DNA of 64,000 nucleotides from Arthrobacter sp. S41 (GTDB lineage Bacteria; Actinomycetota; Actinomycetes; Actinomycetales; Micrococcaceae): assembly GCF_004320535.1 (NCBI RefSeq), contig NZ_SIHY01000001.1, positions 310,001-374,000 on the forward strand, written 5' to 3'. Positions within the stretch are counted from its first letter, which is position 1. Each line of letters starts with the position of its first letter. A model generated the notes under the pieces. That model was not told where the DNA came from, did no database searches, and saw only the letters and a list, made by a program, of their open reading frames with translations. Of this stretch, positions 1 to 64,000 are shown one piece after another. The translations under genes and the position numbers were made by a program.

Positions 1-1646
1 CCAGCAATCAGGCTCACCCTCACGGTGCGGAACTGCTGGCCAAGTTGCACAAGAACCCATTGGCTGCCCGGATCCTTGCGCAACTGAAATCCCTGAACGA
101 CCTTGGCGACTACGAATCGCAGCTCAGGGTGGCTGAAGACTTCCAGCAGCAGGGCTATCACGCCGAACGCTGGCCAACTGACCCGCGCACCCTGGTGGGC
201 ATCGTGGAAATGCACGTGCGCGCGCTGGCCATGCTCGGCCAGTTGTCCCACGGACTCGAAGCAATCGACCTGGCCAGGGCGGGACTGGCCCAGGCCATCA
301 GGGAATCCGGCCCGCGCGAATCCCTGGATATCGCATTCCAGGAACTGGAACTGCTCAGCACGTTCGCGACCTTATTCAGCACCGAGATGACCAAAGAAAC
401 GAGCATCGCCGGCAGCAGCGAGTCACTGCTGTCTTCGTCAGGCTGGATGAGCGAGTCATTGCACCTGCGGTCCCTGTCGTTGCAAGCTGCCAGCTGGGCG
501 GCGCAGTCGCGACAGGCCGATGCCATGAAGCTGGTCCGTTACGTGGACGGGGAACTGCGCAATATCCGCTTCAACGGCCCGACGATCTCGAATTTCCATT
601 CCGAGGACGCAGCAGACATAGAGTTCCAGCTGCTCCAGGCCGAATTGCTCTCCGGAGTCTGGAACGCGGCATCAGCCCGCGCCCAGCGCCTGGCCGAAGG
701 GCAGTACATCAGTCCCTTGCTCATTTCCTACGGGGACATCATGCGGGGGATCCTGCTGGGACTGGGCAATGAGTACGACGCTGCCTTGCGCCTGCTGGAA
801 CCGAACCTGCACCAGATGCAAGTGGCCGGAGACCGGGGAACCGAAGCACTAATTGGGTCGGTCATTGCCTATGCGCTGGCTTGCTCCGGGAGGCGGGTGG
901 AGGCAGCCGCACTGGTATGCCCTGAATACGGGACCCCCGGAGCAATGCAGATGCCGCTGAACTTCTACTCCTGGGCGGCAGAAGTCTTCTCCTGCCTTGC
1001 GTTGGCCGAACTCGGCTCGCCGCAGGCTGCAAGGCTGCGGCTGGCAACCTTCGCCCAGCGTGCCCGCGGCGGCCAGCACACCCTGCTCGAAGCGCTGACC
1101 TTGGGGTTCGCCGCACGGCTGGGAGACCAGCTGGTGCTGCCGCAGCTGCGCAGCGCCGCCAGACGCTGCGAGGGCCTTGTCGGACAGAACCTGGAGGCGC
1201 TCGCAGACGCGGCGTCGGCCAAGGACTCGCCGCGCTTGGCAGCGGCTCTGGACAGCATGGTCGAGGCCGGGCACTTGCTCATGTCCGTGCCATCGAACAA
1301 CGAGTTCGTCGCATCAATGGAAACCAGGGACCAGCGCAAGCTTTCCCGGACAGTCAACGGCCGCAAGCGGGCCTCGGCTCCGCAGATCCAGCAGCACGAC
1401 GAGCTGCAGTTTGAAGCCATCGAACAGCAGCCGGGCTGGATGCGCGAGCTGACCAAGCGTGAGGCCCAGATCGCCAAGATGGCCATAACTGGCAAAACGA
1501 ATTCGGAAATTGCCAAATTCAATGGCGTCTCGATTCGCACCGTGGAGGGGCATCTTTACCAGGTATATTCCAAGCTCCAGGTCCGAAATCGCCAGGAGCT
1601 CACTGCGCTTGACCGCACCAGCCGCCGTACCGCAGGGCTGCGATGA
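1..1646 (+). CDS. LuxR-family transcriptional regulator, 5'-truncated by window edge
   Basis: The reading frame is open back to the first bases of the window (codons from position 3), so the gene starts upstream and about 548 residues are visible. The last 65 or so residues are a LuxR/GerE helix-turn-helix (ELTKREAQIAKMAITGKTN, then SIRTVEGHLYQVYSKL), a DNA-binding domain. The long part before it is helical and TPR-like, rich in Leu and Ala, as in the sensory arm of large LuxR (LAL/MalT-like) regulators; any ATPase part would lie outside the window. The TGA stop overlaps the ATG of the next gene (ATGA), so the two are co-transcribed and probably translationally coupled. The ligand is unknown. 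Control of the neighbouring polysaccharide locus is plausible only by position. Confidence 0.85.
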   Translation, partial: SNQAHPHGAELLAKLHKNPLAARILAQLKSLNDLGDYESQLRVAEDFQQQGYHAERWPTDPRTLVGIVEMHVRALAMLGQLSHGLEAIDLARAGLAQAIRESGPRESLDIAFQELELLSTFATLFSTEMTKETSIAGSSESLLSSSGWMSESLHLRSLSLQAASWAAQSRQADAMKLVRYVDGELRNIRFNGPTISNFHSEDAADIEFQLLQAELLSGVWNAASARAQRLAEGQYISPLLISYGDIMRGILLGLGNEYDAALRLLEPNLHQMQVAGDRGTEALIGSVIAYALACSGRRVEAAALVCPEYGTPGAMQMPLNFYSWAAEVFSCLALAELGSPQAARLRLATFAQRARGGQHTLLEALTLGFAARLGDQLVLPQLRSAARRCEGLVGQNLEALADAASAKDSPRLAAALDSMVEAGHLLMSVPSNNEFVASMETRDQRKLSRTVNGRKRASAPQIQQHDELQFEAIEQQPGWMRELTKREAQIAKMAITGKTNSEIAKFNGVSIRTVEGHLYQVYSKLQVRNRQELTALDRTSRRTAGLR

Positions 1647-4330
1647 AACAGCATCAACTGATTGCCAAGACCAGGACAACTGAATACAACCAGCTGCTGC
1701 AGATCCTGCAAGGGCCAGGTCCTGCCGGCGTCTTGCTGCTGGGCGAGCAGGGCGTGGGCAAGACCAGCCTCGTGGAGGCAGTGCTGGCTTCCCCGGGCAT
1801 GGGCGAGCCGGTCATGACGCTGTATTGCACGCCGTCCTTGAGCACTATTGCCCATGGTGCCTTGTCGCCATATCTGGGGGCCCTGGAGAGCATCGACGAG
1901 CCGGTGAGCGTGCTGCGCGAGCTGAATCGGAGCCTGCTTTCCAGCCGCGGGCAGGTTGAACCGCATATCGTTGTGGTCGAAGACGCGCAGTTCCTGGACC
2001 CGCAGTCCTGCTTCATCCTCTCTCTGCTGGTGGAAAACGCCGACGTGAAGGTGCTGGCCCTGGGCAGCGGGTCGCTAGAAGCGGATAGCCCGCTGGGCGC
2101 GCTGGCCGAGCTGGGATCCTTCACCACCATGGCCCTGCAACGCCTGGACCGCAAAGGGGTGCGCGCGGTGGCCGAAGGAGTGATCGGGCGCAAGCTCGCC
2201 GAGGGCACGGTGAGCCTGATCGATGTGGTCACCGGCGGTAACCCCAGCTTCGTTGAAGCCTATGCTGCATCCTGCCTGGAACAAGGCACGCTTTTCCACG
2301 ATGACAGGCTGCCGCAGGGCCCCGGGCTCCACGAGCCGGTATGGATCGTGGCCCGCGCACTTCCGGAAATCGATACGCCAATGTTGACGCTGGGCCGGGA
2401 AATCACCCGGTCCCTGTCCGTTCAGGAGCAGCAGTCGCTGTTGTTGCTGGCTTTGGCCGGACCGCAGCCTCCAGAAGTGCTTGAGCAGTGCGGATTGCCC
2501 TACCGGCGGCTGCTGAAAATCGGCGAGCTGATGCGGCAAGGCCCGGCGATGGCCTTGAAGTCCAAGCTCATGCAGCGGAGCGTCCGCGCCTTGGCCACCG
2601 AGCAGGACATCGCACAGTTGCATGACCTGTGGGTTACCGCGGCGGTCTCGCTGGGAAAAGAGCCAAATGCCCGCGAGGTGCTGTGGTCCTTGGAAACCGG
2701 TAAGCAGGTGCCCACGAAGCTGGTCCTGGATTTGGCCGAGCAGGCCGCTCGGGAACTGAATTTCGGGTTGGCCCTGCGCCTATGCGTCTTGGGTAAGCTC
2801 GCCCGGCATCATGGGCAGGGAGCGCTGCTCGAAGCGCGGATGCTGCTGAGCATGGGGCGGCACCATGCCGCACGCGCGCTGCTGCTGCGCCTGATCGATC
2901 AGCTGACGGATCTGGCGCTGCTGGGGCAGGCCTACGCCTACCTGCTGGAGGTCACCACGAATATCGGAACTGATGGCGCCGAATTGGAGCGGATCCTGGA
3001 CGATTGGAAGCATCGTGCCCGGGGGCACGCGGACGCAGAAGAGGTATCCAGCTTCTTGGCCCTGCATAGTGCGGGGGCCAGAGTCCTGGATTTCTGGCTC
3101 AGGGTCAATACCGCCCGCGGTCCGCTGCCCAGGGTTTCCGAGCTGCAAGAATTCCTGGAAGACCGGCTGCTGCCCGCGCAGGTGCGCTTCATCGGCATGA
3201 TCATGCTCAGCGACCTGCACGCTTCCGCCGGCCGGTGCCAGCAGGCCTTGGATCTGATGGAACCGGCTTTGCAGGACCTCAAGGAGTACCCGGTCCCGCA
3301 GGCCATGTACGAGGTCCGGGTGTTCTTCCGCATCGGCTGGAACCTGCTGTTCTTGGGACAATACGAGCGCGCCGCGGCATTCATCGACTCCTATCGCCAT
3401 GCCCGGCTCCGTTCCATCCAGTACTACCAGGGGGCCATCTCGCTGCTCGATGGCGTCAGCCACCTGCTGCAAGGCAGAGTCCAGCTCGCCATGGCCAAAA
3501 TGGCCGAGGCCGTGACGGAGCTGCAGATTGCGGACATCACTCAACTGCTGGCCTTGGCCAATAAACTGTACCGGCTGCTGCTGGCCCGGTTGGGCTTTCC
3601 GGTGCCTGAATCCCTGGTGATCGGGCCCGGGTCCTCCAGTTCCAGCGGGACGATTTCGCTGAACGGACAGCTGGGCGAGGAGTCGTCGAAGCAGCGGATA
3701 CTTGCACGGGCCTTCGCTGCGGGACTGGGTTATCCGTATCCGGGTGAGTCGCTGGAGTGCTTCCCGCTGGTGGAACGCGAATTCGTTTTCAGCATGACAC
3801 GGCAGCTGGGGGACCAGGAGCTGGCCGACTCCCAACTGGGTGAAAGACTGCGCGCCTTGGCGGCGGGGCAGCAGGGATCGCGAGCGGCGTTTTTGGCGCG
3901 CCTGATGGACTTGCGAGGCTCAGAGCTTGGCGAGCCGCTGGAGCAGCTGGCCCAGGACGCCCTGGCCAAGAAAGAATACCTGGTGGTGATCGAGGCCTGG
4001 GCCCGGGCGGCCGAACGCTACGCCCAGTCCGGAGACCAGCGGCGCTGCGGCGCCTTGCTGCGCCGGGCCGCCCAACTGATCGACCAACAGGGGATGGACC
4101 CGGGAAAGTACATCGCCCGTGTCCTGGCCATGACAGAACTGACCGCGCGGGAAACAGAAATCGTCAGCCTGGCCCGGCAGGGATTGAATAACGCGCAGAT
4201 TGCCCGGACCTTGACGGTCTCGCAGCGCACGGTGGAGGGGCATCTCTACCGGGTATTTTCGAAGTTGGGGATTACCGAGCGCGCGGAATTGGATCACGCA
4301 GGGCTTGAAGCGGGTACAACCGGCAGGTAG
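1643..4330 (+). CDS. Large ATP-binding LuxR-family regulator (LAL/MalT-like)
   Basis: 895 residues. A Walker A motif GEQGVGKTS lies at about residues 34-42 and a Walker B-like VVVED at about 110-114, marking an N-terminal AAA/STAND-type ATPase. A long helical TPR-like middle follows. The C-terminus is a LuxR HTH (about 830-890: ELTARETEIVSLARQGLNN, TVEGHLYRVFSKLGI). Proteins of this design are ligand- and ATP-gated transcription activators. It overlaps the previous LuxR gene by 4 nt, and both end in very similar HTH domains (TVEGHLYQVYSKL and TVEGHLYRVFSKL), suggesting duplication or recognition of related sites. It is the last gene before the polysaccharide locus, whose upstream region holds several palindromes. 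Family assignment is firm; target and inducer are unknown. Confidence 0.88.
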   Translation: MKQHQLIAKTRTTEYNQLLQILQGPGPAGVLLLGEQGVGKTSLVEAVLASPGMGEPVMTLYCTPSLSTIAHGALSPYLGALESIDEPVSVLRELNRSLLSSRGQVEPHIVVVEDAQFLDPQSCFILSLLVENADVKVLALGSGSLEADSPLGALAELGSFTTMALQRLDRKGVRAVAEGVIGRKLAEGTVSLIDVVTGGNPSFVEAYAASCLEQGTLFHDDRLPQGPGLHEPVWIVARALPEIDTPMLTLGREITRSLSVQEQQSLLLLALAGPQPPEVLEQCGLPYRRLLKIGELMRQGPAMALKSKLMQRSVRALATEQDIAQLHDLWVTAAVSLGKEPNAREVLWSLETGKQVPTKLVLDLAEQAARELNFGLALRLCVLGKLARHHGQGALLEARMLLSMGRHHAARALLLRLIDQLTDLALLGQAYAYLLEVTTNIGTDGAELERILDDWKHRARGHADAEEVSSFLALHSAGARVLDFWLRVNTARGPLPRVSELQEFLEDRLLPAQVRFIGMIMLSDLHASAGRCQQALDLMEPALQDLKEYPVPQAMYEVRVFFRIGWNLLFLGQYERAAAFIDSYRHARLRSIQYYQGAISLLDGVSHLLQGRVQLAMAKMAEAVTELQIADITQLLALANKLYRLLLARLGFPVPESLVIGPGSSSSSGTISLNGQLGEESSKQRILARAFAAGLGYPYPGESLECFPLVEREFVFSMTRQLGDQELADSQLGERLRALAAGQQGSRAAFLARLMDLRGSELGEPLEQLAQDALAKKEYLVVIEAWARAAERYAQSGDQRRCGALLRRAAQLIDQQGMDPGKYIARVLAMTELTARETEIVSLARQGLNNAQIARTLTVSQRTVEGHLYRVFSKLGITERAELDHAGLEAGTTGR

Positions 4331-4566
4331 CACGTGCCGGTTTGCGCAAACTTGGGGTAGGTACCACCCGTGCCCGGCCCGGCACAGGTGAGTAATGTGA
4401 TTTGCGGGAGCTGGCGAATTACGCAAGCGATCTTTTGCGAACGAGTGCCCGTCGGTCTGGCGCGCGCTTGGTGTTTTGCGGCGAAGCTCTTCCCAGAAAC
4501 GGGGCCGGTGGCCAGCGAATCCGCGAGGATTGCCCCCCAGCGCGGCCGCCGGCTCCTTCACGAATA
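4331..4566. promoter_or_regulatory. Palindrome-rich gap downstream of the LuxR gene
   Basis: No convincing gene lies between the LuxR stop and the terminator at 4567. Seen here: GCACGTGC at about 4331, a perfect TTTGCGCAAA palindrome at 4341-4350, and an imperfect inverted repeat TTACGCAA...TTGCGAA at about 4419-4441. GTGAGTA...TTTGCGGG at 4388-4408 recurs in shorter form at 4663-4676. These could be binding sites for a dimeric regulator such as the adjacent LuxR proteins. That role is inference. Confidence 0.3.
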
Positions 4567-4608
4567 AACCCTGTGCCGGCAACCCCTCTGCGCCGGTGCA
4601 GGGTTTTT
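4567..4608 (+). terminator. Rho-independent terminator after the LuxR pair
   Basis: A 13-bp stem (left arm AACCCTGTGCCGG, right arm CCGGTGCAGGGTT, two G-U pairs) with a 13-nt loop is followed by a T run. It lies 236 nt past the LuxR stop and separates the regulators from the exopolysaccharide genes. Confidence 0.75.
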
Positions 4609-4805
4609 CTATGCACTGCCGGTCCATTCCAAGTAGTGATCGAGTAGGAACCAAGTGCCATGTGAGTATTTGCGGGTAATGCAGGCAATCTTTGGAGTGT
4701 TCCTCCACTCGTGCATCGGATGCTTTCGCATCCTAGGCTCAAGGTAAAGAACGGCAACCGGGCTGGTGGGACAGCTCGATTGCCATGTTTATTGGGGAAC
4801 TCGCT

Positions 4806-4825
4806 TATTTCTTGGGGGAATACAG
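4806..4825 (+). promoter_or_regulatory. G5-loop hairpin before the first exopolysaccharide gene
   Basis: TATTTC (4806-4811) can pair with GGAATA (4817-4822), holding TTGGG in the loop of the CTTGGGGGAA motif. Three nt later comes an ATG (4826). The same G5 arrangement occurs at five other starts in this locus. It may act as an atypical ribosome site or a regulatory hairpin. Confidence 0.45.
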
Positions 4826-4912
4826 ATGCTTGACTTTGTGTTGCCGACCAGCGACCACCCTTGCAGCGTTGAATCGCTCGCCAGGGTGGGAACAAGCCAT
4901 GTCGCAAATTAG
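4826..4912 (+). CDS. Possible 28-codon leader ORF overlapping the sugar-transferase start
   Basis: An ATG three nt after the G5 hairpin opens a 28-codon frame beginning MLDFVLPTSDHPC and ending at TAG 4910-4912. The stop lies 9-11 nt inside the following gene if that gene starts at ATG 4899, so the two would overlap by 14 nt and could be translationally coupled. Against it: the codons could be chance, and the larger frame may instead start at ATG 4785 and run through this stretch. No known leader-peptide composition (for example amino-acid runs) is seen. Confidence 0.3.
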   Translation: MLDFVLPTSDHPCSVESLARVGTSHVAN

Positions 4913-6428
4913 CAGCAAACTAGGCGAAGATCATGTGTCTTCGCTCGGAACCTGGACGCTGCCGCGTCCAGCAATCAAAAGGGAAACCGGCACCATTGGT
5001 GCCCAAGGACGCGCCTATCTGCGCCGGCTATACGGTACTGATCTGCTGGTCATTTCCCTGGTGAGCTCCTTGCCGGCAATCGTGCAAGCCCAAAACTCGC
5101 AGATATCTCGATTGCTGCCAGGCAGCACGCATTACTATGCGTTGGCCGGCCTTCTGTTGACCATCGCCTGGATGACCAGCTTGCAATCCTTTAAAGCCCA
5201 TCGCTTGGGCAGCGTTGCCGTGGGCATGCAGGAATACAAGATCATGGTCTATTCGGGGTTGATGCTCTCGGGCTTCGTCGGAGTACTTATCGTGCTCACC
5301 GGCCAAGAGAGCCTGAAGATCTTTCTCGTTCTTTCCTTGCCGTTGGGACTCTCCGCCTTGCTGGCCAGCAGGTGGACCTGGCGCCAGTGGCTGGGGCTGC
5401 GCAGCAGAAGCGGCTATGCTCTGAGCAATGTGCTGGTCTACGGCCAGCCCGCTGACGCCCCGTTCGCAATCCGCCAGATTTCCAAGAAGTCAGGACCTGC
5501 CTACCGCGTTGTTGGGGTGCTGATGGACGGTGCGGCGGATCCGGAAGCCGAACACGATATCCGCAAGGTTGATCCGGTACTTCCGCTGCTATATGACACC
5601 GGCTCGATCGAACAGGAAATTCAGCGCTTGCACGCCGATTCCGTGGTTGTCGCCGGACCTCTGCCAGGTGGGAACGAAGCTTTGCAGCAGTTGGGCTGGC
5701 GTCTTGAAGGCACCGGAACCAGGCTCATTGTGGCCTCCTCGCTGATCGGAGTAGCCAGCCGCCGCGTGCGCACCAGCCCAATGGATGGGATGCCCCTGTT
5801 GCATGTGGAACTGGCGAAATTCACTGGGACGCGATACTTCTTCAAGCGTGCCTTCGACATCGTCTTTTCGCTGCTCGCCTTGCTGGCCCTGTCGCCGGTT
5901 TTTCTCCTGATCGCCTTGCTGATCAGGCGTGATGGCCCAGGGAAGATCTTCTTCCTGCAAGAACGGGCTGGCCAGGATGGCCGTCCCTTCAAGATGTTCA
6001 AATTCCGCACAATGGTCAACGATGCAGAAGCGCAATTGGCCGCGTTGCTAGAGCTGAATGAAGGAGCTGGGCCCCTATTCAAGCTCAAGGACGACCCGCG
6101 GATCACCCGCGTTGGCCATTTGCTGCGCAAGCATTCGCTCGATGAGCTTCCGCAGTTCCTCAACGTCCTGCGCGGCGAAATGTCCGTAGTCGGGCCCCGC
6201 CCGCCACTGTTCACCGAGGTCGAAACCTATCGCGGGCACACCCACCGCCGGCTGCTGCTCAAGCCCGGAGTGACCGGCCTGTGGCAGGTCAGCGGCCGTT
6301 CAAACCTGGAGTGGGACGAAAGCATACGACTGGACCTCTACTACGCGGAGAACTGGACGGTGCTCAGCGATTTGCGCATCATCTGGCGAACCTTCCGCGT
6401 CATGATCAAACCCGATGGAGCTTACTGA
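4899..6428 (+). CDS. Undecaprenyl-phosphate sugar phosphotransferase (WcaJ/WbaP-type initiating transferase)
   Basis: Polyisoprenyl-phosphate hexose-1-phosphate transferase that should start repeat-unit assembly by moving a sugar-1-phosphate from a UDP-sugar to undecaprenyl phosphate at the membrane. About four transmembrane segments lie in the first 170 residues, then a soluble stretch, then a fifth hydrophobic helix (DIVFSLLALLALSPVFLLI) leading into the bacterial sugar transferase domain. Its motifs are KMFKFRTM, DDPRITRVG, HSLDELPQFLNVL, MSVVGPRPP and PGVTGLWQVSGR. Start: ATG 4899 after GGTGGGA gives a 509-residue protein of normal family layout; an in-frame ATG at 4785 would add 38 residues of unconvincing sequence. 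It is first in the operon, and its TGA overlaps the next ATG. The sugar is not fixed by sequence; nearby PglD- and DegT-like genes make diNAcBac or another amino sugar possible. Confidence 0.88.
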   Translation: MSQISSKLGEDHVSSLGTWTLPRPAIKRETGTIGAQGRAYLRRLYGTDLLVISLVSSLPAIVQAQNSQISRLLPGSTHYYALAGLLLTIAWMTSLQSFKAHRLGSVAVGMQEYKIMVYSGLMLSGFVGVLIVLTGQESLKIFLVLSLPLGLSALLASRWTWRQWLGLRSRSGYALSNVLVYGQPADAPFAIRQISKKSGPAYRVVGVLMDGAADPEAEHDIRKVDPVLPLLYDTGSIEQEIQRLHADSVVVAGPLPGGNEALQQLGWRLEGTGTRLIVASSLIGVASRRVRTSPMDGMPLLHVELAKFTGTRYFFKRAFDIVFSLLALLALSPVFLLIALLIRRDGPGKIFFLQERAGQDGRPFKMFKFRTMVNDAEAQLAALLELNEGAGPLFKLKDDPRITRVGHLLRKHSLDELPQFLNVLRGEMSVVGPRPPLFTEVETYRGHTHRRLLLKPGVTGLWQVSGRSNLEWDESIRLDLYYAENWTVLSDLRIIWRTFRVMIKPDGAY

Positions 6429-7525
6429 TGAGTGTTGCACCCGAGACCCTGGTCCACCCGGCCCTGCGCGTCGCCGTGATCGGCGCCGGCTACTGGGGCC
6501 CGAACCTTGCCCGGAACTTTGCCATGAGCACCGACTGGGAATTAGTCGCCATCTGCGACATGGATCTTGACCGAGCCGAAGCCCTGGCCCGCAAGACTGG
6601 CAACCCGGCTGTGGTCAGCTCGCTTGACGAGCTGCTGGCCCGCCACCAGATTGATGCCGTGGCCATTGCCACGCCGGCACGGACACACCACCAGATCGCC
6701 ATGCAGGCGATCGCCGCTGGCAAGCACGTCGTGGTGGAAAAGCCGCTGGCGGACAACAGCGTGCATGGCGCCCAGATGGTTGAAGCCGCGGCTGCGGCGG
6801 GCACCATCTTGATGGCCGACCACACGTACTGCTACACCCCGGCGGTGCTCAAGATTCGTGATCTGCTTGCTGATAACGAACTGGGGGAGATCCTCTACAT
6901 CGATTCCACCCGGATCAATCTCGGGCTGGTCCAGCCCGACGTCGACGTGTTCTGGGATCTGGCCCCGCATGATTTGTCCATCTTGGACTTCGTGCTGCCC
7001 GGCGGATTGTCCGCCCGCACCGTCACGGCGTTGGGATCAGATCCCTTGCACGCCGGAAAGTCGTGCGTCGGCTACCTGAGCATGGAACTGGAATCCGGCA
7101 TCCTGGCGCACATCAACGTGAACTGGCTATCGCCGACCAAGATCCGCCGGATGGTTATCGGAGGCAGCCGCAAGACGCTGGTCTGGGATGACCTGAACCC
7201 GCAGCAGCGGCTGACCATTTTCGACCGCGGAGTCGATCTGGAACGCCAGGAAATGATGCGCGCCGATGCAGAAGACCGCAAGGGGGCCACGATTTCCTAT
7301 CGCCTAGGCGATACATGGTCTCCGGCCCTCTCCGAATTCGAGCCGCTGGGCCTGATGGTTTCCGAATTCGCGGCCAGCATTCGCGGCGCACGCCCGGCAC
7401 CCACAGATGGGCCCTCGGCCCTGCGGGTGCTCAAGGTCCTTGAGCACGCCGATCGCAGCCGGGCCGCCGCGGCGGCCACCCTGTCCACCGACCACAGCAC
7501 AGCAGCAATGGAGAATGCACGATGA
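6428..7525 (+). CDS. Gfo/Idh/MocA-family NAD-dependent sugar dehydrogenase (WbpB/WlbA-like)
   Basis: 365 residues. An N-terminal Rossmann fold opens with VAVIGAGYWGPNLARNF. The family catalytic EKP motif is present (VVVEKPLA), followed by the C-terminal alpha/beta substrate domain (DLAPHDLSILDF). In amino-sugar pathways such enzymes oxidise C3 of a UDP-N-acetylamino-uronic acid before transamination. A WbpE-like DegT enzyme (10384) and a WbpD-like acetyltransferase (22543, minus) in the same locus fit a UDP-GlcNAc3NAcA-type pathway; the 6-dehydrogenase WbpA is not in the window. Start ATG 6428 overlaps the upstream stop by one base, and the stop overlaps the next gene (ATGA). Family is certain; substrate is inferred. 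Confidence 0.82.
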   Translation: MSVAPETLVHPALRVAVIGAGYWGPNLARNFAMSTDWELVAICDMDLDRAEALARKTGNPAVVSSLDELLARHQIDAVAIATPARTHHQIAMQAIAAGKHVVVEKPLADNSVHGAQMVEAAAAAGTILMADHTYCYTPAVLKIRDLLADNELGEILYIDSTRINLGLVQPDVDVFWDLAPHDLSILDFVLPGGLSARTVTALGSDPLHAGKSCVGYLSMELESGILAHINVNWLSPTKIRRMVIGGSRKTLVWDDLNPQQRLTIFDRGVDLERQEMMRADAEDRKGATISYRLGDTWSPALSEFEPLGLMVSEFAASIRGARPAPTDGPSALRVLKVLEHADRSRAAAAATLSTDHSTAAMENAR

Positions 7526-8544
7526 ACGAAAATATCAAGAACCTCGCAGGCGGACGATTCCTGGTCACCGGTGGTGCGGGCACCATCGGCTCGGAAATCG
7601 TCGACCAGCTGCTGGCCGCGGGAGCAGCCCATGTGGACGTGCTGGACAACCTGGTCCGCGGCCGGCGCAGCAACCTCGCTGATGCCCTGGCCACCGGACG
7701 GGTCACCCTGTACGTCGGGGACATCACCGACCGGGCGATGGTCCGCGAAGTGATGGCGGGCAAGGACATAGTCTTCCACCAGGCGGCCATCCGCATCACC
7801 CAGTGCGCCGAGGAACCGCGGCTGGCCTTGGATGTCATGGTCAACGGCACCTTCAATGTGCTCGAAGCAGCGGTGGAAGCCGGGGTGCCCAAGATTGTGG
7901 CCGCCTCCAGCGCCTCGGTGTACGGCATGGCCGAGGAATTTCCCACCACTGAACGCCACCATCCCTATAACAACGACACCCTGTACGGAGCTGCGAAGAC
8001 TTTCAACGAGGGACTGTTTAAGTCCTTCCGCGCCATGTATGGCCTGGACTACGTGATGCTGCGCTACTTCAATGTTTATGGCCCGCGAATGGATGTTCAC
8101 GGCGCCTATACCGAGGTGCTGGTGCGCTGGATGGAACGCATCGCCGATGGCCTGCCGCCACTGATTTTTGGTGATGGTTCACAAACCATGGACTTCGTGG
8201 TGTCACAAGACATCGCCCGGGCGAATCTCTTGGCAGCCAGTAGCCCGGTCACCGAAGGGGTCTACAACATCGCCAGTGGCACCGAAACCAGTCTCAAAGA
8301 GTTGGCTCACAGCCTATTGCGCGTCATGGATTCGAATTTGAGTATCGAATACGGGCCAGAACGATCCGTGAACTCAGTGGTGCGGCGCCTGGCTGACACC
8401 AGCGCAGCGCGTAAAGACCTGGGGTTCGAGGCCAGTATCGGGTTAGAAGAAGGACTGCGCACACTCGTTGAGTGGTGGAAACCATTGCGTGAAGAAGTTG
8501 CCGCCGGACGTGCCTTAGCCACGCCCATCGGCGCAAACAAATAA
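7522..8544 (+). CDS. NAD-dependent nucleotide-sugar epimerase/dehydratase (extended SDR)
   Basis: 340 residues. The nucleotide-binding motif is TGGAGTIGSEIVDQL, the catalytic serine region is AASSASVYG, and the YxxxK pair is YGAAK. FNVYGPRM is typical of UDP-sugar 4-epimerases and related extended SDRs. It most likely epimerises or otherwise converts a UDP-sugar for the exopolysaccharide repeat unit. It sits in the operon with 4-nt overlap upstream. Downstream, a 33-nt gap carries a G-run hairpin before the next gene. The exact reaction (UDP-Glc/GlcNAc 4-epimerase or uronic-acid epimerase) cannot be fixed from motifs alone. Confidence 0.82.
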   Translation: MNENIKNLAGGRFLVTGGAGTIGSEIVDQLLAAGAAHVDVLDNLVRGRRSNLADALATGRVTLYVGDITDRAMVREVMAGKDIVFHQAAIRITQCAEEPRLALDVMVNGTFNVLEAAVEAGVPKIVAASSASVYGMAEEFPTTERHHPYNNDTLYGAAKTFNEGLFKSFRAMYGLDYVMLRYFNVYGPRMDVHGAYTEVLVRWMERIADGLPPLIFGDGSQTMDFVVSQDIARANLLAASSPVTEGVYNIASGTETSLKELAHSLLRVMDSNLSIEYGPERSVNSVVRRLADTSAARKDLGFEASIGLEEGLRTLVEWWKPLREEVAAGRALATPIGANK

Positions 8545-8553
8545 GCAGATACT

Positions 8554-8577
8554 GATTTTTTTGGGGGGAAAAGAATC
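8554..8577 (+). promoter_or_regulatory. G6-loop hairpin ending at the start codon of the DegT gene
   Basis: The nine bases 8554-8562 (GATTTTTTT) pair with 8569-8577 (AAAAGAATC) with one T-G pair, leaving exactly GGGGGG in the loop. The ATG at 8578 follows with no spacer. There is no other purine-rich ribosome site, so the G-run is either the ribosome contact or a regulatory element. Best example of the repeated element of this locus. Confidence 0.55.
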
Positions 8578-9732
8578 ATGAATCGCATTAGTGTGATGAA
8601 ACCTTGGCTGGGACAAGCCGAGACCGACGCGGTCGCCGAGGTAATTGCCTCAGGATGGGTAGCGCAGGGGCCGCGGACCGCAGCTTTTGAAGAAGCTTTC
8701 GCCGCGCATCAACAGGTGGATTACGCGGTGGCAACGTCCAGTTGCACCACCGCTTTGCACTTGGCCTTGTTGGTTGCCGGGGTGGGAGCTGGAGATGATG
8801 TCATCGTGCCTTCGTTTTCCTTCGTGGCCACCGCTAACGCACCGACTTATGTTGGTGCCCGTCCGGTGTTCGCGGATGTTGAGGAATTGACCGGGAACGT
8901 CACAGCGCAGACAGTCCGTGCGGTACTGACTGAGAAAACTACTGCCATCATTGTGGTGGACCAGGGCGGTATGCCGCTGGATCTTCAGCCGTTGCGTGAG
9001 CTTTGTGATGAGTTGGATCTGGTCCTCATTGAAGACGCCGCCTGCGGCGCAGGGTCAACTTATCGTGGAGCTGCGGTAGGAGCCGGCGCGGACGTGTCCG
9101 CGTGGTCGTTCCATCCACGCAAGCTCTTGACCACTGGCGAAGGTGGCATGCTCACCACCAACAACCTGCAGTGGGCCCAACGTGCGCGTCAGTTACGTGA
9201 ACATTCAATGGATGTCTCTGCTGCCGATCGTCACAACTCCACACTGGCACCAGCTGAAAGTTACAAGGAAATTGGCTACAACTTCCGCATGACGGATTTG
9301 CAGGCTGCCCTTGGCCTAGTTCAGTTGGAGAAGCTGGACACCATGGTGGCTCGCCGCCGGTACTTGGCATCCCGGTACCAGCGAGCGTTTGCCAATGTGC
9401 CGGGACTGCGGTGCGTTGCAGATCCTGAGCATGGAACCTCAAACTTCCAATCATTCTGGATTGAGATTGGACCAGAATTTGGGGCGGACCGTGAGGCACT
9501 ACTTGAGCGGCTTGCCGAAGACGATATTTCGGCCCGACGTGGCATTATGGCCTCGCATCTGCAATCGGCCTATGCAGGTCATTCTGGAATTGTCGCTGCC
9601 CTGCCTGCAACCGAACATCTGACGGCAAACACGTTGATTCTGCCGCTTTACCACCAATTGGAAGAGCATGAGCAGGATCGTGTGATCACCAGTGTGCTGG
9701 CCAACGTGCTTGCCGCCACCGGCGGTGAGTGA
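8578..9732 (+). CDS. DegT/DnrJ/EryC1/StrS-family sugar aminotransferase (PglE-like)
   Basis: 384 residues; PLP-dependent transaminase placing an amino group on a keto nucleotide sugar. Family marks: SSCTTALHLALLVAGVGAGDDVIVPSFSF split over two motifs, EDAACGAGS with the PLP-ring aspartate, and SFHPRKLLTTGEGG containing the Schiff-base lysine. The following gene is a PglD-like acyltransferase. Adjacent DegT plus PglD-like genes are the usual arrangement of the C4 aminotransferase and acetyltransferase making UDP-diNAcBac or similar sugars. The 4,6-dehydratase (PglF type) is not in the window. Translation begins directly after a G6-loop hairpin. Confidence 0.85.
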   Translation: MNRISVMKPWLGQAETDAVAEVIASGWVAQGPRTAAFEEAFAAHQQVDYAVATSSCTTALHLALLVAGVGAGDDVIVPSFSFVATANAPTYVGARPVFADVEELTGNVTAQTVRAVLTEKTTAIIVVDQGGMPLDLQPLRELCDELDLVLIEDAACGAGSTYRGAAVGAGADVSAWSFHPRKLLTTGEGGMLTTNNLQWAQRARQLREHSMDVSAADRHNSTLAPAESYKEIGYNFRMTDLQAALGLVQLEKLDTMVARRRYLASRYQRAFANVPGLRCVADPEHGTSNFQSFWIEIGPEFGADREALLERLAEDDISARRGIMASHLQSAYAGHSGIVAALPATEHLTANTLILPLYHQLEEHEQDRVITSVLANVLAATGGE

Positions 9733-9733
9733 A

Positions 9734-10387
9734 ATGTCGAAAATACTGCTTGTGGCGGCCAGCGGATTGGCCCGAGAAACCATCGCATCCATTGAGCAGA
9801 CCGGTGACCATGAGGTCATTGGACTGCTTGATGACAACACTGCATTGCACGGAACGCTCATTGGCAAGGTTCGAGTTCTTGGGGGACTGGAAATAGCCAA
9901 AGAGCGTAGCGAAAAGCTATTGATCTGTGCAGGGAAGGGAAGCAGTCGGGCAGCTATTGTGAGCCGGCTGGGCCTGGATGATTCTCGCTATGCAACGCAC
10001 ATCCACAGCACGGCACTACTTGGAAGTTCGGTGAGCGTGGGATGCGGAAGTATCATCCTCGCCGACTGCGTGGCGACCTGCGATATCTGGGTGGGACGGC
10101 ACACGGTGCTCATGCCCCAGGTAGTGCTGACACATGACAACGTGCTTGAGGACTTTTGCACGCTGGCGGCCGGCGCAAAACTGGCAGGCCGGGTCACGGT
10201 GGGTCATCGGGCCTACCTCGGAACTAATGCGGCGGTGCGTGAAGACGTGCAGATTGGTGCCGGTGCGGTCATCGGCATGGGATCAGCATTGCTGCACGAT
10301 GTCCCAGCGGAGCAGACCTGGGCAGGAAACCCCGCCCGACAGATCATTTCTTCATCAAATCTTGAATCGACAGGGCCTAGAGCATGA
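9734..10387 (+). CDS. PglD/NeuD-family sugar O/N-acyltransferase (hexapeptide repeat)
   Basis: 217 residues. The N-terminal PglD Rossmann-like region (KILLVAASGLARETI, GLLDDN) precedes a left-handed beta-helix of hexapeptide repeats. The LTHDN motif contains the family catalytic histidine, and AGNPARQI is the usual end. It acetylates an amino group on a UDP-4-amino sugar using acetyl-CoA. Start ATG 9734 lies one base past the upstream stop and gives the normal family N-terminus; an earlier in-frame ATG at 9692 adds 14 unlikely residues. The stop overlaps the next ATG. Likely partner of the aminotransferase at 8578. Confidence 0.85.
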   Translation: MSKILLVAASGLARETIASIEQTGDHEVIGLLDDNTALHGTLIGKVRVLGGLEIAKERSEKLLICAGKGSSRAAIVSRLGLDDSRYATHIHSTALLGSSVSVGCGSIILADCVATCDIWVGRHTVLMPQVVLTHDNVLEDFCTLAAGAKLAGRVTVGHRAYLGTNAAVREDVQIGAGAVIGMGSALLHDVPAEQTWAGNPARQIISSSNLESTGPRA

Positions 10388-11511
10388 GTAACAAGACTAT
10401 GAGTACCCAGACGCAGATTCCGCTGGTGGACCTGCGAGCGCAGCAACTTGAAGTGCAGCAGCAGGTTAATGAATCACTGGCACAAATCTTTGAGAATACC
10501 GCCTTCATTGGGGGAGCAGCGGTCACCGACTTTGAGCAAAGTTATGCAAGTTTCTTGGGCTCTGGACACTGCGTTGGGGTGGGGAACGGCACCGATGCCT
10601 TGGAGTTGGCGCTTCGCGCCAGCGGGATTGGGCCGGGTGATGAAGTGATTCTTCCAGCGAATACCTTCATTGCCACCGCTGAAGCGGTCAGCCTGACCGG
10701 CGCGACTGTTGTCTTGGTGGATGTTGATCCCGAATACCTGCTGATTGATCCGTTGGCGGTAGCAGAAGCTGTTACCGAAAAGACCAAAGCCATCATGCCC
10801 GTGCATCTTTACGGACAAACCGCATTTATTGAAGAATTATCGCCCATTGCCCGCGCGTGCGGCGCGGTGATCATTGAAGATGCGGCCCAAGCACAGGGCG
10901 CCACCCGCCACGGACGTAACGCCGGGACCTTGGGGGACATTGCCGGAACCAGCTTCTACCCGGGCAAAAATCTGGGTGCTGCAGGGGATGCCGGAGCAGT
11001 GCTGACTAGTAATGAACAACTGGCAACCCGGGTAAGGTTGCTCTCGGCTCACGGCAGCCGCACTAAATACGTACACGAGATCGTGGGACGCAACTCGCGG
11101 ATGGATGCGGTGCAAGCGGTGGTGCTCAGCGCCAAGCTGGAACACTTAGCCCGTTGGAATGAACTGCGCCGCCAAGCAGCTGCTCGGTATAATGAACTCC
11201 TGGCCGGGGTTGAGGGAGTCATCCTGCCACAACAGGCCATGGGGAACCACGACGTGTGGCACCTGTACGTTGTACAAGTTCTAGACCGCGACCGCGTGGT
11301 GGCGGAACTCAACGCTGCAGGTATTGGTGCCGGAATCCATTACCCGCATCCAGTCCACCTGACCCAAGCCTTCGCACACCTGGGATACAAGGCAGGAGAT
11401 TTTCCTGTCGCCGAGCGCGCTGCCGGCAGAATCCTATCCCTACCGCTGTACCCGCACATCACCGAAGAGCAACAACGGCGAGTCGCAGATGTGCTGATTT
11501 CGGTGCTGTGA
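10384..11511 (+). CDS. Second DegT-family sugar aminotransferase (WbpE-like)
   Basis: 375 residues. It begins IPLVDLRAQ, typical of the WbpE/QdtB branch, then GVGNGTDALELALRA, DEVILPANTFIATAEA, the EDAAQAQGA PLP-aspartate motif and SFYPGKNLGAAGDAG with the PLP lysine. WbpE-type enzymes transaminate the 3-keto sugar made by a WbpB-type dehydrogenase, present at 6428. The locus therefore carries two aminotransferases of different branches, implying two amino sugars. Start ATG 10384 overlaps the previous stop (ATGA). Branch assignment is by motif, without alignment. Confidence 0.84.
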   Translation: MSNKTMSTQTQIPLVDLRAQQLEVQQQVNESLAQIFENTAFIGGAAVTDFEQSYASFLGSGHCVGVGNGTDALELALRASGIGPGDEVILPANTFIATAEAVSLTGATVVLVDVDPEYLLIDPLAVAEAVTEKTKAIMPVHLYGQTAFIEELSPIARACGAVIIEDAAQAQGATRHGRNAGTLGDIAGTSFYPGKNLGAAGDAGAVLTSNEQLATRVRLLSAHGSRTKYVHEIVGRNSRMDAVQAVVLSAKLEHLARWNELRRQAAARYNELLAGVEGVILPQQAMGNHDVWHLYVVQVLDRDRVVAELNAAGIGAGIHYPHPVHLTQAFAHLGYKAGDFPVAERAAGRILSLPLYPHITEEQQRRVADVLISVL

Positions 11512-11515
11512 TCCA

Positions 11516-12991
11516 ATGCGCATTCTCGGGAAGCGGACAAGGTCGACGGGCGCTTCGAATTCCGCCGGTAATGCCTTTAGCTGGAGCCTGGCCAATACCC
11601 TAGTTTCAAGGCTCGGAACTCTTGGCATCGGTATTGTCCTAGCTAGAGTATTGGGTCCAGAGCAATTTGGTACTTTTGCTATTGCGCTTGTCGCACTCAT
11701 GGCGGTACTTAGTTTTAATGAGCTCGGCGTCAGCCTTGCTATAGTCCGGTGGCCTTCGGATCCGGCACTTATTGCTTCGACAGTCAATACGCTCTCCGTT
11801 GTTGGCAGCGCAGTATTCTGCACGATCTCATGGTTTGCAGCACCGCGCTTCACCGAACTCATGGGAGAGCCTGAAGCGACGGGTGTAGTTAGAATTCTGA
11901 TCCTTTCCGTGCTGCTCAATGGACTTGTGGCAGGTCCCGCCGCCTTGCTTCAACGTGCGTTTGAAGAACGTACGCGCATGGTCATTGATCAAGTCAACGT
12001 GTGGGTTGGGGCAATCCTCTCGGTCGTATTGGCACTTGTGGGCTTAGGCGCAATGGCTTTGGCCATAGGACGGTTAGCGGGTGGTCTGATTTCGGCGGTA
12101 ATGTTTTTGAAAACCTCACCGCTGAAATACCGATTTGGCTGGAATCGGAACCATGCCCTGGAATTGATTAAATTCGGCTTGCCCCTAGCCGGATCTAGCG
12201 TCATCGTTTTTGCCGTCGGATATGCGGATCAACTAGTCGTAGGTGCGACGCTGGGAAGTGTCGCATTAGGTTTTTATGTCCTGGCGTTTAATCTTTCGAG
12301 CTGGCCTCTGAACATCATTTCGCAACCACTACGCCGAGTGGCACCCGCGGCATTTTCTGCCATACAACATGATCAGGTACGACTGCGGCAAGCCATCACC
12401 AGTTTGTCTAAGGTTTTAGCCAGCGCAACCATCCCCGCTTTTCTTGCGATATCAGCGGTTGCGCACCCGTTGATCATATTTGTCTACGGCGAACCGTGGA
12501 TTCCAGCCGCGCAAATCCTGAGCTGGCTGGTCATCGCGGCCCTGTCCAAGGTCTATAACGAGCTGGTCTATGACTATCTGGTGGTGGTGGGACGAACCAA
12601 AAATGTTCTGATCATTCAGCTAGTAGGACTCGGTGTGCTGATTCCTGCGCTATGGATTGGTGCGATGCTTGCAGGCATGGTCGGAGTAGCTTGCGCCTAC
12701 GCGGTAGTGTCCGTGGTGATCCTCTTGCCGGTATACCTGTGGCAGCTGCGCGGTGGAGGGGTAGGGATTGGCACAATACTGCGACAACTGTACCTTCCGC
12801 TTCTAGCTGGCGGTTTCGTATGGGCCGGATGTTCTCTGGCTACCAACTTCATCACGTTGCCGCTCCTTGCATTGTCTATTGCCGGCATGTGGAGCTTGCT
12901 GATCATGGCATTGCTGCTAGTGAACTGCCGCAATGAAGTCGGGCAGATCCGCAAAATTTCACGTACTGAGAGTTTGGAAACGAGCATATGA
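11516..12991 (+). CDS. Wzx-type polysaccharide flippase (MOP superfamily)
   Basis: 491 residues with 12 or more hydrophobic segments. The start resembles Wzx/RfbX flippases (WSLANTLVSRLGTLGIGIVLARVLGPEQFG), and QPLRRVAPAAFS is typical of the lipopolysaccharide flippase branch. It should flip the undecaprenyl-linked repeat unit to the outer face for Wzy polymerisation. It lies four bases after the aminotransferase stop, and its TGA overlaps the ATG of the glycosyltransferase. Base composition becomes visibly AT-richer from here than in the preceding genes, which may mark a recombination joint, as serotype-specific Wzx/Wzy/GT genes are often exchanged. Confidence 0.87.
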   Translation: MRILGKRTRSTGASNSAGNAFSWSLANTLVSRLGTLGIGIVLARVLGPEQFGTFAIALVALMAVLSFNELGVSLAIVRWPSDPALIASTVNTLSVVGSAVFCTISWFAAPRFTELMGEPEATGVVRILILSVLLNGLVAGPAALLQRAFEERTRMVIDQVNVWVGAILSVVLALVGLGAMALAIGRLAGGLISAVMFLKTSPLKYRFGWNRNHALELIKFGLPLAGSSVIVFAVGYADQLVVGATLGSVALGFYVLAFNLSSWPLNIISQPLRRVAPAAFSAIQHDQVRLRQAITSLSKVLASATIPAFLAISAVAHPLIIFVYGEPWIPAAQILSWLVIAALSKVYNELVYDYLVVVGRTKNVLIIQLVGLGVLIPALWIGAMLAGMVGVACAYAVVSVVILLPVYLWQLRGGGVGIGTILRQLYLPLLAGGFVWAGCSLATNFITLPLLALSIAGMWSLLIMALLLVNCRNEVGQIRKISRTESLETSI

Positions 12992-15372
12992 GGATCCTGA
13001 TTTACCCCCACGATCTGTCCATGGGAGGCAGCCAGCTCAACGCCATTGAACTAGCCGGCGCGTTGCGTGAGCGTGGCCATGAAGTCATCGTTTACGGCTG
13101 GAAGGGGGAATTGGTACAAAAAGTGCTTGAGCTGGGCCTTGAATTTATTCAGTCACCAAGACCACGTTTTAGGCCGACTCCTGCTATCGTTGCAGATTTA
13201 CGACGGCTAGTTCTCGAGCGTCAGATTGACATTCTGCATGGATTTGAATGGCCTCCTGCATTAGAGTGCGCCCTGGCGGCTCTTGGCCTGAAACAGGCAA
13301 AAAGCATCGCCACCGTCATGTCGATGGCCGTGGCTGATTTCATCCCTCGAACTGTTCCACTGACGGTAGGTACCGAGCAAATTCAGGCCGAGCGGAAAAC
13401 GCGTGGCTTCAACCGTGTTTCGCTCTTAGAGCCGCCGGTGGACGTTCACAAGAACAATGTGAACCAACAACTAGGGCAAGAATTCCGCACCCAATATTCG
13501 ATCAACCCTGACGTGCCATTAGTCGTCGTGGTTTCACGGCTCGTACCTGAGCTGAAACTTGAGGGAATTCTTTCGGCCATCGATACAACTGCACTAATTG
13601 CTGACGAGCGTCCTATCTGTTTAGCAATAGTTGGCGGTGGCTCGTCCGCGGGGACCGTTCGTGAACGTGCCGAACAAGTCAACCTGAGATACCCCGGGAG
13701 TATTGTGCTTACCGGGAAAATGGCAGATCCGCGCGGTGCCTACGCTGCCGCTGACGTTGCCTTGGGTATGGGTGGCTCTGCACTGCGTGCTATGGCCTTC
13801 GCTAAGCCACTGATTGTTCAGGGGGAGAAAGGTTATTGGAAGCTGCTGGAGCCTGATTCGGTGGATGAATTTTTCTGGCAAGGGTGGTACGGAGTTGGTT
13901 CTGATGACCACGGCGGTGCCGAACGTCTCAAATCGATTTTGTTGCCACTACTTGACTCCAGAGATCGACAGAGCATACTCGGAGATTTTGGTCGGGAACT
14001 GGTGGACGCTAGATATTCCTTGGGGAGTTTGTCCCGAACGCTGGATGAGCTCTACCTGGCTGAGCTTTCGCATCACATTCGGACGGGGAATGAACTAGGT
14101 AGTTGGAGTCTTGCTGCCTGGGAATTCACAAAATACAAACTGGCTCGCTTACGCCAGAAACTGTGGCGCAAAACCGTGATTGACGACTTTAACAGCAATA
14201 CCGTGAATGCAAGATTTGGCCCTCGCCGCCCGGGCAATGCAATCCAGCAAGTGATGTACCTTGCCGGCACCTATTGGGACGATGTCAAGGGCACCGATCA
14301 CATGTTGGCGACGGCTTTGTCCGCCCAGACTGAAGTGATTTGGGTGGATCCGCCGCGAACGCTGAAATCATCCCTTACCGCGGATGGCCCTAGACCAGCG
14401 AAACTTCTCGGAACTTCCCGCGACCAGGTCACAGGAAAAATAACTCGGATTCAGACTTTCGTTCCGTTCGGCGTGCGCTATCCGCAACTGCGTAAAATCT
14501 ACGACAAACTCACCATACGCACCCTACTGAGGGGTGCAAGTACCATCCCATCGGGAGCGCGTCTGATCATTCACTCGTCTGCCAGTGCAAGCTTCCCTGC
14601 CGAGATATCAGGTACGAAATACCTCTACGTGACCGATGATTGGGTTGCTGGCGAGCAGCTTATGGGGCTGCCCGCTGGCAGTGTTTCCAAACGCTTGACC
14701 GAGAACCTGGCCGTTGCCGACAAAGTTTTTGCCGTCTCACCGCATCTGGCTACCCTAATTGACCAACAGCAATCGAAGCACGTAACTCAATTGCTGCCAA
14801 ACGGCTGTAAGATCTCCGAACTGAGTGCTGGCGACCGCCAACCGGTGATCGCGGTGTTGGGACAGCTCAACGAACGCCTAGACGTTGGGCTGCTTGAAGA
14901 GATTCGAGATCAAGGATTGAAGCTTCGGGTTGCTGGACCGCTGAAAAGTAACAACGCGCAGTGGGCTACGCGTATGCGGAAATTCCTGGAATCTCCCGGT
15001 GTGCAGTGGGTAGGTGAAATTCCGCCCACGCGAGTTCCGGAATTTTTGGCTGGGTGCCGGATCGGTCTTACACCCTATACAGATTCGAAATTTAACAAAG
15101 CTAGCTTCCCATTGAAGACCCTGGACTACTTGGCGGCAGGGCTATTTGTGGTATCGACAAATCTCCCTTCCTCACACTGGCTGGACACCGAACATGTGGC
15201 GATAGGAAACACAAATGGCGAGGTCATCGACATACTCCGGCAGCGTATCGCCCATCCCACGTTGGATTCGGAGATCTCAGAACGCCGAGCTTTTGCCGCC
15301 AGACACTCGTGGGAGCAACGAGCCATAGATTTAATCGAATTATCAACTCTAAAGGAGATGCCAATCACGTAA
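12988..15372 (+). CDS. Tandem glycosyltransferase: two GT-B domains in one protein
   Basis: 794 residues. The first half (1-365) reads as a GT4-like transferase: MRILIYPHDLSMGGSQLNAI at the start, VVVVSRLVPELKLEGIL, and MGMGGSALRAMAFAKPLIV-like donor-site residues. After a basic linker (about 370-410), a second unit starts around residue 415 (QVMYLAGTYWDDVKGTD), with VTDDWVAGE, AVSPHLATLI, and a donor-site region ending IGLTPYTDSKFN and FPLKTLDYLAAGLFVV. Both probably act at the cytoplasmic membrane on the same lipid-linked repeat unit, adding successive sugars. The ATG overlaps the flippase stop. Fusion is seen directly; donor sugars are unknown. Confidence 0.8.
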   Translation: MRILIYPHDLSMGGSQLNAIELAGALRERGHEVIVYGWKGELVQKVLELGLEFIQSPRPRFRPTPAIVADLRRLVLERQIDILHGFEWPPALECALAALGLKQAKSIATVMSMAVADFIPRTVPLTVGTEQIQAERKTRGFNRVSLLEPPVDVHKNNVNQQLGQEFRTQYSINPDVPLVVVVSRLVPELKLEGILSAIDTTALIADERPICLAIVGGGSSAGTVRERAEQVNLRYPGSIVLTGKMADPRGAYAAADVALGMGGSALRAMAFAKPLIVQGEKGYWKLLEPDSVDEFFWQGWYGVGSDDHGGAERLKSILLPLLDSRDRQSILGDFGRELVDARYSLGSLSRTLDELYLAELSHHIRTGNELGSWSLAAWEFTKYKLARLRQKLWRKTVIDDFNSNTVNARFGPRRPGNAIQQVMYLAGTYWDDVKGTDHMLATALSAQTEVIWVDPPRTLKSSLTADGPRPAKLLGTSRDQVTGKITRIQTFVPFGVRYPQLRKIYDKLTIRTLLRGASTIPSGARLIIHSSASASFPAEISGTKYLYVTDDWVAGEQLMGLPAGSVSKRLTENLAVADKVFAVSPHLATLIDQQQSKHVTQLLPNGCKISELSAGDRQPVIAVLGQLNERLDVGLLEEIRDQGLKLRVAGPLKSNNAQWATRMRKFLESPGVQWVGEIPPTRVPEFLAGCRIGLTPYTDSKFNKASFPLKTLDYLAAGLFVVSTNLPSSHWLDTEHVAIGNTNGEVIDILRQRIAHPTLDSEISERRAFAARHSWEQRAIDLIELSTLKEMPIT

Positions 15373-15403
15373 CATGAGGATTGTTGTCCTTATGGCGAAC
15401 TAA

Positions 15404-15457
15404 GGGGGACTTGGTACGCAATAGTCGTGGCATCACTGGGGGAGTCACTTTTGTGAC
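15404..15457 (+). promoter_or_regulatory. Two upstream G5 sites and an inverted repeat before the Wzz-like gene
   Basis: The 102-nt gap before 15475 carries three GGGGGA sites: 15404, 15438 and 15466, the last in a start-codon hairpin annotated separately. Directly after the second is GTCAC-TTTT-GTGAC (15444-15457), a perfect 5-bp inverted repeat that could be an RNA hairpin or protein operator. Several GGA-type sites in one leader resemble leaders bound by CsrA/RsmE-type proteins in other bacteria. No such protein is known from this window. Confidence 0.35.
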
Positions 15458-15477
15458 ATTTTTTTGGGGGAAAAATG
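15457..15477 (+). promoter_or_regulatory. G5-loop hairpin enclosing the start codon of the Wzz-like gene
   Basis: CATTTTT (15457-15463) pairs perfectly with AAAAATG (15471-15477), with TTGGGGG in the loop. The 3' arm includes the ATG start itself (15475-15477). If this hairpin forms in mRNA, the start codon is sequestered. Confidence 0.5.
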
Positions 15478-16221
15478 GTTTTAAGCGACATGCTTCGAAG
15501 TCTTTTGCGCCGGTGGTACATCGTCGTGCTCGGAGCTATTTTGACAGCGGCCGGAGTGTACGGAGCTTACACCGTCACGCCGGTGACCTACAGCGCAACA
15601 TCAACGGTGGTGTTATTGCCACCGGAAAAGTCGGTCAAGGATGGCGATAATCCGTACCTGTACCTTGGGGGACTTGGCCAAGCACTCAATGTCTTAGTTA
15701 TAACAATGAATTCGGCGGCTTCACAAGAGGAAGTTATTGGATCTAATCCTGATCAATCATTCACTCTTGAACAAGATGCCACTTCAACCGGGCCAATTAT
15801 CCAAATATCAGTGGCAGCGCCCACAGATAGCCAAGCAATAACTCTGGTAGAAAAGGTGACTTCTCAAGTTCCCATTACCTTGAATGCGTTGCAGGACGAA
15901 CTGAAGGTACCAGCGGACGCCAAGATCGGCACAATGACTCTGGCTCAGACGCACGAAGCCGAAACCGAGAACAAGCGCCAGCTGCAACTTATGGCGGTAG
16001 CCGCTGGCGGCGGGTCTGTTGCCACGGTTTTATTTGTTGCCGCACTGGACAAGTTTTTAGCTAAACGGAAGCCGAAAAACAAGCGCCGGAAATCGGATGA
16101 CAAACACGATGGCAATGGCTCCGCGGAGCCGAATCAGTCTCTACCCGACGTAGCTGCACGTCTTGAACCCACCGAAGCTAGGCTGACCGTTCAGCCTGTA
16201 CGATTCGCTAACGGAACTTGA
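15475..16221 (+). CDS. Wzz-like chain-length/copolymerase protein without kinase domain
   Basis: 248 residues. One transmembrane segment at about 12-34, an extracytoplasmic domain with STVVLLPP at about 43-50, and a second transmembrane segment at about 165-190 (LMAVAAGGGSVATVLFVAAL). A basic tail follows (KRKPKNKRRK), then a short hydrophilic end. This is the two-helix layout of polysaccharide copolymerases (Wzz/CapA type), which set chain length together with Wzy. The tyrosine-kinase Walker motifs of BY-kinase fusions are absent. The next gene, 3 nt downstream, is the Wzy polymerase, whose C-terminus seems to repeat this fold. Family call rests on topology, a short motif and context. Confidence 0.68.
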   Translation: MVLSDMLRSLLRRWYIVVLGAILTAAGVYGAYTVTPVTYSATSTVVLLPPEKSVKDGDNPYLYLGGLGQALNVLVITMNSAASQEEVIGSNPDQSFTLEQDATSTGPIIQISVAAPTDSQAITLVEKVTSQVPITLNALQDELKVPADAKIGTMTLAQTHEAETENKRQLQLMAVAAGGGSVATVLFVAALDKFLAKRKPKNKRRKSDDKHDGNGSAEPNQSLPDVAARLEPTEARLTVQPVRFANGT

Positions 16222-16224
16222 GAA

Positions 16225-18168
16225 ATGCTCAAGTCCTCGGAACATCGTAGATTGGTACCGTTGCCACAACGGGCACCAGCCCAAGCAGATGCAGTGACCG
16301 GGCTGACGGTCTACGCCGTGGTGTTGCTACTCGTCCCCAGCGACAGAACTATCGCGCAGTTAGGCGGTGCCGGAACACCGGCCGTCCTGCTGTCAATAGC
16401 GTTAATGGTCTGGTGGCTCTGGTATCGAACCCGCCTTGCAAATCGAGTCAAGTTCTCAAATCCGGTGTACCTCACCTTTTTAGCATTTGCCGCGGCCGTG
16501 ATGATCAGCGAGGTCGTCGCTGCCTCTTCCCATCTGCCACAGCCAGACCAGAATGCTGCAGATATGGGCATCTTGCGCTTGGCCGGGTTTGCCGGCGCCT
16601 TCTTCGTTGCCGCCGACGGAATTCAGTCCAAGGAAAGATTGGCCGTATTATGCAGACGTCTTGTTCTGCTAGGTGCTGTGGTGGCGGCACTGGGCTTGTA
16701 CCAATTCCTTAGCGGCTCGGTACTCATCGATCGATTCCCAACGCCTGGTTTGGCAAGCGTTGACGCTGGCATCGATATGCGTAGCGGATTCATGCGCCCC
16801 CGGGGAACTGCACGGCATGCCCTCGAGTTCGCGGCAGTTGTCAGCAGCATGGTGCCATTGGCTATTGCCTTATGCATTGGGGATCGGAAGTGGGGTTTCC
16901 TCCGACGGTTTGTTCCGGTGGCTGCACTCGTGGGCGTTTCATTTATTTCCTTGACGCGCTCCGCGCTCGTCGGCTCGGTGTTGGGGATACTAGCGATGAT
17001 GCCCTTCTGGGATGCGCGTTTGCGCCGCAGAGTCGTGGCGCTAGGTATTGCAGGAGCCGGCGCGGTGATGACCGCGCTTCCTTCGGTCTTACGTGCCATC
17101 ATGGAAATGTTTGAGGGCGGGGATTCCAGTGTGGATTCTAGGACCGGAAGCTGGGACTTCGCTTTTCAAGTATTTGCTACTAATCGACTCTTCGGACGTG
17201 GTTTTGGTACCTTCTTGCCTAGCTACCGGATACTCGATAACCAGTTGCTGTTACTGGTTTTGGAAATAGGCATCGTCGGAACGCTGGCGTTTTTGGCGCT
17301 GCTGGTTACAGGAGTCTATTGCGCCATTGCAGGTAGAACCGCCGGTGAGGATTCGTTAGATAGTCATTTGGGTGTGGGACTGGCCGCGTCGATAATTTCC
17401 AGCGCCACACTCATGGCATTCTTCGACAGTTTCTCATTCCCGCAGGCGCCAGGCGTTCTTTTCCTCGTGTTGGGGATGAGCGCGGCATATTGGAGATTGT
17501 CCAAGGATTCTGAACGCCTGAATCCGAAGATTTCGGTTCCTAGCATTGGCAATAAAAAATCGCGGATACTCGCTGCCTCTGTTGCCGTGCTAGTGGTACT
17601 ACTCGCACTGCCCATTGCCCAAGTAATCAGGCAAGCACCTAGCACTTATTGGACGCAACAGGATTTGGTGTTCCTGCCGCCATCCAGCGCGGTAGGAGGA
17701 AATTCCCTTCGCACCGATGCCCGGGATCTGATTCCTTTTGCCGCTTTGGTGAAAGAAACGTACACCGGAATACATGGGCCATCGACTATCGAACCAGTCT
17801 CTGCTCCCATTTACGGTACGGGCGTGCACAGTGGGGAACTGGTGCGTGTACCTAACGCTGGGGGGCAGTGGCAGACGTATCAGAGAGAAGCAACGATCAC
17901 CGTTGAGGTGCTTGGCTCTTCAGCTCAAGAGGTGTCATCAACCATGGAGCAAACGATGACAGAACTGACCGCTCTCGCCCAAGAACCGCAACAACAAATG
18001 AACGTGAAACGTAGCGCACATATTATTACCGATGTTTACCCCGAAGAAGTGGTTCCCGTTCAGATACAGTCACGCGCCAAATGGGCACTTCTTTTATTGG
18101 GGTTCCTGACCATTATGGCCGCCGCGACAGCACACGAATTAGTTCTCCGAAAGACAGGCCAGTCATGA
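16225..18168 (+). CDS. Wzy/O-antigen ligase-like polymerase with C-terminal Wzz-like domain
   Basis: 647 residues. The first 430 hold ten or more membrane segments with an O-antigen ligase/polymerase core (FMRPRGTARHALEFAAV, FISLTRSALVGSVLGI, then RTGSWDFAFQVFATNRLFGRG split across the periplasmic loop). After about residue 445 comes a separate unit: a helix (ILAASVAVLVVLLALPIAQVI), an external domain starting YWTQQDLVFLPP, and a last helix (WALLLLGFLTIMAAATA) near 620-640. That unit mirrors the neighbouring Wzz-like protein, including FLPP against LLPP after the first helix. It should polymerise repeat units outside the membrane. The stop overlaps the lipoprotein ATG. Polymerase call is strong; the fused Wzz-like domain is inference. 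Confidence 0.78.
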   Translation: MLKSSEHRRLVPLPQRAPAQADAVTGLTVYAVVLLLVPSDRTIAQLGGAGTPAVLLSIALMVWWLWYRTRLANRVKFSNPVYLTFLAFAAAVMISEVVAASSHLPQPDQNAADMGILRLAGFAGAFFVAADGIQSKERLAVLCRRLVLLGAVVAALGLYQFLSGSVLIDRFPTPGLASVDAGIDMRSGFMRPRGTARHALEFAAVVSSMVPLAIALCIGDRKWGFLRRFVPVAALVGVSFISLTRSALVGSVLGILAMMPFWDARLRRRVVALGIAGAGAVMTALPSVLRAIMEMFEGGDSSVDSRTGSWDFAFQVFATNRLFGRGFGTFLPSYRILDNQLLLLVLEIGIVGTLAFLALLVTGVYCAIAGRTAGEDSLDSHLGVGLAASIISSATLMAFFDSFSFPQAPGVLFLVLGMSAAYWRLSKDSERLNPKISVPSIGNKKSRILAASVAVLVVLLALPIAQVIRQAPSTYWTQQDLVFLPPSSAVGGNSLRTDARDLIPFAALVKETYTGIHGPSTIEPVSAPIYGTGVHSGELVRVPNAGGQWQTYQREATITVEVLGSSAQEVSSTMEQTMTELTALAQEPQQQMNVKRSAHIITDVYPEEVVPVQIQSRAKWALLLLGFLTIMAAATAHELVLRKTGQS

Positions 18169-19472
18169 CGAAGACATTGCACAAAGTGGACTTAGAACTA
18201 CGTCCAGCAGGCAAGCTAGGTACCATCATTGTGGCCGGCTCTCTTTTGGCAGGATGCACGAATGCAGTGGGAGTCACAGAACAAACTTTCGAGACCACCG
18301 CTAATGATGGTGGGTCCGCTTACTATGCTCAATTTGCGAACCCCTTACCAGATGACCCGAATTATTTTCCGGTTGCGGTGTGGCATGAAAGCCTTATGGA
18401 CGCACAAGATGCGGTGACTGATCGCTCCTTTGGCATCAACACCTATGTTGAACTAACCACTGAATCCAATCCGACGTTTGCCCATGACGCCGGATCATAT
18501 GTACTGAGCAGCACGCCTCAAAGTAGCCTCAACGGTTTCGTTCTTCCCGACGAAGTAGACATGTGGGGGAAATCCGGAGAGGGAGTATGGACAGGAGCAT
18601 GGCCAGGAGAGGCTCCCATCTGCGAGCCAGAAGAGAGCCGGTGCGGTTACACGGTGCTGGAGGAAACTTTAGCGAAAGCTCCAGCAGGGGCAATGGTCTA
18701 CGCGAACTTTGGTAAAGGCGTGACTTTCTGGGGTGATGACGAGGTAGGAACTCACTTCACCAGTACTTATGCTGACGTGGTATCTGCTGATAACTACTGG
18801 TATACCGATCCCAATATTTGTGACAAAACCGAGGGCGGAACACGCTTTGAAGAACCTCGTGATTTGACTGAGTCCGAATGCCGGCTAGCGGCTAATTATG
18901 GACATACGGTGAAACAAATCCGCGATTACATTCAGCCTGCGGGCAGTAAACCTGTTTGGGGGTTTGTAGAGTTGGGTCGACCCTTTAGCGACGAGAAACT
19001 ACCGACGGTAACCCCAACACAAATCCGCGCAGCAGTGTGGCAGAGCCTCATCGCGGGGGCACGTGGCATCGTCTATTTCAACCACAGTTTTTCTGGACAG
19101 TGCGCCTCGCAACACGTCCTGCGTGACTGCGACGAGGAAAGTAGCACCGCCGTTGCACGGATTAACAACCAAGTTTCACTTTTGGCTCCGGTACTGAATT
19201 CGGATACCGCCGAGGGGATACTCAGCGCCGAGGGCGCCGTCAACGTTAGAGTGAAAGTCTATGAGAATCACTTTTACGTACTTGCCGGGTCAGCGCAAGC
19301 CACTAAGCAGACTGCATCATTCAACCTGCAATGTGTGGGTTCAACTGACGTAGAAGTGCTCAATGAAAACAGAACCCTTCACGCAACAGAGGGAGCCTTC
19401 GCCGACGACTTTGCCGACGGAAACGCCATCCATGTCTACAAGATGCCCATCACCAACTGTGCTGCCAAATAA
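18165..19472 (+). CDS. Secreted lipoprotein, possibly glycoside-hydrolase-like
   Basis: 435 residues. A signal peptide ends in the lipobox SLLAGC with Cys about residue 31, so the protein is lipid-anchored outside. Start ATG 18165 overlaps the polymerase stop; an earlier in-frame start would place 28 extra residues before the signal. The body suggests a TIM-barrel: repeated Trp/Tyr-rich segments, ADVVSADNYWYTD, KPVWGFVELGR, and RAAVWQSLIAGARGIVYFNH, the last resembling the end of beta-galactosidase-like or other GH barrels. A small beta-domain may follow (FYVLAGSAQATKQTASFNL). It may trim or process the polymer made by this operon. No catalytic pair was assigned. Confidence 0.6.
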   Translation: MTKTLHKVDLELRPAGKLGTIIVAGSLLAGCTNAVGVTEQTFETTANDGGSAYYAQFANPLPDDPNYFPVAVWHESLMDAQDAVTDRSFGINTYVELTTESNPTFAHDAGSYVLSSTPQSSLNGFVLPDEVDMWGKSGEGVWTGAWPGEAPICEPEESRCGYTVLEETLAKAPAGAMVYANFGKGVTFWGDDEVGTHFTSTYADVVSADNYWYTDPNICDKTEGGTRFEEPRDLTESECRLAANYGHTVKQIRDYIQPAGSKPVWGFVELGRPFSDEKLPTVTPTQIRAAVWQSLIAGARGIVYFNHSFSGQCASQHVLRDCDEESSTAVARINNQVSLLAPVLNSDTAEGILSAEGAVNVRVKVYENHFYVLAGSAQATKQTASFNLQCVGSTDVEVLNENRTLHATEGAFADDFADGNAIHVYKMPITNCAAK

Positions 19473-19746
19473 TGAGCCGGATACTTACAACCGGACTCGG
19501 ATCGAGGATTCATTGCTTCGGGAGGCTTAACTCTACGACGATGTGCCACGCAGAATCCGAAGAGATGAACTAGTGCCGAGTACTACAACGGGATGTAACG
19601 AAATATAGGTTGGGACAACCCGCGGATGCCGGAGTTCGCAAACTATATTTACCAGTAGCGGATCTTATTTCCAGCGTTGCATTGTCAGCGGACGATTCAA
19701 GCGAAGCCAGTTATGTGTGGATCACACAGTCAGCTTTTCCAAGCGA
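19473..19746. other. Convergent intergenic gap without gene
   Basis: 274 nt between the lipoprotein and the convergent triple glycosyltransferase. Only a weak GAGCCGG/CCGGACTC stem just after the lipoprotein stop is seen, without a T run. No coding sequence is supported. Confidence 0.4.
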
Positions 19747-22446
19747 CTATGCCGCCTGACGGCTTGAATCGTCTCGTTCCCAGACAGTACCCACGCTAGT
19801 GGCGATAGAGTTCTTTCTACCTCGGGCCAAGGTAACCATCCCGGTATATACCAGCGCATCCCAGGCAGAGACTGGCCCCGAAATTGACCTCGTCAACTGT
19901 CCAAATGTTGACCGCGTGGTAGACGTCGCTTGGTCTTGGCGCAAAAGTTCTTGCTGTCCCCGGTAGTTCCTGCGCAGTATGGCAAGCAGTGAACCGAGAG
20001 TACGCGGGGTTTTGACCTGCACAGGAATGGTGGGGAGCACCGTTTTCTCATCATCCCCGAACAGCTGATCAATAAAGAGATCATCGGCGACTACCGCGGG
20101 GAACTGTATGAATCGTGCACGTCCAGTTCGGCTTAGGCCGTAGGCCCCGGCACCCCACAGTGCGTTGTTAGTACCTGGTAAACGGCGCCGTGCACGGTAG
20201 AAAGCCCTCACGGTGTTAGAAGCTCCGGAAGTGTTATAGGTAAATGCTGGCCTTGCCGACAGCACGCCGGGTTGGCTGAGGTACTCAAAGACCATTCTTA
20301 GAGCTGATGCCGTGATGATGATATCCGCATCCAAATACAGTCTTGGATATCCTTTGGCTATTTCTTCCGCGGCATTTAATGCCGCCACCTTTGACGGCGT
20401 AGTTGTCTCAATGACTTGTATCCCGGAAAAGCTCCGAGCAATCTGTGTTGTGTCATCGGTACACCCATTGCACGAGACAATGACCTGGACCAGTCCTCGC
20501 TCAGCAAGTGACTGTAGGGGAGTCAAGGTCTGAGCAATGACCGCTGCCTCATTATGCGCAGGGATAATGACCGCACCGAAGGGAAAACCATCATGAGGTT
20601 GAGGGCCGTGGGTGGCCGCGGGCAGGGTTGACCATGAGCTTTCAACGGCTACAGCACGCCACACGCCACCGCGTTGTGGCTTCCAAGAGCGCAAGACTTC
20701 GTGTCCAATGACGGCGCTCTGGAATATCGTGGCGGTGCGCGCTGGCAGCTGCTTACGGGCATACCTGATGCGGTTCACCGCCATGAGGGTCTCCAGCTGC
20801 ACCGACGCCCCGGATCCTCCCATCTGATGAGTCATCGATGACTCTGGCTCATACCAGATTGAGGCTCCGGCCTGCCTGGCCCGCTTAAAGTAGTCAGTTT
20901 CTTCCGAGTAGAGGAAGAACTGCTCGTCCCAGGGACCAAGTTCTTGGGCCAGTGCTGAGTTGATGAGCAGTGCCGCTCCGGTGGCCCAATCAATTTGATG
21001 CGGATGGGCGTAGCTTTCCAGATTGTATTCAATTTCAGAACCCCATCCGGGGCGTCGCGAGACGCGCTCGCCGAAAAGCGCGTCCCCAGCGGCACGGAGC
21101 ACCGTGGGCTCACGACGCAAGGACGTGTAGGTGGTTCCGTCTTCTTCGAGGAGCCGTGGGACAACAATCCCTGCCTCAGAGATCCACATTCTGTTGAGCA
21201 GTCGTTGGATGGATCCTGGACCAACAAAAAGATCTGGATTGAGGATCAGCACCGCTTCGCAGTCGCCGGTATATGGCCTCGCGGCGTTGATACCGCCGGC
21301 ATACCCAAGGTTGGATCCGGTAGGAAGCACGATGACATCCTTGTGCTTTTCCAGCTGTTGTACCGTAGTGTCCACTGAACCGTTATCTGCCATTATGACC
21401 CGCAGACGTAGTTCTGAGGCCTCAGCACGTAGCGAGGAAATCAGCTTCTCAACCGAGTCGGCATTGTTGTAGGTGACGACGATGACGGAAACATCTACCG
21501 GGGTTTTCCCAGTTACAAATCTTCCGTCACTAGGAGGCAGCAATTTCGGGAACTTGCGTGCAGGTTTTTGCACTAGGGGACTGGTCTGGGTATTGGAGAT
21601 GACCCGGCTTTCTCGCTGTAGTGTCAGCAATCCCGGAGGGTCATCCACGAGGTAGCGCTGTGCTAGTCGGCGAGGCTCAAGGCTAAGTCTCCATGCCCAT
21701 TCAAGTCCGGTAGTAGCCACCCATTGCGGCGCACGTTGCACGGTTCCGGCCAGGAAATCTACCACCGCGCCAAAAGCTAGAAGCACGCTAGCCCCGGTCA
21801 ATGATCCGTAAGATGCCATCCATAGTTCTTGGCGTGGCTTGCCCAGTCCGACTACTAGAATGTCGGTGTTGCTTTCACGAATGGCGCTAGCTAATTGCAT
21901 CGAGAGAGCTTCGTTTTCAATCTCGTTGCGTTCCGGCGCCCAGAATCCGGAGACGTGCAGATTGGGCCGTTGCTCTGCTAGCTGTGTGGCAAGCTCGGCT
22001 TGAATTTTAGGCTGGCCGCCGAGGAATCCCACACGCAGTCCATGAATTTCGGCATCGTCCAAGATGGGGCCAATCAAATCGCTTCCAGCGAGCCTGGGCC
22101 ACAGCTTTCCAGTCAATTGTCTGGCGCGCAAGACCAATGGCGCCCCATCGATGAGATTCAGCCATGACATTGGTGGTGCATCAAAGGCAGAGGGTGCCTC
22201 CGGTAAATCGCGTAGCGGCCGGCTGGGATGTAGGGAGTCGCCCAAGACTCCTTGCCACCGGCTTCCATGGCCAAACTGCACGAGATGGTCCAGATTTGCT
22301 GAAACTACCGATAACGGTGGCAGCTTGGACTCCGGCGATTGCTTGGCTTGGCGTGCGTGCCCGATGATTTTGTCGATGGCGTCCGTTTGGGTGAGCAGAT
22401 CCACCGTTATTCCGGCCAGCTCCACGCGTTGGATTGTGGCAGACAT
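19747..22446 (-). CDS. Triple glycosyltransferase: WecG/TagA/CpsF (GT26) + GT2 + GT2
   Basis: 899 residues in three parts. Residues 1-280 are a WecG/TagA/CpsF transferase: VVSANLDHLVQFG, GFLGGQPKIQAEL, ILVVGLGKPRQELWM, AFGAVVDFLAGTVQRAPQW and GLEWAWRLSLEPRRLAQRY. Residues about 315-600 are a GT-A family 2 domain like rhamnosyltransferases (VSVIVVTYNNADSVEKLI, DNGSVDTT, NLGYAGGINAA, LNPDL, and FFLYSEETDYFKRA). Residues about 630-880 are a second GT2 domain (GAVIIPAHNEAAVIAQTL, CNGCTDDT, YLDADIIIT). Each family uses NDP-sugars on lipid-linked acceptors, so this polypeptide could add three sugars. The ATG at 22446 follows a normal AAGGAAAATC ribosome site, unlike the G-run starts nearby. It lies 96 nt after the acetyltransferase gene on the same strand. 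Confidence 0.85.
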   Translation of the reverse strand: MSATIQRVELAGITVDLLTQTDAIDKIIGHARQAKQSPESKLPPLSVVSANLDHLVQFGHGSRWQGVLGDSLHPSRPLRDLPEAPSAFDAPPMSWLNLIDGAPLVLRARQLTGKLWPRLAGSDLIGPILDDAEIHGLRVGFLGGQPKIQAELATQLAEQRPNLHVSGFWAPERNEIENEALSMQLASAIRESNTDILVVGLGKPRQELWMASYGSLTGASVLLAFGAVVDFLAGTVQRAPQWVATTGLEWAWRLSLEPRRLAQRYLVDDPPGLLTLQRESRVISNTQTSPLVQKPARKFPKLLPPSDGRFVTGKTPVDVSVIVVTYNNADSVEKLISSLRAEASELRLRVIMADNGSVDTTVQQLEKHKDVIVLPTGSNLGYAGGINAARPYTGDCEAVLILNPDLFVGPGSIQRLLNRMWISEAGIVVPRLLEEDGTTYTSLRREPTVLRAAGDALFGERVSRRPGWGSEIEYNLESYAHPHQIDWATGAALLINSALAQELGPWDEQFFLYSEETDYFKRARQAGASIWYEPESSMTHQMGGSGASVQLETLMAVNRIRYARKQLPARTATIFQSAVIGHEVLRSWKPQRGGVWRAVAVESSWSTLPAATHGPQPHDGFPFGAVIIPAHNEAAVIAQTLTPLQSLAERGLVQVIVSCNGCTDDTTQIARSFSGIQVIETTTPSKVAALNAAEEIAKGYPRLYLDADIIITASALRMVFEYLSQPGVLSARPAFTYNTSGASNTVRAFYRARRRLPGTNNALWGAGAYGLSRTGRARFIQFPAVVADDLFIDQLFGDDEKTVLPTIPVQVKTPRTLGSLLAILRRNYRGQQELLRQDQATSTTRSTFGQLTRSISGPVSAWDALVYTGMVTLARGRKNSIATSVGTVWERDDSSRQAA

Positions 22447-22542
22447 GATTTTCCTTCAACGAAGTGATCAGCACCATCAAGCCCAGTCGATGACACGACT
22501 GGTCCGAGAATGGTGGAAAGTACGAGTGATAACTGCGGTCAG

Positions 22543-23130
22543 TTAGACCGGAACCGAGAATTCGGAGCCGAGCTGGTCATAACGTTCACCGGTGGCAGGA
22601 CACTGCCACGCACCATCAGTGAATTGCAACCGGTGTCCGGCGGTGCCTACCCAGCCAATCTGCCGTGCCGGAACGCCTACTACCAGCGCATGCGCCGGGA
22701 CATCACGGTTGACTACGGCGCCGGCGGCCACCATGGCCCACGCTCCGATATGCAGCGGTGCGATGCACACTGCACGCGCTCCGATGGACGCGCCCTGGCC
22801 TATGGTGACTGCAACTGCCTCCCAGTCATCATTTCCCTTGCGAGTCCCATCGGGATTAATGGCGCGTGGAAAGAGATCATTGGTCAGTACCGCGGCGGGT
22901 CCGATGAACACCCCATCTGCTAGCGATGCGGGCTCATAGACCAACGCATAATTTTGCACCTTGCAGTTATCACCCAACACAACATCGGGACCAATGTAAG
23001 CGCCTCGTCCAATGTTGCAGTTTTTTCCGAGAACAGCTCCTTCGCGAACCTGTGCCAGGTGCCAAATGCTGCTCTCATTGCCAATGGTCGCCAAAGGCGA
23101 CACATCGGCGCTTTGCTCGATGTGAGTCAT
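22543..23130 (-). CDS. WbpD/WlbB-like UDP-amino-sugar N-acetyltransferase (hexapeptide repeat)
   Basis: 195 residues. A left-handed beta-helix runs from VREGAVLGKNCNIGRGAYIG to the end. It has features of the WbpD/WlbB branch: IWHLAQVREGA, NYALVYEPASL, FIGPAAVLTNDLFPRA and WEAVAVTIGQGASIGA. Enzymes of this branch acetylate the 3-amino group of UDP-2-acetamido-3-amino-glucuronic acid, completing the pathway begun by WbpB- and WbpE-type enzymes (6428, 10384 here). Start ATG 23130 lies exactly at the end of a G5-loop hairpin; a longer frame to 23160 would translate the hairpin itself. It is divergent from the gene at 23404. Confidence 0.85.
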   Translation of the reverse strand: MTHIEQSADVSPLATIGNESSIWHLAQVREGAVLGKNCNIGRGAYIGPDVVLGDNCKVQNYALVYEPASLADGVFIGPAAVLTNDLFPRAINPDGTRKGNDDWEAVAVTIGQGASIGARAVCIAPLHIGAWAMVAAGAVVNRDVPAHALVVGVPARQIGWVGTAGHRLQFTDGAWQCPATGERYDQLGSEFSVPV

Positions 23131-23150
23131 GAATTTCCCCCAAAAAATTC
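23131..23150 (-). promoter_or_regulatory. G5-loop hairpin ending at the start codon of the acetyltransferase
   Basis: On the minus strand GAATTT pairs perfectly with AAATTC, with TTTGGGGG in the loop, and the ATG (23130) follows with no spacer. The layout matches 8554-8577, on the opposite strand and 14 kb away. Confidence 0.55.
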
Positions 23151-23358
23151 GGTTCACCACGAACCGTTGAGCCTACGGACCCCAATGCCGTATGCCTCTT
23201 CTTCCGAGCATAGTTCTGTGTCCAGCGAGAAAAGTTGATCAAGGAAGAAGAAGAGCGCAACTCTCTGCTGACCCTAACCATGCCAAGTAAATACCGAGTA
23301 CGTCGCTGGGCTATTTTCGCTTATATCTCAAGGGGCCGAGGTATAGCCTAATGAGCGG

Positions 23359-23400
23359 GTTATCTCGTGTTCTTGGGGGAACAAGATAACTAAGGGGGAA
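23359..23400 (+). promoter_or_regulatory. Double G5 leader: long hairpin plus second G-run before 23404
   Basis: GTTATCT (23359-23365) pairs with AGATAAC (23384-23390). Inside, GTTC (23369-23372) pairs with GAAC (23379-23382) and TTGGGG fills the loop. A second AAGGGGGAA (23392-23400) directly precedes ATG 23404 and could act as its ribosome site. Two G5 sites in one short leader. Confidence 0.5.
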
Positions 23401-23403
23401 AAT

Positions 23404-24141
23404 ATGAAAACCAAGATACTTGTGTCCATAGTGCTCGGTGCCGCCGCAGTAGTGCTGGTAGTCGCGCTCGCCCTAGATTTTGGCGGGCGGACTCCTAGCG
23501 CTGACTTGTCCGCGGAAACTGCACAAAGTCCCATGGCCACGTCCCCCTCGGCTTCTTCAGCCACGTCTGCGAAATCCTCGTCGAGCCCGTCTGAAACGGG
23601 CAAGGATTCTGAGCAGAAGAAACAAACGACTGAAGAAGAGAAAACGTCATCCGAACCCACAGCCGAAGCGACCCGTCCAAGTTGGGACCCGAAACCTAGT
23701 GCCTCGGAATCACGGCTAGAAGTACCTGAACAGCCCGAGGCCTCGCAGTTTAAGCTGCCTGATACACCGAAACGTGAGCCGGTACTGACGAAGGTCCCAC
23801 AAACTGGTGTGGCCACCGGCAAGCTGACCAAAGAATTTCCAAAAGACGCGGTACCGGTGCCAAAATCGACGACTATCGTTCAGTCTTCGGTAGAGAAGCA
23901 AGAAAAACTGGTTTTTGTCGGCGTTGAAGGGCGTAGCAATGCGAGTGTAGAAGAAGTTCTTTCCTTCTATTCTGAGCACTTCGAGCAGCAACAGTGGCTG
24001 ACAGCCCAGAGTGAACCGGCCGAGGGCGTCACCCAGTTGCTGGGATCCTTCGGGGAGGACTCCACCACGGTGACGATTCGCCAACTACCTACCGGGGCAA
24101 CATCAATCGTTGCTGCCGGAGTTTTTGAAATTCAGGAGTAG
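23404..24141 (+). CDS. Membrane-anchored extracytoplasmic protein of unknown function
   Basis: 245 residues. An N-terminal hydrophobic helix (ILVSIVLGAAAVVLVVALAL) is followed by about 100 residues rich in Ser, Thr, Glu, Lys and Pro, probably an unstructured spacer crossing the envelope. A small folded domain at about 140-245 is rich in beta-type sequence (EKLVFVGVEGRSNASVEEVLSFYSEHFE, TTVTIRQLP). No family recognised. It is first of three genes with tight spacing (4 nt to the MFS gene, which overlaps the third), suggesting a common envelope job. Translation starts after a double G5 leader shared in style with the polysaccharide genes. Confidence 0.72.
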   Translation: MKTKILVSIVLGAAAVVLVVALALDFGGRTPSADLSAETAQSPMATSPSASSATSAKSSSSPSETGKDSEQKKQTTEEEKTSSEPTAEATRPSWDPKPSASESRLEVPEQPEASQFKLPDTPKREPVLTKVPQTGVATGKLTKEFPKDAVPVPKSTTIVQSSVEKQEKLVFVGVEGRSNASVEEVLSFYSEHFEQQQWLTAQSEPAEGVTQLLGSFGEDSTTVTIRQLPTGATSIVAAGVFEIQE

Positions 24142-24144
24142 CGA

Positions 24145-25431
24145 GTGTATCTGAGCCTCTCGGACTGGACCTCGCGCAAAGCCTCCGGTGCCGACCGTGC
24201 AAAAACGGTAGCGTTCATAGCCTCACCGACGGTTATTGCTCTGGGAATAGTCAGTATGCTGACCGATATTTCCTCAGAGTCGGTGGCTGCAGTCTTGCCA
24301 CTTTATATAACTGGTGCGCTAGGTCTATCCATGGTGGCCTATGGATTCTTTGAGGGAATGAATCAGTCAATCAGTTCGCTGGTGCGCATTGGAGCAGGGT
24401 ATGCGGCTGATCGAAGCAACAAACCGAAACCGATTGCCGTAGCAGGGTACGGGCTGTCTATGGCAGCTCGAATCGGATTGTTATTTGCCACAGGATTTGG
24501 TGGCATCCTTGCGGTCATTGGCCTAGACCGCATTGGTAAGGGGATCCGTACAGCACCGCGTGACGCAATGATTCATCAAGCTTCGCAACCTGAGCATTTA
24601 GCACGGTCATTCGGGGTCCACAGGCTGTTAGATACGGTGGGTGCCACCATCGGTCCGCTCCTAGCTTTCGCGGTACTCATGCTGGTACCGGGGGACTACC
24701 GGATGGTCTTCGTGGTGTCGTTGGCCGCCGCCGTATCAGGCGTCGCGGTCTTGGCACTGTTGGTGCCCAACCGGAAGCTTATCCAGCAAGAAGACGCCGA
24801 AGAGAACAGTGAAGAAAAAACCAGTGGTGTCCCGAGGCCGAAGTTCCGTGAATTGGTACGTGGACCATTGGGAAAGCTTCTGCTAGTTGCCGGCTTTCTT
24901 GGATTGCTGACCATTGGTGATGGATTCGTTTATCTGGCGTTGATGGAACATGGACAGCTGGAGGCTTCGTGGTTCCCGCTGCTTTTTGTGGGAGCCAACC
25001 TGTTCTTCCTTAGCTTTGCTGTTCCCTTAGGAAGAATTGCAGATAAGACATCCCGTGCCGGAGTTTTTATCCTTGGTCATCTAGCCTTGGCCCTGGCATA
25101 CATTTGTGCCGGGGCCGGAGACTCCTTGCCCTTCCACATCTGTGCTCTGGCTCTTCTGGGTACTTTTTATGCAGCTACGGATGGTGTTTTGGCTGCGCTG
25201 GCAGGCCAACTGGCACCTCATGGAACAACTTCTACAGCCATCGGTGCTGCACAGACGGTGGTGGCCGTAGCCAGGCTGTTTGCCTCTACCGGATTTGGAG
25301 TGCTGTGGATTTTTCTTGGCAGTACCACCGCCATGCTGATTGTCGCGGCGCTGCTAGTCCTGCTGGTGCCGGTGGCGTGGCGTCTCCTGCTATCCAAAGA
25401 CAAGGCCCCTGAAAGTGCGCTGACTTCATGA
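24145..25431 (+). CDS. Major facilitator superfamily transporter
   Basis: 428 residues with about 12 hydrophobic segments. The cytoplasmic loop 2-3 region reads GYAADRSNKPKP, and DRIGKGIRTAPRDAMI is typical of a large MFS subgroup found in many bacteria. The central loop is charged (QQEDAEENSEEKTS). Start is GTG 24145 with AGGAG overlapping the upstream stop. Substrate unknown. Sandwiched between two anchored extracytoplasmic proteins, it may export or import a compound linked to the polysaccharide locus. Its last four bases overlap the next gene. Confidence 0.82.
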   Translation: MYLSLSDWTSRKASGADRAKTVAFIASPTVIALGIVSMLTDISSESVAAVLPLYITGALGLSMVAYGFFEGMNQSISSLVRIGAGYAADRSNKPKPIAVAGYGLSMAARIGLLFATGFGGILAVIGLDRIGKGIRTAPRDAMIHQASQPEHLARSFGVHRLLDTVGATIGPLLAFAVLMLVPGDYRMVFVVSLAAAVSGVAVLALLVPNRKLIQQEDAEENSEEKTSGVPRPKFRELVRGPLGKLLLVAGFLGLLTIGDGFVYLALMEHGQLEASWFPLLFVGANLFFLSFAVPLGRIADKTSRAGVFILGHLALALAYICAGAGDSLPFHICALALLGTFYAATDGVLAALAGQLAPHGTTSTAIGAAQTVVAVARLFASTGFGVLWIFLGSTTAMLIVAALLVLLVPVAWRLLLSKDKAPESALTS

Positions 25432-26459
25432 CTAGGCAGGCAGCCGGAATGTCGGCTCAAATCAGGTGGCTCATCCTGGCAATTATTGCAGTGCTAGCAC
25501 TCGGCTCTGTCACTGTCTATGCGGTGCAAGCCTTCGGTCGGTATCAAGCACGGACGACGGGGGCCTCTGCAGCGCAAGTTACCGACAAATTGGTTGACGG
25601 TAATCGGATAGTCTTTCGCAACACAGCCATGGGTCAAGGATATGGGCAGATCGCCTCGGTCGCTATCGCGGATCCTGCCGGTCCTAGGGAACTGTTCCAG
25701 ACAGTTTGTGATCGGGTTGATGCGACGGCCCAATACATTTCCTGTATGCGCACTCAGCGCGGAATCCCGACAACTTTTGAAACGAGAATCCTCGATGCGC
25801 AAGCCAATAGCATCGATGAATGGCCGTTGTCTGGTGTTCCCAGCCGAACTCGAATTTCCGAGGCAGGCTTGGTAGCAACCACCGCATTTGTCACTGGGCA
25901 TTCCTATGCCACCGACAGTTTCTCTACGGAGACTGTCATTAGATCTGTGCAGGGGCAGGACTTCGGAAACCTTGAGAACTACTCGATTTTTATTGATGGT
26001 CAGGAACTGACTGCCATTGACCGCAATGTCTGGGGCGTAACTTTTGCCACTGAGAACAAGTTCTACGCCACTGTGGCTTCCGCAGGCAAGACATGGATGG
26101 TTGAAGGGAACTTAGAAGAGCGCCGGATGAACTCCATCATCGAGAATGCTGAGTGCCCCTCAGTTGCGCCAGATCAATCCAAGGTGGCTTACAAAAAGCG
26201 CCGGGCCCAGGGTGGACTAGCGCACTGGGATATTGCCGTCCTGGACCTAAAAACGCAGAAAGAGACTCTCCTCCCGCTGGAGCAAGGATTTGATGATCAG
26301 CTGGAATGGCTGGATTCGCAGACACTGCTCTTTGGAATGCCGCGCACCGACAGCGTGGGCGATAGCGATGTCTACAGCATCAAGGCCACCACCAACGCCC
26401 AACCACAACTATTCATCAAAGATGCGTGGTCACCGTCGGTAGTACGTATCGTCAAATAA
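25428..26459 (+). CDS. Membrane-anchored TolB/beta-propeller-like protein
   Basis: 343 residues. An N-terminal transmembrane helix (WLILAIIAVLALGSVTVYAV) is followed by an extracytoplasmic domain. The C-terminal part shows propeller-like repeats (CPSVAPDQSKVAYKKR, HWDIAVLDLKTQKETLLPL, LEWLDSQTLLFGMP, SDVYSIKA), as in TolB/WD40-like PD40 blades. Two possible Cys pairs lie in the domain. It overlaps the MFS gene by 4 nt. No enzymatic residues recognised; likely a binding or scaffold protein. A gap of 60 nt separates its stop from the convergent stop of the large secreted protein, with GCACAC/GTGTGC forming a weak shared hairpin there. Confidence 0.6.
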   Translation: MTRQAAGMSAQIRWLILAIIAVLALGSVTVYAVQAFGRYQARTTGASAAQVTDKLVDGNRIVFRNTAMGQGYGQIASVAIADPAGPRELFQTVCDRVDATAQYISCMRTQRGIPTTFETRILDAQANSIDEWPLSGVPSRTRISEAGLVATTAFVTGHSYATDSFSTETVIRSVQGQDFGNLENYSIFIDGQELTAIDRNVWGVTFATENKFYATVASAGKTWMVEGNLEERRMNSIIENAECPSVAPDQSKVAYKKRRAQGGLAHWDIAVLDLKTQKETLLPLEQGFDDQLEWLDSQTLLFGMPRTDSVGDSDVYSIKATTNAQPQLFIKDAWSPSVVRIVK

Positions 26460-26519
26460 CCGCACACCTTTTTTGACCAAGTGTGCTTGCGGAACTATCT
26501 GCTGGTTGCGAATCAGTGA

Positions 26520-29500
26520 TCAGGGAGTCGGTGCCACCGTCCCTGGCCCTTCACTCGCAGACCCCGTGCTCGGTTCTACACTCGCAACCGTTGTGTCTGG
26601 CTCTTGACTCGTAACCCCAGTGCTTGGTGCTGTCTGACTGGCCGATGATTCAGTAGGAGTGGCCACCGGTTCTGTAGCTACAGGACCAGTGTCGGTTGTT
26701 TGTAAGGATTCAGTGGCTTCGGATTCAGCTGTGCTGGGCGACTGAACTGACGGACTTTGTTCAGGTGTTAGACCGGATGTTGGGTCAGCATCTGAAACTT
26801 CGTAGAGTACGTCCACAAAGTAATTGGTACTGTTCCAAGACCTGCCGGGTTGGCTACTATTCCCATAGCGGAAGACGCCATTTGCCCCTTCGAGTCGCAG
26901 GTCATCATTAGATTTTCCATCCGCGAACTGTGCAGGAGTATGTACGTAACCACCGTTTGGTGCATGGTAGGAAACGGTGAACTCCATGCCTTCCGTGACC
27001 TCCACGGGGGTGCTCAGATAGGCGGTATGCCATCCTTGTTCACTGGTAGATGCAAAGCTGGCCGTAGCCAACTGAGCACCTGGGGAGTCCCACACAGTAC
27101 TGGTGTGCGAACCAATGCCGCCGGGCCCTTGGTAGTAGCGGAGAGCGTGGAGACGTAAGTCTTTTTCCGCCACCATGCGCATACCTAATTCAACCGCCGC
27201 GGTATCTCCAGGATCCAGTACAGTCGGCGTTTCATCCAGCCCTAGGAATGAGACCGTGGGCGTAGCGAGACCCACGGTGGAGAACGTCCATGGAGCAAGA
27301 ACTTCTTGGGTGCTGCCCACACCCAAGAGATTGACTGTATCCACGGTGATCACGCTAGCTTCGGGAAGTGGAGACGAGGGACTGAAAGTCAGTGTCTTAT
27401 TCTCGTTGGAGATCGTGGTGGTGCCGTCAACCGTAGTGGCACCAACTTTCACTTCGATTGTTGCCTCGCTACTGACGGCTTGATTGAAGATCAGCGTGAT
27501 TTCACTGTCTACGGCGACATCACTGGCACCGGCACTCGGTGACCTGTCGGTGAGTTGTAGTGGTTCTGCCGCTGGTTTGAACCGCACGTCCACGAGATAA
27601 CTGGTGGAAACCATGGAAGCAGGGAAACCATCGTTATAACCATAGTGACCGGCGGAGTCGGTAGTCTTCAAAGGACCAACCTGTAACCCACTTCCAAGCA
27701 CGCCCGGTGAAGCGGGGTAGACGCCGTTACTCCGGTAGGCAGCAACATACTCGTTGTTGGGATCCAAGGGTACTGGCGCATCAAAAGCAGCATACTGCCA
27801 TCCGGACACTGGAACATCTGGGAAGACCAACTCGGCAATCACTTCACCGGTGGTGGAGTAGAGCCAACCGTTGTGCGCACCGGTTTCGCCGACGCTACGG
27901 TAGAACTCCAATCCAAGGATTTCTCCAGCAGTGTCCGTGGAGAACCGAGTGCCCAACGTGACAGGCACTCCATCGTTTATTGCAGCCACGGTTGGGGTAT
28001 CGGTATTGCTGAATAAACCACAGGGGCAGGCCGAAGGATCATCAGGTGCCAAGGCTGCGGTGCGGAAAGACCATTCAGCGACGTCGAGTACCGGTGACCC
28101 CGGGGAGCTAATGTGAGCCGGCGTCACGGTGATGATCGAATCTGCGGGCAGTGGCTCGGTAGCGGTGAATGTCAAAGTAGTGCCACCGGGGCTGATTGCG
28201 GTGGTGCCGGCAATCGTGGTCTCACCCGTCGCTACCGAAAGCGTTGCCGAAGCATCGATGGGTTGATTGAAGCTCACAGAAATTTCAGCAGCAGTCCCGA
28301 CCCCTGAAGATTCGGCGGACGGCACCAATCCGGTCACCTGAAGTGGTTGCGCAGGATCTGTAGGAGCAATGGTGGGCCCGGTAGGAGTAGCCGACTCGGT
28401 TGGAATAGCCGACTCCGTAGGCTCGGCAGTTTCCGTTGGAGTGCTCACCGTATAGGCCAAGTCCACGAAGTAGTTACTGTTATTCCATGAACTGACGGGG
28501 ACGCTGCCCGAGCCGTAGGTATAAAGCCCATTCGAACCAGTCAGTGAGAGCTCAGCATTCGACTTTCCATTGGCGAAGTCTGCAGAGGTAAAAACGTAGC
28601 CTCCCGACGGGGCCTGATAGGAAATGGTGAATTCACTGCCTTGCGTTATTGCCACTGGGCTGTCCAGATAGGCGGTTTGCCATCCTTGCTGTGAGGTTTG
28701 TGCAAACGTGGCCGTGGCCAGTTTAGTCCCGGTGGAATCCCAGATGGAACCAGTATGCTCACCGAACCCAGAGGGTCCCTGGTAATAGCGCAGCGCGTGT
28801 ACCTGAATATCTTTTTGCGCACTGAATTTTAGTCCAAGCTCCACGGGAGCGTCATCGGAAGGATCCAGTTGATCCGGCTGCTGATCTTCAAGGAAGGTGG
28901 TCAAGGCTGGGCCTTGCCCCGCCGTCCTAAACGTCCACAAAGGCAATGATGCTTCGCCAGATTCTGTACCCACGATACCGGTGGGCTTGACGCTCACTAC
29001 GGTGGCTTCGGGCAGGTCAGCGTCAGGGGTGAAAATCAGTGTTGTTCCGGATGCGTCCAGGGCGGAGCTACCAGAAATAGTTCCTTGGGAAGTACTGATT
29101 TCCAAGGCACCACCCGGTTCCAATGATTCGCTGAAGGTTGCTGAAATTTCGGTATCAACCGCCACATCATTAGCACCCGTGGCAGGTGTTTGTTCGGTGA
29201 TACTGACAGGGCTACCCGCAGCAGTGAAACTGACATCTACGAGATAGCTTGCTGAGACCATAGATCCAGGGAATTCTTCAGCGTAGCTGTAGTGCCCGGC
29301 ATTGCTCGTAGTATGTAGTGGTCCAACCTGTAACGGTTGACCAAGCCCACCCGGAGTTACTGGATAGATACCATTACTTCGGTAGGCCGCCACATATTCA
29401 GTATTGGCCTGAATGCTGACCGGCGAGTCAAAAGCGGCGTACTGCCAACCGGCGGCCGAGTCATCCGGAAACTGCACCTGGGCAATGGTGTCGCCATTGG

Positions 29501-32402
29501 ACGAATAAAGCCATCCGGTATGTGCTCCAGTTTCTCCGGGGGAGCGATAGAACTTTAAGCCGTTGAGCACGCCATCAGTGTCCGCGGAGAACCGTGTACT
29601 CAGGGTCACCGGCTTCCCGTCATTCACTACAGGTTCTGCGGGGATATCTTGGTCGTTGTACAGGCTGCATGGGCAAGCCGCTGGGTCTGCGGGTATTGGC
29701 AGTACGGTGTTGAAAGTCCACGTATTGCCACGGTTCACCGGATTGCCGGTTAGGTCTGTGGCGCTCAGGGTGACCGTGTAGCTGCCACCGTCACTTAGTG
29801 GTGCCTCCGGCTGGAAGGTGGCCCGCCGAGTGATCGCATCGTAGCTGGTGGTTCCGGAAACGTCCTGTCCGGAAGAATCCTGCACCTTGAAGCTGACCGA
29901 GGATGGATCACTTTGTTTGGACAGCGTGGCGCCTATAGACGTGGCCACAGGGACGCTGTTGGCCGTTGGGATAGGCGACTGCGCATAAGCACTGAGTTCT
30001 ATGGACGCTCCGGTTTCAAAGACCGCATCCACATAATAGTTGCTGCGGTCCCACGCAGTGGTGGGGAATCCCGCAGAACTGTTGTAGAGACCCGCTGAAG
30101 GTGTGCCAAAACCGCCGGCTACCTTCACGGCAGACCAATCAACTCCACGGTAGGCAAAATCTTGGATTGCCACAGCGTAGTGTCCGTTAGGTGCGTAATA
30201 GGAGACGACAAATTCATCACCTGCGTGCGCCTCTACAGGTTCACTGAATAACGCGGTTTGCCAGCCGGTGCTGCTTTCGTTGCTAAAAGTGGTTGTCGCC
30301 AACTCTGTGCCGTTCAGGCTCCACAACGTACCGGTATGATTGCCGGTATTTGCAGCGCTCTTGTAGTACCTGACCGCAGTGATATAGCCCTCGGATGCGG
30401 CAGTAAACCGCAACCCCAGCTCCACCGAGGAATCATCGCCCGAATCCTTAATCTGAGGCTCTTGCTGGCCGAAGGCGCTATAGGGGCCCTTGACCTCAAA
30501 AGGTACGGGGGTTGGCTCTGTTGAGTAGTTTGCAGAATCGTCAACAGCCCGGACGAGCAGATCATTTTCACCGGTTCCGAGTTGAACAGTGTTGATTGAC
30601 CATTGCGTGGTGCCTTCGGCCAGTTGCCAGGAAAGTCCTGAGTCAAAGGAATATTCAACCGCAGAGACCAGGCCTTGCGCGTCACTGGCGGTGCCTTCCA
30701 CACTGACCATTTCGCCAAAGGAAACCGCGCTCGCCGGTGCCGAGGTTACCTGAACCGATGGAGCTTGAAGATCTTTGGGAGCGTCCGGATACTCTAAGTT
30801 GCTCATGAGCGTTGCAGGCAAGGCGTCCATGTCCGCCAGCAGATTCACCTGAGCCTGTTGCATCCGTGGATCTTCAGGCGCGCCATCACCGTCGTGCCAT
30901 TGATCAAGTCCCCAAGTCCATTGCACACTACCGGCGGAGAAGACCGAAGCTCCACTTGATGCCATATATAAAGTGGTGTGGTGCGTGGTTGACCCCGGTG
31001 CGACTTGATTGCCGAAGTCTTGCAAATATTCTGGAATGTCCCCGGTGGTAGTGGACAAATGGATGAGCCCTGGAGGTCTGAAACCGTTGGGCAAGTCTTC
31101 ATTAGATTCATAACCTACGGTATGCGGAGCAAGTTCTGTTTTGCTGCCCGCTGTTTGGCTGTCCAAAGAAGTATCGCGCCAGAGACGCATTTTTCCTTCT
31201 TCCGAGTTCACCGTGACCGGAAGATCTCCACTGTTCACCACGTAGGCTGTGCCAGTAAACCCGTTTTCGGGAAGACCACCACCTTGTTCTTGAGATGCAA
31301 AACGCGGATCACGCCAGGTGCCCGTCCACTGGGAGGAAGGATCAATCTTGGAATTGGACCAGGTTTCCTTGTAGCTAACCAACGTCCGGTAATTATTTCC
31401 ACCGGTGGTAGAAGGCTCATAACGGGTACGCCAGTACACCTCGTTACCGGAGAGGAATTGCAAGTTCACGCCTGCGTCACGGGCGGCTTCTACATTGCTT
31501 CGTTGGGCGCCCGACCAGTATTCGTCATGGCCCACGGAAAGGAAGACATTATGGTTGGTGAGCAGGTCACCGTGCCTGTCGGTGTCAACGCCGGAGAAGT
31601 AGCTGACGTCGTATCCGTTGCGTTCTAGGAAACGGACTAGTGGGTATTCGGCCCCAAAATAGAAATCTCTGGCTTCAACGCCGTCACGCGTCGCGAAAGG
31701 TCTGTTGTAGCTGATCTTAAAGGCGCGGCCGTTGTCTGCTCCGGAATAGAAATCTGAACCACCGTAGAGGTTATATGCGTGCCATGTGGGGTCAGAGGTT
31801 TGGAAGAGTACCTGCGAGGTGCTGGATTCATTGCGCACGATAAAGGTGATGTGGCTTGAACCCCCGGTGTCGGTGCGGGTGAGCTTTGCTAAGTACACAC
31901 CTGATACTGCATCGCTGGGGACCTCCCAGGTTGCCGAGATATCCCATGTGCCGCAGTCGGTCAGTTCGGTGGCGACATCCGTCAAACATTCGGGCTGGAT
32001 CTGCGGAAGCTGTGCGCTAGGTGATATAGAGGTGATTTTTCGTGCGCCGAGCCCGTTATACCAGCCGGTACGGTAAATATCGATGGAATATGCGGAGGCA
32101 TCAGTATCAATCTTAAAATCGATAGGTTCTCCGACATTGACACTGATATCGGCGGCAAATCCTTGGATTGAGTCATCACCGGCCCCGTCGATATCCCATT
32201 CGGTCCATGGAGAACCTGGTTTTGAATTTTCGCAGACAATAGCGTTGTCTTCTGGACCGCACTCTTCGGCGGCTCGTGCCGGTGCGGCTATAAGTAGGGA
32301 GAGTATTAGTCCTGTAAGAGCAGCGAATGCTGTCAAGAATCGAGATTTTTCCGCAGCACGGTGTTCTCTGGCTTCACTACTTGTAAATTGCGCCACGCTC
32401 AT
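26520..32402 (-). CDS. Giant secreted multidomain protein with five DUF4082-like modules
   Basis: 1960 residues. Start ATG 32402 gives a clean signal peptide (FLTAFAALTGLILSLLIAAPARA, then AEECG). The N-terminal 530 residues resemble the N,N-dimethylformamidase-beta-like domain (IDIYRTGWYNGLGARK, SVGHDEYWSGAQR, FLSGNEVYWRTRY). A Big/Ig-like domain follows, then five DUF4082-like beta modules beginning near 30485, 29690, 28910, 28030 and 27265, separated by Big_5/SbsA-like Ig domains. Modules 2 and 4 start with a CPC motif and modules 3 and 5 with FLEDQQ/FLGLDE, so the last four look like a duplicated pair of about 1.65 kb. A Ser/Thr/Pro-rich tail (about 90 residues) ends the protein without LPXTG. 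Probable surface or matrix protein or carbohydrate-binding enzyme. Start preceded by a TTGGGGGA run. Confidence 0.8.
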   Translation of the reverse strand: MSVAQFTSSEAREHRAAEKSRFLTAFAALTGLILSLLIAAPARAAEECGPEDNAIVCENSKPGSPWTEWDIDGAGDDSIQGFAADISVNVGEPIDFKIDTDASAYSIDIYRTGWYNGLGARKITSISPSAQLPQIQPECLTDVATELTDCGTWDISATWEVPSDAVSGVYLAKLTRTDTGGSSHITFIVRNESSTSQVLFQTSDPTWHAYNLYGGSDFYSGADNGRAFKISYNRPFATRDGVEARDFYFGAEYPLVRFLERNGYDVSYFSGVDTDRHGDLLTNHNVFLSVGHDEYWSGAQRSNVEAARDAGVNLQFLSGNEVYWRTRYEPSTTGGNNYRTLVSYKETWSNSKIDPSSQWTGTWRDPRFASQEQGGGLPENGFTGTAYVVNSGDLPVTVNSEEGKMRLWRDTSLDSQTAGSKTELAPHTVGYESNEDLPNGFRPPGLIHLSTTTGDIPEYLQDFGNQVAPGSTTHHTTLYMASSGASVFSAGSVQWTWGLDQWHDGDGAPEDPRMQQAQVNLLADMDALPATLMSNLEYPDAPKDLQAPSVQVTSAPASAVSFGEMVSVEGTASDAQGLVSAVEYSFDSGLSWQLAEGTTQWSINTVQLGTGENDLLVRAVDDSANYSTEPTPVPFEVKGPYSAFGQQEPQIKDSGDDSSVELGLRFTAASEGYITAVRYYKSAANTGNHTGTLWSLNGTELATTTFSNESSTGWQTALFSEPVEAHAGDEFVVSYYAPNGHYAVAIQDFAYRGVDWSAVKVAGGFGTPSAGLYNSSAGFPTTAWDRSNYYVDAVFETGASIELSAYAQSPIPTANSVPVATSIGATLSKQSDPSSVSFKVQDSSGQDVSGTTSYDAITRRATFQPEAPLSDGGSYTVTLSATDLTGNPVNRGNTWTFNTVLPIPADPAACPCSLYNDQDIPAEPVVNDGKPVTLSTRFSADTDGVLNGLKFYRSPGETGAHTGWLYSSNGDTIAQVQFPDDSAAGWQYAAFDSPVSIQANTEYVAAYRSNGIYPVTPGGLGQPLQVGPLHTTSNAGHYSYAEEFPGSMVSASYLVDVSFTAAGSPVSITEQTPATGANDVAVDTEISATFSESLEPGGALEISTSQGTISGSSALDASGTTLIFTPDADLPEATVVSVKPTGIVGTESGEASLPLWTFRTAGQGPALTTFLEDQQPDQLDPSDDAPVELGLKFSAQKDIQVHALRYYQGPSGFGEHTGSIWDSTGTKLATATFAQTSQQGWQTAYLDSPVAITQGSEFTISYQAPSGGYVFTSADFANGKSNAELSLTGSNGLYTYGSGSVPVSSWNNSNYFVDLAYTVSTPTETAEPTESAIPTESATPTGPTIAPTDPAQPLQVTGLVPSAESSGVGTAAEISVSFNQPIDASATLSVATGETTIAGTTAISPGGTTLTFTATEPLPADSIITVTPAHISSPGSPVLDVAEWSFRTAALAPDDPSACPCGLFSNTDTPTVAAINDGVPVTLGTRFSTDTAGEILGLEFYRSVGETGAHNGWLYSTTGEVIAELVFPDVPVSGWQYAAFDAPVPLDPNNEYVAAYRSNGVYPASPGVLGSGLQVGPLKTTDSAGHYGYNDGFPASMVSTSYLVDVRFKPAAEPLQLTDRSPSAGASDVAVDSEITLIFNQAVSSEATIEVKVGATTVDGTTTISNENKTLTFSPSSPLPEASVITVDTVNLLGVGSTQEVLAPWTFSTVGLATPTVSFLGLDETPTVLDPGDTAAVELGMRMVAEKDLRLHALRYYQGPGGIGSHTSTVWDSPGAQLATASFASTSEQGWHTAYLSTPVEVTEGMEFTVSYHAPNGGYVHTPAQFADGKSNDDLRLEGANGVFRYGNSSQPGRSWNSTNYFVDVLYEVSDADPTSGLTPEQSPSVQSPSTAESEATESLQTTDTGPVATEPVATPTESSASQTAPSTGVTSQEPDTTVASVEPSTGSASEGPGTVAPTP

Positions 32403-32417
32403 TACATCCCCCAAGGA
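32403..32417 (-). promoter_or_regulatory. Weak G5 start element before the giant secreted protein
   Basis: On the minus strand TTCCTTGGGGGATGTA precedes ATG 32402. A 4-bp TTCC/GGGA hairpin is possible. The G-run spacing is a few bases longer than in the better copies, so this one could simply serve as a ribosome site. Confidence 0.35.
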
Positions 32418-32634
32418 AGCTCCCGCACAGGGGAGACGTTTTCGAGCATGAACTTAGCTAGGACATACCCGTACCCAGACTATGTAGGTCAACGAGCGGA
32501 AGACAGGGAATAGGTGTAAAACCAGAGTATCTTGGGTGTGCAGTTCTCAAAGTCCGGAGGGGCATCTTGAGGCTCTTGAGGCGAGCAACAGCGGCCTTGA
32601 AAATACGAGCTCAATCAACGTCTAGGACCGCAAT

Positions 32635-33837
32635 TTATCGCGCTCGGCCTACCGGGTAATGCTCCAGCACATAGTCGGCAATGGCCATCGCTGACGTGGC
32701 CGCTGGTGAAGGTGCATTGCGTAGCAAGGTCACAGGGCCAACCTGGTCCACTGCGAAGTCGTCAAGCAGTGAACCGTCTTTGCTCCATGCTTGAGCGCGT
32801 ACGCCTGCTTGACCTTTTGCGACGAGATCTGTTGATGCGAGCTCTGGAAGGTAAGCCTTGGACTGTTTCAGATACAGGGGTTTAACCAACGAGGCACCGA
32901 TTTCGGTGGCACCCATCTTCCAGTATTTTTTGACTAGAGATGATGCGCCTGGCCAACGTAGCGACTCCATAGTGTCTTTGAAAGAAAATGTTTTCCAGTC
33001 GTAGCCTTCCCGAGCCAACGCCGGTACGGCGTTCGGTCCTACATGCACCTTGTCATCCACGCCACGAGTGAAGTGCACACCAAGGAAGGGAAAGCGTGGG
33101 TCGGGGACCGGATAGATCATGCCATTGACCATTGATGCCGAACTTTTGCTCAACACCCAATATTCTCCGCGGAAGGGGAGGATCTTAGGTGAGGGATCAG
33201 CGCCGACCATTCGAGCGATGACATCTGACTGCAATCCAGCACAGACGATCAACTGATCAAAGCGGTAAGTGCTCTCCTTGGTAGAAACTAAACAAATCTG
33301 GTCTGAGACCTTGACTGCAGTGACTTTGGAGTTTAGTAAGATCTGCCCTCCTGCTGCCTCGATCTCTGTCGCCATACTGCGCGTTATGGCACCATAGTCC
33401 ACTGCCGCGGTTTGAGGTGAATGCAGGGCGGCTACTCCGCTGACGTGGGGTTCAATTTGCACTAGTTCATCGCGACTTAGCCGCGCCAAGCCCGGTACCT
33501 GATTCGCTATGGCCCGTTGCTCCATGTCGGCAAGTCGTCCAAGCTGGTCATCTCCCAAAGCGACAACTAGTTTTCCCAACGCCCGGTATGGCAGTGCATG
33601 TTCCTGACAGTATTCGCGGGTTAGTGCTTTGCCACGTGCACACAGCTGAGCTTTGAGTGAACCGGGCTGGTAATAGAGGCCTGCGTGGACCACTCCGGAA
33701 TTTCGGCCAGTTTGATGGCTTGCTAGGAGGCTTTCCTTTTCTAGCACGCTAACCCGGTACCCGGTCTGCAGCGTGATTGCGCGTGCAATGGCTATTCCTA
33801 AAATTCCGCCACCAATGATGCCGATATGTTGTTCCAT
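32635..33837 (-). CDS. lhgO: L-2-hydroxyglutarate oxidase/dehydrogenase (FAD-dependent)
   Basis: 400 residues; DAO-fold flavoenzyme oxidising L-2-hydroxyglutarate to 2-oxoglutarate. FAD dinucleotide site GIIGGGILGIAIA at residues 6-18, then HQTGRNSGVVHAGLYYQPGSLKA, the hallmark of this family. The end, QVGPVTLLRNAPSPAATSAMAIADYV, is also typical. Length is normal. A TTGGGGA run lies just before the ATG. It stands alone between the giant secreted protein (232 nt downstream of its stop) and serA, which is divergent. A link to serA is sensible, since SerA-type enzymes can produce 2-hydroxyglutarate as side product, but this is inference. Confidence 0.88.
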   Translation of the reverse strand: MEQHIGIIGGGILGIAIARAITLQTGYRVSVLEKESLLASHQTGRNSGVVHAGLYYQPGSLKAQLCARGKALTREYCQEHALPYRALGKLVVALGDDQLGRLADMEQRAIANQVPGLARLSRDELVQIEPHVSGVAALHSPQTAAVDYGAITRSMATEIEAAGGQILLNSKVTAVKVSDQICLVSTKESTYRFDQLIVCAGLQSDVIARMVGADPSPKILPFRGEYWVLSKSSASMVNGMIYPVPDPRFPFLGVHFTRGVDDKVHVGPNAVPALAREGYDWKTFSFKDTMESLRWPGASSLVKKYWKMGATEIGASLVKPLYLKQSKAYLPELASTDLVAKGQAGVRAQAWSKDGSLLDDFAVDQVGPVTLLRNAPSPAATSAMAIADYVLEHYPVGRAR

Positions 33838-34178
33838 GAATCCCCAATTAGAACTTCAAGCTAACGTCCCGCGTACTCGCGTTGGCTTCAAGAGCGATCG
33901 TACCGGCCATACGAGACGAGGTCTATGGGGTGGGCGTACATGAGAAGGAACCTCAGTCAGGGCAGCCCTAAATGCTGACGGAGCTAATGGTTACGCAAGG
34001 CCTGTCACATTTTATGTAATAAGTGAAAGTTTTCACAAAGTAGGGTTTTCTCTGCGTAACATGCGTGATTTCGCACCAAAACGCGGGATACATAGGGTTA
34101 CGCTTGATTCGAAGGTAGTCGTTAGAAGCTACCGTCTTGCAAGCATCAGCCCAATGAAATCGCAAAGGTGCCACACCC
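33838..34178. promoter_or_regulatory. Divergent promoter region between lhgO and serA
   Basis: 341 nt without a gene. It holds a 14-nt inverted repeat GTGAAA-GT-TTTCAC at 34023-34036 in an AT-rich stretch, a reasonable operator candidate for serA or lhgO. No clear -35/-10 pair could be chosen. Confidence 0.4.
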
Positions 34179-35774
34179 GTGTCTGACATTAAGCCCATCG
34201 TACTTTTGGCCGAGCAACTCTCTCCTGCAACCGTTGCTGCTCTCGGTCCCGACTTTGAAATTCGTCAGACGGACGGTGCGGACCGCTCCCAGCTTCTTGA
34301 AGCTATCGCTGATGTAGATGCAATTCTGGTTCGTTCCGCTACTCAGGTAGACGCAGAAGCCATCGCCGCAGCAAAGAACCTAAAGGTTATCGCTCGTGCA
34401 GGTGTTGGCCTGGACAACGTGGACATCAAGGCTGCTACGCAGGCCGGTGTCATGGTTGTGAACGCTCCAACCTCCAACATCATCTCGGCTGCTGAATTGA
34501 CCGTTGGCCACATCGTGTCATTGGCTCGTCGAATCCCAGCTGCCAACGCCTCGCTGAAAAGTGGTGCTTGGAAGCGTAGCTCCTACACCGGTGTTGAGCT
34601 GTTTGAGAAGAAGGCCGGCATTATCGGCCTTGGTCGTATCGGCGCTTTGGTCGCAGCTCGCCTGCAGGGCTTCGGTATGGAAATTATTGCTTTTGACCCA
34701 TACATCACTCCAGCACGCGCAGCCCAGCTAGGCGTAACCTTGGTGACTCTGGATGAACTGCTGGAACAGGCTGACTTCATTACCATCCACATGCCTAAGA
34801 CGCCAGAGACCCTGGGCATGCTGGGCAGGGATGCTTTCTCGAAGATGAAGAACACTGCCTACGTAGTCAACGTAGCTCGCGGTGGCTTGGTCGACGAAGA
34901 TGCACTATACGAAGCATTGAAGAATGAAGAAATTGCTGGCGCTGGCATTGACGTGTTCGTCAAGGAGCCAAGCACCGACCTTCCATTCTTTGAGTTTGAG
35001 AACGTCACCGTCACCCCACACCTGGGCGCTTCCACTGATGAGGCTCAGGAAAAGGCCGGCGTATCTGTGGCTAAGTCGGTTCGTCTAGCACTTGCTGGCG
35101 AGCTGGTTCCGGACGCAGTCAACGTTGCCGGTGGCGTCATTGATGAGAACGTACGCCCAGGCATCCCGTTGATCGAAAAGCTTGGTCGTATCTTCAACGC
35201 ACTGACCGCTGGTTCGTTGACCAGCATTGACGTTGAAGTTGCTGGCGAAATCGCCTCACTAGATGTCAAGGCGCTTGAGCTTTCGGCACTCAAGGGTGTC
35301 TTCATGGATGTCGTTTCGGAGCAGGTCTCCTACGTGAACGCTCCAGTGCTTGCGGAACAGCGTGGCGTAGCCACTCGTTTGATCACCACCGCTGACTCGC
35401 CTGAGTACCGCAATCAGCTGACCATCAAGGGTTCAACCAATGAGGGCACGCAACTTGCGGTGTCCGGTACCCTTACCGGTCCTAAGCAGATTGAAAAGCT
35501 GGTTGGCATCAATGGTCACGAAATTGAAATCCCAATTTCTGATCACATGATTGTAGTTCGCTACGCTGACCGCCCAGGTGTTGTAGGTTCCTTAGGCAAC
35601 GTTTTGGGGGAGCAGAGTGTCAACATCGCTGGCATGCAGGTTGCTCGCGATGAGAAGAAGTCTGAGGCCCTGGCCGTAATCAGCATCGACTCTGCGTTGC
35701 CTGCTGGCGTTCTAGACGTAGTTGGCGCTGCGATTGGTGCCAGCGTTGCACGAGAGATCAACCTCGCCGACTAA
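34179..35774 (+). CDS. serA: D-3-phosphoglycerate dehydrogenase
   Basis: 531 residues; first enzyme of serine synthesis, oxidising 3-phosphoglycerate with NAD. The NAD site is GIIGLGRIGALVA at about 147-159, the catalytic arginine lies in VVNVARGGLVDEDAL (about 233), and the histidine in VTPHLGAS (about 281). This is the long actinobacterial form: an intervening (ASB-like) domain at about 320-450 and a C-terminal ACT domain (MIVVRYADRPGVVGSLGNVLGE), the usual site of serine feedback. Start GTG 34179 after AAAGGTG. Codon use is strongly biased, as in highly expressed genes. It ends in a strong terminator. Confidence 0.97.
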   Translation: MSDIKPIVLLAEQLSPATVAALGPDFEIRQTDGADRSQLLEAIADVDAILVRSATQVDAEAIAAAKNLKVIARAGVGLDNVDIKAATQAGVMVVNAPTSNIISAAELTVGHIVSLARRIPAANASLKSGAWKRSSYTGVELFEKKAGIIGLGRIGALVAARLQGFGMEIIAFDPYITPARAAQLGVTLVTLDELLEQADFITIHMPKTPETLGMLGRDAFSKMKNTAYVVNVARGGLVDEDALYEALKNEEIAGAGIDVFVKEPSTDLPFFEFENVTVTPHLGASTDEAQEKAGVSVAKSVRLALAGELVPDAVNVAGGVIDENVRPGIPLIEKLGRIFNALTAGSLTSIDVEVAGEIASLDVKALELSALKGVFMDVVSEQVSYVNAPVLAEQRGVATRLITTADSPEYRNQLTIKGSTNEGTQLAVSGTLTGPKQIEKLVGINGHEIEIPISDHMIVVRYADRPGVVGSLGNVLGEQSVNIAGMQVARDEKKSEALAVISIDSALPAGVLDVVGAAIGASVAREINLAD

Positions 35775-35793
35775 GTATCACTAACCTGAGGCA

Positions 35794-35838
35794 ACCCGCT
35801 CGCTGAACAATTTGTTCGGCGGGCGGGTCCTTTCGTTT
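35794..35838 (+). terminator. Rho-independent terminator of serA
   Basis: A 15-bp stem (35794-35808 with 35814-35828, two G-U pairs) with loop AATTT is followed by CCTTTCGTTT. Confidence 0.8.
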
Positions 35839-36082
35839 GTGGGGAGACTGTGCCCAGGATGAAGTCTAGACAGGCTCGATCAGGACCGGCTCACCTCCGT
35901 CGCCAGCGGGACGGTAGCCGTGGTTGCATGATGATGACTTTCGCCGAACAATTCATAATGCAAACCTTTGGGGAGTTCTAGGTAAACGGAAGATGAATTT
36001 GTGATTGAATTTAGGTTATTCTTAATGAGAAGTCGTTTCATAATTAGCTGACATCTTTTTGTTGGGATAAAATTGATTTGAT

Positions 36083-37099
36083 ATGAAGCCTGAACCAAAA
36101 GACAAAGTAGAGATCGACAAGACGAGTTTCTCGCCGTCGGATACGGCGATCGTGATCGTTACTTACAACCGGTCACACCTGCTTGATCGTCTTCTCTCCA
36201 GTATCCAAGTGATGAATCCGTCGCCAGGTCACGTAGTAATTATTGATAACGACTCAGCGGATGACACGCATGAGATTGTTGCCAAGCACACGAGCGAGCT
36301 GGCTCCAACGGTTATCTATCAAAAACTCGCTACGAACACCGGTGGTTCAGGCGGTTTCCATCACGGCGTGAAAACCGCATATGAACTGGGCGCCTCATGG
36401 ATCTGGATGATGGACGATGACGTAGAGGTCATTCCTGATTCTCTTGGCAAATTAGGCAAGTGGGCGGCGCGGTTCCAGGTTATTCAGGGACGCCGGTACG
36501 ACTACGACGGTAGTGAGTTCTATTGGCAATATCGGATCTCTGACCGTCTTGCCATCCCGATTCCGTTTGCGCCGAGCGACTTTGATATCACTGGATATCG
36601 AGAGATGAACTCCGGGTGCTTCGAAGGCATGTTCATCCACAGGGAAGTGGTCCGTCGTATTGGGCTTCCAGACCCACGGTTCTTCATATATTGGGACGAC
36701 CAGCTCTACGGTTGGTTAGCTTCGAAGATCACCACTTCTGTTATTGTCAATGAGTTTGTTCTCAGGCGTACCCGAGACATTAGGCAACTCGACCTCGGTA
36801 TCAGGCACTTTAACGCGTCAAGCAACGGATACCGGTACTACATCATGCGCAACCGGGCGATTCTCAAACAGTATTATCGCGCTCACGGCGTGTTATTCCC
36901 CGCTCACTTCGCCTTGGGAACAGTGCTGACCTTCGCGAAGGAAATCTTGCGATTAGTACTCGTTGAGAAGACTATCCGCGGGACTTCCAACCTCTTCAGG
37001 GGGCTGCGCGACGGGCGAAAGATAGAAATCGATAGGGCATGGAAACCGATGGCTCCCTTGGCATCAACTGACAACAGTAATCAGCTAAAGAATCATTAG
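36083..37099 (+). CDS. GT2 glycosyltransferase, galactofuranosyltransferase-like
   Basis: 338 residues. GT-A fold family 2: AIVIVTYNRSHLLDRLL, VIIDNDSADDT, NTGGSGGFHHGV, and the metal-binding WMMDDDVEV. A FFIYWDDQLYGWLA acceptor-site motif is like GlfT1 and rhamnosyltransferases. Its convergent neighbour is UDP-galactopyranose mutase, so UDP-galactofuranose is a likely donor. Start ATG 36083 has no ribosome site, and the 230 nt before it are AT-rich. It is the first gene of the island following serA. Galf assignment comes from context and resemblance. Confidence 0.75.
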   Translation: MKPEPKDKVEIDKTSFSPSDTAIVIVTYNRSHLLDRLLSSIQVMNPSPGHVVIIDNDSADDTHEIVAKHTSELAPTVIYQKLATNTGGSGGFHHGVKTAYELGASWIWMMDDDVEVIPDSLGKLGKWAARFQVIQGRRYDYDGSEFYWQYRISDRLAIPIPFAPSDFDITGYREMNSGCFEGMFIHREVVRRIGLPDPRFFIYWDDQLYGWLASKITTSVIVNEFVLRRTRDIRQLDLGIRHFNASSNGYRYYIMRNRAILKQYYRAHGVLFPAHFALGTVLTFAKEILRLVLVEKTIRGTSNLFRGLRDGRKIEIDRAWKPMAPLASTDNSNQLKNH

Positions 37100-37420
37100 A
37101 CAGACGGACTTGCAAAAGAGTCGGGCGCCCTTTGGTATGGGGTGCTCGGCTGTTGGTTTAATGGCTGAAATTGTTTCTCCCGGTGGATGATCCTGAGCTC
37201 GGTGCTAGTCGTCATTGCTAGGTTCGCAGTGAACAAGCGCTGACAAGGTTTTCCATGCCCCGTAAAGGGGACCGGGAGACCAGGACAACCAGTATCAGGA
37301 AAACGCCTTGTGATTGGTGCGGCCTTCGATGCACGGTCGTCATTGTCAGCCGCATTCGCAGCAAGACGCCAAAGATAACTAGCCGTTTGCGTACACGCAG
37401 TCTCTTTCTGGTGCGATGAC
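37100..37420. other. Gene-free gap between GT2 and glf
   Basis: 321 nt between converging genes. A few short open frames on both strands lack ribosome sites and domain-like sequence. No feature supported except the glf terminator at its right end. Confidence 0.4.
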
Positions 37421-37463
37421 AAAAAACGGGGTGTGTTCGCGCTTGAATCGCGAACACACCCCG
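37421..37463 (-). terminator. Strong Rho-independent terminator of glf
   Basis: A perfect 15-bp stem (37427-37441 with 37449-37463) with a 7-nt loop. Reading on the minus strand it is followed by TTTTTT (A6 at 37421-37426). It lies 23 nt past the glf stop. Confidence 0.9.
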
Positions 37464-37485
37464 AAGGCTTAATGCTTAGCTCATA

Positions 37486-38667
<1,182 letters not shown>

Positions 38668-38918
38668 TTATTCATTCGGCAGTAACGAGCTGTCGTATTG
38701 AAGGTTAACGGGAGGTGTACTTAATATAAACAAATTTGCCGGTGGGTCAATTTCAAAGGTGAAGGAATTGGTTTATTGATAATGTGGTTTTTTGCGGCCA
38801 ACGGAAAGTCCGTTTCGGATCGCTCCAGCATAAGAGAATTCGCTGACAAATGGCATCCGGGCCTACAGAAGTACGACGTGGCAATGCGTTAGTTCATGCA
38901 TGATGCGTAAGACAAGGA

Positions 38919-41540
38919 ATGAGGAATTTCCCCTTGGTGGATCCGAAGAATAAGTATGATGTGGCCGTCCTCGGCTGGTGGTACGGCAAGAATTACGGAT
39001 CAATTCTGACCTACTACGGTTTGAACCGTGCCATCGAAAACCTCGGCCATTCGGTTCTCATGGTGCATGAACCTGTCGGCTACAACGGTTTCCGTGTGCA
39101 ATGGCCAAACGAGATCCTGTCAATGGATTTTGCGCGCCGCACCGGATACGAATACACGGATCAGCTCCATTACTCAGATCTGGATCAGCTAAATGAGCTC
39201 GCTGAAACGTTTGTCGTTGGCAGTGACCAGCTGTGGAACCCGCTTATCGGGCGCGTCAACGATGATCTGTTCTTGGACTTTGTCGCACCGGACCGAAACC
39301 GAGTTGCCTACGGCACGTCTTTCGGTAATCGAGGAACTGATAAGTTCAAGCCGGACTTCGTTGAAAAGCACTCGCAGAATCTTCAAAAGTTCAAAGCTAT
39401 CTCTGTACGTGAGAACTATGCAGTGAAGACGGCTAGCGACATCTTTGGCGTCAAAGCAGACCTCGTAGTTGATCCGGTATTCCTTCTGGACCAGGAACAC
39501 TACAGCAAGCTGGCTTCTAAGGCGTCGATCTCACCTGAGGGTGAATACTTGGCAGTGTTCCTTCTGGACCCAACAGAGGAAAAGAAGTCGACGGCAGTAG
39601 CCATCCTTGAAAAAACAGGCTTGGATAAGATCCTCGTGATTTGCAACCCCGATGAGGGACGCTCGGTAGCAGAAGAGATTTGGTCTGATGAACCTCGTGC
39701 AGAGATCATTGCAGCCGACTCACCAGAAAACTTCCTTCGTGCTTACAAAGATGCCAGCTACGTAGTCACCGATAGCTTCCACGGCACAGCGTTCTCGGTA
39801 ATCTTTGAGAAGCCATTCTCATCGATCTACAACAACAAGCGTGGTGCGGACCGATTCAAGAATTTGCTTGCCTCACTCGGATTTGGTGACACTCGCCGCG
39901 TCTATGAAAGTGATACCACTGAGACCGTGAATGAAAATCCAAACGTAACTCGGACCATCGATTTCACCAAGGCTCGCACCTACATCACCAAGGGGCGCAA
40001 GACGTCGCTTGAGTGGCTCAAGGCAGCTTTAGACCCCACGGTAAAGTCGACAGCCGCACTCGAAAACGGCAAGGCCGTTACAGCAGCCGCGGCAGCCAGC
40101 AAGAACAGCCACACCCTGGACCTAGACTTCTCCGCCAACAGCGACGTCTGGTCCATCGACAAGGGCGCAGAGGGCGTTTCACTGAGCGTCGTAAAAGACA
40201 AAGAACTTCGTGGAAAGCACGTTTGGACCAATCTTCCAGAGCCACTTACTCCAGGTTCAAAAAAGCGCATCAAGATTCAGTGGACACCAACCACGCAGAC
40301 TAAGAGCATCAATGTGCACTTACGTAACCCTGAATCCGGAACTTTCCGAGTGATCGGCAAGGCGGCAGTAGCTGCCGGTTCGGGGGGCTTGCGCACCGAT
40401 GAGTTCGAGTTCTCGGTAGCGGAGCCAGGGCTAAGCCAGATCATGCTTGGAGCACTGCACTTCACCGGTCCTAAGGCCGGAGCGCAGGTACACGAAATTT
40501 CGATTTCTGATGCAAAGGGCAAAGTACCGGCACCCAGCGCTCCAGCGGCCAAGAAGTCAGACGAAATTGTGGAAGGTTTCTCCAAGCAGGCACGCCGGCT
40601 GGCCAACCATGACTTTGAGCAGCAAGTTCGTTCCTTTACTCGCGGAAGGTCAGCAGACTCTGTAACTGGGATCCGCGCGCGGATGTTCTTTCATGCGCAC
40701 GCAATTGAAAAGGGACTGACCCATAGCAACTTCCGTCCGGGCTTCGGACGAATTGCCATCCCAGGTCTTGCAAAAGAGATGAATGCTTGGCTATCGCGTG
40801 GTTTGGGCACGGACGACACCATCGTTCAAAGCTCAGCTTCGGTGATGAAGGCCTACTTCGCCCGCAACGAGGAGACCAATACGGATGTCTCTCATTTCCG
40901 AAACTTGTTTTCGGTGGAGTCGCAAGAAGTAATCGCAAAGGGTCAGCTGGGGGAGGGCGGAGCGTTCCCAGCTTCGAAGCACCGCGAAGACCCGGTTGAA
41001 ACGCCTAATGATGACCGTGCATTCATGGAGGTCGTTTACGGGCGTCGCAGCGTACGCGAATTCAACGACACTCCTGTTGATGATTCAGCGATTGCTTCCG
41101 CAGTTCAGATTGCCATGCAGTCACCATCGGTTTGTAGCCGTCAGGGAGCACGTGTTCACCAGTTTGATGATCCAGAGATCATCAAGCAGCTACTTGAAGT
41201 TCAGGGTGGATTCTTTGGATTCAATGCGCCGCCACGCCTGCTCTTGGTCACTGCAGATCTAGATGCTTTCCTCTTCGCACCGGAACGCAATCAGCCCTTC
41301 GTCGATGGCGGGCTGTTCATGATGTCGTTGTTGCTGGGTCTAACCCAAATGGAATTGGGATCATGCCTGCTGAACACAGCCATGGGAGTCGAGAAGGAAC
41401 AGAAGATTCGCAACATTGTTGATCTTCCTGAGAATGAAGTCTTCATCGCCTTTGTTGCTGTCGGTAACTTTGACCAAAGTGTCCTGGTTCCACGCTCAAA
41501 GCGCGTAGAAGCCGACAGCATCCTGAAGCGACATGGCTAA
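38919..41540 (+). CDS. Fusion: polysaccharide pyruvyl transferase + beta domain + nitroreductase-like
   Basis: 873 residues. Residues 1-365 are a polysaccharide pyruvyl transferase (WYGKNYGSILTYYGL, FVVGSDQLWNP, ISVRENYAVK, DSFHGTAFSVIFEKPF), which puts ketal-linked pyruvate on sugars. Residues about 400-540 form an Ig/carbohydrate-binding-like beta domain (KRIKIQWTPTTQTKSINVHLR). Residues about 560-700 are helical (RARMFFHAHAIEKGLTH). Residues about 702-873 are nitroreductase-like (VYGRRSVREFNDTPVDD, QSPSVCSRQGARVHQF, GLTQMELGSCLLNTAM), FMN-dependent in that family. Start ATG 38919 has AAGGA too close; GTG 38936 is not in a better context. It overlaps the following GlfT2-like gene by 8 nt, so both likely act on one galactan. 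Confidence 0.82.
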   Translation: MRNFPLVDPKNKYDVAVLGWWYGKNYGSILTYYGLNRAIENLGHSVLMVHEPVGYNGFRVQWPNEILSMDFARRTGYEYTDQLHYSDLDQLNELAETFVVGSDQLWNPLIGRVNDDLFLDFVAPDRNRVAYGTSFGNRGTDKFKPDFVEKHSQNLQKFKAISVRENYAVKTASDIFGVKADLVVDPVFLLDQEHYSKLASKASISPEGEYLAVFLLDPTEEKKSTAVAILEKTGLDKILVICNPDEGRSVAEEIWSDEPRAEIIAADSPENFLRAYKDASYVVTDSFHGTAFSVIFEKPFSSIYNNKRGADRFKNLLASLGFGDTRRVYESDTTETVNENPNVTRTIDFTKARTYITKGRKTSLEWLKAALDPTVKSTAALENGKAVTAAAAASKNSHTLDLDFSANSDVWSIDKGAEGVSLSVVKDKELRGKHVWTNLPEPLTPGSKKRIKIQWTPTTQTKSINVHLRNPESGTFRVIGKAAVAAGSGGLRTDEFEFSVAEPGLSQIMLGALHFTGPKAGAQVHEISISDAKGKVPAPSAPAAKKSDEIVEGFSKQARRLANHDFEQQVRSFTRGRSADSVTGIRARMFFHAHAIEKGLTHSNFRPGFGRIAIPGLAKEMNAWLSRGLGTDDTIVQSSASVMKAYFARNEETNTDVSHFRNLFSVESQEVIAKGQLGEGGAFPASKHREDPVETPNDDRAFMEVVYGRRSVREFNDTPVDDSAIASAVQIAMQSPSVCSRQGARVHQFDDPEIIKQLLEVQGGFFGFNAPPRLLLVTADLDAFLFAPERNQPFVDGGLFMMSLLLGLTQMELGSCLLNTAMGVEKEQKIRNIVDLPENEVFIAFVAVGNFDQSVLVPRSKRVEADSILKRHG

Positions 41541-43413
41541 TCAACAACTCATCGGTAAGGAGGGTGACACAAGCATGACGTTGCCAGCAACATTTGAATT
41601 GGGACAGACTGAAGGACCTGACATGGCTGATTCCACTACCGCGTACCCTGTACAGCCTGGAATTTGGCTTCAGGCCGGTATTTCCACGGAACAAGAAGCA
41701 CATTTCCATGTCTATGGTCCCGTTGGTATTTCGCTGAGCCGTGGAGTGGCAGAATTTGCGCCTGGTGGCCTACTCTCTACTGGCACTTACTACAACGTGT
41801 TCAATTACGGAAAGTGGAAGAGGATCTGTGGAAATATTCCACTAGAACTTCAGCTTAAAGGCAGCGGACGCTTCCAACTAACAGTCTTCCAAGCCGACCG
41901 TCACAAGTCGTGGCACAAGTTGGTTAGCGAAGTGGTGACCTTAGATGGCTTGTATCGCCATCCAGTCGTAGTAGACGAGGACACACCGGATGAGTCGTTG
42001 CTCTTCTTTGACTTGATGGCATTGCAAGATGGCGAGTTGGAAGATTTTGCGTGGGCCACTACAGCCAAGCCAGTGCGCACCCCGGATCTGATGCTCTCGG
42101 TAACTACCTTCAAGCGGGAAACTGAAGTAGAAGACACGATTTCCCGATTCCGTGAATTCCTTGCCGATTCGGCAATCAAAGAACACATCAGCATGACGGT
42201 GGTGGATAACGGCAATTCGCTCAATGTTGAAGACGGTGGCGGCGTTGAAATCATTGCTAATGAAAATCTGGGCGGTGCTGGCGGATTTACGCGCGGTCTT
42301 TTGCGCGCACGAGAAATCGGTGCAACACATTGCCTGTTCATGGATGACGACGCATCGATCCAGACGGAAGCCTTATCCCGAACATGGTGGCTATTGGCCT
42401 ACGCCCGAGATTCACGTACTGCCGTTGCCGGCGCAATGATCAACGCTTCACACCGTTGGCAGATCTGGGAAAATGGTGCGGAGTTTGATCTGGGATGTAA
42501 GCCTAGATATCACGGATTAGATCTGCGTTCGCGAGATGCAGTCTTCGACATGGAATATGAGACGACTATTCCAGCTCCGGAAGATCTTTACGCCGGTTGG
42601 TGGTTCTTCGCGTTCCCGTTGGACAAGGTGGAACACTTGCCGTTCCCATTCTTTGTTCGTGGAGACGACGTGAGCTTCTCATTGGTCAATGACTTTGACA
42701 TCGTTTCGCTTCCTGGCGTTGCGTCTGTTCAAGAGAATTTCACTGACAAGGCTTCGCCAATGACCTGGTACCTAGATTTCAGAAGCCACCTGGTACACCA
42801 CCTGTCGCTACCAGAAAAGCAACGATCATGGATTGAACTGCAGCAGATGGTGCTGAGCTTCTACCAACGCAACGTCATGCGGTTCCACTACGACACTCTT
42901 TCGGCAATCAACCTTGCCTTTGAAGATGTGCTCCGAGGACCAAAGTTCTTCGATAAGCACGCGGATATGGCAAGACGGCGTTCGGATCTGAAGGCTTTGA
43001 CGAAGCAGGAAGCCTGGAAGCCAGTCGTTGAGCGACCGGAAGAACTTCACGGTGAAAAGTCGCGTCTTGCTAGAGCTCTACTCTTAGCATCGTTGAATGG
43101 ACACTTGTTGCCAATGGGCAAGGAGGCTGACGCTGATTTGACGTTGTCTTCGCCATTTAGGGATGACTACCACAAGGTCTATGGTGCAAAACAGATCACT
43201 TACCTCAATGGAGATCAGTCTTCAGCCTATGTAGTTCGTCGCAGCCAGAAAAAGTTCTGGCGCGAAACCGCACGACTGGTGCGAAACACCATGCGGTTGA
43301 GGGCGACCTACGAAGAGAACCTTCGACTATGGCGCGACGGATACGACCAGTTGACTTCTGACGCTTACTGGACAGAAAAGTTGAATCTAAATCCGTCCAG
43401 ACTGATGAAATAG
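41533..43413 (+). CDS. GlfT2-like galactofuranosyltransferase
   Basis: 626 residues. N-terminal beta-rich domain (about 40-180: GPVGISLSRGV, YNVFNYGKWKRICG), then GT-A family 2 (LSVTTFKRETEVEDTISRF, VVDNGNSLNV, ENLGGAGGFTRGLLRA). Metal-binding CLFMDDDASI is followed by FFVRGDDVSFSLVN and a helical C-terminus (WIELQQMVLSFYQRNVMRFHY). The three-part layout and motifs match bifunctional galactan polymerases of the mycobacterial GlfT2 type, which add Galf residues to a lipid-linked galactan. The start overlaps the upstream fusion gene; an in-frame ATG at 41575 behind GGAGGGTGAC is an alternative start. Followed by a strong terminator. Confidence 0.86.
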   Translation: MANQQLIGKEGDTSMTLPATFELGQTEGPDMADSTTAYPVQPGIWLQAGISTEQEAHFHVYGPVGISLSRGVAEFAPGGLLSTGTYYNVFNYGKWKRICGNIPLELQLKGSGRFQLTVFQADRHKSWHKLVSEVVTLDGLYRHPVVVDEDTPDESLLFFDLMALQDGELEDFAWATTAKPVRTPDLMLSVTTFKRETEVEDTISRFREFLADSAIKEHISMTVVDNGNSLNVEDGGGVEIIANENLGGAGGFTRGLLRAREIGATHCLFMDDDASIQTEALSRTWWLLAYARDSRTAVAGAMINASHRWQIWENGAEFDLGCKPRYHGLDLRSRDAVFDMEYETTIPAPEDLYAGWWFFAFPLDKVEHLPFPFFVRGDDVSFSLVNDFDIVSLPGVASVQENFTDKASPMTWYLDFRSHLVHHLSLPEKQRSWIELQQMVLSFYQRNVMRFHYDTLSAINLAFEDVLRGPKFFDKHADMARRRSDLKALTKQEAWKPVVERPEELHGEKSRLARALLLASLNGHLLPMGKEADADLTLSSPFRDDYHKVYGAKQITYLNGDQSSAYVVRRSQKKFWRETARLVRNTMRLRATYEENLRLWRDGYDQLTSDAYWTEKLNLNPSRLMK

Positions 43414-43444
43414 TTCTCCAGTCTAGAAAGTCGATCAGCCATCA

Positions 43445-43487
43445 AAAACCGGCCCAGAATTGTACTAGGATTCCTTGGGTCGGTTTT
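43445..43487 (+). terminator. Rho-independent terminator after the GlfT2-like gene
   Basis: A 12-bp outer stem AAAACCGGCCCA / TGGGTCGGTTTT (one G-U pair) with an inner GAAT/ATTC stem. It ends in TTTT. Confidence 0.75.
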
Positions 43488-44723
43488 CGACTTTAACAAG
43501 TTCTTCGAATTCTAGCGCGCTGAAACCGAAAAGATGAGGTTTGCCGTTTCGCTGTGCAAACGGATACGGATCAACCAAATTCACGCCTGGAGAACTAAGA
43601 TCGGTTTTGTAACACACCTTCGGAAGTGACCTTGCAATTATTCTTCTGCGCCTAATTGGCTACTGCGTCATCGATGGAACGCGAGAACGGCCGGACGACA
43701 CGTCCTCATTGACCTGTAAAAGACCGAAGCTGCCTGCCACGGTTGCGGGGTAATCGCCGCAGGAATCCAGCCAGACCTATGCGCCGAGTCAAGGGTGGCT
43801 CAGCCTGGGGAAACGATGGCGGACCCGCCGTGAAACTGATTCAGAATATCGTTTCTTCGAGCAGACCAACGATCCGCTCAGATTCCCTACTGGCTAATAG
43901 AGCGAAACGATACTTCTGTAATGGCGGGCTCGTACCTCTACCCGACATGCACGCGGGTACCGTGATTTCGGATATTTGCTACCGTAACCGCGGGCATACA
44001 TCGTTCTAGGCCTCAGAGCTCGAGTACCCAGAAAATCATATTGAGCTATTCGGTTCCGGGGACGATCAACAACCTGAGAATTTCGAAGCTTTCCAAGACA
44101 CTTCGAGAAGATCGTGGACCTCCGATCGTCATCCGTAAGCTGTCAAGTGGGTGTCCAACGCATCTAGCGTGAAATCCGTCACCCCGTGTGGTCAATCGAT
44201 TCCTGATAGCACTTACTTCGAACACCGTGGCCCTGGACACTAGCTCCGTTTATAAACCGGTAACGATCGGCAACATGGATTCACGATGTGAAAAACTACG
44301 AAGCACGAAGTGGCACTCGCCGGCCGATATTTGCAGGCGGGAAAACATGAACGACGTGATTGCTTGCGTTAAAACGTAAAAGTGGACATGTACCTACGAA
44401 TTGCCCTGGGATTCGGGTTGGAAGGATTCCCTTCGGGAAGAAGACAAGCGCTGGAATCAACAGATGATTCTCATTGATAAGACCCGTGACTAGCTTGATC
44501 ATCGGAGTAAACCGGTACTACCTGATCGTTGTCACAGCGAACGCGCTTTACAAAAAAGAGGTCCAAAAAAGAAGTACCTTCATAGGTCATTCTGCATGTC
44601 TCACTGGTTCATCTATGTTCCACAGGACACAGATCAGGCCGATCGTCCGGTGCTGTAACGCGACAACCTCATTGAAGATCAGACTGGTACTATCTCCACA
44701 GCGTCTAAATGAAAAACTGATCC
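43488..44723. other. 1.2-kb region without recognisable genes
   Basis: No frame here has a ribosome site plus a domain-like product; the longest ones are short and low-quality on both strands. It separates the Galf genes from the AT-richer teichoic-acid-type genes. It may be degenerated DNA left by recombination, or a long leader. No transposase or integrase remnant was recognised. Confidence 0.4.
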
Positions 44724-44734
44724 AAGGAGTACTC

Positions 44735-45478
44735 GTGCGCATTTTGCTAAAAGGCAAGCAGATCATAGACGGATACGCCGATGAATACGGGAACCGGATT
44801 ATCGGATCGGCTCAAGTATCACCAAATTCGACCATCGAGTTTAGATCCGAGGGTTGTAAAGTCGAATTTTCTAAAGGCGCAAAATTCAATGGCTCAATAT
44901 TCTTTCTGAGAGAAGACTCGCAAGTCATAGTAGGTGATGGGTCATTATTGCGGGGGAGGTCCTCGCTCGGCGCTAATAGTACGATTCGGTTAGGGAAAGG
45001 AGTTTACAGTGGCTCCAATCTACAGATAACGACAGCTGAGTCTTGCAGCGTTGACATCGGTGAAGATGTGCTAATTGCAAATGATTGTCGATTCCGCGCC
45101 GACGATTCACATCCGATTTTCGACGGCATCACGGGCAAACGTATAAATAAGTCCGCATCCATAACCATCGGAAAACATGTGTGGGTAGGTCAAGAAGTAT
45201 TCCTTATGCCCGGAAGCCTTGTTGGGGAAGGTAGCGTCGTCGGAGCGCGTGCGATTGTTACGAAATCGCGATCAATTCCTGCCAACTCGCTCGCCGTAGG
45301 TTCTCCTGCCAAAGTTGTACGGAAAAATATCGTCTGGGTCCGTAAGCATCTGCAGCTTCATACAGACATTCCAGATTCGATAGATCCAATTTTTGAGGAA
45401 GAGGCACTCGCGGTTTCGTCAAGATCTAAAAATGCCCCTAGGTGGCTTGCGAACCTAAAAATGTTTTTCTCTTCCTAG
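44735..45478 (+). CDS. Acyltransferase of the hexapeptide-repeat (WbbJ/LacA-like) family
   Basis: 247 residues. Start GTG 44735 is fixed by AAGGAGT at 44724-44730; upstream in-frame sequence back to 44474 is not protein-like. A beta-helix with repeats (STIEFRSEG, SQVIVGDGSLLRG, STIRLGKGVYSGS, CSVDIGEDVLIAND) is followed by the maltose-acetyltransferase-like end (ASITIGKHVWVGQEVFLMPGS, VVGARAIVTKS, NSLAVGSPAKVVRK). DDSHPIFD matches the active-site region with His found in O-acetyltransferases of cell-wall polymers. It probably acetylates a sugar or polymer. It is the first gene of the AT-richer block and precedes the TagF-like gene by 209 nt. Confidence 0.83.
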   Translation: MRILLKGKQIIDGYADEYGNRIIGSAQVSPNSTIEFRSEGCKVEFSKGAKFNGSIFFLREDSQVIVGDGSLLRGRSSLGANSTIRLGKGVYSGSNLQITTAESCSVDIGEDVLIANDCRFRADDSHPIFDGITGKRINKSASITIGKHVWVGQEVFLMPGSLVGEGSVVGARAIVTKSRSIPANSLAVGSPAKVVRKNIVWVRKHLQLHTDIPDSIDPIFEEEALAVSSRSKNAPRWLANLKMFFSS

Positions 45479-45687
45479 TCGTTGGGGGCTGCAGGGCCGA
45501 GGTTCGAAGTCAAAATGACGTGATCTTCACAGCCCTGGTCCTCACTTTCGATCCGGCCCGAGAAGTCAGTAGGCACCAGTCCTAGGTGCATCGAGGTTGC
45601 CAAACAAGGCAATGAGATATAATCAAGTGGGTCGATTAGTCTTCAGCTGAATCATCCGCGCATCCGAACTCTGCAAATAAGGTAGTA

Positions 45688-48600
45688 ATGGCACCACTAT
45701 TCCGTAATCCGTTAAAAGCAAATTCGATGTCCCCTGCTTCGAATTTAATCGAGAAACGGGGTGCTTTTAGCAGGGAAGGGATCGTTTACTACGGGCCGCA
45801 GGGCGAACTTTTAAAGCCGATGCGCACGTTGCTTTCAAGCGAAATCGTGCAGACGGATGGAAAGATCCGAGCTCTCGATGTTACTCTCAGGGTATTCGAC
45901 GACCTCGAGCTCACAACCCTATGGGCGAGATACCACGATGAATGGTTGTCCGTTGGACAATTTGAGTTGCAAGCGGTTTCAGACGGCGCACAGAAGATAC
46001 GCACTTATACTACGAGGGTCTACCTAGATTCTGTCGCTCAAGCAATCGACGAGAAATCTCGTTACGCCGATATGATCCAGCACGATGATGATGCTGGAAT
46101 TCGTTTTCATCTGCATGTCCAAGCAACGTCTAATGCTCGTCGCCCACCTTTAGCTGGAAGAGAGATCGAAGCTACGGCTGAAGGCTTCAGTTTTAGATAC
46201 CCAGTAGGCAAGGCCAGAAAAACCCTAATCAACGGACTACATAGCATCGACTCTTCTGTGGGAGAACTAACGCCTTATATTAACAAGTCAGGGTTCCTAT
46301 CGCTGTCCTTTAACGATCGTGTTGAACCCTTCGCAGCGGTCATGAATGATGGAATTAGATTTGTCGATGGTTCATTGAAGCTAAAAGGCAGAATCGACTC
46401 CAGGCACAGCAAGGTAGTTAAAGCAAAGGTCCTTCTAGTCGGTCGGACCAGCGGTTATGTAGCGGAGATGGATACCAAACTGGGATATCTCAAGCAACAA
46501 ACCGAAAGGGATTTCGGACACTACCACTTCATTGTCGAATCTGAATACGATCTAGAATCTGATATTGAAGTTCTCAAGAATGATATCCTAGATTTTTATC
46601 TAGAAATGGATATTCCTGGCGAAGAGCAAACGGTTCGAAGACGTTTTGGAAAAACTAGATTCTTGGAACGTCGGAATAACGACGCGTTCCAGCTCGAATC
46701 TGAAGAGAAAGTTATTTCTTTCGTACCGTATTTCACCTATCAAGCTAAGAACCCATCGATCCAGGTCGAGGTGTTTGACAGAAAGTCATTCGTTCATCTG
46801 GCGAAGGAGGCCAAATATCGTTGGATTAAACCAAAGAACGTAAAACCAATTTGGCTCATTGGTGAAATGCCATATAAGGCTCAGGATAATGGGCTGACTT
46901 TCTTTAAATACATGCAGGATAACCACCCGGAGATTGAATCTTATTATGTAATCTCAAGTGATTCCCCTGAGCGTCAAAACCTTGACGGATACAAGAACGT
47001 CATTGATTACCGTTCCGTCGAACACATCGATATTACTTTGCGTGCAGAAAAGATTATTAGCACGCACGCTCCATCTCAACTTTATCCAACAAAAAATCCA
47101 GATTTTGTTAGACGTGTTGCTGCTACAAAAGTGTTTTTACAGCATGGTGTGACTGCTGGAAAATGGATCGCCCCAGTTTTCGGAAAGAATGCCAATGACT
47201 TCGATGCTGACTTGGTCATGGTGTGTTCTGAACGAGAAAAAGAGTTCTTCGTTCATGATCTTGGATATAAGAGCGAAGAAGTAGCAGTTACCGGATTTGC
47301 GAGATTCGATAATTTGTTTGCCGAAGACGTTATTGAACGCAAGAATCAAATGTTCGTAATGCCTACCTGGCGACCTTGGCTACAGGATCCATCCACATTC
47401 GAAGAGTCTGACTACTTCATGCGGTGGATGTCGCTGCTGGCAGGTGATCGTCTAAGCGCCCTCGTGAATGAATTCGGTCTGGAAGTTATATTCTGTCTTC
47501 ACCCTAATATGCAGCAGTACACTCACCTCTTCAAAGGAAGTGGTGCCCGCGTTGTTTTCCAGGGTGACGTGAATGTTCAAGATTTAATCAAACAGAGTGG
47601 CATCATGCTCACCGATTATTCAAGCGCCGCACTGGATTTCGCTTTCTTGCACAAACCTGTTGTGTATTACCAGTTCGACGCGGAACGTTTCCCCGTCCCG
47701 CATGCAGATCCTTTATCGGAATTGCCAGGTCCTGTTGTAACCACTGAGCGTGAGGTAATTGAGAGAATACGTGAGACGTATTCAGCCGGCGGGGTAATGA
47801 CTTCGGAATACATGAACCGCGCGGACCGTTTTATTGCGAATCGCGATAGGAATAGTTCCGCGAGAATCTATCGTGCAATCAAAGAATTCGCACCAGCATC
47901 ATTAAATAAGTTCAAAATGAACCATGATCTCGCTGAGACTTCGAAAAGGTACTTTAAGCGCCATCGCTCTTATTCCCGGATTTCTCAGGCTTTCTATCGG
48001 TTGATTAGGGTAACAGCGCCACTCAACGAGAATGTAATTGTTTTTGAGAGCACCTTGGCACGTAGCTTTGGAGGAAATCCTAAAGCTATCTACGATGAAC
48101 TGGTTCGACGTGGCGATGCGAGGCTCAAAGTGGTCGTTTCGAATCGACATGTGCGAGTTCGAGACGAAAACACCATTGTAGTTAAGCGACACTCGTTTGC
48201 TTTCCTCTGGTATTTGGCCACAGCCAAGTATTGGGTCAATGACCAGAATTTCCCTCATTACATCACGCGTAGGCGAGGTGGGGTGTATGTGCAGACTTGG
48301 CATGGAACTCCGCTGAAGAAGATGTTTTTGGACCAAGCGAATTTCTTTGGACGAGATCCAGGCTACGTTTCGCGTGTAACAAAAATGGCTGCACAGTGGA
48401 ATAGATTGGTTTCCCCCAACGCGCACACGAGTAAATCAATGCGATCCTCGTATGGGTACAAAGGAGAAATCTTTGAACTCGGTTATCCGAGAAATGACGT
48501 GCTGTCGAGCCCTGACCGCGACGTCATCGCCGACGGTATCCGACAGCGTCTTGGAATCAGCAAAGATAAGTACGTCGTTCTTTATGCACCTACATTCCGC

Positions 48601-49113
48601 GATGACAAACCAACTAAACGTGGACGATTTGCTTTTGATTGGCCGTTTACACCTTCCTCATTCCACGAGGCATTAGGCGATGACGTTGTACTTTTGGTTC
48701 GCACTCACAATTTAGTCAGTAATAAGGTGCGTATTCCCGACGAGATAGCCAGCAATGTAATTGACGTATCTCAGTATCCAGATATTCAGGAACTATTCTT
48801 GGCGAGCGATATGCTCATCACGGACTATTCTTCATCTTTCTTCGATTATGCGATTTTGGATCGGCCCGTGCTATTTTTCGCATACGATCTCGAGAATTAT
48901 CGAGACTCGCTGAGAGGATTTTACTTGGATTATGAGAAAGATCTGCCAGGTCCAATATTCGAAGAATCGGAAGATCTCTTTGACGAAATCCAAAGACAAG
49001 TTCAAAGTCCAAAGTCAAGCGGAAACGTTCCTGCTGAATTTATAGAATTGTATGCATCATTCGATGATGGCTTCGCTGCCTCGCGAGTGGTTGACCAATT
49101 ATTGACTGACTAG
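45688..49113 (+). CDS. Tandem CDP-glycerol:poly(glycerophosphate) glycerophosphotransferase-like protein
   Basis: 1141 residues with two TagF-like domains. The first spans about 388-740 (WLIGEMPYKAQDNG, FLQHGVTAGKW, PTWRPWL, CLHPNMQQY, IMLTDYSSAALDFAF, KPVVYYQFD). The second spans about 780-1141 (VQTWHGTPLKKMF, GYPRNDVL, LYAPTFRDD, VRTHNLVSN, MLITDYSSSFFDYAI, RPVLFFAYD). HG and DYSS motifs carry residues known in TagF. The first 380 residues are beta-rich with no family recognised. Such proteins polymerise glycerol- or ribitol-phosphate units from CDP-alcohols for teichoic acids; two domains could prime and extend or add two phosphoalcohols. ATG 45688 follows AAGGTAG. Codon use is AT-rich compared with serA or metG. 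Confidence 0.87.
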   Translation: MAPLFRNPLKANSMSPASNLIEKRGAFSREGIVYYGPQGELLKPMRTLLSSEIVQTDGKIRALDVTLRVFDDLELTTLWARYHDEWLSVGQFELQAVSDGAQKIRTYTTRVYLDSVAQAIDEKSRYADMIQHDDDAGIRFHLHVQATSNARRPPLAGREIEATAEGFSFRYPVGKARKTLINGLHSIDSSVGELTPYINKSGFLSLSFNDRVEPFAAVMNDGIRFVDGSLKLKGRIDSRHSKVVKAKVLLVGRTSGYVAEMDTKLGYLKQQTERDFGHYHFIVESEYDLESDIEVLKNDILDFYLEMDIPGEEQTVRRRFGKTRFLERRNNDAFQLESEEKVISFVPYFTYQAKNPSIQVEVFDRKSFVHLAKEAKYRWIKPKNVKPIWLIGEMPYKAQDNGLTFFKYMQDNHPEIESYYVISSDSPERQNLDGYKNVIDYRSVEHIDITLRAEKIISTHAPSQLYPTKNPDFVRRVAATKVFLQHGVTAGKWIAPVFGKNANDFDADLVMVCSEREKEFFVHDLGYKSEEVAVTGFARFDNLFAEDVIERKNQMFVMPTWRPWLQDPSTFEESDYFMRWMSLLAGDRLSALVNEFGLEVIFCLHPNMQQYTHLFKGSGARVVFQGDVNVQDLIKQSGIMLTDYSSAALDFAFLHKPVVYYQFDAERFPVPHADPLSELPGPVVTTEREVIERIRETYSAGGVMTSEYMNRADRFIANRDRNSSARIYRAIKEFAPASLNKFKMNHDLAETSKRYFKRHRSYSRISQAFYRLIRVTAPLNENVIVFESTLARSFGGNPKAIYDELVRRGDARLKVVVSNRHVRVRDENTIVVKRHSFAFLWYLATAKYWVNDQNFPHYITRRRGGVYVQTWHGTPLKKMFLDQANFFGRDPGYVSRVTKMAAQWNRLVSPNAHTSKSMRSSYGYKGEIFELGYPRNDVLSSPDRDVIADGIRQRLGISKDKYVVLYAPTFRDDKPTKRGRFAFDWPFTPSSFHEALGDDVVLLVRTHNLVSNKVRIPDEIASNVIDVSQYPDIQELFLASDMLITDYSSSFFDYAILDRPVLFFAYDLENYRDSLRGFYLDYEKDLPGPIFEESEDLFDEIQRQVQSPKSSGNVPAEFIELYASFDDGFAASRVVDQLLTD

Positions 49114-49194
49114 ACAGAAGAATGATGGTTAGTTCAGAGGCTGATCCTATGTTGGCTCTCTAAAAAAACTTACGTGATGGGCGAAGGAGCATTC

Positions 49195-51012
49195 ATGGAT
49201 TCGGTACAAAAATTTAATATATTCGAGTTGACTTGGAACATTCCAGAAAATTATGGTGGCATGACTTCTGCCATGTTGTACCGTACAGAACAGTTTGAAA
49301 GATTTGGGCTCGGCAAAGATATTACAATTCTGACGCTGGCCGCTGGTCTCGACGTGGACAAAACGGGAAAAACACTCCGTGCGCGATGGGGTATCTCCGA
49401 CAACGTGAACGTGCGCAACATATGGCACGACTTGCGGACCCTTGAAAGCAATGTGCTTGTAAATTTGGTTGGTGAAAGTCCGGATTCTAGTACGACTGCG
49501 GCCATCGATGTCGAGGGCGTGGAAGAACGTCCTTACATGCGTGTTAGCAAGGATGCGTCTGATGCTGTGGTCCGACGGCAACATCTTCGAGCTGACGGTT
49601 CTCTGCTACTTACCGACGAGCTAAGCCTTCCGGAAGGGCGTCGAATGACGCTTTTCAGTAATGACGGCATTCCGCTAAAAACTTGGCGAGCGGGATCTGA
49701 CTTGTATCTGTCCTGGTTGCAGTTCGTCATGGGAAAGGACCTTGGCGTCCTTATCAATGAAGACAAGCGCATTGGTGAGTTCCTACACCGGTATTCATGT
49801 CCGAATACCAAGATTATTCAGGTCATTCATGGGACTCATTTGGCAAATAGGAACCTGGCACCCTACGGTCCGTTGTTGAAATTGCGAACCAATACAGTCA
49901 AGAATTTGACTAAGTTTGATCGAGTTACAGTGTTGACCCGTCGACAGTATGACGACATTTCCAACCTCGGTGTCGACATGCAAAACGTATCTGTTCTGCC
50001 GAACGCTACTGCGCCGCGTGATCTTAGCAAGGGTGAGCGAGTAAAACGGCCCGATGGAAAGGGCGCCATCGTTGGAAAACTGACTCCGTTGAAGCGTGTT
50101 GATCACGCAGTCAAGGCTGTGACCGCCTCAGCAGAGTATGCGAATGTACTAGATATTTCTCTCGACGTATTCGGCGACGGTCCAACAAAGGGTGATATAG
50201 AACAGCTGCGTATGACGCTCGGGGACAAGTCTGTTGAATCAGTATCGCTCAAAGGCCACGTTAAAGACGCTGCTTCATTACTGTCTGATTATTCGTTCTT
50301 ATTGATGACAAGTACTTCTGAAGGTCAGTCGTTGGTTCTTCTTGAAGCAATGTCGCAGGGCTGCATCCCAATCGCTTACGATATTCGATACGGCCCCTCC
50401 GATCTTATTGTTGATGGCGTAAACGGTTTTTTGGTTCCTTCCGGGGACATCGATGCACTTGGACGAACGATACGACACTTCGTTTCTTTGCCGGAGGCAA
50501 CCAAGGTCAGTATGCGTCAGGCGGCAACCGAATCAGTGAGAAAATTCTATCCAGCTGAAAACATGCGTCGTTGGGCCGACATGTTTGAGACTTTGTGGGA
50601 GGAAGAAGAAAGTTCTGAGATTTCTTCTTCATTTGATGGGGTTGCGTTTGCCAACGCGACGAAATTGGAGGGTTCTCTCGTTCATATTTCCGGTGTTATT
50701 AGAGTCGACAACGATGAGTATTTGCCGGAGCTCTGTCTGATTACGGCTACACGTGACGGTTCGTCTTTCGTTAAGTCATCGATAGACTTGGTGGACAAAT
50801 CATCAAGTGAATTGACTTTCAGCACGTCTGTCGATCTCAACAAGCTCCCAACCGCAGACAAGTCAATATTGGACTTTTATGTTTCACCTTCTTTAGCGGG
50901 ATGGTCGGAAAAAATCCGACTTAAAATGAATATTGATACCCGGTCGAAAAAATCATTTGTTACTAAGGTCTATGAAACGAAGCACAACGGATTCAGTATT
51001 GACCTAAAGTGA
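49195..51012 (+). CDS. GT4 glycosyltransferase, TagE/poly(glycerol-phosphate) glucosyltransferase-like
   Basis: 605 residues. Start ATG 49195 is set by GAAGGAG 7 nt upstream. N-terminal half: FNIFELTWNIPENYGGMTSAML, a TarM/TagE-like opening, with an inserted beta-rich region (about 90-170). Nucleotide-binding half: AIVGKLTPLKRVDHAVKAV, VFGDGPTKGDIEQL, STSEGQSLVLLEAMSQGCIPIAYD with the EX7E-type glutamates, and VNGFLVPSGD. A C-terminal beta domain (about 500-605) is an extra. Such enzymes glycosylate teichoic-acid backbones from UDP-glucose or UDP-GlcNAc. Location 81 nt after the TagF-like gene supports this. Confidence 0.82.
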   Translation: MDSVQKFNIFELTWNIPENYGGMTSAMLYRTEQFERFGLGKDITILTLAAGLDVDKTGKTLRARWGISDNVNVRNIWHDLRTLESNVLVNLVGESPDSSTTAAIDVEGVEERPYMRVSKDASDAVVRRQHLRADGSLLLTDELSLPEGRRMTLFSNDGIPLKTWRAGSDLYLSWLQFVMGKDLGVLINEDKRIGEFLHRYSCPNTKIIQVIHGTHLANRNLAPYGPLLKLRTNTVKNLTKFDRVTVLTRRQYDDISNLGVDMQNVSVLPNATAPRDLSKGERVKRPDGKGAIVGKLTPLKRVDHAVKAVTASAEYANVLDISLDVFGDGPTKGDIEQLRMTLGDKSVESVSLKGHVKDAASLLSDYSFLLMTSTSEGQSLVLLEAMSQGCIPIAYDIRYGPSDLIVDGVNGFLVPSGDIDALGRTIRHFVSLPEATKVSMRQAATESVRKFYPAENMRRWADMFETLWEEEESSEISSSFDGVAFANATKLEGSLVHISGVIRVDNDEYLPELCLITATRDGSSFVKSSIDLVDKSSSELTFSTSVDLNKLPTADKSILDFYVSPSLAGWSEKIRLKMNIDTRSKKSFVTKVYETKHNGFSIDLK

Positions 51013-51739
51013 CACGCGGTTACAGTTACGGTTCGCCGCAAATTCATGAGTAGTAAGTGATAAAATCGAATACTAGCCATTGCTTTGTTGCAAATACTCT
51101 AATGAGCATGGAAAACTGTGTCTCGGCAGATTGTTTACTATTTGATAATTGGTTCATTTCGGAAAATAGTCTCGAATTCATGACGTCTTGTACGATTCAT
51201 TCTTTTCTCGGTGAGTAATGCCCGGTTTCAAAGGTTGTTAGCGTTTGCTTCATGCTAATTATTTGATTTCTCTTTTGGAAATAGATTTGCACTATTCCAA
51301 TTGCAATAATTGATAAATGGCATTTGCTGGTACTGGCTCTAACTATCCAGTACCAGCATTTTGGCTATTTTGGTATCACTGGTGTCAGATGGTACCCGGA
51401 GGCGGCCGTGAAATGAACGAGCCTTTAGCTTTAATTATTCGAGGAAAATCCGAACCTATTCTCAACAGTGATTGTTCGCTTGAACTCTATATGGGGAATC
51501 GGTCTGACTCGGGAGTATTGTCGATGGCCGATTTTCGTGCGGGATATGGGAAGTCGAACGGATCGCTTGCAAGGTTTTGATTGATGCCAGTCGTCAGTAG
51601 TTCATTAATCCCCACGGGCGTGTCTCAACAGCCGAGAGGTTGGTGCTAACTGCGCGGACTGATGCGACCAGTTAGCCGTAGCCAGCATTACGATGAAAGA
51701 TCTCGAAAAGAGCAAAGCGTCTAGCGTTAGGCTATAGTC
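51013..51739. other. AT-rich intergenic region at the island's right edge
   Basis: 727 nt, no convincing gene. An 87-codon frame at 51317 has no ribosome site and overlaps the inverted repeat at 51325-51358. It ends in the promoter area of the NYN gene. Confidence 0.4.
51325..51362 (+). terminator. Perfect 12-bp inverted repeat, probable terminator
   Basis: TGCTGGTACTGG (51325-51336) pairs perfectly with CCAGTACCAGCA (51347-51358) with a 10-nt loop, followed by TTTTGG. It lies 313 nt past the TagE-like stop, so either that transcript is long or a lost gene once ended here. Confidence 0.6.
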
Positions 51740-51740
51740 A
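51728..51740 (+). promoter_or_regulatory. -10 element suggesting leaderless start of the NYN gene
   Basis: TAGGCT (51728-51733) lies 7 nt before the ATG at 51740, and no ribosome site exists, so transcription probably starts at the ATG. No good -35 is seen. Confidence 0.35.
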
Positions 51741-52747
51741 TGATGAACCAAACTGCGATATTTGTTGACGCTGGATTCCTACTTTCACTTGGGGGTCACC
51801 GTGCCGCAGGAACAACCCTAAGATCAGCTTTTACGACTCACTACGAATCGTTAGTCCGGGGAATCGTCCAGACGGTAAAGAAGAATACCGGGCTGAATAA
51901 TCTCCGCGTCTATTGGTACGACGCGTCCAAGGATGGACTCTTTACTGAACAGCACAAACGAATTGGACTTATACCTGGAGTGAAGGTTCGCCTGGGTCGA
52001 ATTTCTTTCAACGGTGAGCAAAAAGGCGTGGACTTGCGTCTTGCTTTGGACTTAGTTGGTGTTGCTCGAAATCGCTCAGCTTCCATTGCCTACCTTGTCT
52101 CCGGCGATGATGATCTTGCTGAAGCCGTAGAAGAGGCTCAAGACCTCGGGATGAAAGTGGTACTTCTTGGCATCGCTAAGTCCGATAGCAGGTTAGGCGT
52201 GGCCTCGGTGGCCGAACACTTGGCACTAACGGCGGATTACATGGAAACCATCCCTAACCAGTTATTGGATAGTGCGTTTACCAAAGTACTGGAATGGGAT
52301 CAGCACCATTCGGAGAAGACCTCGGCAATTGCGGGTGCTCCAACGGCTCCAGCAGTTCCTTCCGCGCCAAAGCCAGCTATTCCAACACCGGCGATGATGG
52401 CTCAAAAACCTGTGGCTCAATCGTCCGTTCAATCGGAACCAGGCCTGGAATTTGTGTATTCCAGCGGTGGCGAACGTCCTGGATACAAGGGCAATGCTGC
52501 CTATGAGCAACAGGAACTTAAGGTAGCCGAAGAGATTGGTGCAAAGGTCGCCGAGTCATGGCTTGCCTTTACCACGCAGTCTGAAGTAGTGGAACTAATG
52601 GCTGATAAGCCACAGTTGCCACCGGAGATTGATAGGACGCTACTCAAAGACTGTGCGCAGGTGTTGGGGGAGTGGAAGACTGATCAGCAGACTGTCCGCA
52701 GAACCTTAAGAAGTGCCTTCTGGGAGTACCTAGACAAGATCATGTGA
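51740..52747 (+). CDS. NYN-domain (PIN-like) putative RNase
   Basis: 335 residues. The first 175 are an NYN/DUF88 domain: IFVDAGFLLSLGG, RVYWYDAS, KGVDLRLALDLV and YLVSGDDDLAEAVEEAQDLG supply the conserved acidic residues of this PIN-like nuclease fold. A Pro/Ala-rich linker (about 195-235) leads to a helical C-terminal domain (EIGAKVAESWLAF, LPPEIDRTLLKDCAQVLGEW). NYN proteins are predicted metal-dependent RNases acting on tRNA or other RNA. It stands just before metG (57 nt) and may be co-transcribed with it. Confidence 0.82.
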   Translation: MMNQTAIFVDAGFLLSLGGHRAAGTTLRSAFTTHYESLVRGIVQTVKKNTGLNNLRVYWYDASKDGLFTEQHKRIGLIPGVKVRLGRISFNGEQKGVDLRLALDLVGVARNRSASIAYLVSGDDDLAEAVEEAQDLGMKVVLLGIAKSDSRLGVASVAEHLALTADYMETIPNQLLDSAFTKVLEWDQHHSEKTSAIAGAPTAPAVPSAPKPAIPTPAMMAQKPVAQSSVQSEPGLEFVYSSGGERPGYKGNAAYEQQELKVAEEIGAKVAESWLAFTTQSEVVELMADKPQLPPEIDRTLLKDCAQVLGEWKTDQQTVRRTLRSAFWEYLDKIM

Positions 52748-52804
52748 CAAGCAAGCAACGACTTGAAGAACTCTAAAGCACGCAAGCTAAGGTAAATTTG
52801 TATC

Positions 52805-54355
52805 GTGACTTCTCAGCAGAAACCTTTTTACATCACCACTGCCATTTCCTACCCGAACGGCACTCCGCACATCGGCCACGCTTACGAGGTTGTGGCCACC
52901 GACGTGATGGCCCGATTCAAACGACTTGACGGCCACGACGTATTCTTCTTGACCGGCACTGATGAGCATGGTCAGAAGATGATGCAGACGGCTGAAAAGC
53001 TGGGAATCACGCCGGGGCAACTTGCCCAGCGCAATTCGGATGCATTCCAGACGATGAATGATGATCTGGGAACAAGCTACGACCGCTTTATCCGCACTAC
53101 TGACGCGGATCACCATGCTGCAGCTCAGGAGCTGTGGCGTCGGATGGAAGCCAATGATGACATCTATCTAGACAAGTATGCTGGCTGGTATTCCGTACGC
53201 GATGAAGCGTTTTACACCGAAGAGCAAACTGAAGTCCGTGAAGACGGAATTCGCTACGCCACTGAAACCGATACCGAGGTTACGTGGACTGAAGAAGAAT
53301 CCTACTTCTTCCGTCTGTCCAAGTATCAGGACAAGTTGCTGGACTACTACCAAAACAATTCTGAATTTGGAGCACCCCGTACTCGATTTAATGAGGTAGT
53401 GCGCTTTGTTGAAGGTGGTCTGACCGATCTTTCGATTTCACGAACAACCTTCGATTGGGGAATCCCGGTTCCGGGTAACGAAAAGCACGTGATGTACGTG
53501 TGGGTTGACGCACTGACCAATTACCTCACCGGTGTTGGATTCCCAGACGTTGACTCCGCTTCGTTCCAAAAGTACTGGCCAGCTGACGTACACGTTATTG
53601 GCAAGGACATTTCTCGTTTCCACGCAATCTACTGGCCAGCATTCCTGATGTCCGCCAAGTTGCCGTTGCCTAAGCGCGTGATGATTCACGGCTTCTTGCA
53701 CAACAACGGTGTGAAGATGTCGAAGTCCTTGGGCAATACTGTTTCACCTGACGATTTTGTGAATCGTTATGGACTAGATCAGGTGCGTTACTTCTTCCTC
53801 CGCGAGGTACCTTTCGGTGCTGACGGAAGTTATAACCACGAAACCATTGTCGCTCGCATCAATGGCGACCTTGCCAATAACTTTGGCAATTTGGCTCAGC
53901 GTTCATTGTCCATGGTGGCTAAGAACTGCGGGGGAGTCGTTCCGACTCCTGCAGAGTTTGTTGCCGAGGATCAGGAAATTCTTGATGCTGCGGGCAAACT
54001 GTTGGACATTAGTCGAGATGCCTACTCGCGCCAAGAGTTTAGCAAGGCGCTTGAAGCTGTTTGGCACGTGCTTGGCGATACCAACGCGTACTTCGCAGAG
54101 CAAGAGCCATGGAAGCTTAAGAAGACAGATCCTGAGCGCATGGCCACTGTCTTGTACGTAACCATCGAGGTAGTCCGTAAGGTGGCTTTGCTCTTGCAGC
54201 CAGTCTTGCCTCAGACCATGACTGCCATGCTTAATTCGCTGGCAGTTGGCGAGGGTTCGGCTCGCACCTTCGAATACTTCGACACTGCTTTGGTTCCTGG
54301 TACGGAATTGCCAGCTCCTAAGCCTGTCTTCCCGCGCTACGAAGAAGAAAAGTAA
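52805..54355 (+). CDS. metG: Methionyl-tRNA synthetase
   Basis: 516 residues; class I synthetase charging tRNA-Met. The HIGH-type motif is [12 protein letters not shown] at about 17-28 and KMSKS is [10 protein letters not shown] at about 302-311, with the anticodon-binding helical domain to the end. It is the short form without the zinc-knuckle Cys clusters or C-terminal EMAP-like domain seen in E. coli. Start GTG 52805, preceded by an AT-rich stretch (TAAGGTAAATTTG) rather than a ribosome site, so it may be leaderless. Codon use is strongly biased, as in serA. Confidence 0.97.
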
Positions 54356-54372
54356 ATTTAGCTTCTGACAGA

Positions 54373-54427
54373 GAATGCCGGTCTTGCAGGACTTCAGTCA
54401 ATTGATTTCCTTGCAAGGCCGGCATTC
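54373..54427. terminator. Bidirectional terminator between metG and the response regulator
   Basis: A long stem with arms GAATGCCGGTCTTGCAGGA and its near-perfect complement at 54408-54427 (one wobble, one bulged A) lies 17 nt after the metG stop and 7 nt from the regulator's stop on the other strand. T-runs are poor on both sides. Confidence 0.6.
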
Positions 54428-54434
54428 GTCATAC

Positions 54435-55127
54435 CTACGGGCTAACTACTCCGGTTTGGTAAGCGATGACAACGGCCTGCACACGGTCGCGGGCTTCAAG
54501 CTTTGAGAGAATGTGGCCGACATGTGTTTTGACAGTAGCCTCAGATAGGAACAATTCTTGAGCGATTTCTGGATTTGAGCGACCCAGTGCAATCAGGCCA
54601 AAGACTTCTCGCTCACGGCGGGTCAGTGAATTGACCAGACCCGCTAACTGTTCATTGCAAGGAGCCGAAGCCTTTTTCATCAATGGCGCCATATGATCCA
54701 GTAGTCGTCGCGTTGTTGAAGGCGCAATGACTGCATCTCCGCGGTTGACCGTCCGAATTGACTCCAGAAGTTCTTCAGGAGGGGCGTCTTTGAGAAGGAA
54801 TCCACTGGCGCCGGCCTGGATGGCACTGAAGGCGTATTCATCCATGTCGAAGGTGGTTAGAACAATGACCTTTGGTCCGTCTGCTGCTGGCTTTGATGGG
54901 TCAAGCAAACGCTGGGTGGCTTCGATGCCGTCCATCTCAGGCATCCGAACGTCCATAAGGATGACATCTGCTTGCGAGGTCAGGGGAGAAGCTATCGCTT
55001 CTCGACCGTTACCTGCTTCAGCAATGACTTGCATGTCATCTTGTGAATCGATCAGCATCCGAAATCCGCTACGAACCAGTAGCTGATCATCAACCAATGC
55101 GACTTTGATTGCATTGATATTTTCCAT
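54435..55127 (-). CDS. NarL/LuxR-type response regulator
   Basis: 230 residues. A receiver domain (VALVDDQLLVRSGFRMLI) carries the phospho-acceptor Asp59 in VILMDVRMPEMDG, the conserved Thr in VIVLTTFD and the Lys in GFLLKDAPPEEL. The C-terminal LuxR HTH is LTRREREVFGLIALGRSN and SEATVKTHVGHILSKL. It is partnered with the histidine kinase 6 nt upstream in the same operon. Ligand unknown. The pair is oriented against metG. Confidence 0.93.
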   Translation of the reverse strand: MENINAIKVALVDDQLLVRSGFRMLIDSQDDMQVIAEAGNGREAIASPLTSQADVILMDVRMPEMDGIEATQRLLDPSKPAADGPKVIVLTTFDMDEYAFSAIQAGASGFLLKDAPPEELLESIRTVNRGDAVIAPSTTRRLLDHMAPLMKKASAPCNEQLAGLVNSLTRREREVFGLIALGRSNPEIAQELFLSEATVKTHVGHILSKLEARDRVQAVVIAYQTGVVSP

Positions 55128-55133
55128 GTGTGT

Positions 55134-56366
55134 TTAGTCCTCAGAGTATGGGATGAATACTGCTACGGCGTATCCGCCGGATGGTTGTGCGCCGGAAGTA
55201 CAGGTACCGTCGTACAAGGCTACTCGTTCTCTCATTCCGAGTAGCCCTTGTCCATTGCCCTCTAATTTGATGGCCCCGGCACCGCGCCCGTTGTCTGTAA
55301 TGCGAAGATCAAGGCCACGGTAGGTCCACGTGAGTAACACTTCAGCAACTACGTTGGTGCCGGCATGTTTCAAAACGTTGGTCAAGGATTCTTGAATACA
55401 CCGATATGCGGTGAGCTCTGCTCCGGCGGGTAGGTCCTTACGTGGTGTTCCTGCTGTTTCCAGCTTCACTTCGAGTCCGGAGTTCCTAGCTATTTCAACC
55501 AGGTCATCAACATCAGTTAAGGAAGGCAACGGACGATTTTGGAGTTCTTCATCCTTGCGCAGCACGCCCAAGAGCCGGCGCATTTCTTTGAGTGAGGCAC
55601 GACCAGTATCAGAGACAGTCTTCAAAGTGTCGATTGCTATTTGCGGATCTTTGACCGCTGCATAGCGTGCGCCATTGGCTTGGGTAATGATTACAGAGAG
55701 TGAGTGAGCAACGATATCGTGCATTTCTCGGGCAATATGGTTTCGCTCGTCTGAGGCAGCCAATGCCCGTTCCATAATTCGTTCGTTTTCCAGTCTGTCT
55801 GCGTGATCCTTCAAAGATTTCATAGCTAGTCTGCGCGTCCGCGCCAGGTCACCAAAGGTCCACGACAGGGTAACGAGCAGCGCCAAGCCCACGAAGGAAA
55901 AGATCATGTCAGCGGTGAACCCAGTTGAGACTTCTGGACTGTACTGAGATGGGCTGAAAAGCGTGAAGGTCGCGAGAATGGCGCCTAGAAACCCGAGAGC
56001 AAGCGTACCGAATGACTGCCAGCGTTTCCCGTACACGGCCATGGTGTAGATCATTATCGGCACTGAAATCTGAGACGGAAGAATCAGGCCATCAAAGGCC
56101 AGCTGCAGCAGGTGCCCCACGGCAATAACCAGAGTCACTGCCCATGGGAATCGTCTGCGGACCATCATTGGAGCCGATTGCAAAAGGGCAATCGCAAAAA
56201 TGGACAACATTGCAGAGCCTGACATGGAGCCGGTTAGACCGATGGTGCCGGGCACGCAGAAAAGTGTGTAAACAAGCCCGGTGATGAAATCTACGCGTCG
56301 GGGATTCGCGCGGATCCAACCGTCAATGCGACGGTGGGGATTAGCAAGAAACAATGCTTTCTTCAA
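55134..56366 (-). CDS. Sensor histidine kinase (HisKA_3/NarX-like)
   Basis: 410 residues. Five or so N-terminal transmembrane segments (about 25-175), a coiled linker, the HisKA_3 dimer domain with the phospho-acceptor His about residue 216 (NHIAREMHDIVAHSLSVII), and an ATPase domain (ESLTNVLKHAGTN, DNGRGAG, GQGLLGMRERV). Typical actinobacterial DesK/NarL-type kinase. Start TTG 56366 is the most upstream reasonable codon and lacks a good ribosome site, so it is uncertain. No sensor domain beyond the membrane part, so the signal may be membrane-related. Confidence 0.9.
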   Translation of the reverse strand: MKKALFLANPHRRIDGWIRANPRRVDFITGLVYTLFCVPGTIGLTGSMSGSAMLSIFAIALLQSAPMMVRRRFPWAVTLVIAVGHLLQLAFDGLILPSQISVPIMIYTMAVYGKRWQSFGTLALGFLGAILATFTLFSPSQYSPEVSTGFTADMIFSFVGLALLVTLSWTFGDLARTRRLAMKSLKDHADRLENERIMERALAASDERNHIAREMHDIVAHSLSVIITQANGARYAAVKDPQIAIDTLKTVSDTGRASLKEMRRLLGVLRKDEELQNRPLPSLTDVDDLVEIARNSGLEVKLETAGTPRKDLPAGAELTAYRCIQESLTNVLKHAGTNVVAEVLLTWTYRGLDLRITDNGRGAGAIKLEGNGQGLLGMRERVALYDGTCTSGAQPSGGYAVAVFIPYSED

Positions 56367-56492
56367 TTCAGTGGTGTCAGTTGCGGACAGGTGAAACCGA
56401 TACAGCGGAGTCCGATAGATCTAGGATATCGAGTCGTTGAGACAGCGCACGTCATGCTCAGGTTTGAAGTCTGCAGCTGAGAGTCGCAGGGT

Positions 56493-56542
56493 TCTCATAA
56501 TATGAGACACACTCTCACATGTTGGACTATGGTCGCTAGAAT
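56493..56542 (+). promoter_or_regulatory. leuB operator palindromes and leaderless promoter
   Basis: TCTCAT-AAT-ATGAGA (56493-56507) is a perfect inverted repeat. Overlapping it is TGAGA-N5-TCTCA (56503-56517). A -10-like TAGAAT (56537-56542) lies 7 nt before the leuB ATG, and no ribosome site exists, so leuB is probably leaderless and controlled by a dimeric regulator. In corynebacteria the IclR-type LtbR controls leuB, but the site here was not matched to it. Confidence 0.5.
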
Positions 56543-56548
56543 TGAACC

Positions 56549-57607
56549 ATGGCAAATGAAATTGATATTGCGGTCATTCCAGGTGACGGGATTGGCCCAG
56601 AAGTTATAACTGAAGCGGTCAAGGTTCTAAAGTTCGTCACTAATGGTGGCAAGCAAGACGTCAAGCTCACTTACTACAAACTTGGCGCAGAACACTGGCT
56701 TGAAACTGGTGAGACTCTCCCAGATGAGTCGCTGACTGCGATCAAGCAGCACGACGCCATTCTTTTTGGTGCCGTAGGCGCAGCTCCTGGTGATACTCGT
56801 ATTCCTTCAGGAATCATTGAACGTGAATTGCTGTTGAAGCTTCGCTTCTCTTTGGATCACTTTGTGAACCTGCGCCCATCCAAGCTTTATGCAGGCATTG
56901 AAAGCCCGCTGGCTAACCCCGGCAACATTGACTTTGTGGTTGTTCGTGAAGGTACCGAAGGACCATACGTCGGCAACGGTGGTTCGGTGCGCACCGGAAC
57001 CGCGCACGAAATCGCCACCGAGGTTTCGGTGAACACTGCCTACGGTGTTGAGCGAGTGGTTCGTGATGCATTCCGCCGCGCTTCAGAACGCGAACGTAAG
57101 CACGTGACTTTGGTTCACAAGCACAACGTCTTGGTGCACGCAGGCCACTTGTGGAAGCGAACCGTAGAAGCAGTTGCTGAGGAATTCCCTGAAGTTACTC
57201 ATGACTATCTGCACGTTGACGCGGCCACGATTTTCTTGACCACGGACCCATCCCGTTTTGATGTCATCGTTACTGACAACCTGTTTGGTGACATCTTGAC
57301 TGACCAGGCCGGAGCCATAACTGGCGGTATCGGACTAGCTGCCAGCGGCAATATCAACATGGAGCGCACCTACCCTTCAATGTTTGAGCCGGTACATGGA
57401 TCCGCTCCTGATATTGCTGGCCAGCAAAAGGCTGATCCAACGGCTGCCATTCTGTCTGTGGCTTTGATGCTTGATCATCTCGGATTGTCAGAAGAAGCAC
57501 GCACTGTTGAGCAAGCTGTTGAAAAAGAGATCACTTCGCGTCAGGAATTGACCGATAATCGCACCACAAGTGAAATCGGCGATGCAATTGTCGCTCTACT
57601 GGCATAA
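56549..57607 (+). CDS. leuB: 3-isopropylmalate dehydrogenase
   Basis: 352 residues; NAD-dependent oxidative decarboxylation in leucine synthesis. [20 protein letters not shown] opens the protein. Substrate and metal motifs are [25 protein letters not shown], and [20 protein letters not shown]. The adenine-binding site is [24 protein letters not shown]. This is the actinobacterial short form. It precedes ilvE on the same strand with two hairpins between. Its promoter region carries palindromes. Confidence 0.96.
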
Positions 57608-57624
57608 GCTAAAAACAGACGTTT

Positions 57625-57643
57625 CCGGTTAGTTCCTAACCGG
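57625..57643 (+). repeat. Perfect 8-bp hairpin after leuB
   Basis: CCGGTTAG-TTC-CTAACCGG lies 17 nt past the leuB stop, without a T-run. It may protect the 3' end or pause RNA polymerase before the terminator downstream. Confidence 0.5.
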
Positions 57644-57655
57644 TGGCAATTCCAC

Positions 57656-57695
57656 GAACGGATGTTCCGCGTAAACGTGGGGCATCCGTTCTTTT
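57656..57695 (+). terminator. Rho-independent terminator of leuB
   Basis: GAACGGATG and CATCCGTTC form a perfect outer 9-bp stem, extended by TTCCGCG/CGTGGGG with wobble pairs, followed by TTTT. It separates leuB from ilvE. Confidence 0.75.
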
Positions 57696-57724
57696 GATTA
57701 TTGAGCTAGGAAGTCCAAGGGTAG

Positions 57725-58819
57725 ATGGAATTCACCGAAAATCTTTCAACAAGTCGCAAGAGCGCCCAGGAGCGCGCCAGCGTTTTGGCTAACCCAGGCT
57801 TTGGAGATTTCTTCACTGACCACACTGCAGTCGTCGATTGGACCTCCAATGAAGGTGGCCGCGATGGTCAGTGGCATGACGCTCGAATTGAGCCTTACGG
57901 TCCAATCGCCATGGATCCGGCGGCATCGGTGCTTCACTACGGTCAGGAGATCTTTGAGGGCCTGAAGGCATACCGTCACGAGGACGGCTCGGTTTGGAGC
58001 TTCCGTCCGCGGGCTAATGCTGCGCGCTTGAACAAGTCGGCACAGCGGTTGGCTCTGCCACAGCTGGACGAGGACGTGTTTGTGGATTCCTTGAAGAAGC
58101 TTGTTGCTACCGATGTCGAGTGGGTTCCAACTGGTGAAGGTGAAGCCCTGTACCTGCGCCCGTTCATGATTGCCACTGAAGCATTCCTTGGAGTGCGCGC
58201 TGCGCGAGAAGTTTCTTACCGCGTCATTGCCTCTCCAGCCGGTAATTACTTCGGGGGAGAGCTCAAGCCTGTGGCCATCTGGGTTTCCAAAGACTACGCC
58301 CGTGCCGGGCGCGGTGGTACTGGCTCTGCTAAGTGTGGAGGCAATTATGCTGCTTCCCTAATTGCCCAGCTGGAAGCGGAAGAACACGGCTGCAAGCAGG
58401 TCCTATTCTTGGATTCGTTTAATGACAATGCTGTTGAAGAACTTGGCGGCATGAACGTTTTCTTTGTAACAAAGGATCAGAAGCTCATTACTCCTGCACT
58501 GACCGGGACAATCCTTGAAGGTGTCACCCGTTCGTCGGTCATTCAGCTTGCCAAGGATCGTGGCATGGAGGTTGAAGAGCGCAAGATTACCCTTGACGAA
58601 TGGCGTGACGGAATCGGTTCAGGCGAAATCACCGAAGCATTCGCTTGCGGCACTGCCGCAGTCATTACTCCGATTGGTGTGCTCAAAAATGGAGATGAAC
58701 TTATCGGAAACGAAAGTGCTCCAGCAGGTGAAGTGACCATGTCTATCCGTGAAGAACTCTTGGGCATCCAGCTGGGTACCGTTGAAGATCGACACGGTTG
58801 GCTTGAGCGCTTGGCTTAG
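57725..58819 (+). CDS. ilvE: Branched-chain amino acid aminotransferase
   Basis: 364 residues; PLP enzyme for the last step of leucine, isoleucine and valine synthesis. Fold-type IV motifs: YGQEIFEGLKAYRHEDGSVW, EALYLRPFMIATEAFLGVR, the Schiff-base lysine in GGTGSAKCGGNYAASL (about residue 203), EELGGMNVFFV, and EAFACGTAAVITPIG. Start ATG 57725 behind AAGGGTAG. It follows leuB and is closed by a strong terminator. Confidence 0.96.
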   Translation: MEFTENLSTSRKSAQERASVLANPGFGDFFTDHTAVVDWTSNEGGRDGQWHDARIEPYGPIAMDPAASVLHYGQEIFEGLKAYRHEDGSVWSFRPRANAARLNKSAQRLALPQLDEDVFVDSLKKLVATDVEWVPTGEGEALYLRPFMIATEAFLGVRAAREVSYRVIASPAGNYFGGELKPVAIWVSKDYARAGRGGTGSAKCGGNYAASLIAQLEAEEHGCKQVLFLDSFNDNAVEELGGMNVFFVTKDQKLITPALTGTILEGVTRSSVIQLAKDRGMEVEERKITLDEWRDGIGSGEITEAFACGTAAVITPIGVLKNGDELIGNESAPAGEVTMSIREELLGIQLGTVEDRHGWLERLA

Positions 58820-58837
58820 AGGCCATAACAAAGGACT

Positions 58838-58876
58838 ACGATGGTCTCGGGGATTATTTCCCGAGACCATCGTTTT
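58838..58876 (+). terminator. Strong Rho-independent terminator of ilvE
   Basis: A perfect 14-bp stem ACGATGGTCTCGGG / CCCGAGACCATCGT with an 8-nt loop, followed by TTT. The galE start codon lies only 18 nt further. Confidence 0.9.
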
Positions 58877-58893
58877 ATTTGAAAAGGATTATT

Positions 58894-59985
58894 ATGCACG
58901 TTCTGGTAACTGGTGGTGCTGGCTACATCGGATCACACGCTGTGCTCTTGTTGTTAGAAGCGGGACACAAAGTATCCGTCTTTGATAACTTGAGCAATTC
59001 TTCGCCTGAGTCGCTCAAGCGAGTACGTGAGATGTCTGGCTCAGCACCGCAATTGTTTACCGGTGACCTGCTGGACAGCGACCGTCTTGAGTCTGTTCTT
59101 CTAGAAACCAAGCCTGATGCTGTGATCCATTTCGGTGGTCTGAAGGCCGTTGGCGAGTCAGTAGAAAAGCCAATTACTTATTATCAGAACAACGTGGTTG
59201 GCACCCTGAATTTGGTTTCCGCAATGGAAAAGGCAGGCGTGAAACGCTTGGTCTTTAGTTCTTCGGCCACCGTATATGCGGAATCAACCGAATTGCCGTT
59301 GGTTGAAGGTGCTCAACGAGACGCATCCAACCCGTATGGTCGTACCAAGCTCCACATTGAACAGATCCTTGAAGATTTGGCTGTCTCTGATTCATCCTGG
59401 TCCATTGCGACTTTGCGTTACTTCAACCCTGTTGGTGCGCATCCGTCCGGCAATATTGGTGAAGATCCACAGGGCATTCCGAACAACCTGATGCCATTCA
59501 TCGCTCAGGTTGCGGTCGGACGACGCAGTGAAGTTCAAGTCTTCGGCAATGATTACCCAACCTATGACGGAACTGGCGTTCGAGACTACATCCACGTCAT
59601 GGATCTAGCCCAAGGCCATCTGGATGCCTTGGACTTCCTCAATGAACATAGTGGACAATATGTTTGGAACCTTGGCACAGGAAGCGGCACGAGCGTCTTG
59701 GACGTTATCGGTGCGTTCTCACGCGCTTGTGGACGGCAGCTTCCCTACAAGCTTGTTGACCGCCGGCCAGGCGATATTGCTGAGTACTATGGCGACCCAA
59801 CTACCGCTCGCTTGGAGCTAGGCTGGAAGGCAGAGCGTGGTGTCGAGGAAATGGCCCGCGACATGTGGCAGTGGCAGTCCAAGAACCCAGCCGGGTACCC
59901 AGATTTTTCCCTCGATGATATTTCTGAAGAAGAGATGAACGAGTTTATTCGAGGCGAACGAACTTCGCTGGCAAAACAAGATTAG
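58894..59985 (+). CDS. galE: UDP-glucose 4-epimerase
   Basis: 363 residues; interconverts UDP-glucose and UDP-galactose. NAD site VTGGAGYIGSHAVLLLLEAGH at the N-terminus, FGGLKAVGESVEKP, the serine region VFSSSATVY, and the YxxxK pair in NPYGRTKLHIEQIL. LRYFNPVGAHPSG and DGTGVRDYIHVMDLAQGH are GalE-specific. Start ATG 58894 is fixed by AAAAGGA six nt upstream. UDP-galactose from it would feed UDP-galactopyranose mutase (37486) and so the Galf polymer of this window. Confidence 0.95.
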   Translation: MHVLVTGGAGYIGSHAVLLLLEAGHKVSVFDNLSNSSPESLKRVREMSGSAPQLFTGDLLDSDRLESVLLETKPDAVIHFGGLKAVGESVEKPITYYQNNVVGTLNLVSAMEKAGVKRLVFSSSATVYAESTELPLVEGAQRDASNPYGRTKLHIEQILEDLAVSDSSWSIATLRYFNPVGAHPSGNIGEDPQGIPNNLMPFIAQVAVGRRSEVQVFGNDYPTYDGTGVRDYIHVMDLAQGHLDALDFLNEHSGQYVWNLGTGSGTSVLDVIGAFSRACGRQLPYKLVDRRPGDIAEYYGDPTTARLELGWKAERGVEEMARDMWQWQSKNPAGYPDFSLDDISEEEMNEFIRGERTSLAKQD

Positions 59986-60002
59986 ATAAGAGAAGTAATC
60001 GA

Positions 60003-60767
60003 ATGAAGATAGCAAGGTTTGTAGTAGACGGTGACCCGCTGTACGGCGTAGTTGATGGAAATGATATTCACGTTCTCGCGGGAGACCCGTTCTTCCAAGG
60101 AATAAAGACAACTGGTGCGACTCATAGCTTGGATGACGTTCGGCTCGTCGCACCGATCATTCCTCGTTCCAAGGTTGTCGGATTCGGCCGCACCTATCGC
60201 GAACATGCTAAGGAACTAGGTAATGAGGTTCCAAAGGAACCGATTATGTTCCTGAAGCCCAACACGTCGGTGGTTGGTCACGGCGACCCAGTTACTCTGC
60301 CAGCATTCTCTGAAGAAGTTTCTTTCGAGGGTGAACTTGCTGTGGTCATTGGCCGCATCTGCAAGGATGTTCCAGCTGACAAAGCCCAGGACGTTATCTT
60401 TGGCTACACGGTGGCAAATGATTTGACCGCACGGGACGCACAACGGTCAGATCCGCAGTGGGCACGCGCCAAGGGGTTCGACGGATCTTGCCCACTGGGT
60501 CCTTGGATCGAAACTGAACTCGCAGACCCAGACGACGTTGGCATTGTGACTCGCGTTAACGGTGAAGTCCGTCAGGACGGATCTACTAACGAGATGATCT
60601 GGCCAGTGAACGAACTTGTGGCTCGCGCCTCCGAGGCATTCACCCTTCTGCCAGGTGACGTCATTATGACGGGCACTCCAGCGGGTGTTGGTTTGGTTGA
60701 AGCTGGAGACGTAGTTGAAATTGAAGTTGAAGGCATCGGCTCCTTGCGGACTGTTTTCAGGCGCTAA
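60003..60767 (+). CDS. Fumarylacetoacetate hydrolase-family protein
   Basis: 254 residues. N-terminal small domain (MKIARFVVDGDPLYGVVDG), then the FAH fold: VVGFGRTYREHAKELG, PIMFLKPNTSVVGHGDPV, the metal-binding EVSFEGELAVVIGR, GYTVANDLTARDAQ, and LLPGDVIMTGTPAGVGL. Members cleave or decarboxylate diketo acids, often with Mg. The actinobacterial gene next to gltX is usually of this type, but the substrate is undefined. Starts 17 nt after galE. Confidence 0.87.
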   Translation: MKIARFVVDGDPLYGVVDGNDIHVLAGDPFFQGIKTTGATHSLDDVRLVAPIIPRSKVVGFGRTYREHAKELGNEVPKEPIMFLKPNTSVVGHGDPVTLPAFSEEVSFEGELAVVIGRICKDVPADKAQDVIFGYTVANDLTARDAQRSDPQWARAKGFDGSCPLGPWIETELADPDDVGIVTRVNGEVRQDGSTNEMIWPVNELVARASEAFTLLPGDVIMTGTPAGVGLVEAGDVVEIEVEGIGSLRTVFRR

Positions 60768-60836
60768 GCTCGTTCAACTAACCATTGTCTGGCTAGAATA
60801 ATAATCACCACCAACTTGCCATCATCAATTTGGTGG

Positions 60837-60884
60837 AACCGCACTGGCTCTCGATCATTTATGTGATCGGGAGCCTTGCGGTTT
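60837..60884 (+). terminator. Rho-independent terminator after the FAH-family gene
   Basis: A stem of AACCGC/GCGGTT, GGCTC/GAGCC and CGATCA/TGATCG blocks with small mismatches, ending in TTT. A second weak hairpin CCACCAA/TTGGTGG lies just before it. Confidence 0.7.
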
Positions 60885-60910
60885 AACTGCAACTTTCAGC
60901 TTCAAAGGCA

Positions 60911-60916
60911 TAGAAT
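60911..60916 (+). promoter_or_regulatory. -10 element of gltX
   Basis: TAGAAT, nine bases before ATG 60926, with no ribosome site between, suggests a leaderless or near-leaderless mRNA. Confidence 0.4.
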
Positions 60917-60925
60917 GTAGACATC

Positions 60926-62431
60926 ATGACTGATCTATCGCTGATTCCTGAAGTAACCGAAGACACCCCAGTACGCGTTCGCTTTTGCCCATCACCCACA
61001 GGTACGCCACACGTTGGCTTGATCCGCACGGCCCTGTTCAACTGGGCCTACGCTCGTCATACCGGTGGAAAGATGATTTTCCGCATCGAAGACACCGACA
61101 CAAAGCGCGACTCGGAAGAAAGCTACAACCAAGTGCTTGAAGCATTGGGCTGGTTGGGCATCGACTGGGACGAAGGCGTCAATGTTGGCGGACCACACGA
61201 GCCATACCGTCAGTCACAGCGAGGCGAGATCTACCAAGATGTCATTGCAAAGCTTCGTGCAGCTGGACACGTATACGAGTCCTACTCCACCCCAGAAGAA
61301 GTAGAGGAGCGCCACAAGGCTGCTGGTCGTGACCCTAAGCTGGGCTACGACAACTTTGACCGTGAACTCACCGATGAGCAGAAAGCGGTGTTCAAGGCAG
61401 AAGGCCGCGAGCCAGTCTTGCGCGTTCGCATGCCGGATCACGATGTGACCTTCAACGACCTTGTTCGAGGAGAGATCACCTTCAAACCAGGCACTGTTCC
61501 GGACTACGTTGTAGTCCGCGCCAACGGACAGCCGCTTTACACGCTGGTCAACCCTATCGATGACGCGTTGATGGGTATCACTCACGTGCTTCGTGGCGAA
61601 GACTTGCTGTCTTCAACTCCACGTCAGGTTGTCCTGTACGCACTGCTCTACGACATTGGTGTTGCACAGTACATGCCACGCTTTGGTCACCTGCCATACG
61701 TTATGGGACAGGGCAACAAGAAGCTTTCCAAGCGTGATCCAGAATCAAGCTTGTTCTTGCACCGTGACAACGGCTTCATCCCAGAAGGCCTGCTGAACTA
61801 CTTGGCTCTTCTTGGTTGGTCCCTGAGCGCTGATGAAGATATCTTCTCGCGTGATCAGCTTATTGAAGCCTTTGACGTGACGGACGTGCTGTCTAACCCA
61901 GCACGCTTTGACGTGAAGAAGGCCGAAGCTATCAACGGTACTCACGTGCGCATGCTTGAGCCACAAGATTTCCGTGACCGTTTGGTTCCTTACCTTCAGG
62001 CTGCTCAGCTTGTTGGTGAAGAACTTACCGCGCGCGAAAACGAGATCTTGGATCAGGCTGCTCCACTGGTGCAGGAACGCATTGCCTTGCTCGGCGAAGC
62101 TACAGACATGCTTGAGTTCCTCTTCAAATCAGATGATCAGATCGTTATCGCTGACAATGCGCTTAAGGGCATGCCAGCTAACTTGGTCGAGGTCGTTGAT
62201 GCATCAGTAGCCGCTTTGGAAACTGTCAGCGAATGGAATGCTGAACAGATTCAGGTTGCCCTGCGTGCAAAGCTCGTTGACGAACTGGAATTGAAGCCTC
62301 GTCAGGCATTTGGTCCAGCTCGTGTTGCCATCTCAGGCAAGCGAGTTTCTCCTCCGCTTTTCGAGTCAATGGAAATCCTGGGACGCGAATCGAGCCTGGA
62401 CCGCTTGCGTGCATTCGGTGAAAGCCGATAG
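60926..62431 (+). CDS. gltX: Glutamyl-tRNA synthetase
   Basis: 501 residues; class I synthetase charging tRNA-Glu (and, without GlnRS, often mischarging tRNA-Gln for amidation). HIGH-type motif [19 protein letters not shown] at about 20-38, [15 protein letters not shown], and KLSKR in NKKLSKRD at about 264-271. Anticodon-binding helices fill the last third. It sits just upstream of tRNA-Gln and tRNA-Glu genes, a suitable pairing. Codon use is highly biased. Confidence 0.97.
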
Positions 62432-62461
62432 ATAGCCACTGAAGGTTTTCTTGCTTTGAAC

Positions 62462-62515
62462 CGTCGCTCCGAGGCGCCGCAGCATTTTTGTTGTAGCCCT
62501 CGGGGCGACGTTTTT
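62462..62515 (+). terminator. Rho-independent terminator of gltX
   Basis: CGTCGCTCCGAGG and CCTCGGGGCGACG form a 13-bp stem (one wobble) around a 23-nt loop, followed by TTTTT. Confidence 0.8.
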
Positions 62516-62702
62516 GTGTCACGGACGCGTTGGTCCACCTGCGACGCAGAACTCTCTGTTTCGTTCTTGGCTAGTCGTAGGAAGAGTGCGTTAATTCACA
62601 GATACTAAACACTGGGTTCTGCACTTGGTGAAGGTGAACTGAACTGAGCTTTTCCGCACCATGTCGCGCAATATCTCCTTAGAAACGAGCACAGTTCACG
62701 AT

Positions 62703-62731
62703 TTGTGTTGCTAATCGTAGAGCTGTATAGT
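62703..62731 (+). promoter_or_regulatory. Promoter candidate for the tRNA pair
   Basis: TTGTGT (62703-62708), a 17-nt spacer, then TATAGT (62726-62731), about 68 nt before tRNA-Gln. Spacing is that of a sigma-70-type promoter. The rest of the 370-nt gltX-tRNA gap shows no gene. Confidence 0.5.
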
Positions 62732-62799
62732 TTTATCTCGTGCTGCGGGAGTGACCGGAAATCAGAAGTATCTGAATTCCCTAAACCTCCAAGTCACAT

Positions 62800-62871
62800 T
62801 GGGATATGGTGTAATTGGCAACACAGCAGTTTCTGGTTCTGTCGTTCTAGGTTCGAGTCCTGGTATCCCAG
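62800..62871 (+). tRNA. tRNA-Gln (anticodon CTG)
   Basis: 72 nt. Acceptor TGGGATA/TATCCCA, D arm GTGT/ACAC, anticodon CTG at 62833-62835, and T arm with GGTTCGAGTCC. The 3' CCA is not encoded. One mismatch (T-T) at the base of the anticodon loop is visible. Confidence 0.93.
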
Positions 62872-62919
62872 CGCTTCACCAAAGCAATTTGGTGAGTTGA
62901 AGATCCGTCTTCAGCATAC

Positions 62920-62992
62920 GGCCCCATCGTATAGCGGCCTAGTACTCCGCCCTCTCACGGCGGCAACACGGGTTCGAATCCCGTTGGGGTCA
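62920..62992 (+). tRNA. tRNA-Glu (anticodon CTC)
   Basis: 73 nt. Acceptor GGCCCCA/TGGGGTC, anticodon stem CCGCC/GGCGG with anticodon CTC at 62954-62956, and T arm GGGTTCGAATCCC. CCA is encoded at 62993-62995. It lies 48 nt after tRNA-Gln, so both come from one transcript. Confidence 0.96.
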
Positions 62993-62999
62993 CCATATT

Positions 63000-63027
63000 A
63001 AAACCACGGAGAAATCCGTGGTTTTTT
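63000..63027 (+). terminator. Rho-independent terminator of the tRNA operon
   Basis: AAACCACGG / CCGTGGTTT hairpin with a 6-nt loop, followed by a T run, right after the tRNA-Glu CCA. Confidence 0.85.
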
Positions 63028-63083
63028 CTTTTGCCCAAAATTCTGCGTTGGGCTCTCCATAATCACCGTTGTCATAAGGCAAG

Positions 63084-64000
63084 ATGGTGCACATGGAGTC
63101 GAATTCAGATCAGAGCGAAAACGCAGCAAGTAATGTTGCCAGTGGTAGAGGATTCAGCAGCGTCGCCACCCAGAACCTGACTGAACTACGAGACATACTC
63201 GCCGAATTAGTCTTTGTTCACGGCCCTTCAGAAGCTGTGTCCCAAAGCGAAGAGCTGCGTGCCAAAACCTTGCACCAGATTGCTGATTACCTACTGCCTC
63301 GCGTATCAAACTTGGGAGCGCCGTTGCTCGCCGTGGTTGGCGGGTCTACCGGTTCAGGAAAATCAACTTTGGTGAATTCACTGCTGGGGGAGCAAGTCAG
63401 CGTTTCCGGTGCCGTGAGGCCAACCACTCGCACTCCCGTCCTTGCATTTAATCCTGCAGACCAAACATTTTTCGATTCGGAACGCGTATTACCGGAACTC
63501 ATCCGAGTAACCGGGCAGGGCTTCGCTGTTGGCGGGGACTCATCTCGAAGTGATGCGCTGCTCATGACTCCACACGAACGCGTTCCGCAAGGTCTAGCAA
63601 TTTTGGACGCGCCGGATATTGACTCGGTATCTGACGATAATCGAGCGCTTGCGGGACAGCTTTTGAACGCCGCTGATTTGTGGATTTTTGTCACCACAGC
63701 TAACCGGTATGCCGATGCCCTACCGTGGGATCTGCTCACCGACGCCGGCGTTCGAAACATTACTGTGTGCGTCGTACTCAATCGCGTACCTCTGGGCGCT
63801 GAGAAAGATATCGTCCCTGATCTACGACGACTGCTAACGGAAAAGAATCTTGATCCTGCGCTGCTTCACGTCCTGAACGAGACGCAGCTAAGCGGGGACA
63901 AGCTAATTCCGGCAGACCATGTAGCTCCACTATCCCAGTGGCTTAACGAGCTGGCTGCGGATGCGACCAGGCGACAGCAACTAGCCGCCCAGACGCTTGA
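63084..64000 (+). CDS. Dynamin-like/AAA-type GTPase, 3'-truncated by window edge
   Basis: About 305 residues visible; the frame is open to the window end. The P-loop is GGSTGSGKST at about 86-95, PTTRTP is a switch-I-like threonine region, LDAPDID replaces the usual DxxG, and VVLNRVP is the base-specificity region. These fit bacterial dynamin-related GTPases often found as pairs in actinobacteria. Start ATG 63084 behind AAGGCAAG; a second in-frame ATG lies three codons on. Membrane helices, if any, would be beyond the edge. The gene follows the tRNA terminator. Confidence 0.8.
   Translation, partial: MVHMESNSDQSENAASNVASGRGFSSVATQNLTELRDILAELVFVHGPSEAVSQSEELRAKTLHQIADYLLPRVSNLGAPLLAVVGGSTGSGKSTLVNSLLGEQVSVSGAVRPTTRTPVLAFNPADQTFFDSERVLPELIRVTGQGFAVGGDSSRSDALLMTPHERVPQGLAILDAPDIDSVSDDNRALAGQLLNAADLWIFVTTANRYADALPWDLLTDAGVRNITVCVVLNRVPLGAEKDIVPDLRRLLTEKNLDPALLHVLNETQLSGDKLIPADHVAPLSQWLNELAADATRRQQLAAQTL

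Follow-up and report, generated by a model that had tools for sequence, protein, structure and literature searches.

A C-run RNA family and G-run ribosome sites in a Glutamicibacter polysaccharide locus, with a proposed RNA-RNA brake on exopolysaccharide genes

We analyzed a stretch of 64,000 nt (the window) from Arthrobacter sp. S41 (NZ_SIHY01000001.1, positions 310,001 to 374,000, forward strand), which belongs to a group of bacteria known from soil and cheese. The locus within it was treated in the analysis as a Glutamicibacter polysaccharide (EPS) locus. Its features are as follows, in window coordinates.

4356..4372, + strand: promoter/operator motif RGTA-N5-YACNCGTG of the C-run RNA, with a -10-like TAATGT at 4393-4398
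4498..4612, + strand: structured C-run RNA, consisting of a core (4498-4558) and a terminator hairpin, with covarying helices and copies in relatives
4533..4538, + strand: CCCCCC of the C-run RNA, predicted unpaired, on the 3' side of the inner hairpin; proposed G-run pairing site
4569..4608, + strand: intrinsic terminator hairpin of the C-run RNA, with loop AACCCCTCTGC, C4 at 4583-4586, and T5; arms covary
4696..4713, + strand: promoter/operator motif before the wbaP leader, spacer 6, with a -10-like TAGGCT at 4734-4739
4794..4797, + strand: upstream G4 run of the wbaP leader, kept in five of six Glutamicibacter relatives and absent from L260
4806..4825, + strand: first site of an earlier sequence-only reading; G5 at 4814-4818 is the Shine-Dalgarno (SD) sequence of a short ORF; arms weak
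4826..4912, + strand: 28-codon ORF with a 14-nt overlap with the wbaP start
4899..6428, + strand: wbaP-type undecaprenyl-phosphate sugar transferase, true start ATG 4899
8554..8577, + strand: G6-loop hairpin at the start of a DegT-type aminotransferase gene (ATG 8578), kept in G. protophormiae, G. soli, and G. ardleyensis
15404..15408, + strand: leader G5 (a) of a 248-aa gene, within a dyad
15438..15442, + strand: leader G5 (b) of the 248-aa gene, within a weaker dyad, with a counterpart in G. protophormiae
15457..15477, + strand: G5 SD hairpin of the 248-aa gene, including its ATG at 15475
23131..23150, - strand: G5 SD hairpin before a hexapeptide acyltransferase gene (ATG 23130), arms GAATTT..AAATTC
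23359..23390, + strand: leader hairpin of a 245-aa gene, G5 at 23375-23379; two relatives have different paired arms
23394..23398, + strand: G5 SD of the 245-aa gene (ATG 23404), without a hairpin
32403..32414, - strand: G5 SD of a 1960-aa DUF4082 surface protein gene (ATG 32402), without a hairpin of its own

The product of the 248-aa gene had no Pfam or NCBIfam match and is chain-length-regulator-like by position only. Orthology in relatives was assigned by length, position, and N-terminus, and only wbaP, the LuxR-type gene described below, and the 248-aa gene were separately aligned. The G5 SD of the DUF4082 gene also precedes 1932-aa ORFs in two relatives, counterparts by size. The sequence-only reading had taken ATG 4826 as a gene start of the polysaccharide locus; this codon is out of frame with wbaP and opens the 28-codon ORF instead. 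Six Glutamicibacter relatives have a counterpart of the short ORF (28 codons in five, 24 in G. soli), as do six loci of other genera (24 to 31 codons). That reading had missed both this overlapping ORF and the likely partner of the G-runs, the C-run RNA at 4498-4612.

The G5 to G6 runs lie at SD distance from start codons, and frames with a G5-SD are concentrated in the EPS locus: 5 of 18 frames at 4.4-33 kb have one, compared to 6 of 345 in a 400-kb sample (p = 6e-5), none of 18 at 33-64 kb, and none of 3 left of the locus. The octamer TTGGGGGA occurs 12 times in the window, with 2.2 expected. Taken alone it is a misleading motif, confounded by its genome-wide strand polarity (28 on the + strand and 67 on the - strand; reversed control 5 and 5), and its two start-like places outside the locus, C1:223404 and C2:45154, are antisense inside genes. 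The pattern TTGGGGGN{3,10}ATG is found at 23 places in 3.47 Mb, 10 of which we judged to be ORF starts (one of them the 28-codon short ORF), and 5 of those 10 are in the EPS locus. Restricted to start codons, the enrichment of the G-run is real. Some leader G-runs are not at the SD (15404, 15438, and 23375), an argument that something besides the ribosome binds them. Two more, one outside and one inside a hairpin loop, precede a LuxR-type gene that lies 1 kb beyond the left end of the window, and the leader that carries them, TTTGGGGGAACGAACCGATTGGGGCGGTTT, is highly conserved across 49 to 97% protein identity, more than its flanks.

The sequence-only reading described six G-run sites with complementary arms. 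All six exist, and a convincing hairpin does not form at every one: arms are perfect or nearly so at 8554-8577, 15457-15477, 23131-23150, and 23360-23389, poor at 4806, and absent at 32403 and at the second G5, 23394. Constrained folding compared to shuffles gave a weak signal, with a Fisher p of 0.011 for nine window sites (control: none of 41 other window G5 runs at p ≤ 0.05) and p = 0.001 for 33 sites of relatives, among which three of the five sites at p ≤ 0.05 belong to the same gene. The pairing of each site's own flanks was clearer when set against the flanks of other sites. For 39 sites, partly picked by eye, p was 0.0002; for 26 rule-chosen sites in relatives, z was 4.25 (p = 0.0005), compared to -0.8 for 150 control G5 runs (the first 150 of 208); orthologous sites were removed only in part for this comparison. 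The arms differ in sequence and still pair beyond chance, as had been proposed; at the acyltransferase start of G. soli, for example, they are GTCATTT..AAATGAC. At only 15 of the 39 sites does the pairing exceed that of 90% of swapped flanks, and 24 have no convincing arms, which, with the folding tests, rules out the hairpin as a universal feature of G-run sites. Because the G-runs are at SD distance, are concentrated in the EPS locus, and have arms that pair though they differ, a regulated ribosome site, one of the earlier suggestions, is the best reading of them. We looked for a lack of covariation in relatives and for an equal frequency before random genes, and found neither.

The C-run RNA at 4498-4612 is a well-supported and apparently undescribed RNA family. 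It has a 13-bp outer stem, an inner hairpin, covarying helices, and on the 3' side an unpaired C4-C8-AGC, which in the window is a C6 in an internal junction (mean predicted probability of being unpaired, 0.92). A putative transcript would span about 4405-4609. CCCCCAGC is kept in all six Glutamicibacter copies of alignment A3, five of which also have C4 to C5 in the terminator loop, as does L321; GAUCUCCCCCGAUC takes this position in G. protophormiae and G. soli. The loop run is absent in L322, and the terminator loops of L048 and L096 to L098 have no C4. In the structure-fitted alignment A5 (24 rows, including L323 and L324, which lack the C-run and are probably false), none of 500 shuffles reached the observed value on any of five covariation measures. 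In an unfitted MAFFT alignment the same held for paired cells, double-change cells, and covariation score, while pairs with a double change were matched by 1 of 500 shuffles and further pair types by 153. The latter test used A7, 12 rows that omit L323, L324, the near-identical rows L317, L199, and L105, and seven Glutamicibacter rows (the window, L196 at 9679, L197, L198, L200, L321, and L322).

Covariance model R2 matched 8 of 18 Glutamicibacter genomes at E < 1e-8; six of the eight had supplied its building sequences, and G149 and G151 were new. The core model R3, based on A7, was built from 11 copies of other genera and a second copy of MYb214, and on loci outside this set it gave E values down to 4e-15 (3e-7 for the window copy). 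A copy of the RNA is present at 20 of 30 Micrococcaceae wbaP loci, and genomes of genus g10 carry copies near unrelated genes. A class-wide R3 search found matches in 6 of 394 genomes among the best 13 candidates per genome; those outside Micrococcaceae, in G430 and G444, look unconvincing. At Rfam cut-offs the window yielded two tRNAs only, and none of 16 loci had a match at gathering score. The best sub-threshold match on the window element, in E-value mode, was ar7 (20.4 of 60 bits, E = 0.066), and a BjrC68 match (24.6 of 39 bits, E = 0.007) lies just downstream of the core in L341. In literature listings and the opening lines of abstracts, we recognized no described element of this kind. 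A genome-wide search with a double C5 pattern returned 24 places, none of which was recognized as a paired-loop RNA on folding; it missed the real RNA because the second C-run of the RNA is a C4. Three of the 24 places are G-run leaders read on the other strand.

The C-run RNA and the wbaP leader share a promoter motif. RGTA-N5-YACNCGTG is found 132 to 326 nt upstream of 26 of the 34 RNA copies examined, many of them closely related, and is missing from the other eight; background is low, with two matches in the window and two in a 400-kb sample of the same genome. The stand-alone RNA also co-occurs with the G5-SD. A G5-SD precedes wbaP at 9 of 10 loci with a stand-alone RNA, compared to 2 of 10 without a copy (four of these ten belonging to g10, which has copies elsewhere), 3 of 3 with a copy elsewhere nearby, and 2 of 7 of leader type (30 loci with class labels of our own assignment; p = 0.005, not corrected for phylogeny). 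At L260, G-run SDs are present and the sole RNA copy is downstream of wbaP. Predicted duplex energy did not discriminate targets: seven G-run starts gave -13.8 to -17.1 kcal/mol with the RNA, locus starts without a G-run SD reached -15.9 and -16.6, and among 316 background first starts 25% reached -14 and 5% reached -18.

We propose that a locus-encoded C-run small RNA pairs with the G-run ribosome sites and represses the EPS genes, an account that we place just on the probable side. The G-runs would serve as SD sequences and double as binding sites for a trans-acting RNA, transcribed from its own promoter and ended by the intrinsic terminator. Its unpaired CCCCCC, and in some species the C-run of the terminator loop as well, would pair with runs of GGGG to GGGGGG held at the SD in A/U-rich or hairpin-loop positions. 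Such pairing could block ribosomes on several EPS transcripts at once, and wbaP would be reached via the overlapping 28-codon ORF. Joint activation of the RNA and the EPS operons by a single factor would make the arrangement an incoherent feed-forward loop.

The RNA might instead act mainly in cis, as a riboswitch-like or protein-sensing leader or attenuator of wbaP. Its C-run or terminator would then control read-through or pair with the SD of wbaP on the shared transcript, and the remaining G-run SDs would have no connection with it. In other genera the RNA lies directly upstream of wbaP, where it could act in this way. In L063, L099, L100, L106, L055, L068, L051, and L064, the next long ORF has its first start codon 23 to 59 nt past the core; a U-run follows the outer stem in L100, L054, and L063; L068 and L051 have a G-run SD downstream in cis; and of the 15 copies whose core contains GAGACC, 8 have a GGUCUC no more than 250 nt upstream that is complementary to the inner loop UGAGACC. 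The window and the relatives of its type, however, have a terminator and a separate promoter motif for wbaP after the core, and other copies precede unrelated ORFs, one sufS-like by eye. We consider a mainly cis-acting leader rather unlikely.

It is improbable, in our judgment, that the SD is blocked at the G5-loop hairpins by a G-run-binding protein, CsrA-like in action but unrelated to it, with the C-run RNA irrelevant or separate. Leaders with several G-run hairpins, one of them at the SD, have the layout of CsrA targets, and the conserved LuxR leader suits such a protein too. CsrA itself, put forward earlier as a binder, is absent from the genome (no PF02599 matches, positive controls matched), and the C-run RNA could not titrate a protein of this type directly because a C-run would not mimic a G-run site. 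Nor does it seem likely that the G-run is merely an SD variant favored by a locus with an accessible, A/U-rich initiation region, possibly acquired by horizontal transfer, and that the hairpins are incidental. The anti-SD can accommodate GGGGG at the cost of one wobble pair, G+C content drops from 0.64 to 0.53 across the locus, and many G-run sites are unstructured; yet there are leader G-runs outside SD distance, some of them conserved in relatives, the control for the dyad excess is clean, and in other genera G-run SDs recur together with the RNA.

CsrA/RsmA target leaders have several G-rich loop hairpins, one over the SD, on exopolysaccharide genes, as here; the CsrA consensus is ANGGA, whereas the motif in this locus is a G-run. 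Other RNA or DNA elements tied to polysaccharide operons are ops/JUMPstart with RfaH, the eps-associated RNA (EAR), and LoaP hairpins. These intervene in elongation or termination and do so once for each long operon, in contrast to a G-run at ribosome distance before several genes. Ops/JUMPstart, marked by an GGCGGTAG-type ops sequence and an RfaH/NusG paralogue, appears to fit poorly, since the G-run keeps to ribosome distance and recurs at internal genes. Neither EAR nor any other Rfam family reached cut-off as such an element on the window or the loci scanned.

The best reading is that the C-run RNA works like mycobacterial B11/6C (RF01066) without belonging to it. B11/6C is reported to pair through its C-rich loops with G-tracts at the ribosome-binding sites of genes for the cell surface, as compensatory mutations showed in M. 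abscessus (PMC10470900), and to act on LOS genes in M. marinum (PMC12395582). Two hairpins with C-rich loops characterize 6C. Both RNAs are small and structured, with C-runs of which one is in or near an intrinsic terminator, and both are proposed to base-pair with G-tracts in the ribosome sites of genes for the cell surface, here from complementary runs. The window RNA differs in fold and sequence, in being encoded within a polysaccharide locus under an EPS-type promoter motif, in having its C-run in a junction rather than a simple hairpin loop, and in targets whose G-runs are partly in hairpin loops. The RF01066 model had no match in this genome at E ≤ 1 and none in eight Glutamicibacter genomes at E ≤ 10 (stricter filters, best 30 candidates per genome); it is not very sensitive, since the control C. 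glutamicum matched below cut-off. Five of 148 other Micrococcaceae genomes exceeded the Rfam 6C cut-off, with loops such as AUCCCCCAAGU that are exact complements of TTGGGGGA. R3 found nothing convincing on 13 loci of the family that had been collected with the 6C model (best E = 0.07). We rejected 6C as such as the partner; the 20 genus matches of our own family model, R1, that we folded gave terminator-like or unconvincing structures.

To our knowledge, little is known of post-transcriptional control in non-mycobacterial Actinobacteria, most of which lack Hfq and CsrA. Whatever its mechanism, the C-run RNA is a new annotation target because it covaries strongly and falls below all Rfam 15 cut-offs. 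The candidate regulator, the genes it likely controls, and a promoter motif common to RNA and operon sit in a single locus, so RNA-RNA control of a surface polysaccharide becomes directly testable. It is possible, and we suggest it tentatively, that post-transcriptional control is built into the polysaccharide loci of Micrococcaceae, in the form of a new multi-copy family of C-run RNAs under the same promoter type as the operons it restrains. The family would read hairpin-loop G-runs at ribosome sites of genes that are not otherwise related, one of them the overlapping short ORF, whose translation would be coupled to that of wbaP. This would be an RNA-level feed-forward brake on capsule/EPS synthesis that arose independently of 6C/B11. 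If so, the use of C-run RNAs against ribosome sites with G-runs would be a strategy for envelope genes that G+C-rich Gram-positive bacteria have evolved repeatedly and by convergence.

The window occupies 310-374 kb of contig 1 in a 3.47-Mb genome, whose nearest named relatives are Glutamicibacter species and two 'Arthrobacter' isolates (Micrococcaceae). Two LuxR-type regulators are located ahead of the exopolysaccharide (EPS) locus, which encodes a wbaP-type sugar transferase, an epimerase, DegT aminotransferases, acyltransferases, a flippase-type protein, glycosyltransferases, a Wzy-type protein, and a 1960-aa DUF4082 protein. This last protein, at the locus border (26523-32402, minus strand), contains DMFA2_C, Big_5, and five DUF4082 stretches. 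Farther along, a single ORF of 873 aa (38919-41540) joins a polysaccharide pyruvyl transferase domain to a nitroreductase domain at the C-terminus. The features discussed below are as follows.

4498-4612, plus strand: C-run RNA (core 4498-4558 and terminator; unpaired CCCCCC at 4533-4538)
4826-4912, plus strand: short ORF, with the G-run at 4814-4818 as its Shine-Dalgarno sequence
4899-6428, plus strand: wbaP
L164:18970-19015 = G000:C1:308970-309015 (locus and genome coordinates), just outside the window: two-G-run leader with the hairpin AACCG-ATTGGGG-CGGTT before the first LuxR-type gene

In the 495 nt separating the second LuxR-type gene from the short ORF, we found a conserved C-rich element, the C-run RNA. 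In an alignment of six Glutamicibacter copies, a 16-bp outer stem surrounds both a hairpin of 5 bp and an unpaired stretch of ACCCCCCAG type; 3' of the stem comes an intrinsic terminator whose arms vary in sequence and still pair. Lengths range from 111 to 119 nt, and because the differences are not multiples of three, they speak against a coding sequence. A covariance model found one copy each in 8 of 18 Glutamicibacter genomes at E < 1e-8 (six are the model-building sequences, two are new) and matched upstream of wbaP in other genera, with a best E of 8.5e-9. A core model, built from 11 copies of other genera and a second MYb214 copy, reached E values down to 4e-15 on loci outside its building set and 3e-7 on the window's own copy; across 400 kb of the genome that carries the window, the best background match had E = 0.15.

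In a model-fitted alignment that retains two doubtful rows, 93.6% of pair cells were paired, compared to 36 to 48% with slid partners, and the covariation score was 0.594 versus 0.223 in shuffles (0 of 500 reached it). An unfitted 12-row alignment gave 0.339 versus 0.183, again with 0 of 500 shuffles; further pair types in this alignment were not above shuffles (153 of 500 reached the value). Rfam returned no family for the C-run RNA at its cut-off. The C-run RNA apparently represents a new family of structured RNAs in the polysaccharide loci of Micrococcaceae, and it is a stronger find than the G-run signal with which the sequence-only reading began.

Two other observations concern the core. 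Its loop reads GAGACC, and in 8 of 15 copies (L063, L099, L100, L055, L068, L106, L051, and L339) the complementary GGUCUC lies no more than 250 nt upstream (approximately 0.06 expected per copy), in some directly ahead of a short ORF start; this is a possible pseudoknot or second pairing site. The core also occurs downstream of wbaP, as a second copy at L196:11941-12006 (close to a lipoprotein-like signal sequence) and L197:11986 and as the sole copy at L260:11823.

The G-runs of the EPS locus are ribosome sites. Runs of five or six G lie 4 to 9 nt upstream of the starts of the short ORF and the DegT, 248-aa, hexapeptide, 245-aa, and DUF4082 genes. In a mechanical count, 5 of 18 frames in the EPS locus carried such a run in Shine-Dalgarno position (G5-SD). 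None of the 18 frames at 33-64 kb did, nor any of the three to the left of the locus, and a 400-kb sample of this genome had 6 among 345 frames (Fisher p = 6e-5). The pattern TTGGGGGN{3,10}ATG occurs at 23 places genome-wide; we judged 10 to be ORF starts, five of them within the EPS locus. Two more G5-SD starts lie 1.2 kb apart at G000 C1:1267355 (L285) and C1:1268572 (L286); one opens an ORF that appears lipoprotein-like by eye, the other an ORF of at least 501 aa. We rejected the bare octamer TTGGGGGA as an enrichment yardstick because its strand polarity along the chromosome makes it unfair. It is mainly on the plus strand in the initial 0.6 Mb of contig 1 and later on the minus strand (e.g., C1:25162 to C1:2416612), with 28 plus and 67 minus occurrences across all contigs (reversed control, 5 and 5), resembling a chromosome-orientation (KOPS-type) motif.

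The first of these sites does not mark the start of wbaP; ATG 4826 opens the 28-codon short ORF, which overlaps the true wbaP start (ATG 4899) by 14 nt. Five Glutamicibacter relatives keep the 28-codon length of the short ORF, G. soli has 24 codons, and six other-genus loci (L043, L044, L045, L058, L104, and L105) have a counterpart of 24 to 31 codons overlapping by 4 to 17 nt. At five further loci tested (L048, L054, L050, L052, and L062), the long ORF itself begins at the G-run start. The G-run thus drives a short ORF whose coupling to wbaP is likely.

The sequence-only reading also described six starts sharing a G5-loop hairpin. We scored each left flank, unchanged, with its own right flank and with the right flanks of other sites. 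Across 39 sites in 24 groups, some picked by eye, the group mean was 9.5 versus 6.8 (sd 0.49, p = 0.0002), and 26 rule-chosen sites from relatives only, some still orthologous, gave z = 4.25 (p = 0.0005); for 150 of the 208 other G5 runs in these loci, z was -0.8. The pairing of own flanks beyond chance therefore stands, but a hairpin common to all sites does not, since 15 of 39 rank above 90% of swapped flanks and 24 do not. Folding with the G-run kept open gave significant energies at few sites only. Arms have changed and still pair, for example at the hexapeptide start (GAATTT..AAATTC in the window, GTCATTT..AAATGAC at its G. soli counterpart). The clearest G-run leader is found 1 kb to the left of the window, upstream of the first LuxR-type gene. 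Its sequence, TTTGGGGGAACGAACCGATTGGGGCGGTTT, shows high conservation across six relatives with 49 to 97% protein identity, varying between G4 and G5 in the first run and by one shifted G in JC586, and its flanks are more variable. The G-run signal first noticed is real, and its class was guessed well.

The window has two copies of a promoter motif, RGTA-N5/6-YACNCGTG, one upstream of the C-run RNA (4356) and one upstream of wbaP (4696, as RGTG). It lies within 330 nt upstream of 26 of the 34 C-run RNA copies on hand (many are close kin, not a random sample) and is absent from eight, compared to two matches in a 400-kb sample of the window's genome; TAnnnT often follows approximately 20 nt downstream. 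This common motif suggests that one regulator drives both genes, and the neighboring LuxR-type proteins are candidates.

How the C-run RNA might act is best weighed alongside its arrangements. Its C6, with a predicted openness of 0.92, is complementary to G5-G6, and the simplest account is that it would pair with the G-run ribosome sites. Counting against pairing, the total duplex energy of the EPS starts with the C-run RNA is ordinary for this G+C-rich genome. The main rival is a cis-acting leader, a role that may be ancestral. In eight loci (L051, L055, L063, L064, L068, L099, L100, and L106), the core is placed like a leader, with the earliest start codon of the following long ORF 23 to 59 nt downstream. 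The C-run RNA stands alone in Glutamicibacter and in the genera of L096-L098, L104, and L058, where it has a terminator and a promoter motif distinct from the one ahead of wbaP. Genomes of genus g10 carry as many as four copies, including, in two genomes, one ahead of a sufS-like ORF (by eye). Among 30 loci with arrangements assigned by hand, a G5-SD lies ahead of wbaP in 9 of the 10 that have a stand-alone copy, in all three whose copy is elsewhere nearby, in 2 of the 7 leader-type loci, and in 2 of the 10 without a copy near wbaP (control C5: 0, 0, 1, and 3). The association of stand-alone C-run RNA with G5-SD is suggestive (p = 0.005 against loci with none, kinship ignored).

Pairing between the C-run RNA and G-run ribosome sites would resemble that of the sRNA B11/6C (Rfam RF01066), for which PMC10470900 describes a demonstration in M. 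abscessus that includes compensatory changes, and PMC12395582 one in M. marinum, with targets within a lipooligosaccharide locus; here, the pairing is predicted from sequence. We found no CsrA in the genome and no 6C RNA in Glutamicibacter. Rfam 6C RNA does occur in other Micrococcaceae genera, above the cut-off at L110-L114 and below it at L115-L119 and L121, with loops such as AUCCCCCAAGU. Two Glutamicibacter genomes (L183 and L175) have an intergenic hairpin with CCCCC in the loop, either a terminator or another C-loop RNA, flanked by ORFs that by eye resemble a PEP-utilizing enzyme and a short-chain dehydrogenase. Expression of the C-run RNA and its repression of EPS genes are putative; together, the G-run sites and the C-run RNA make up a self-contained, testable regulon.
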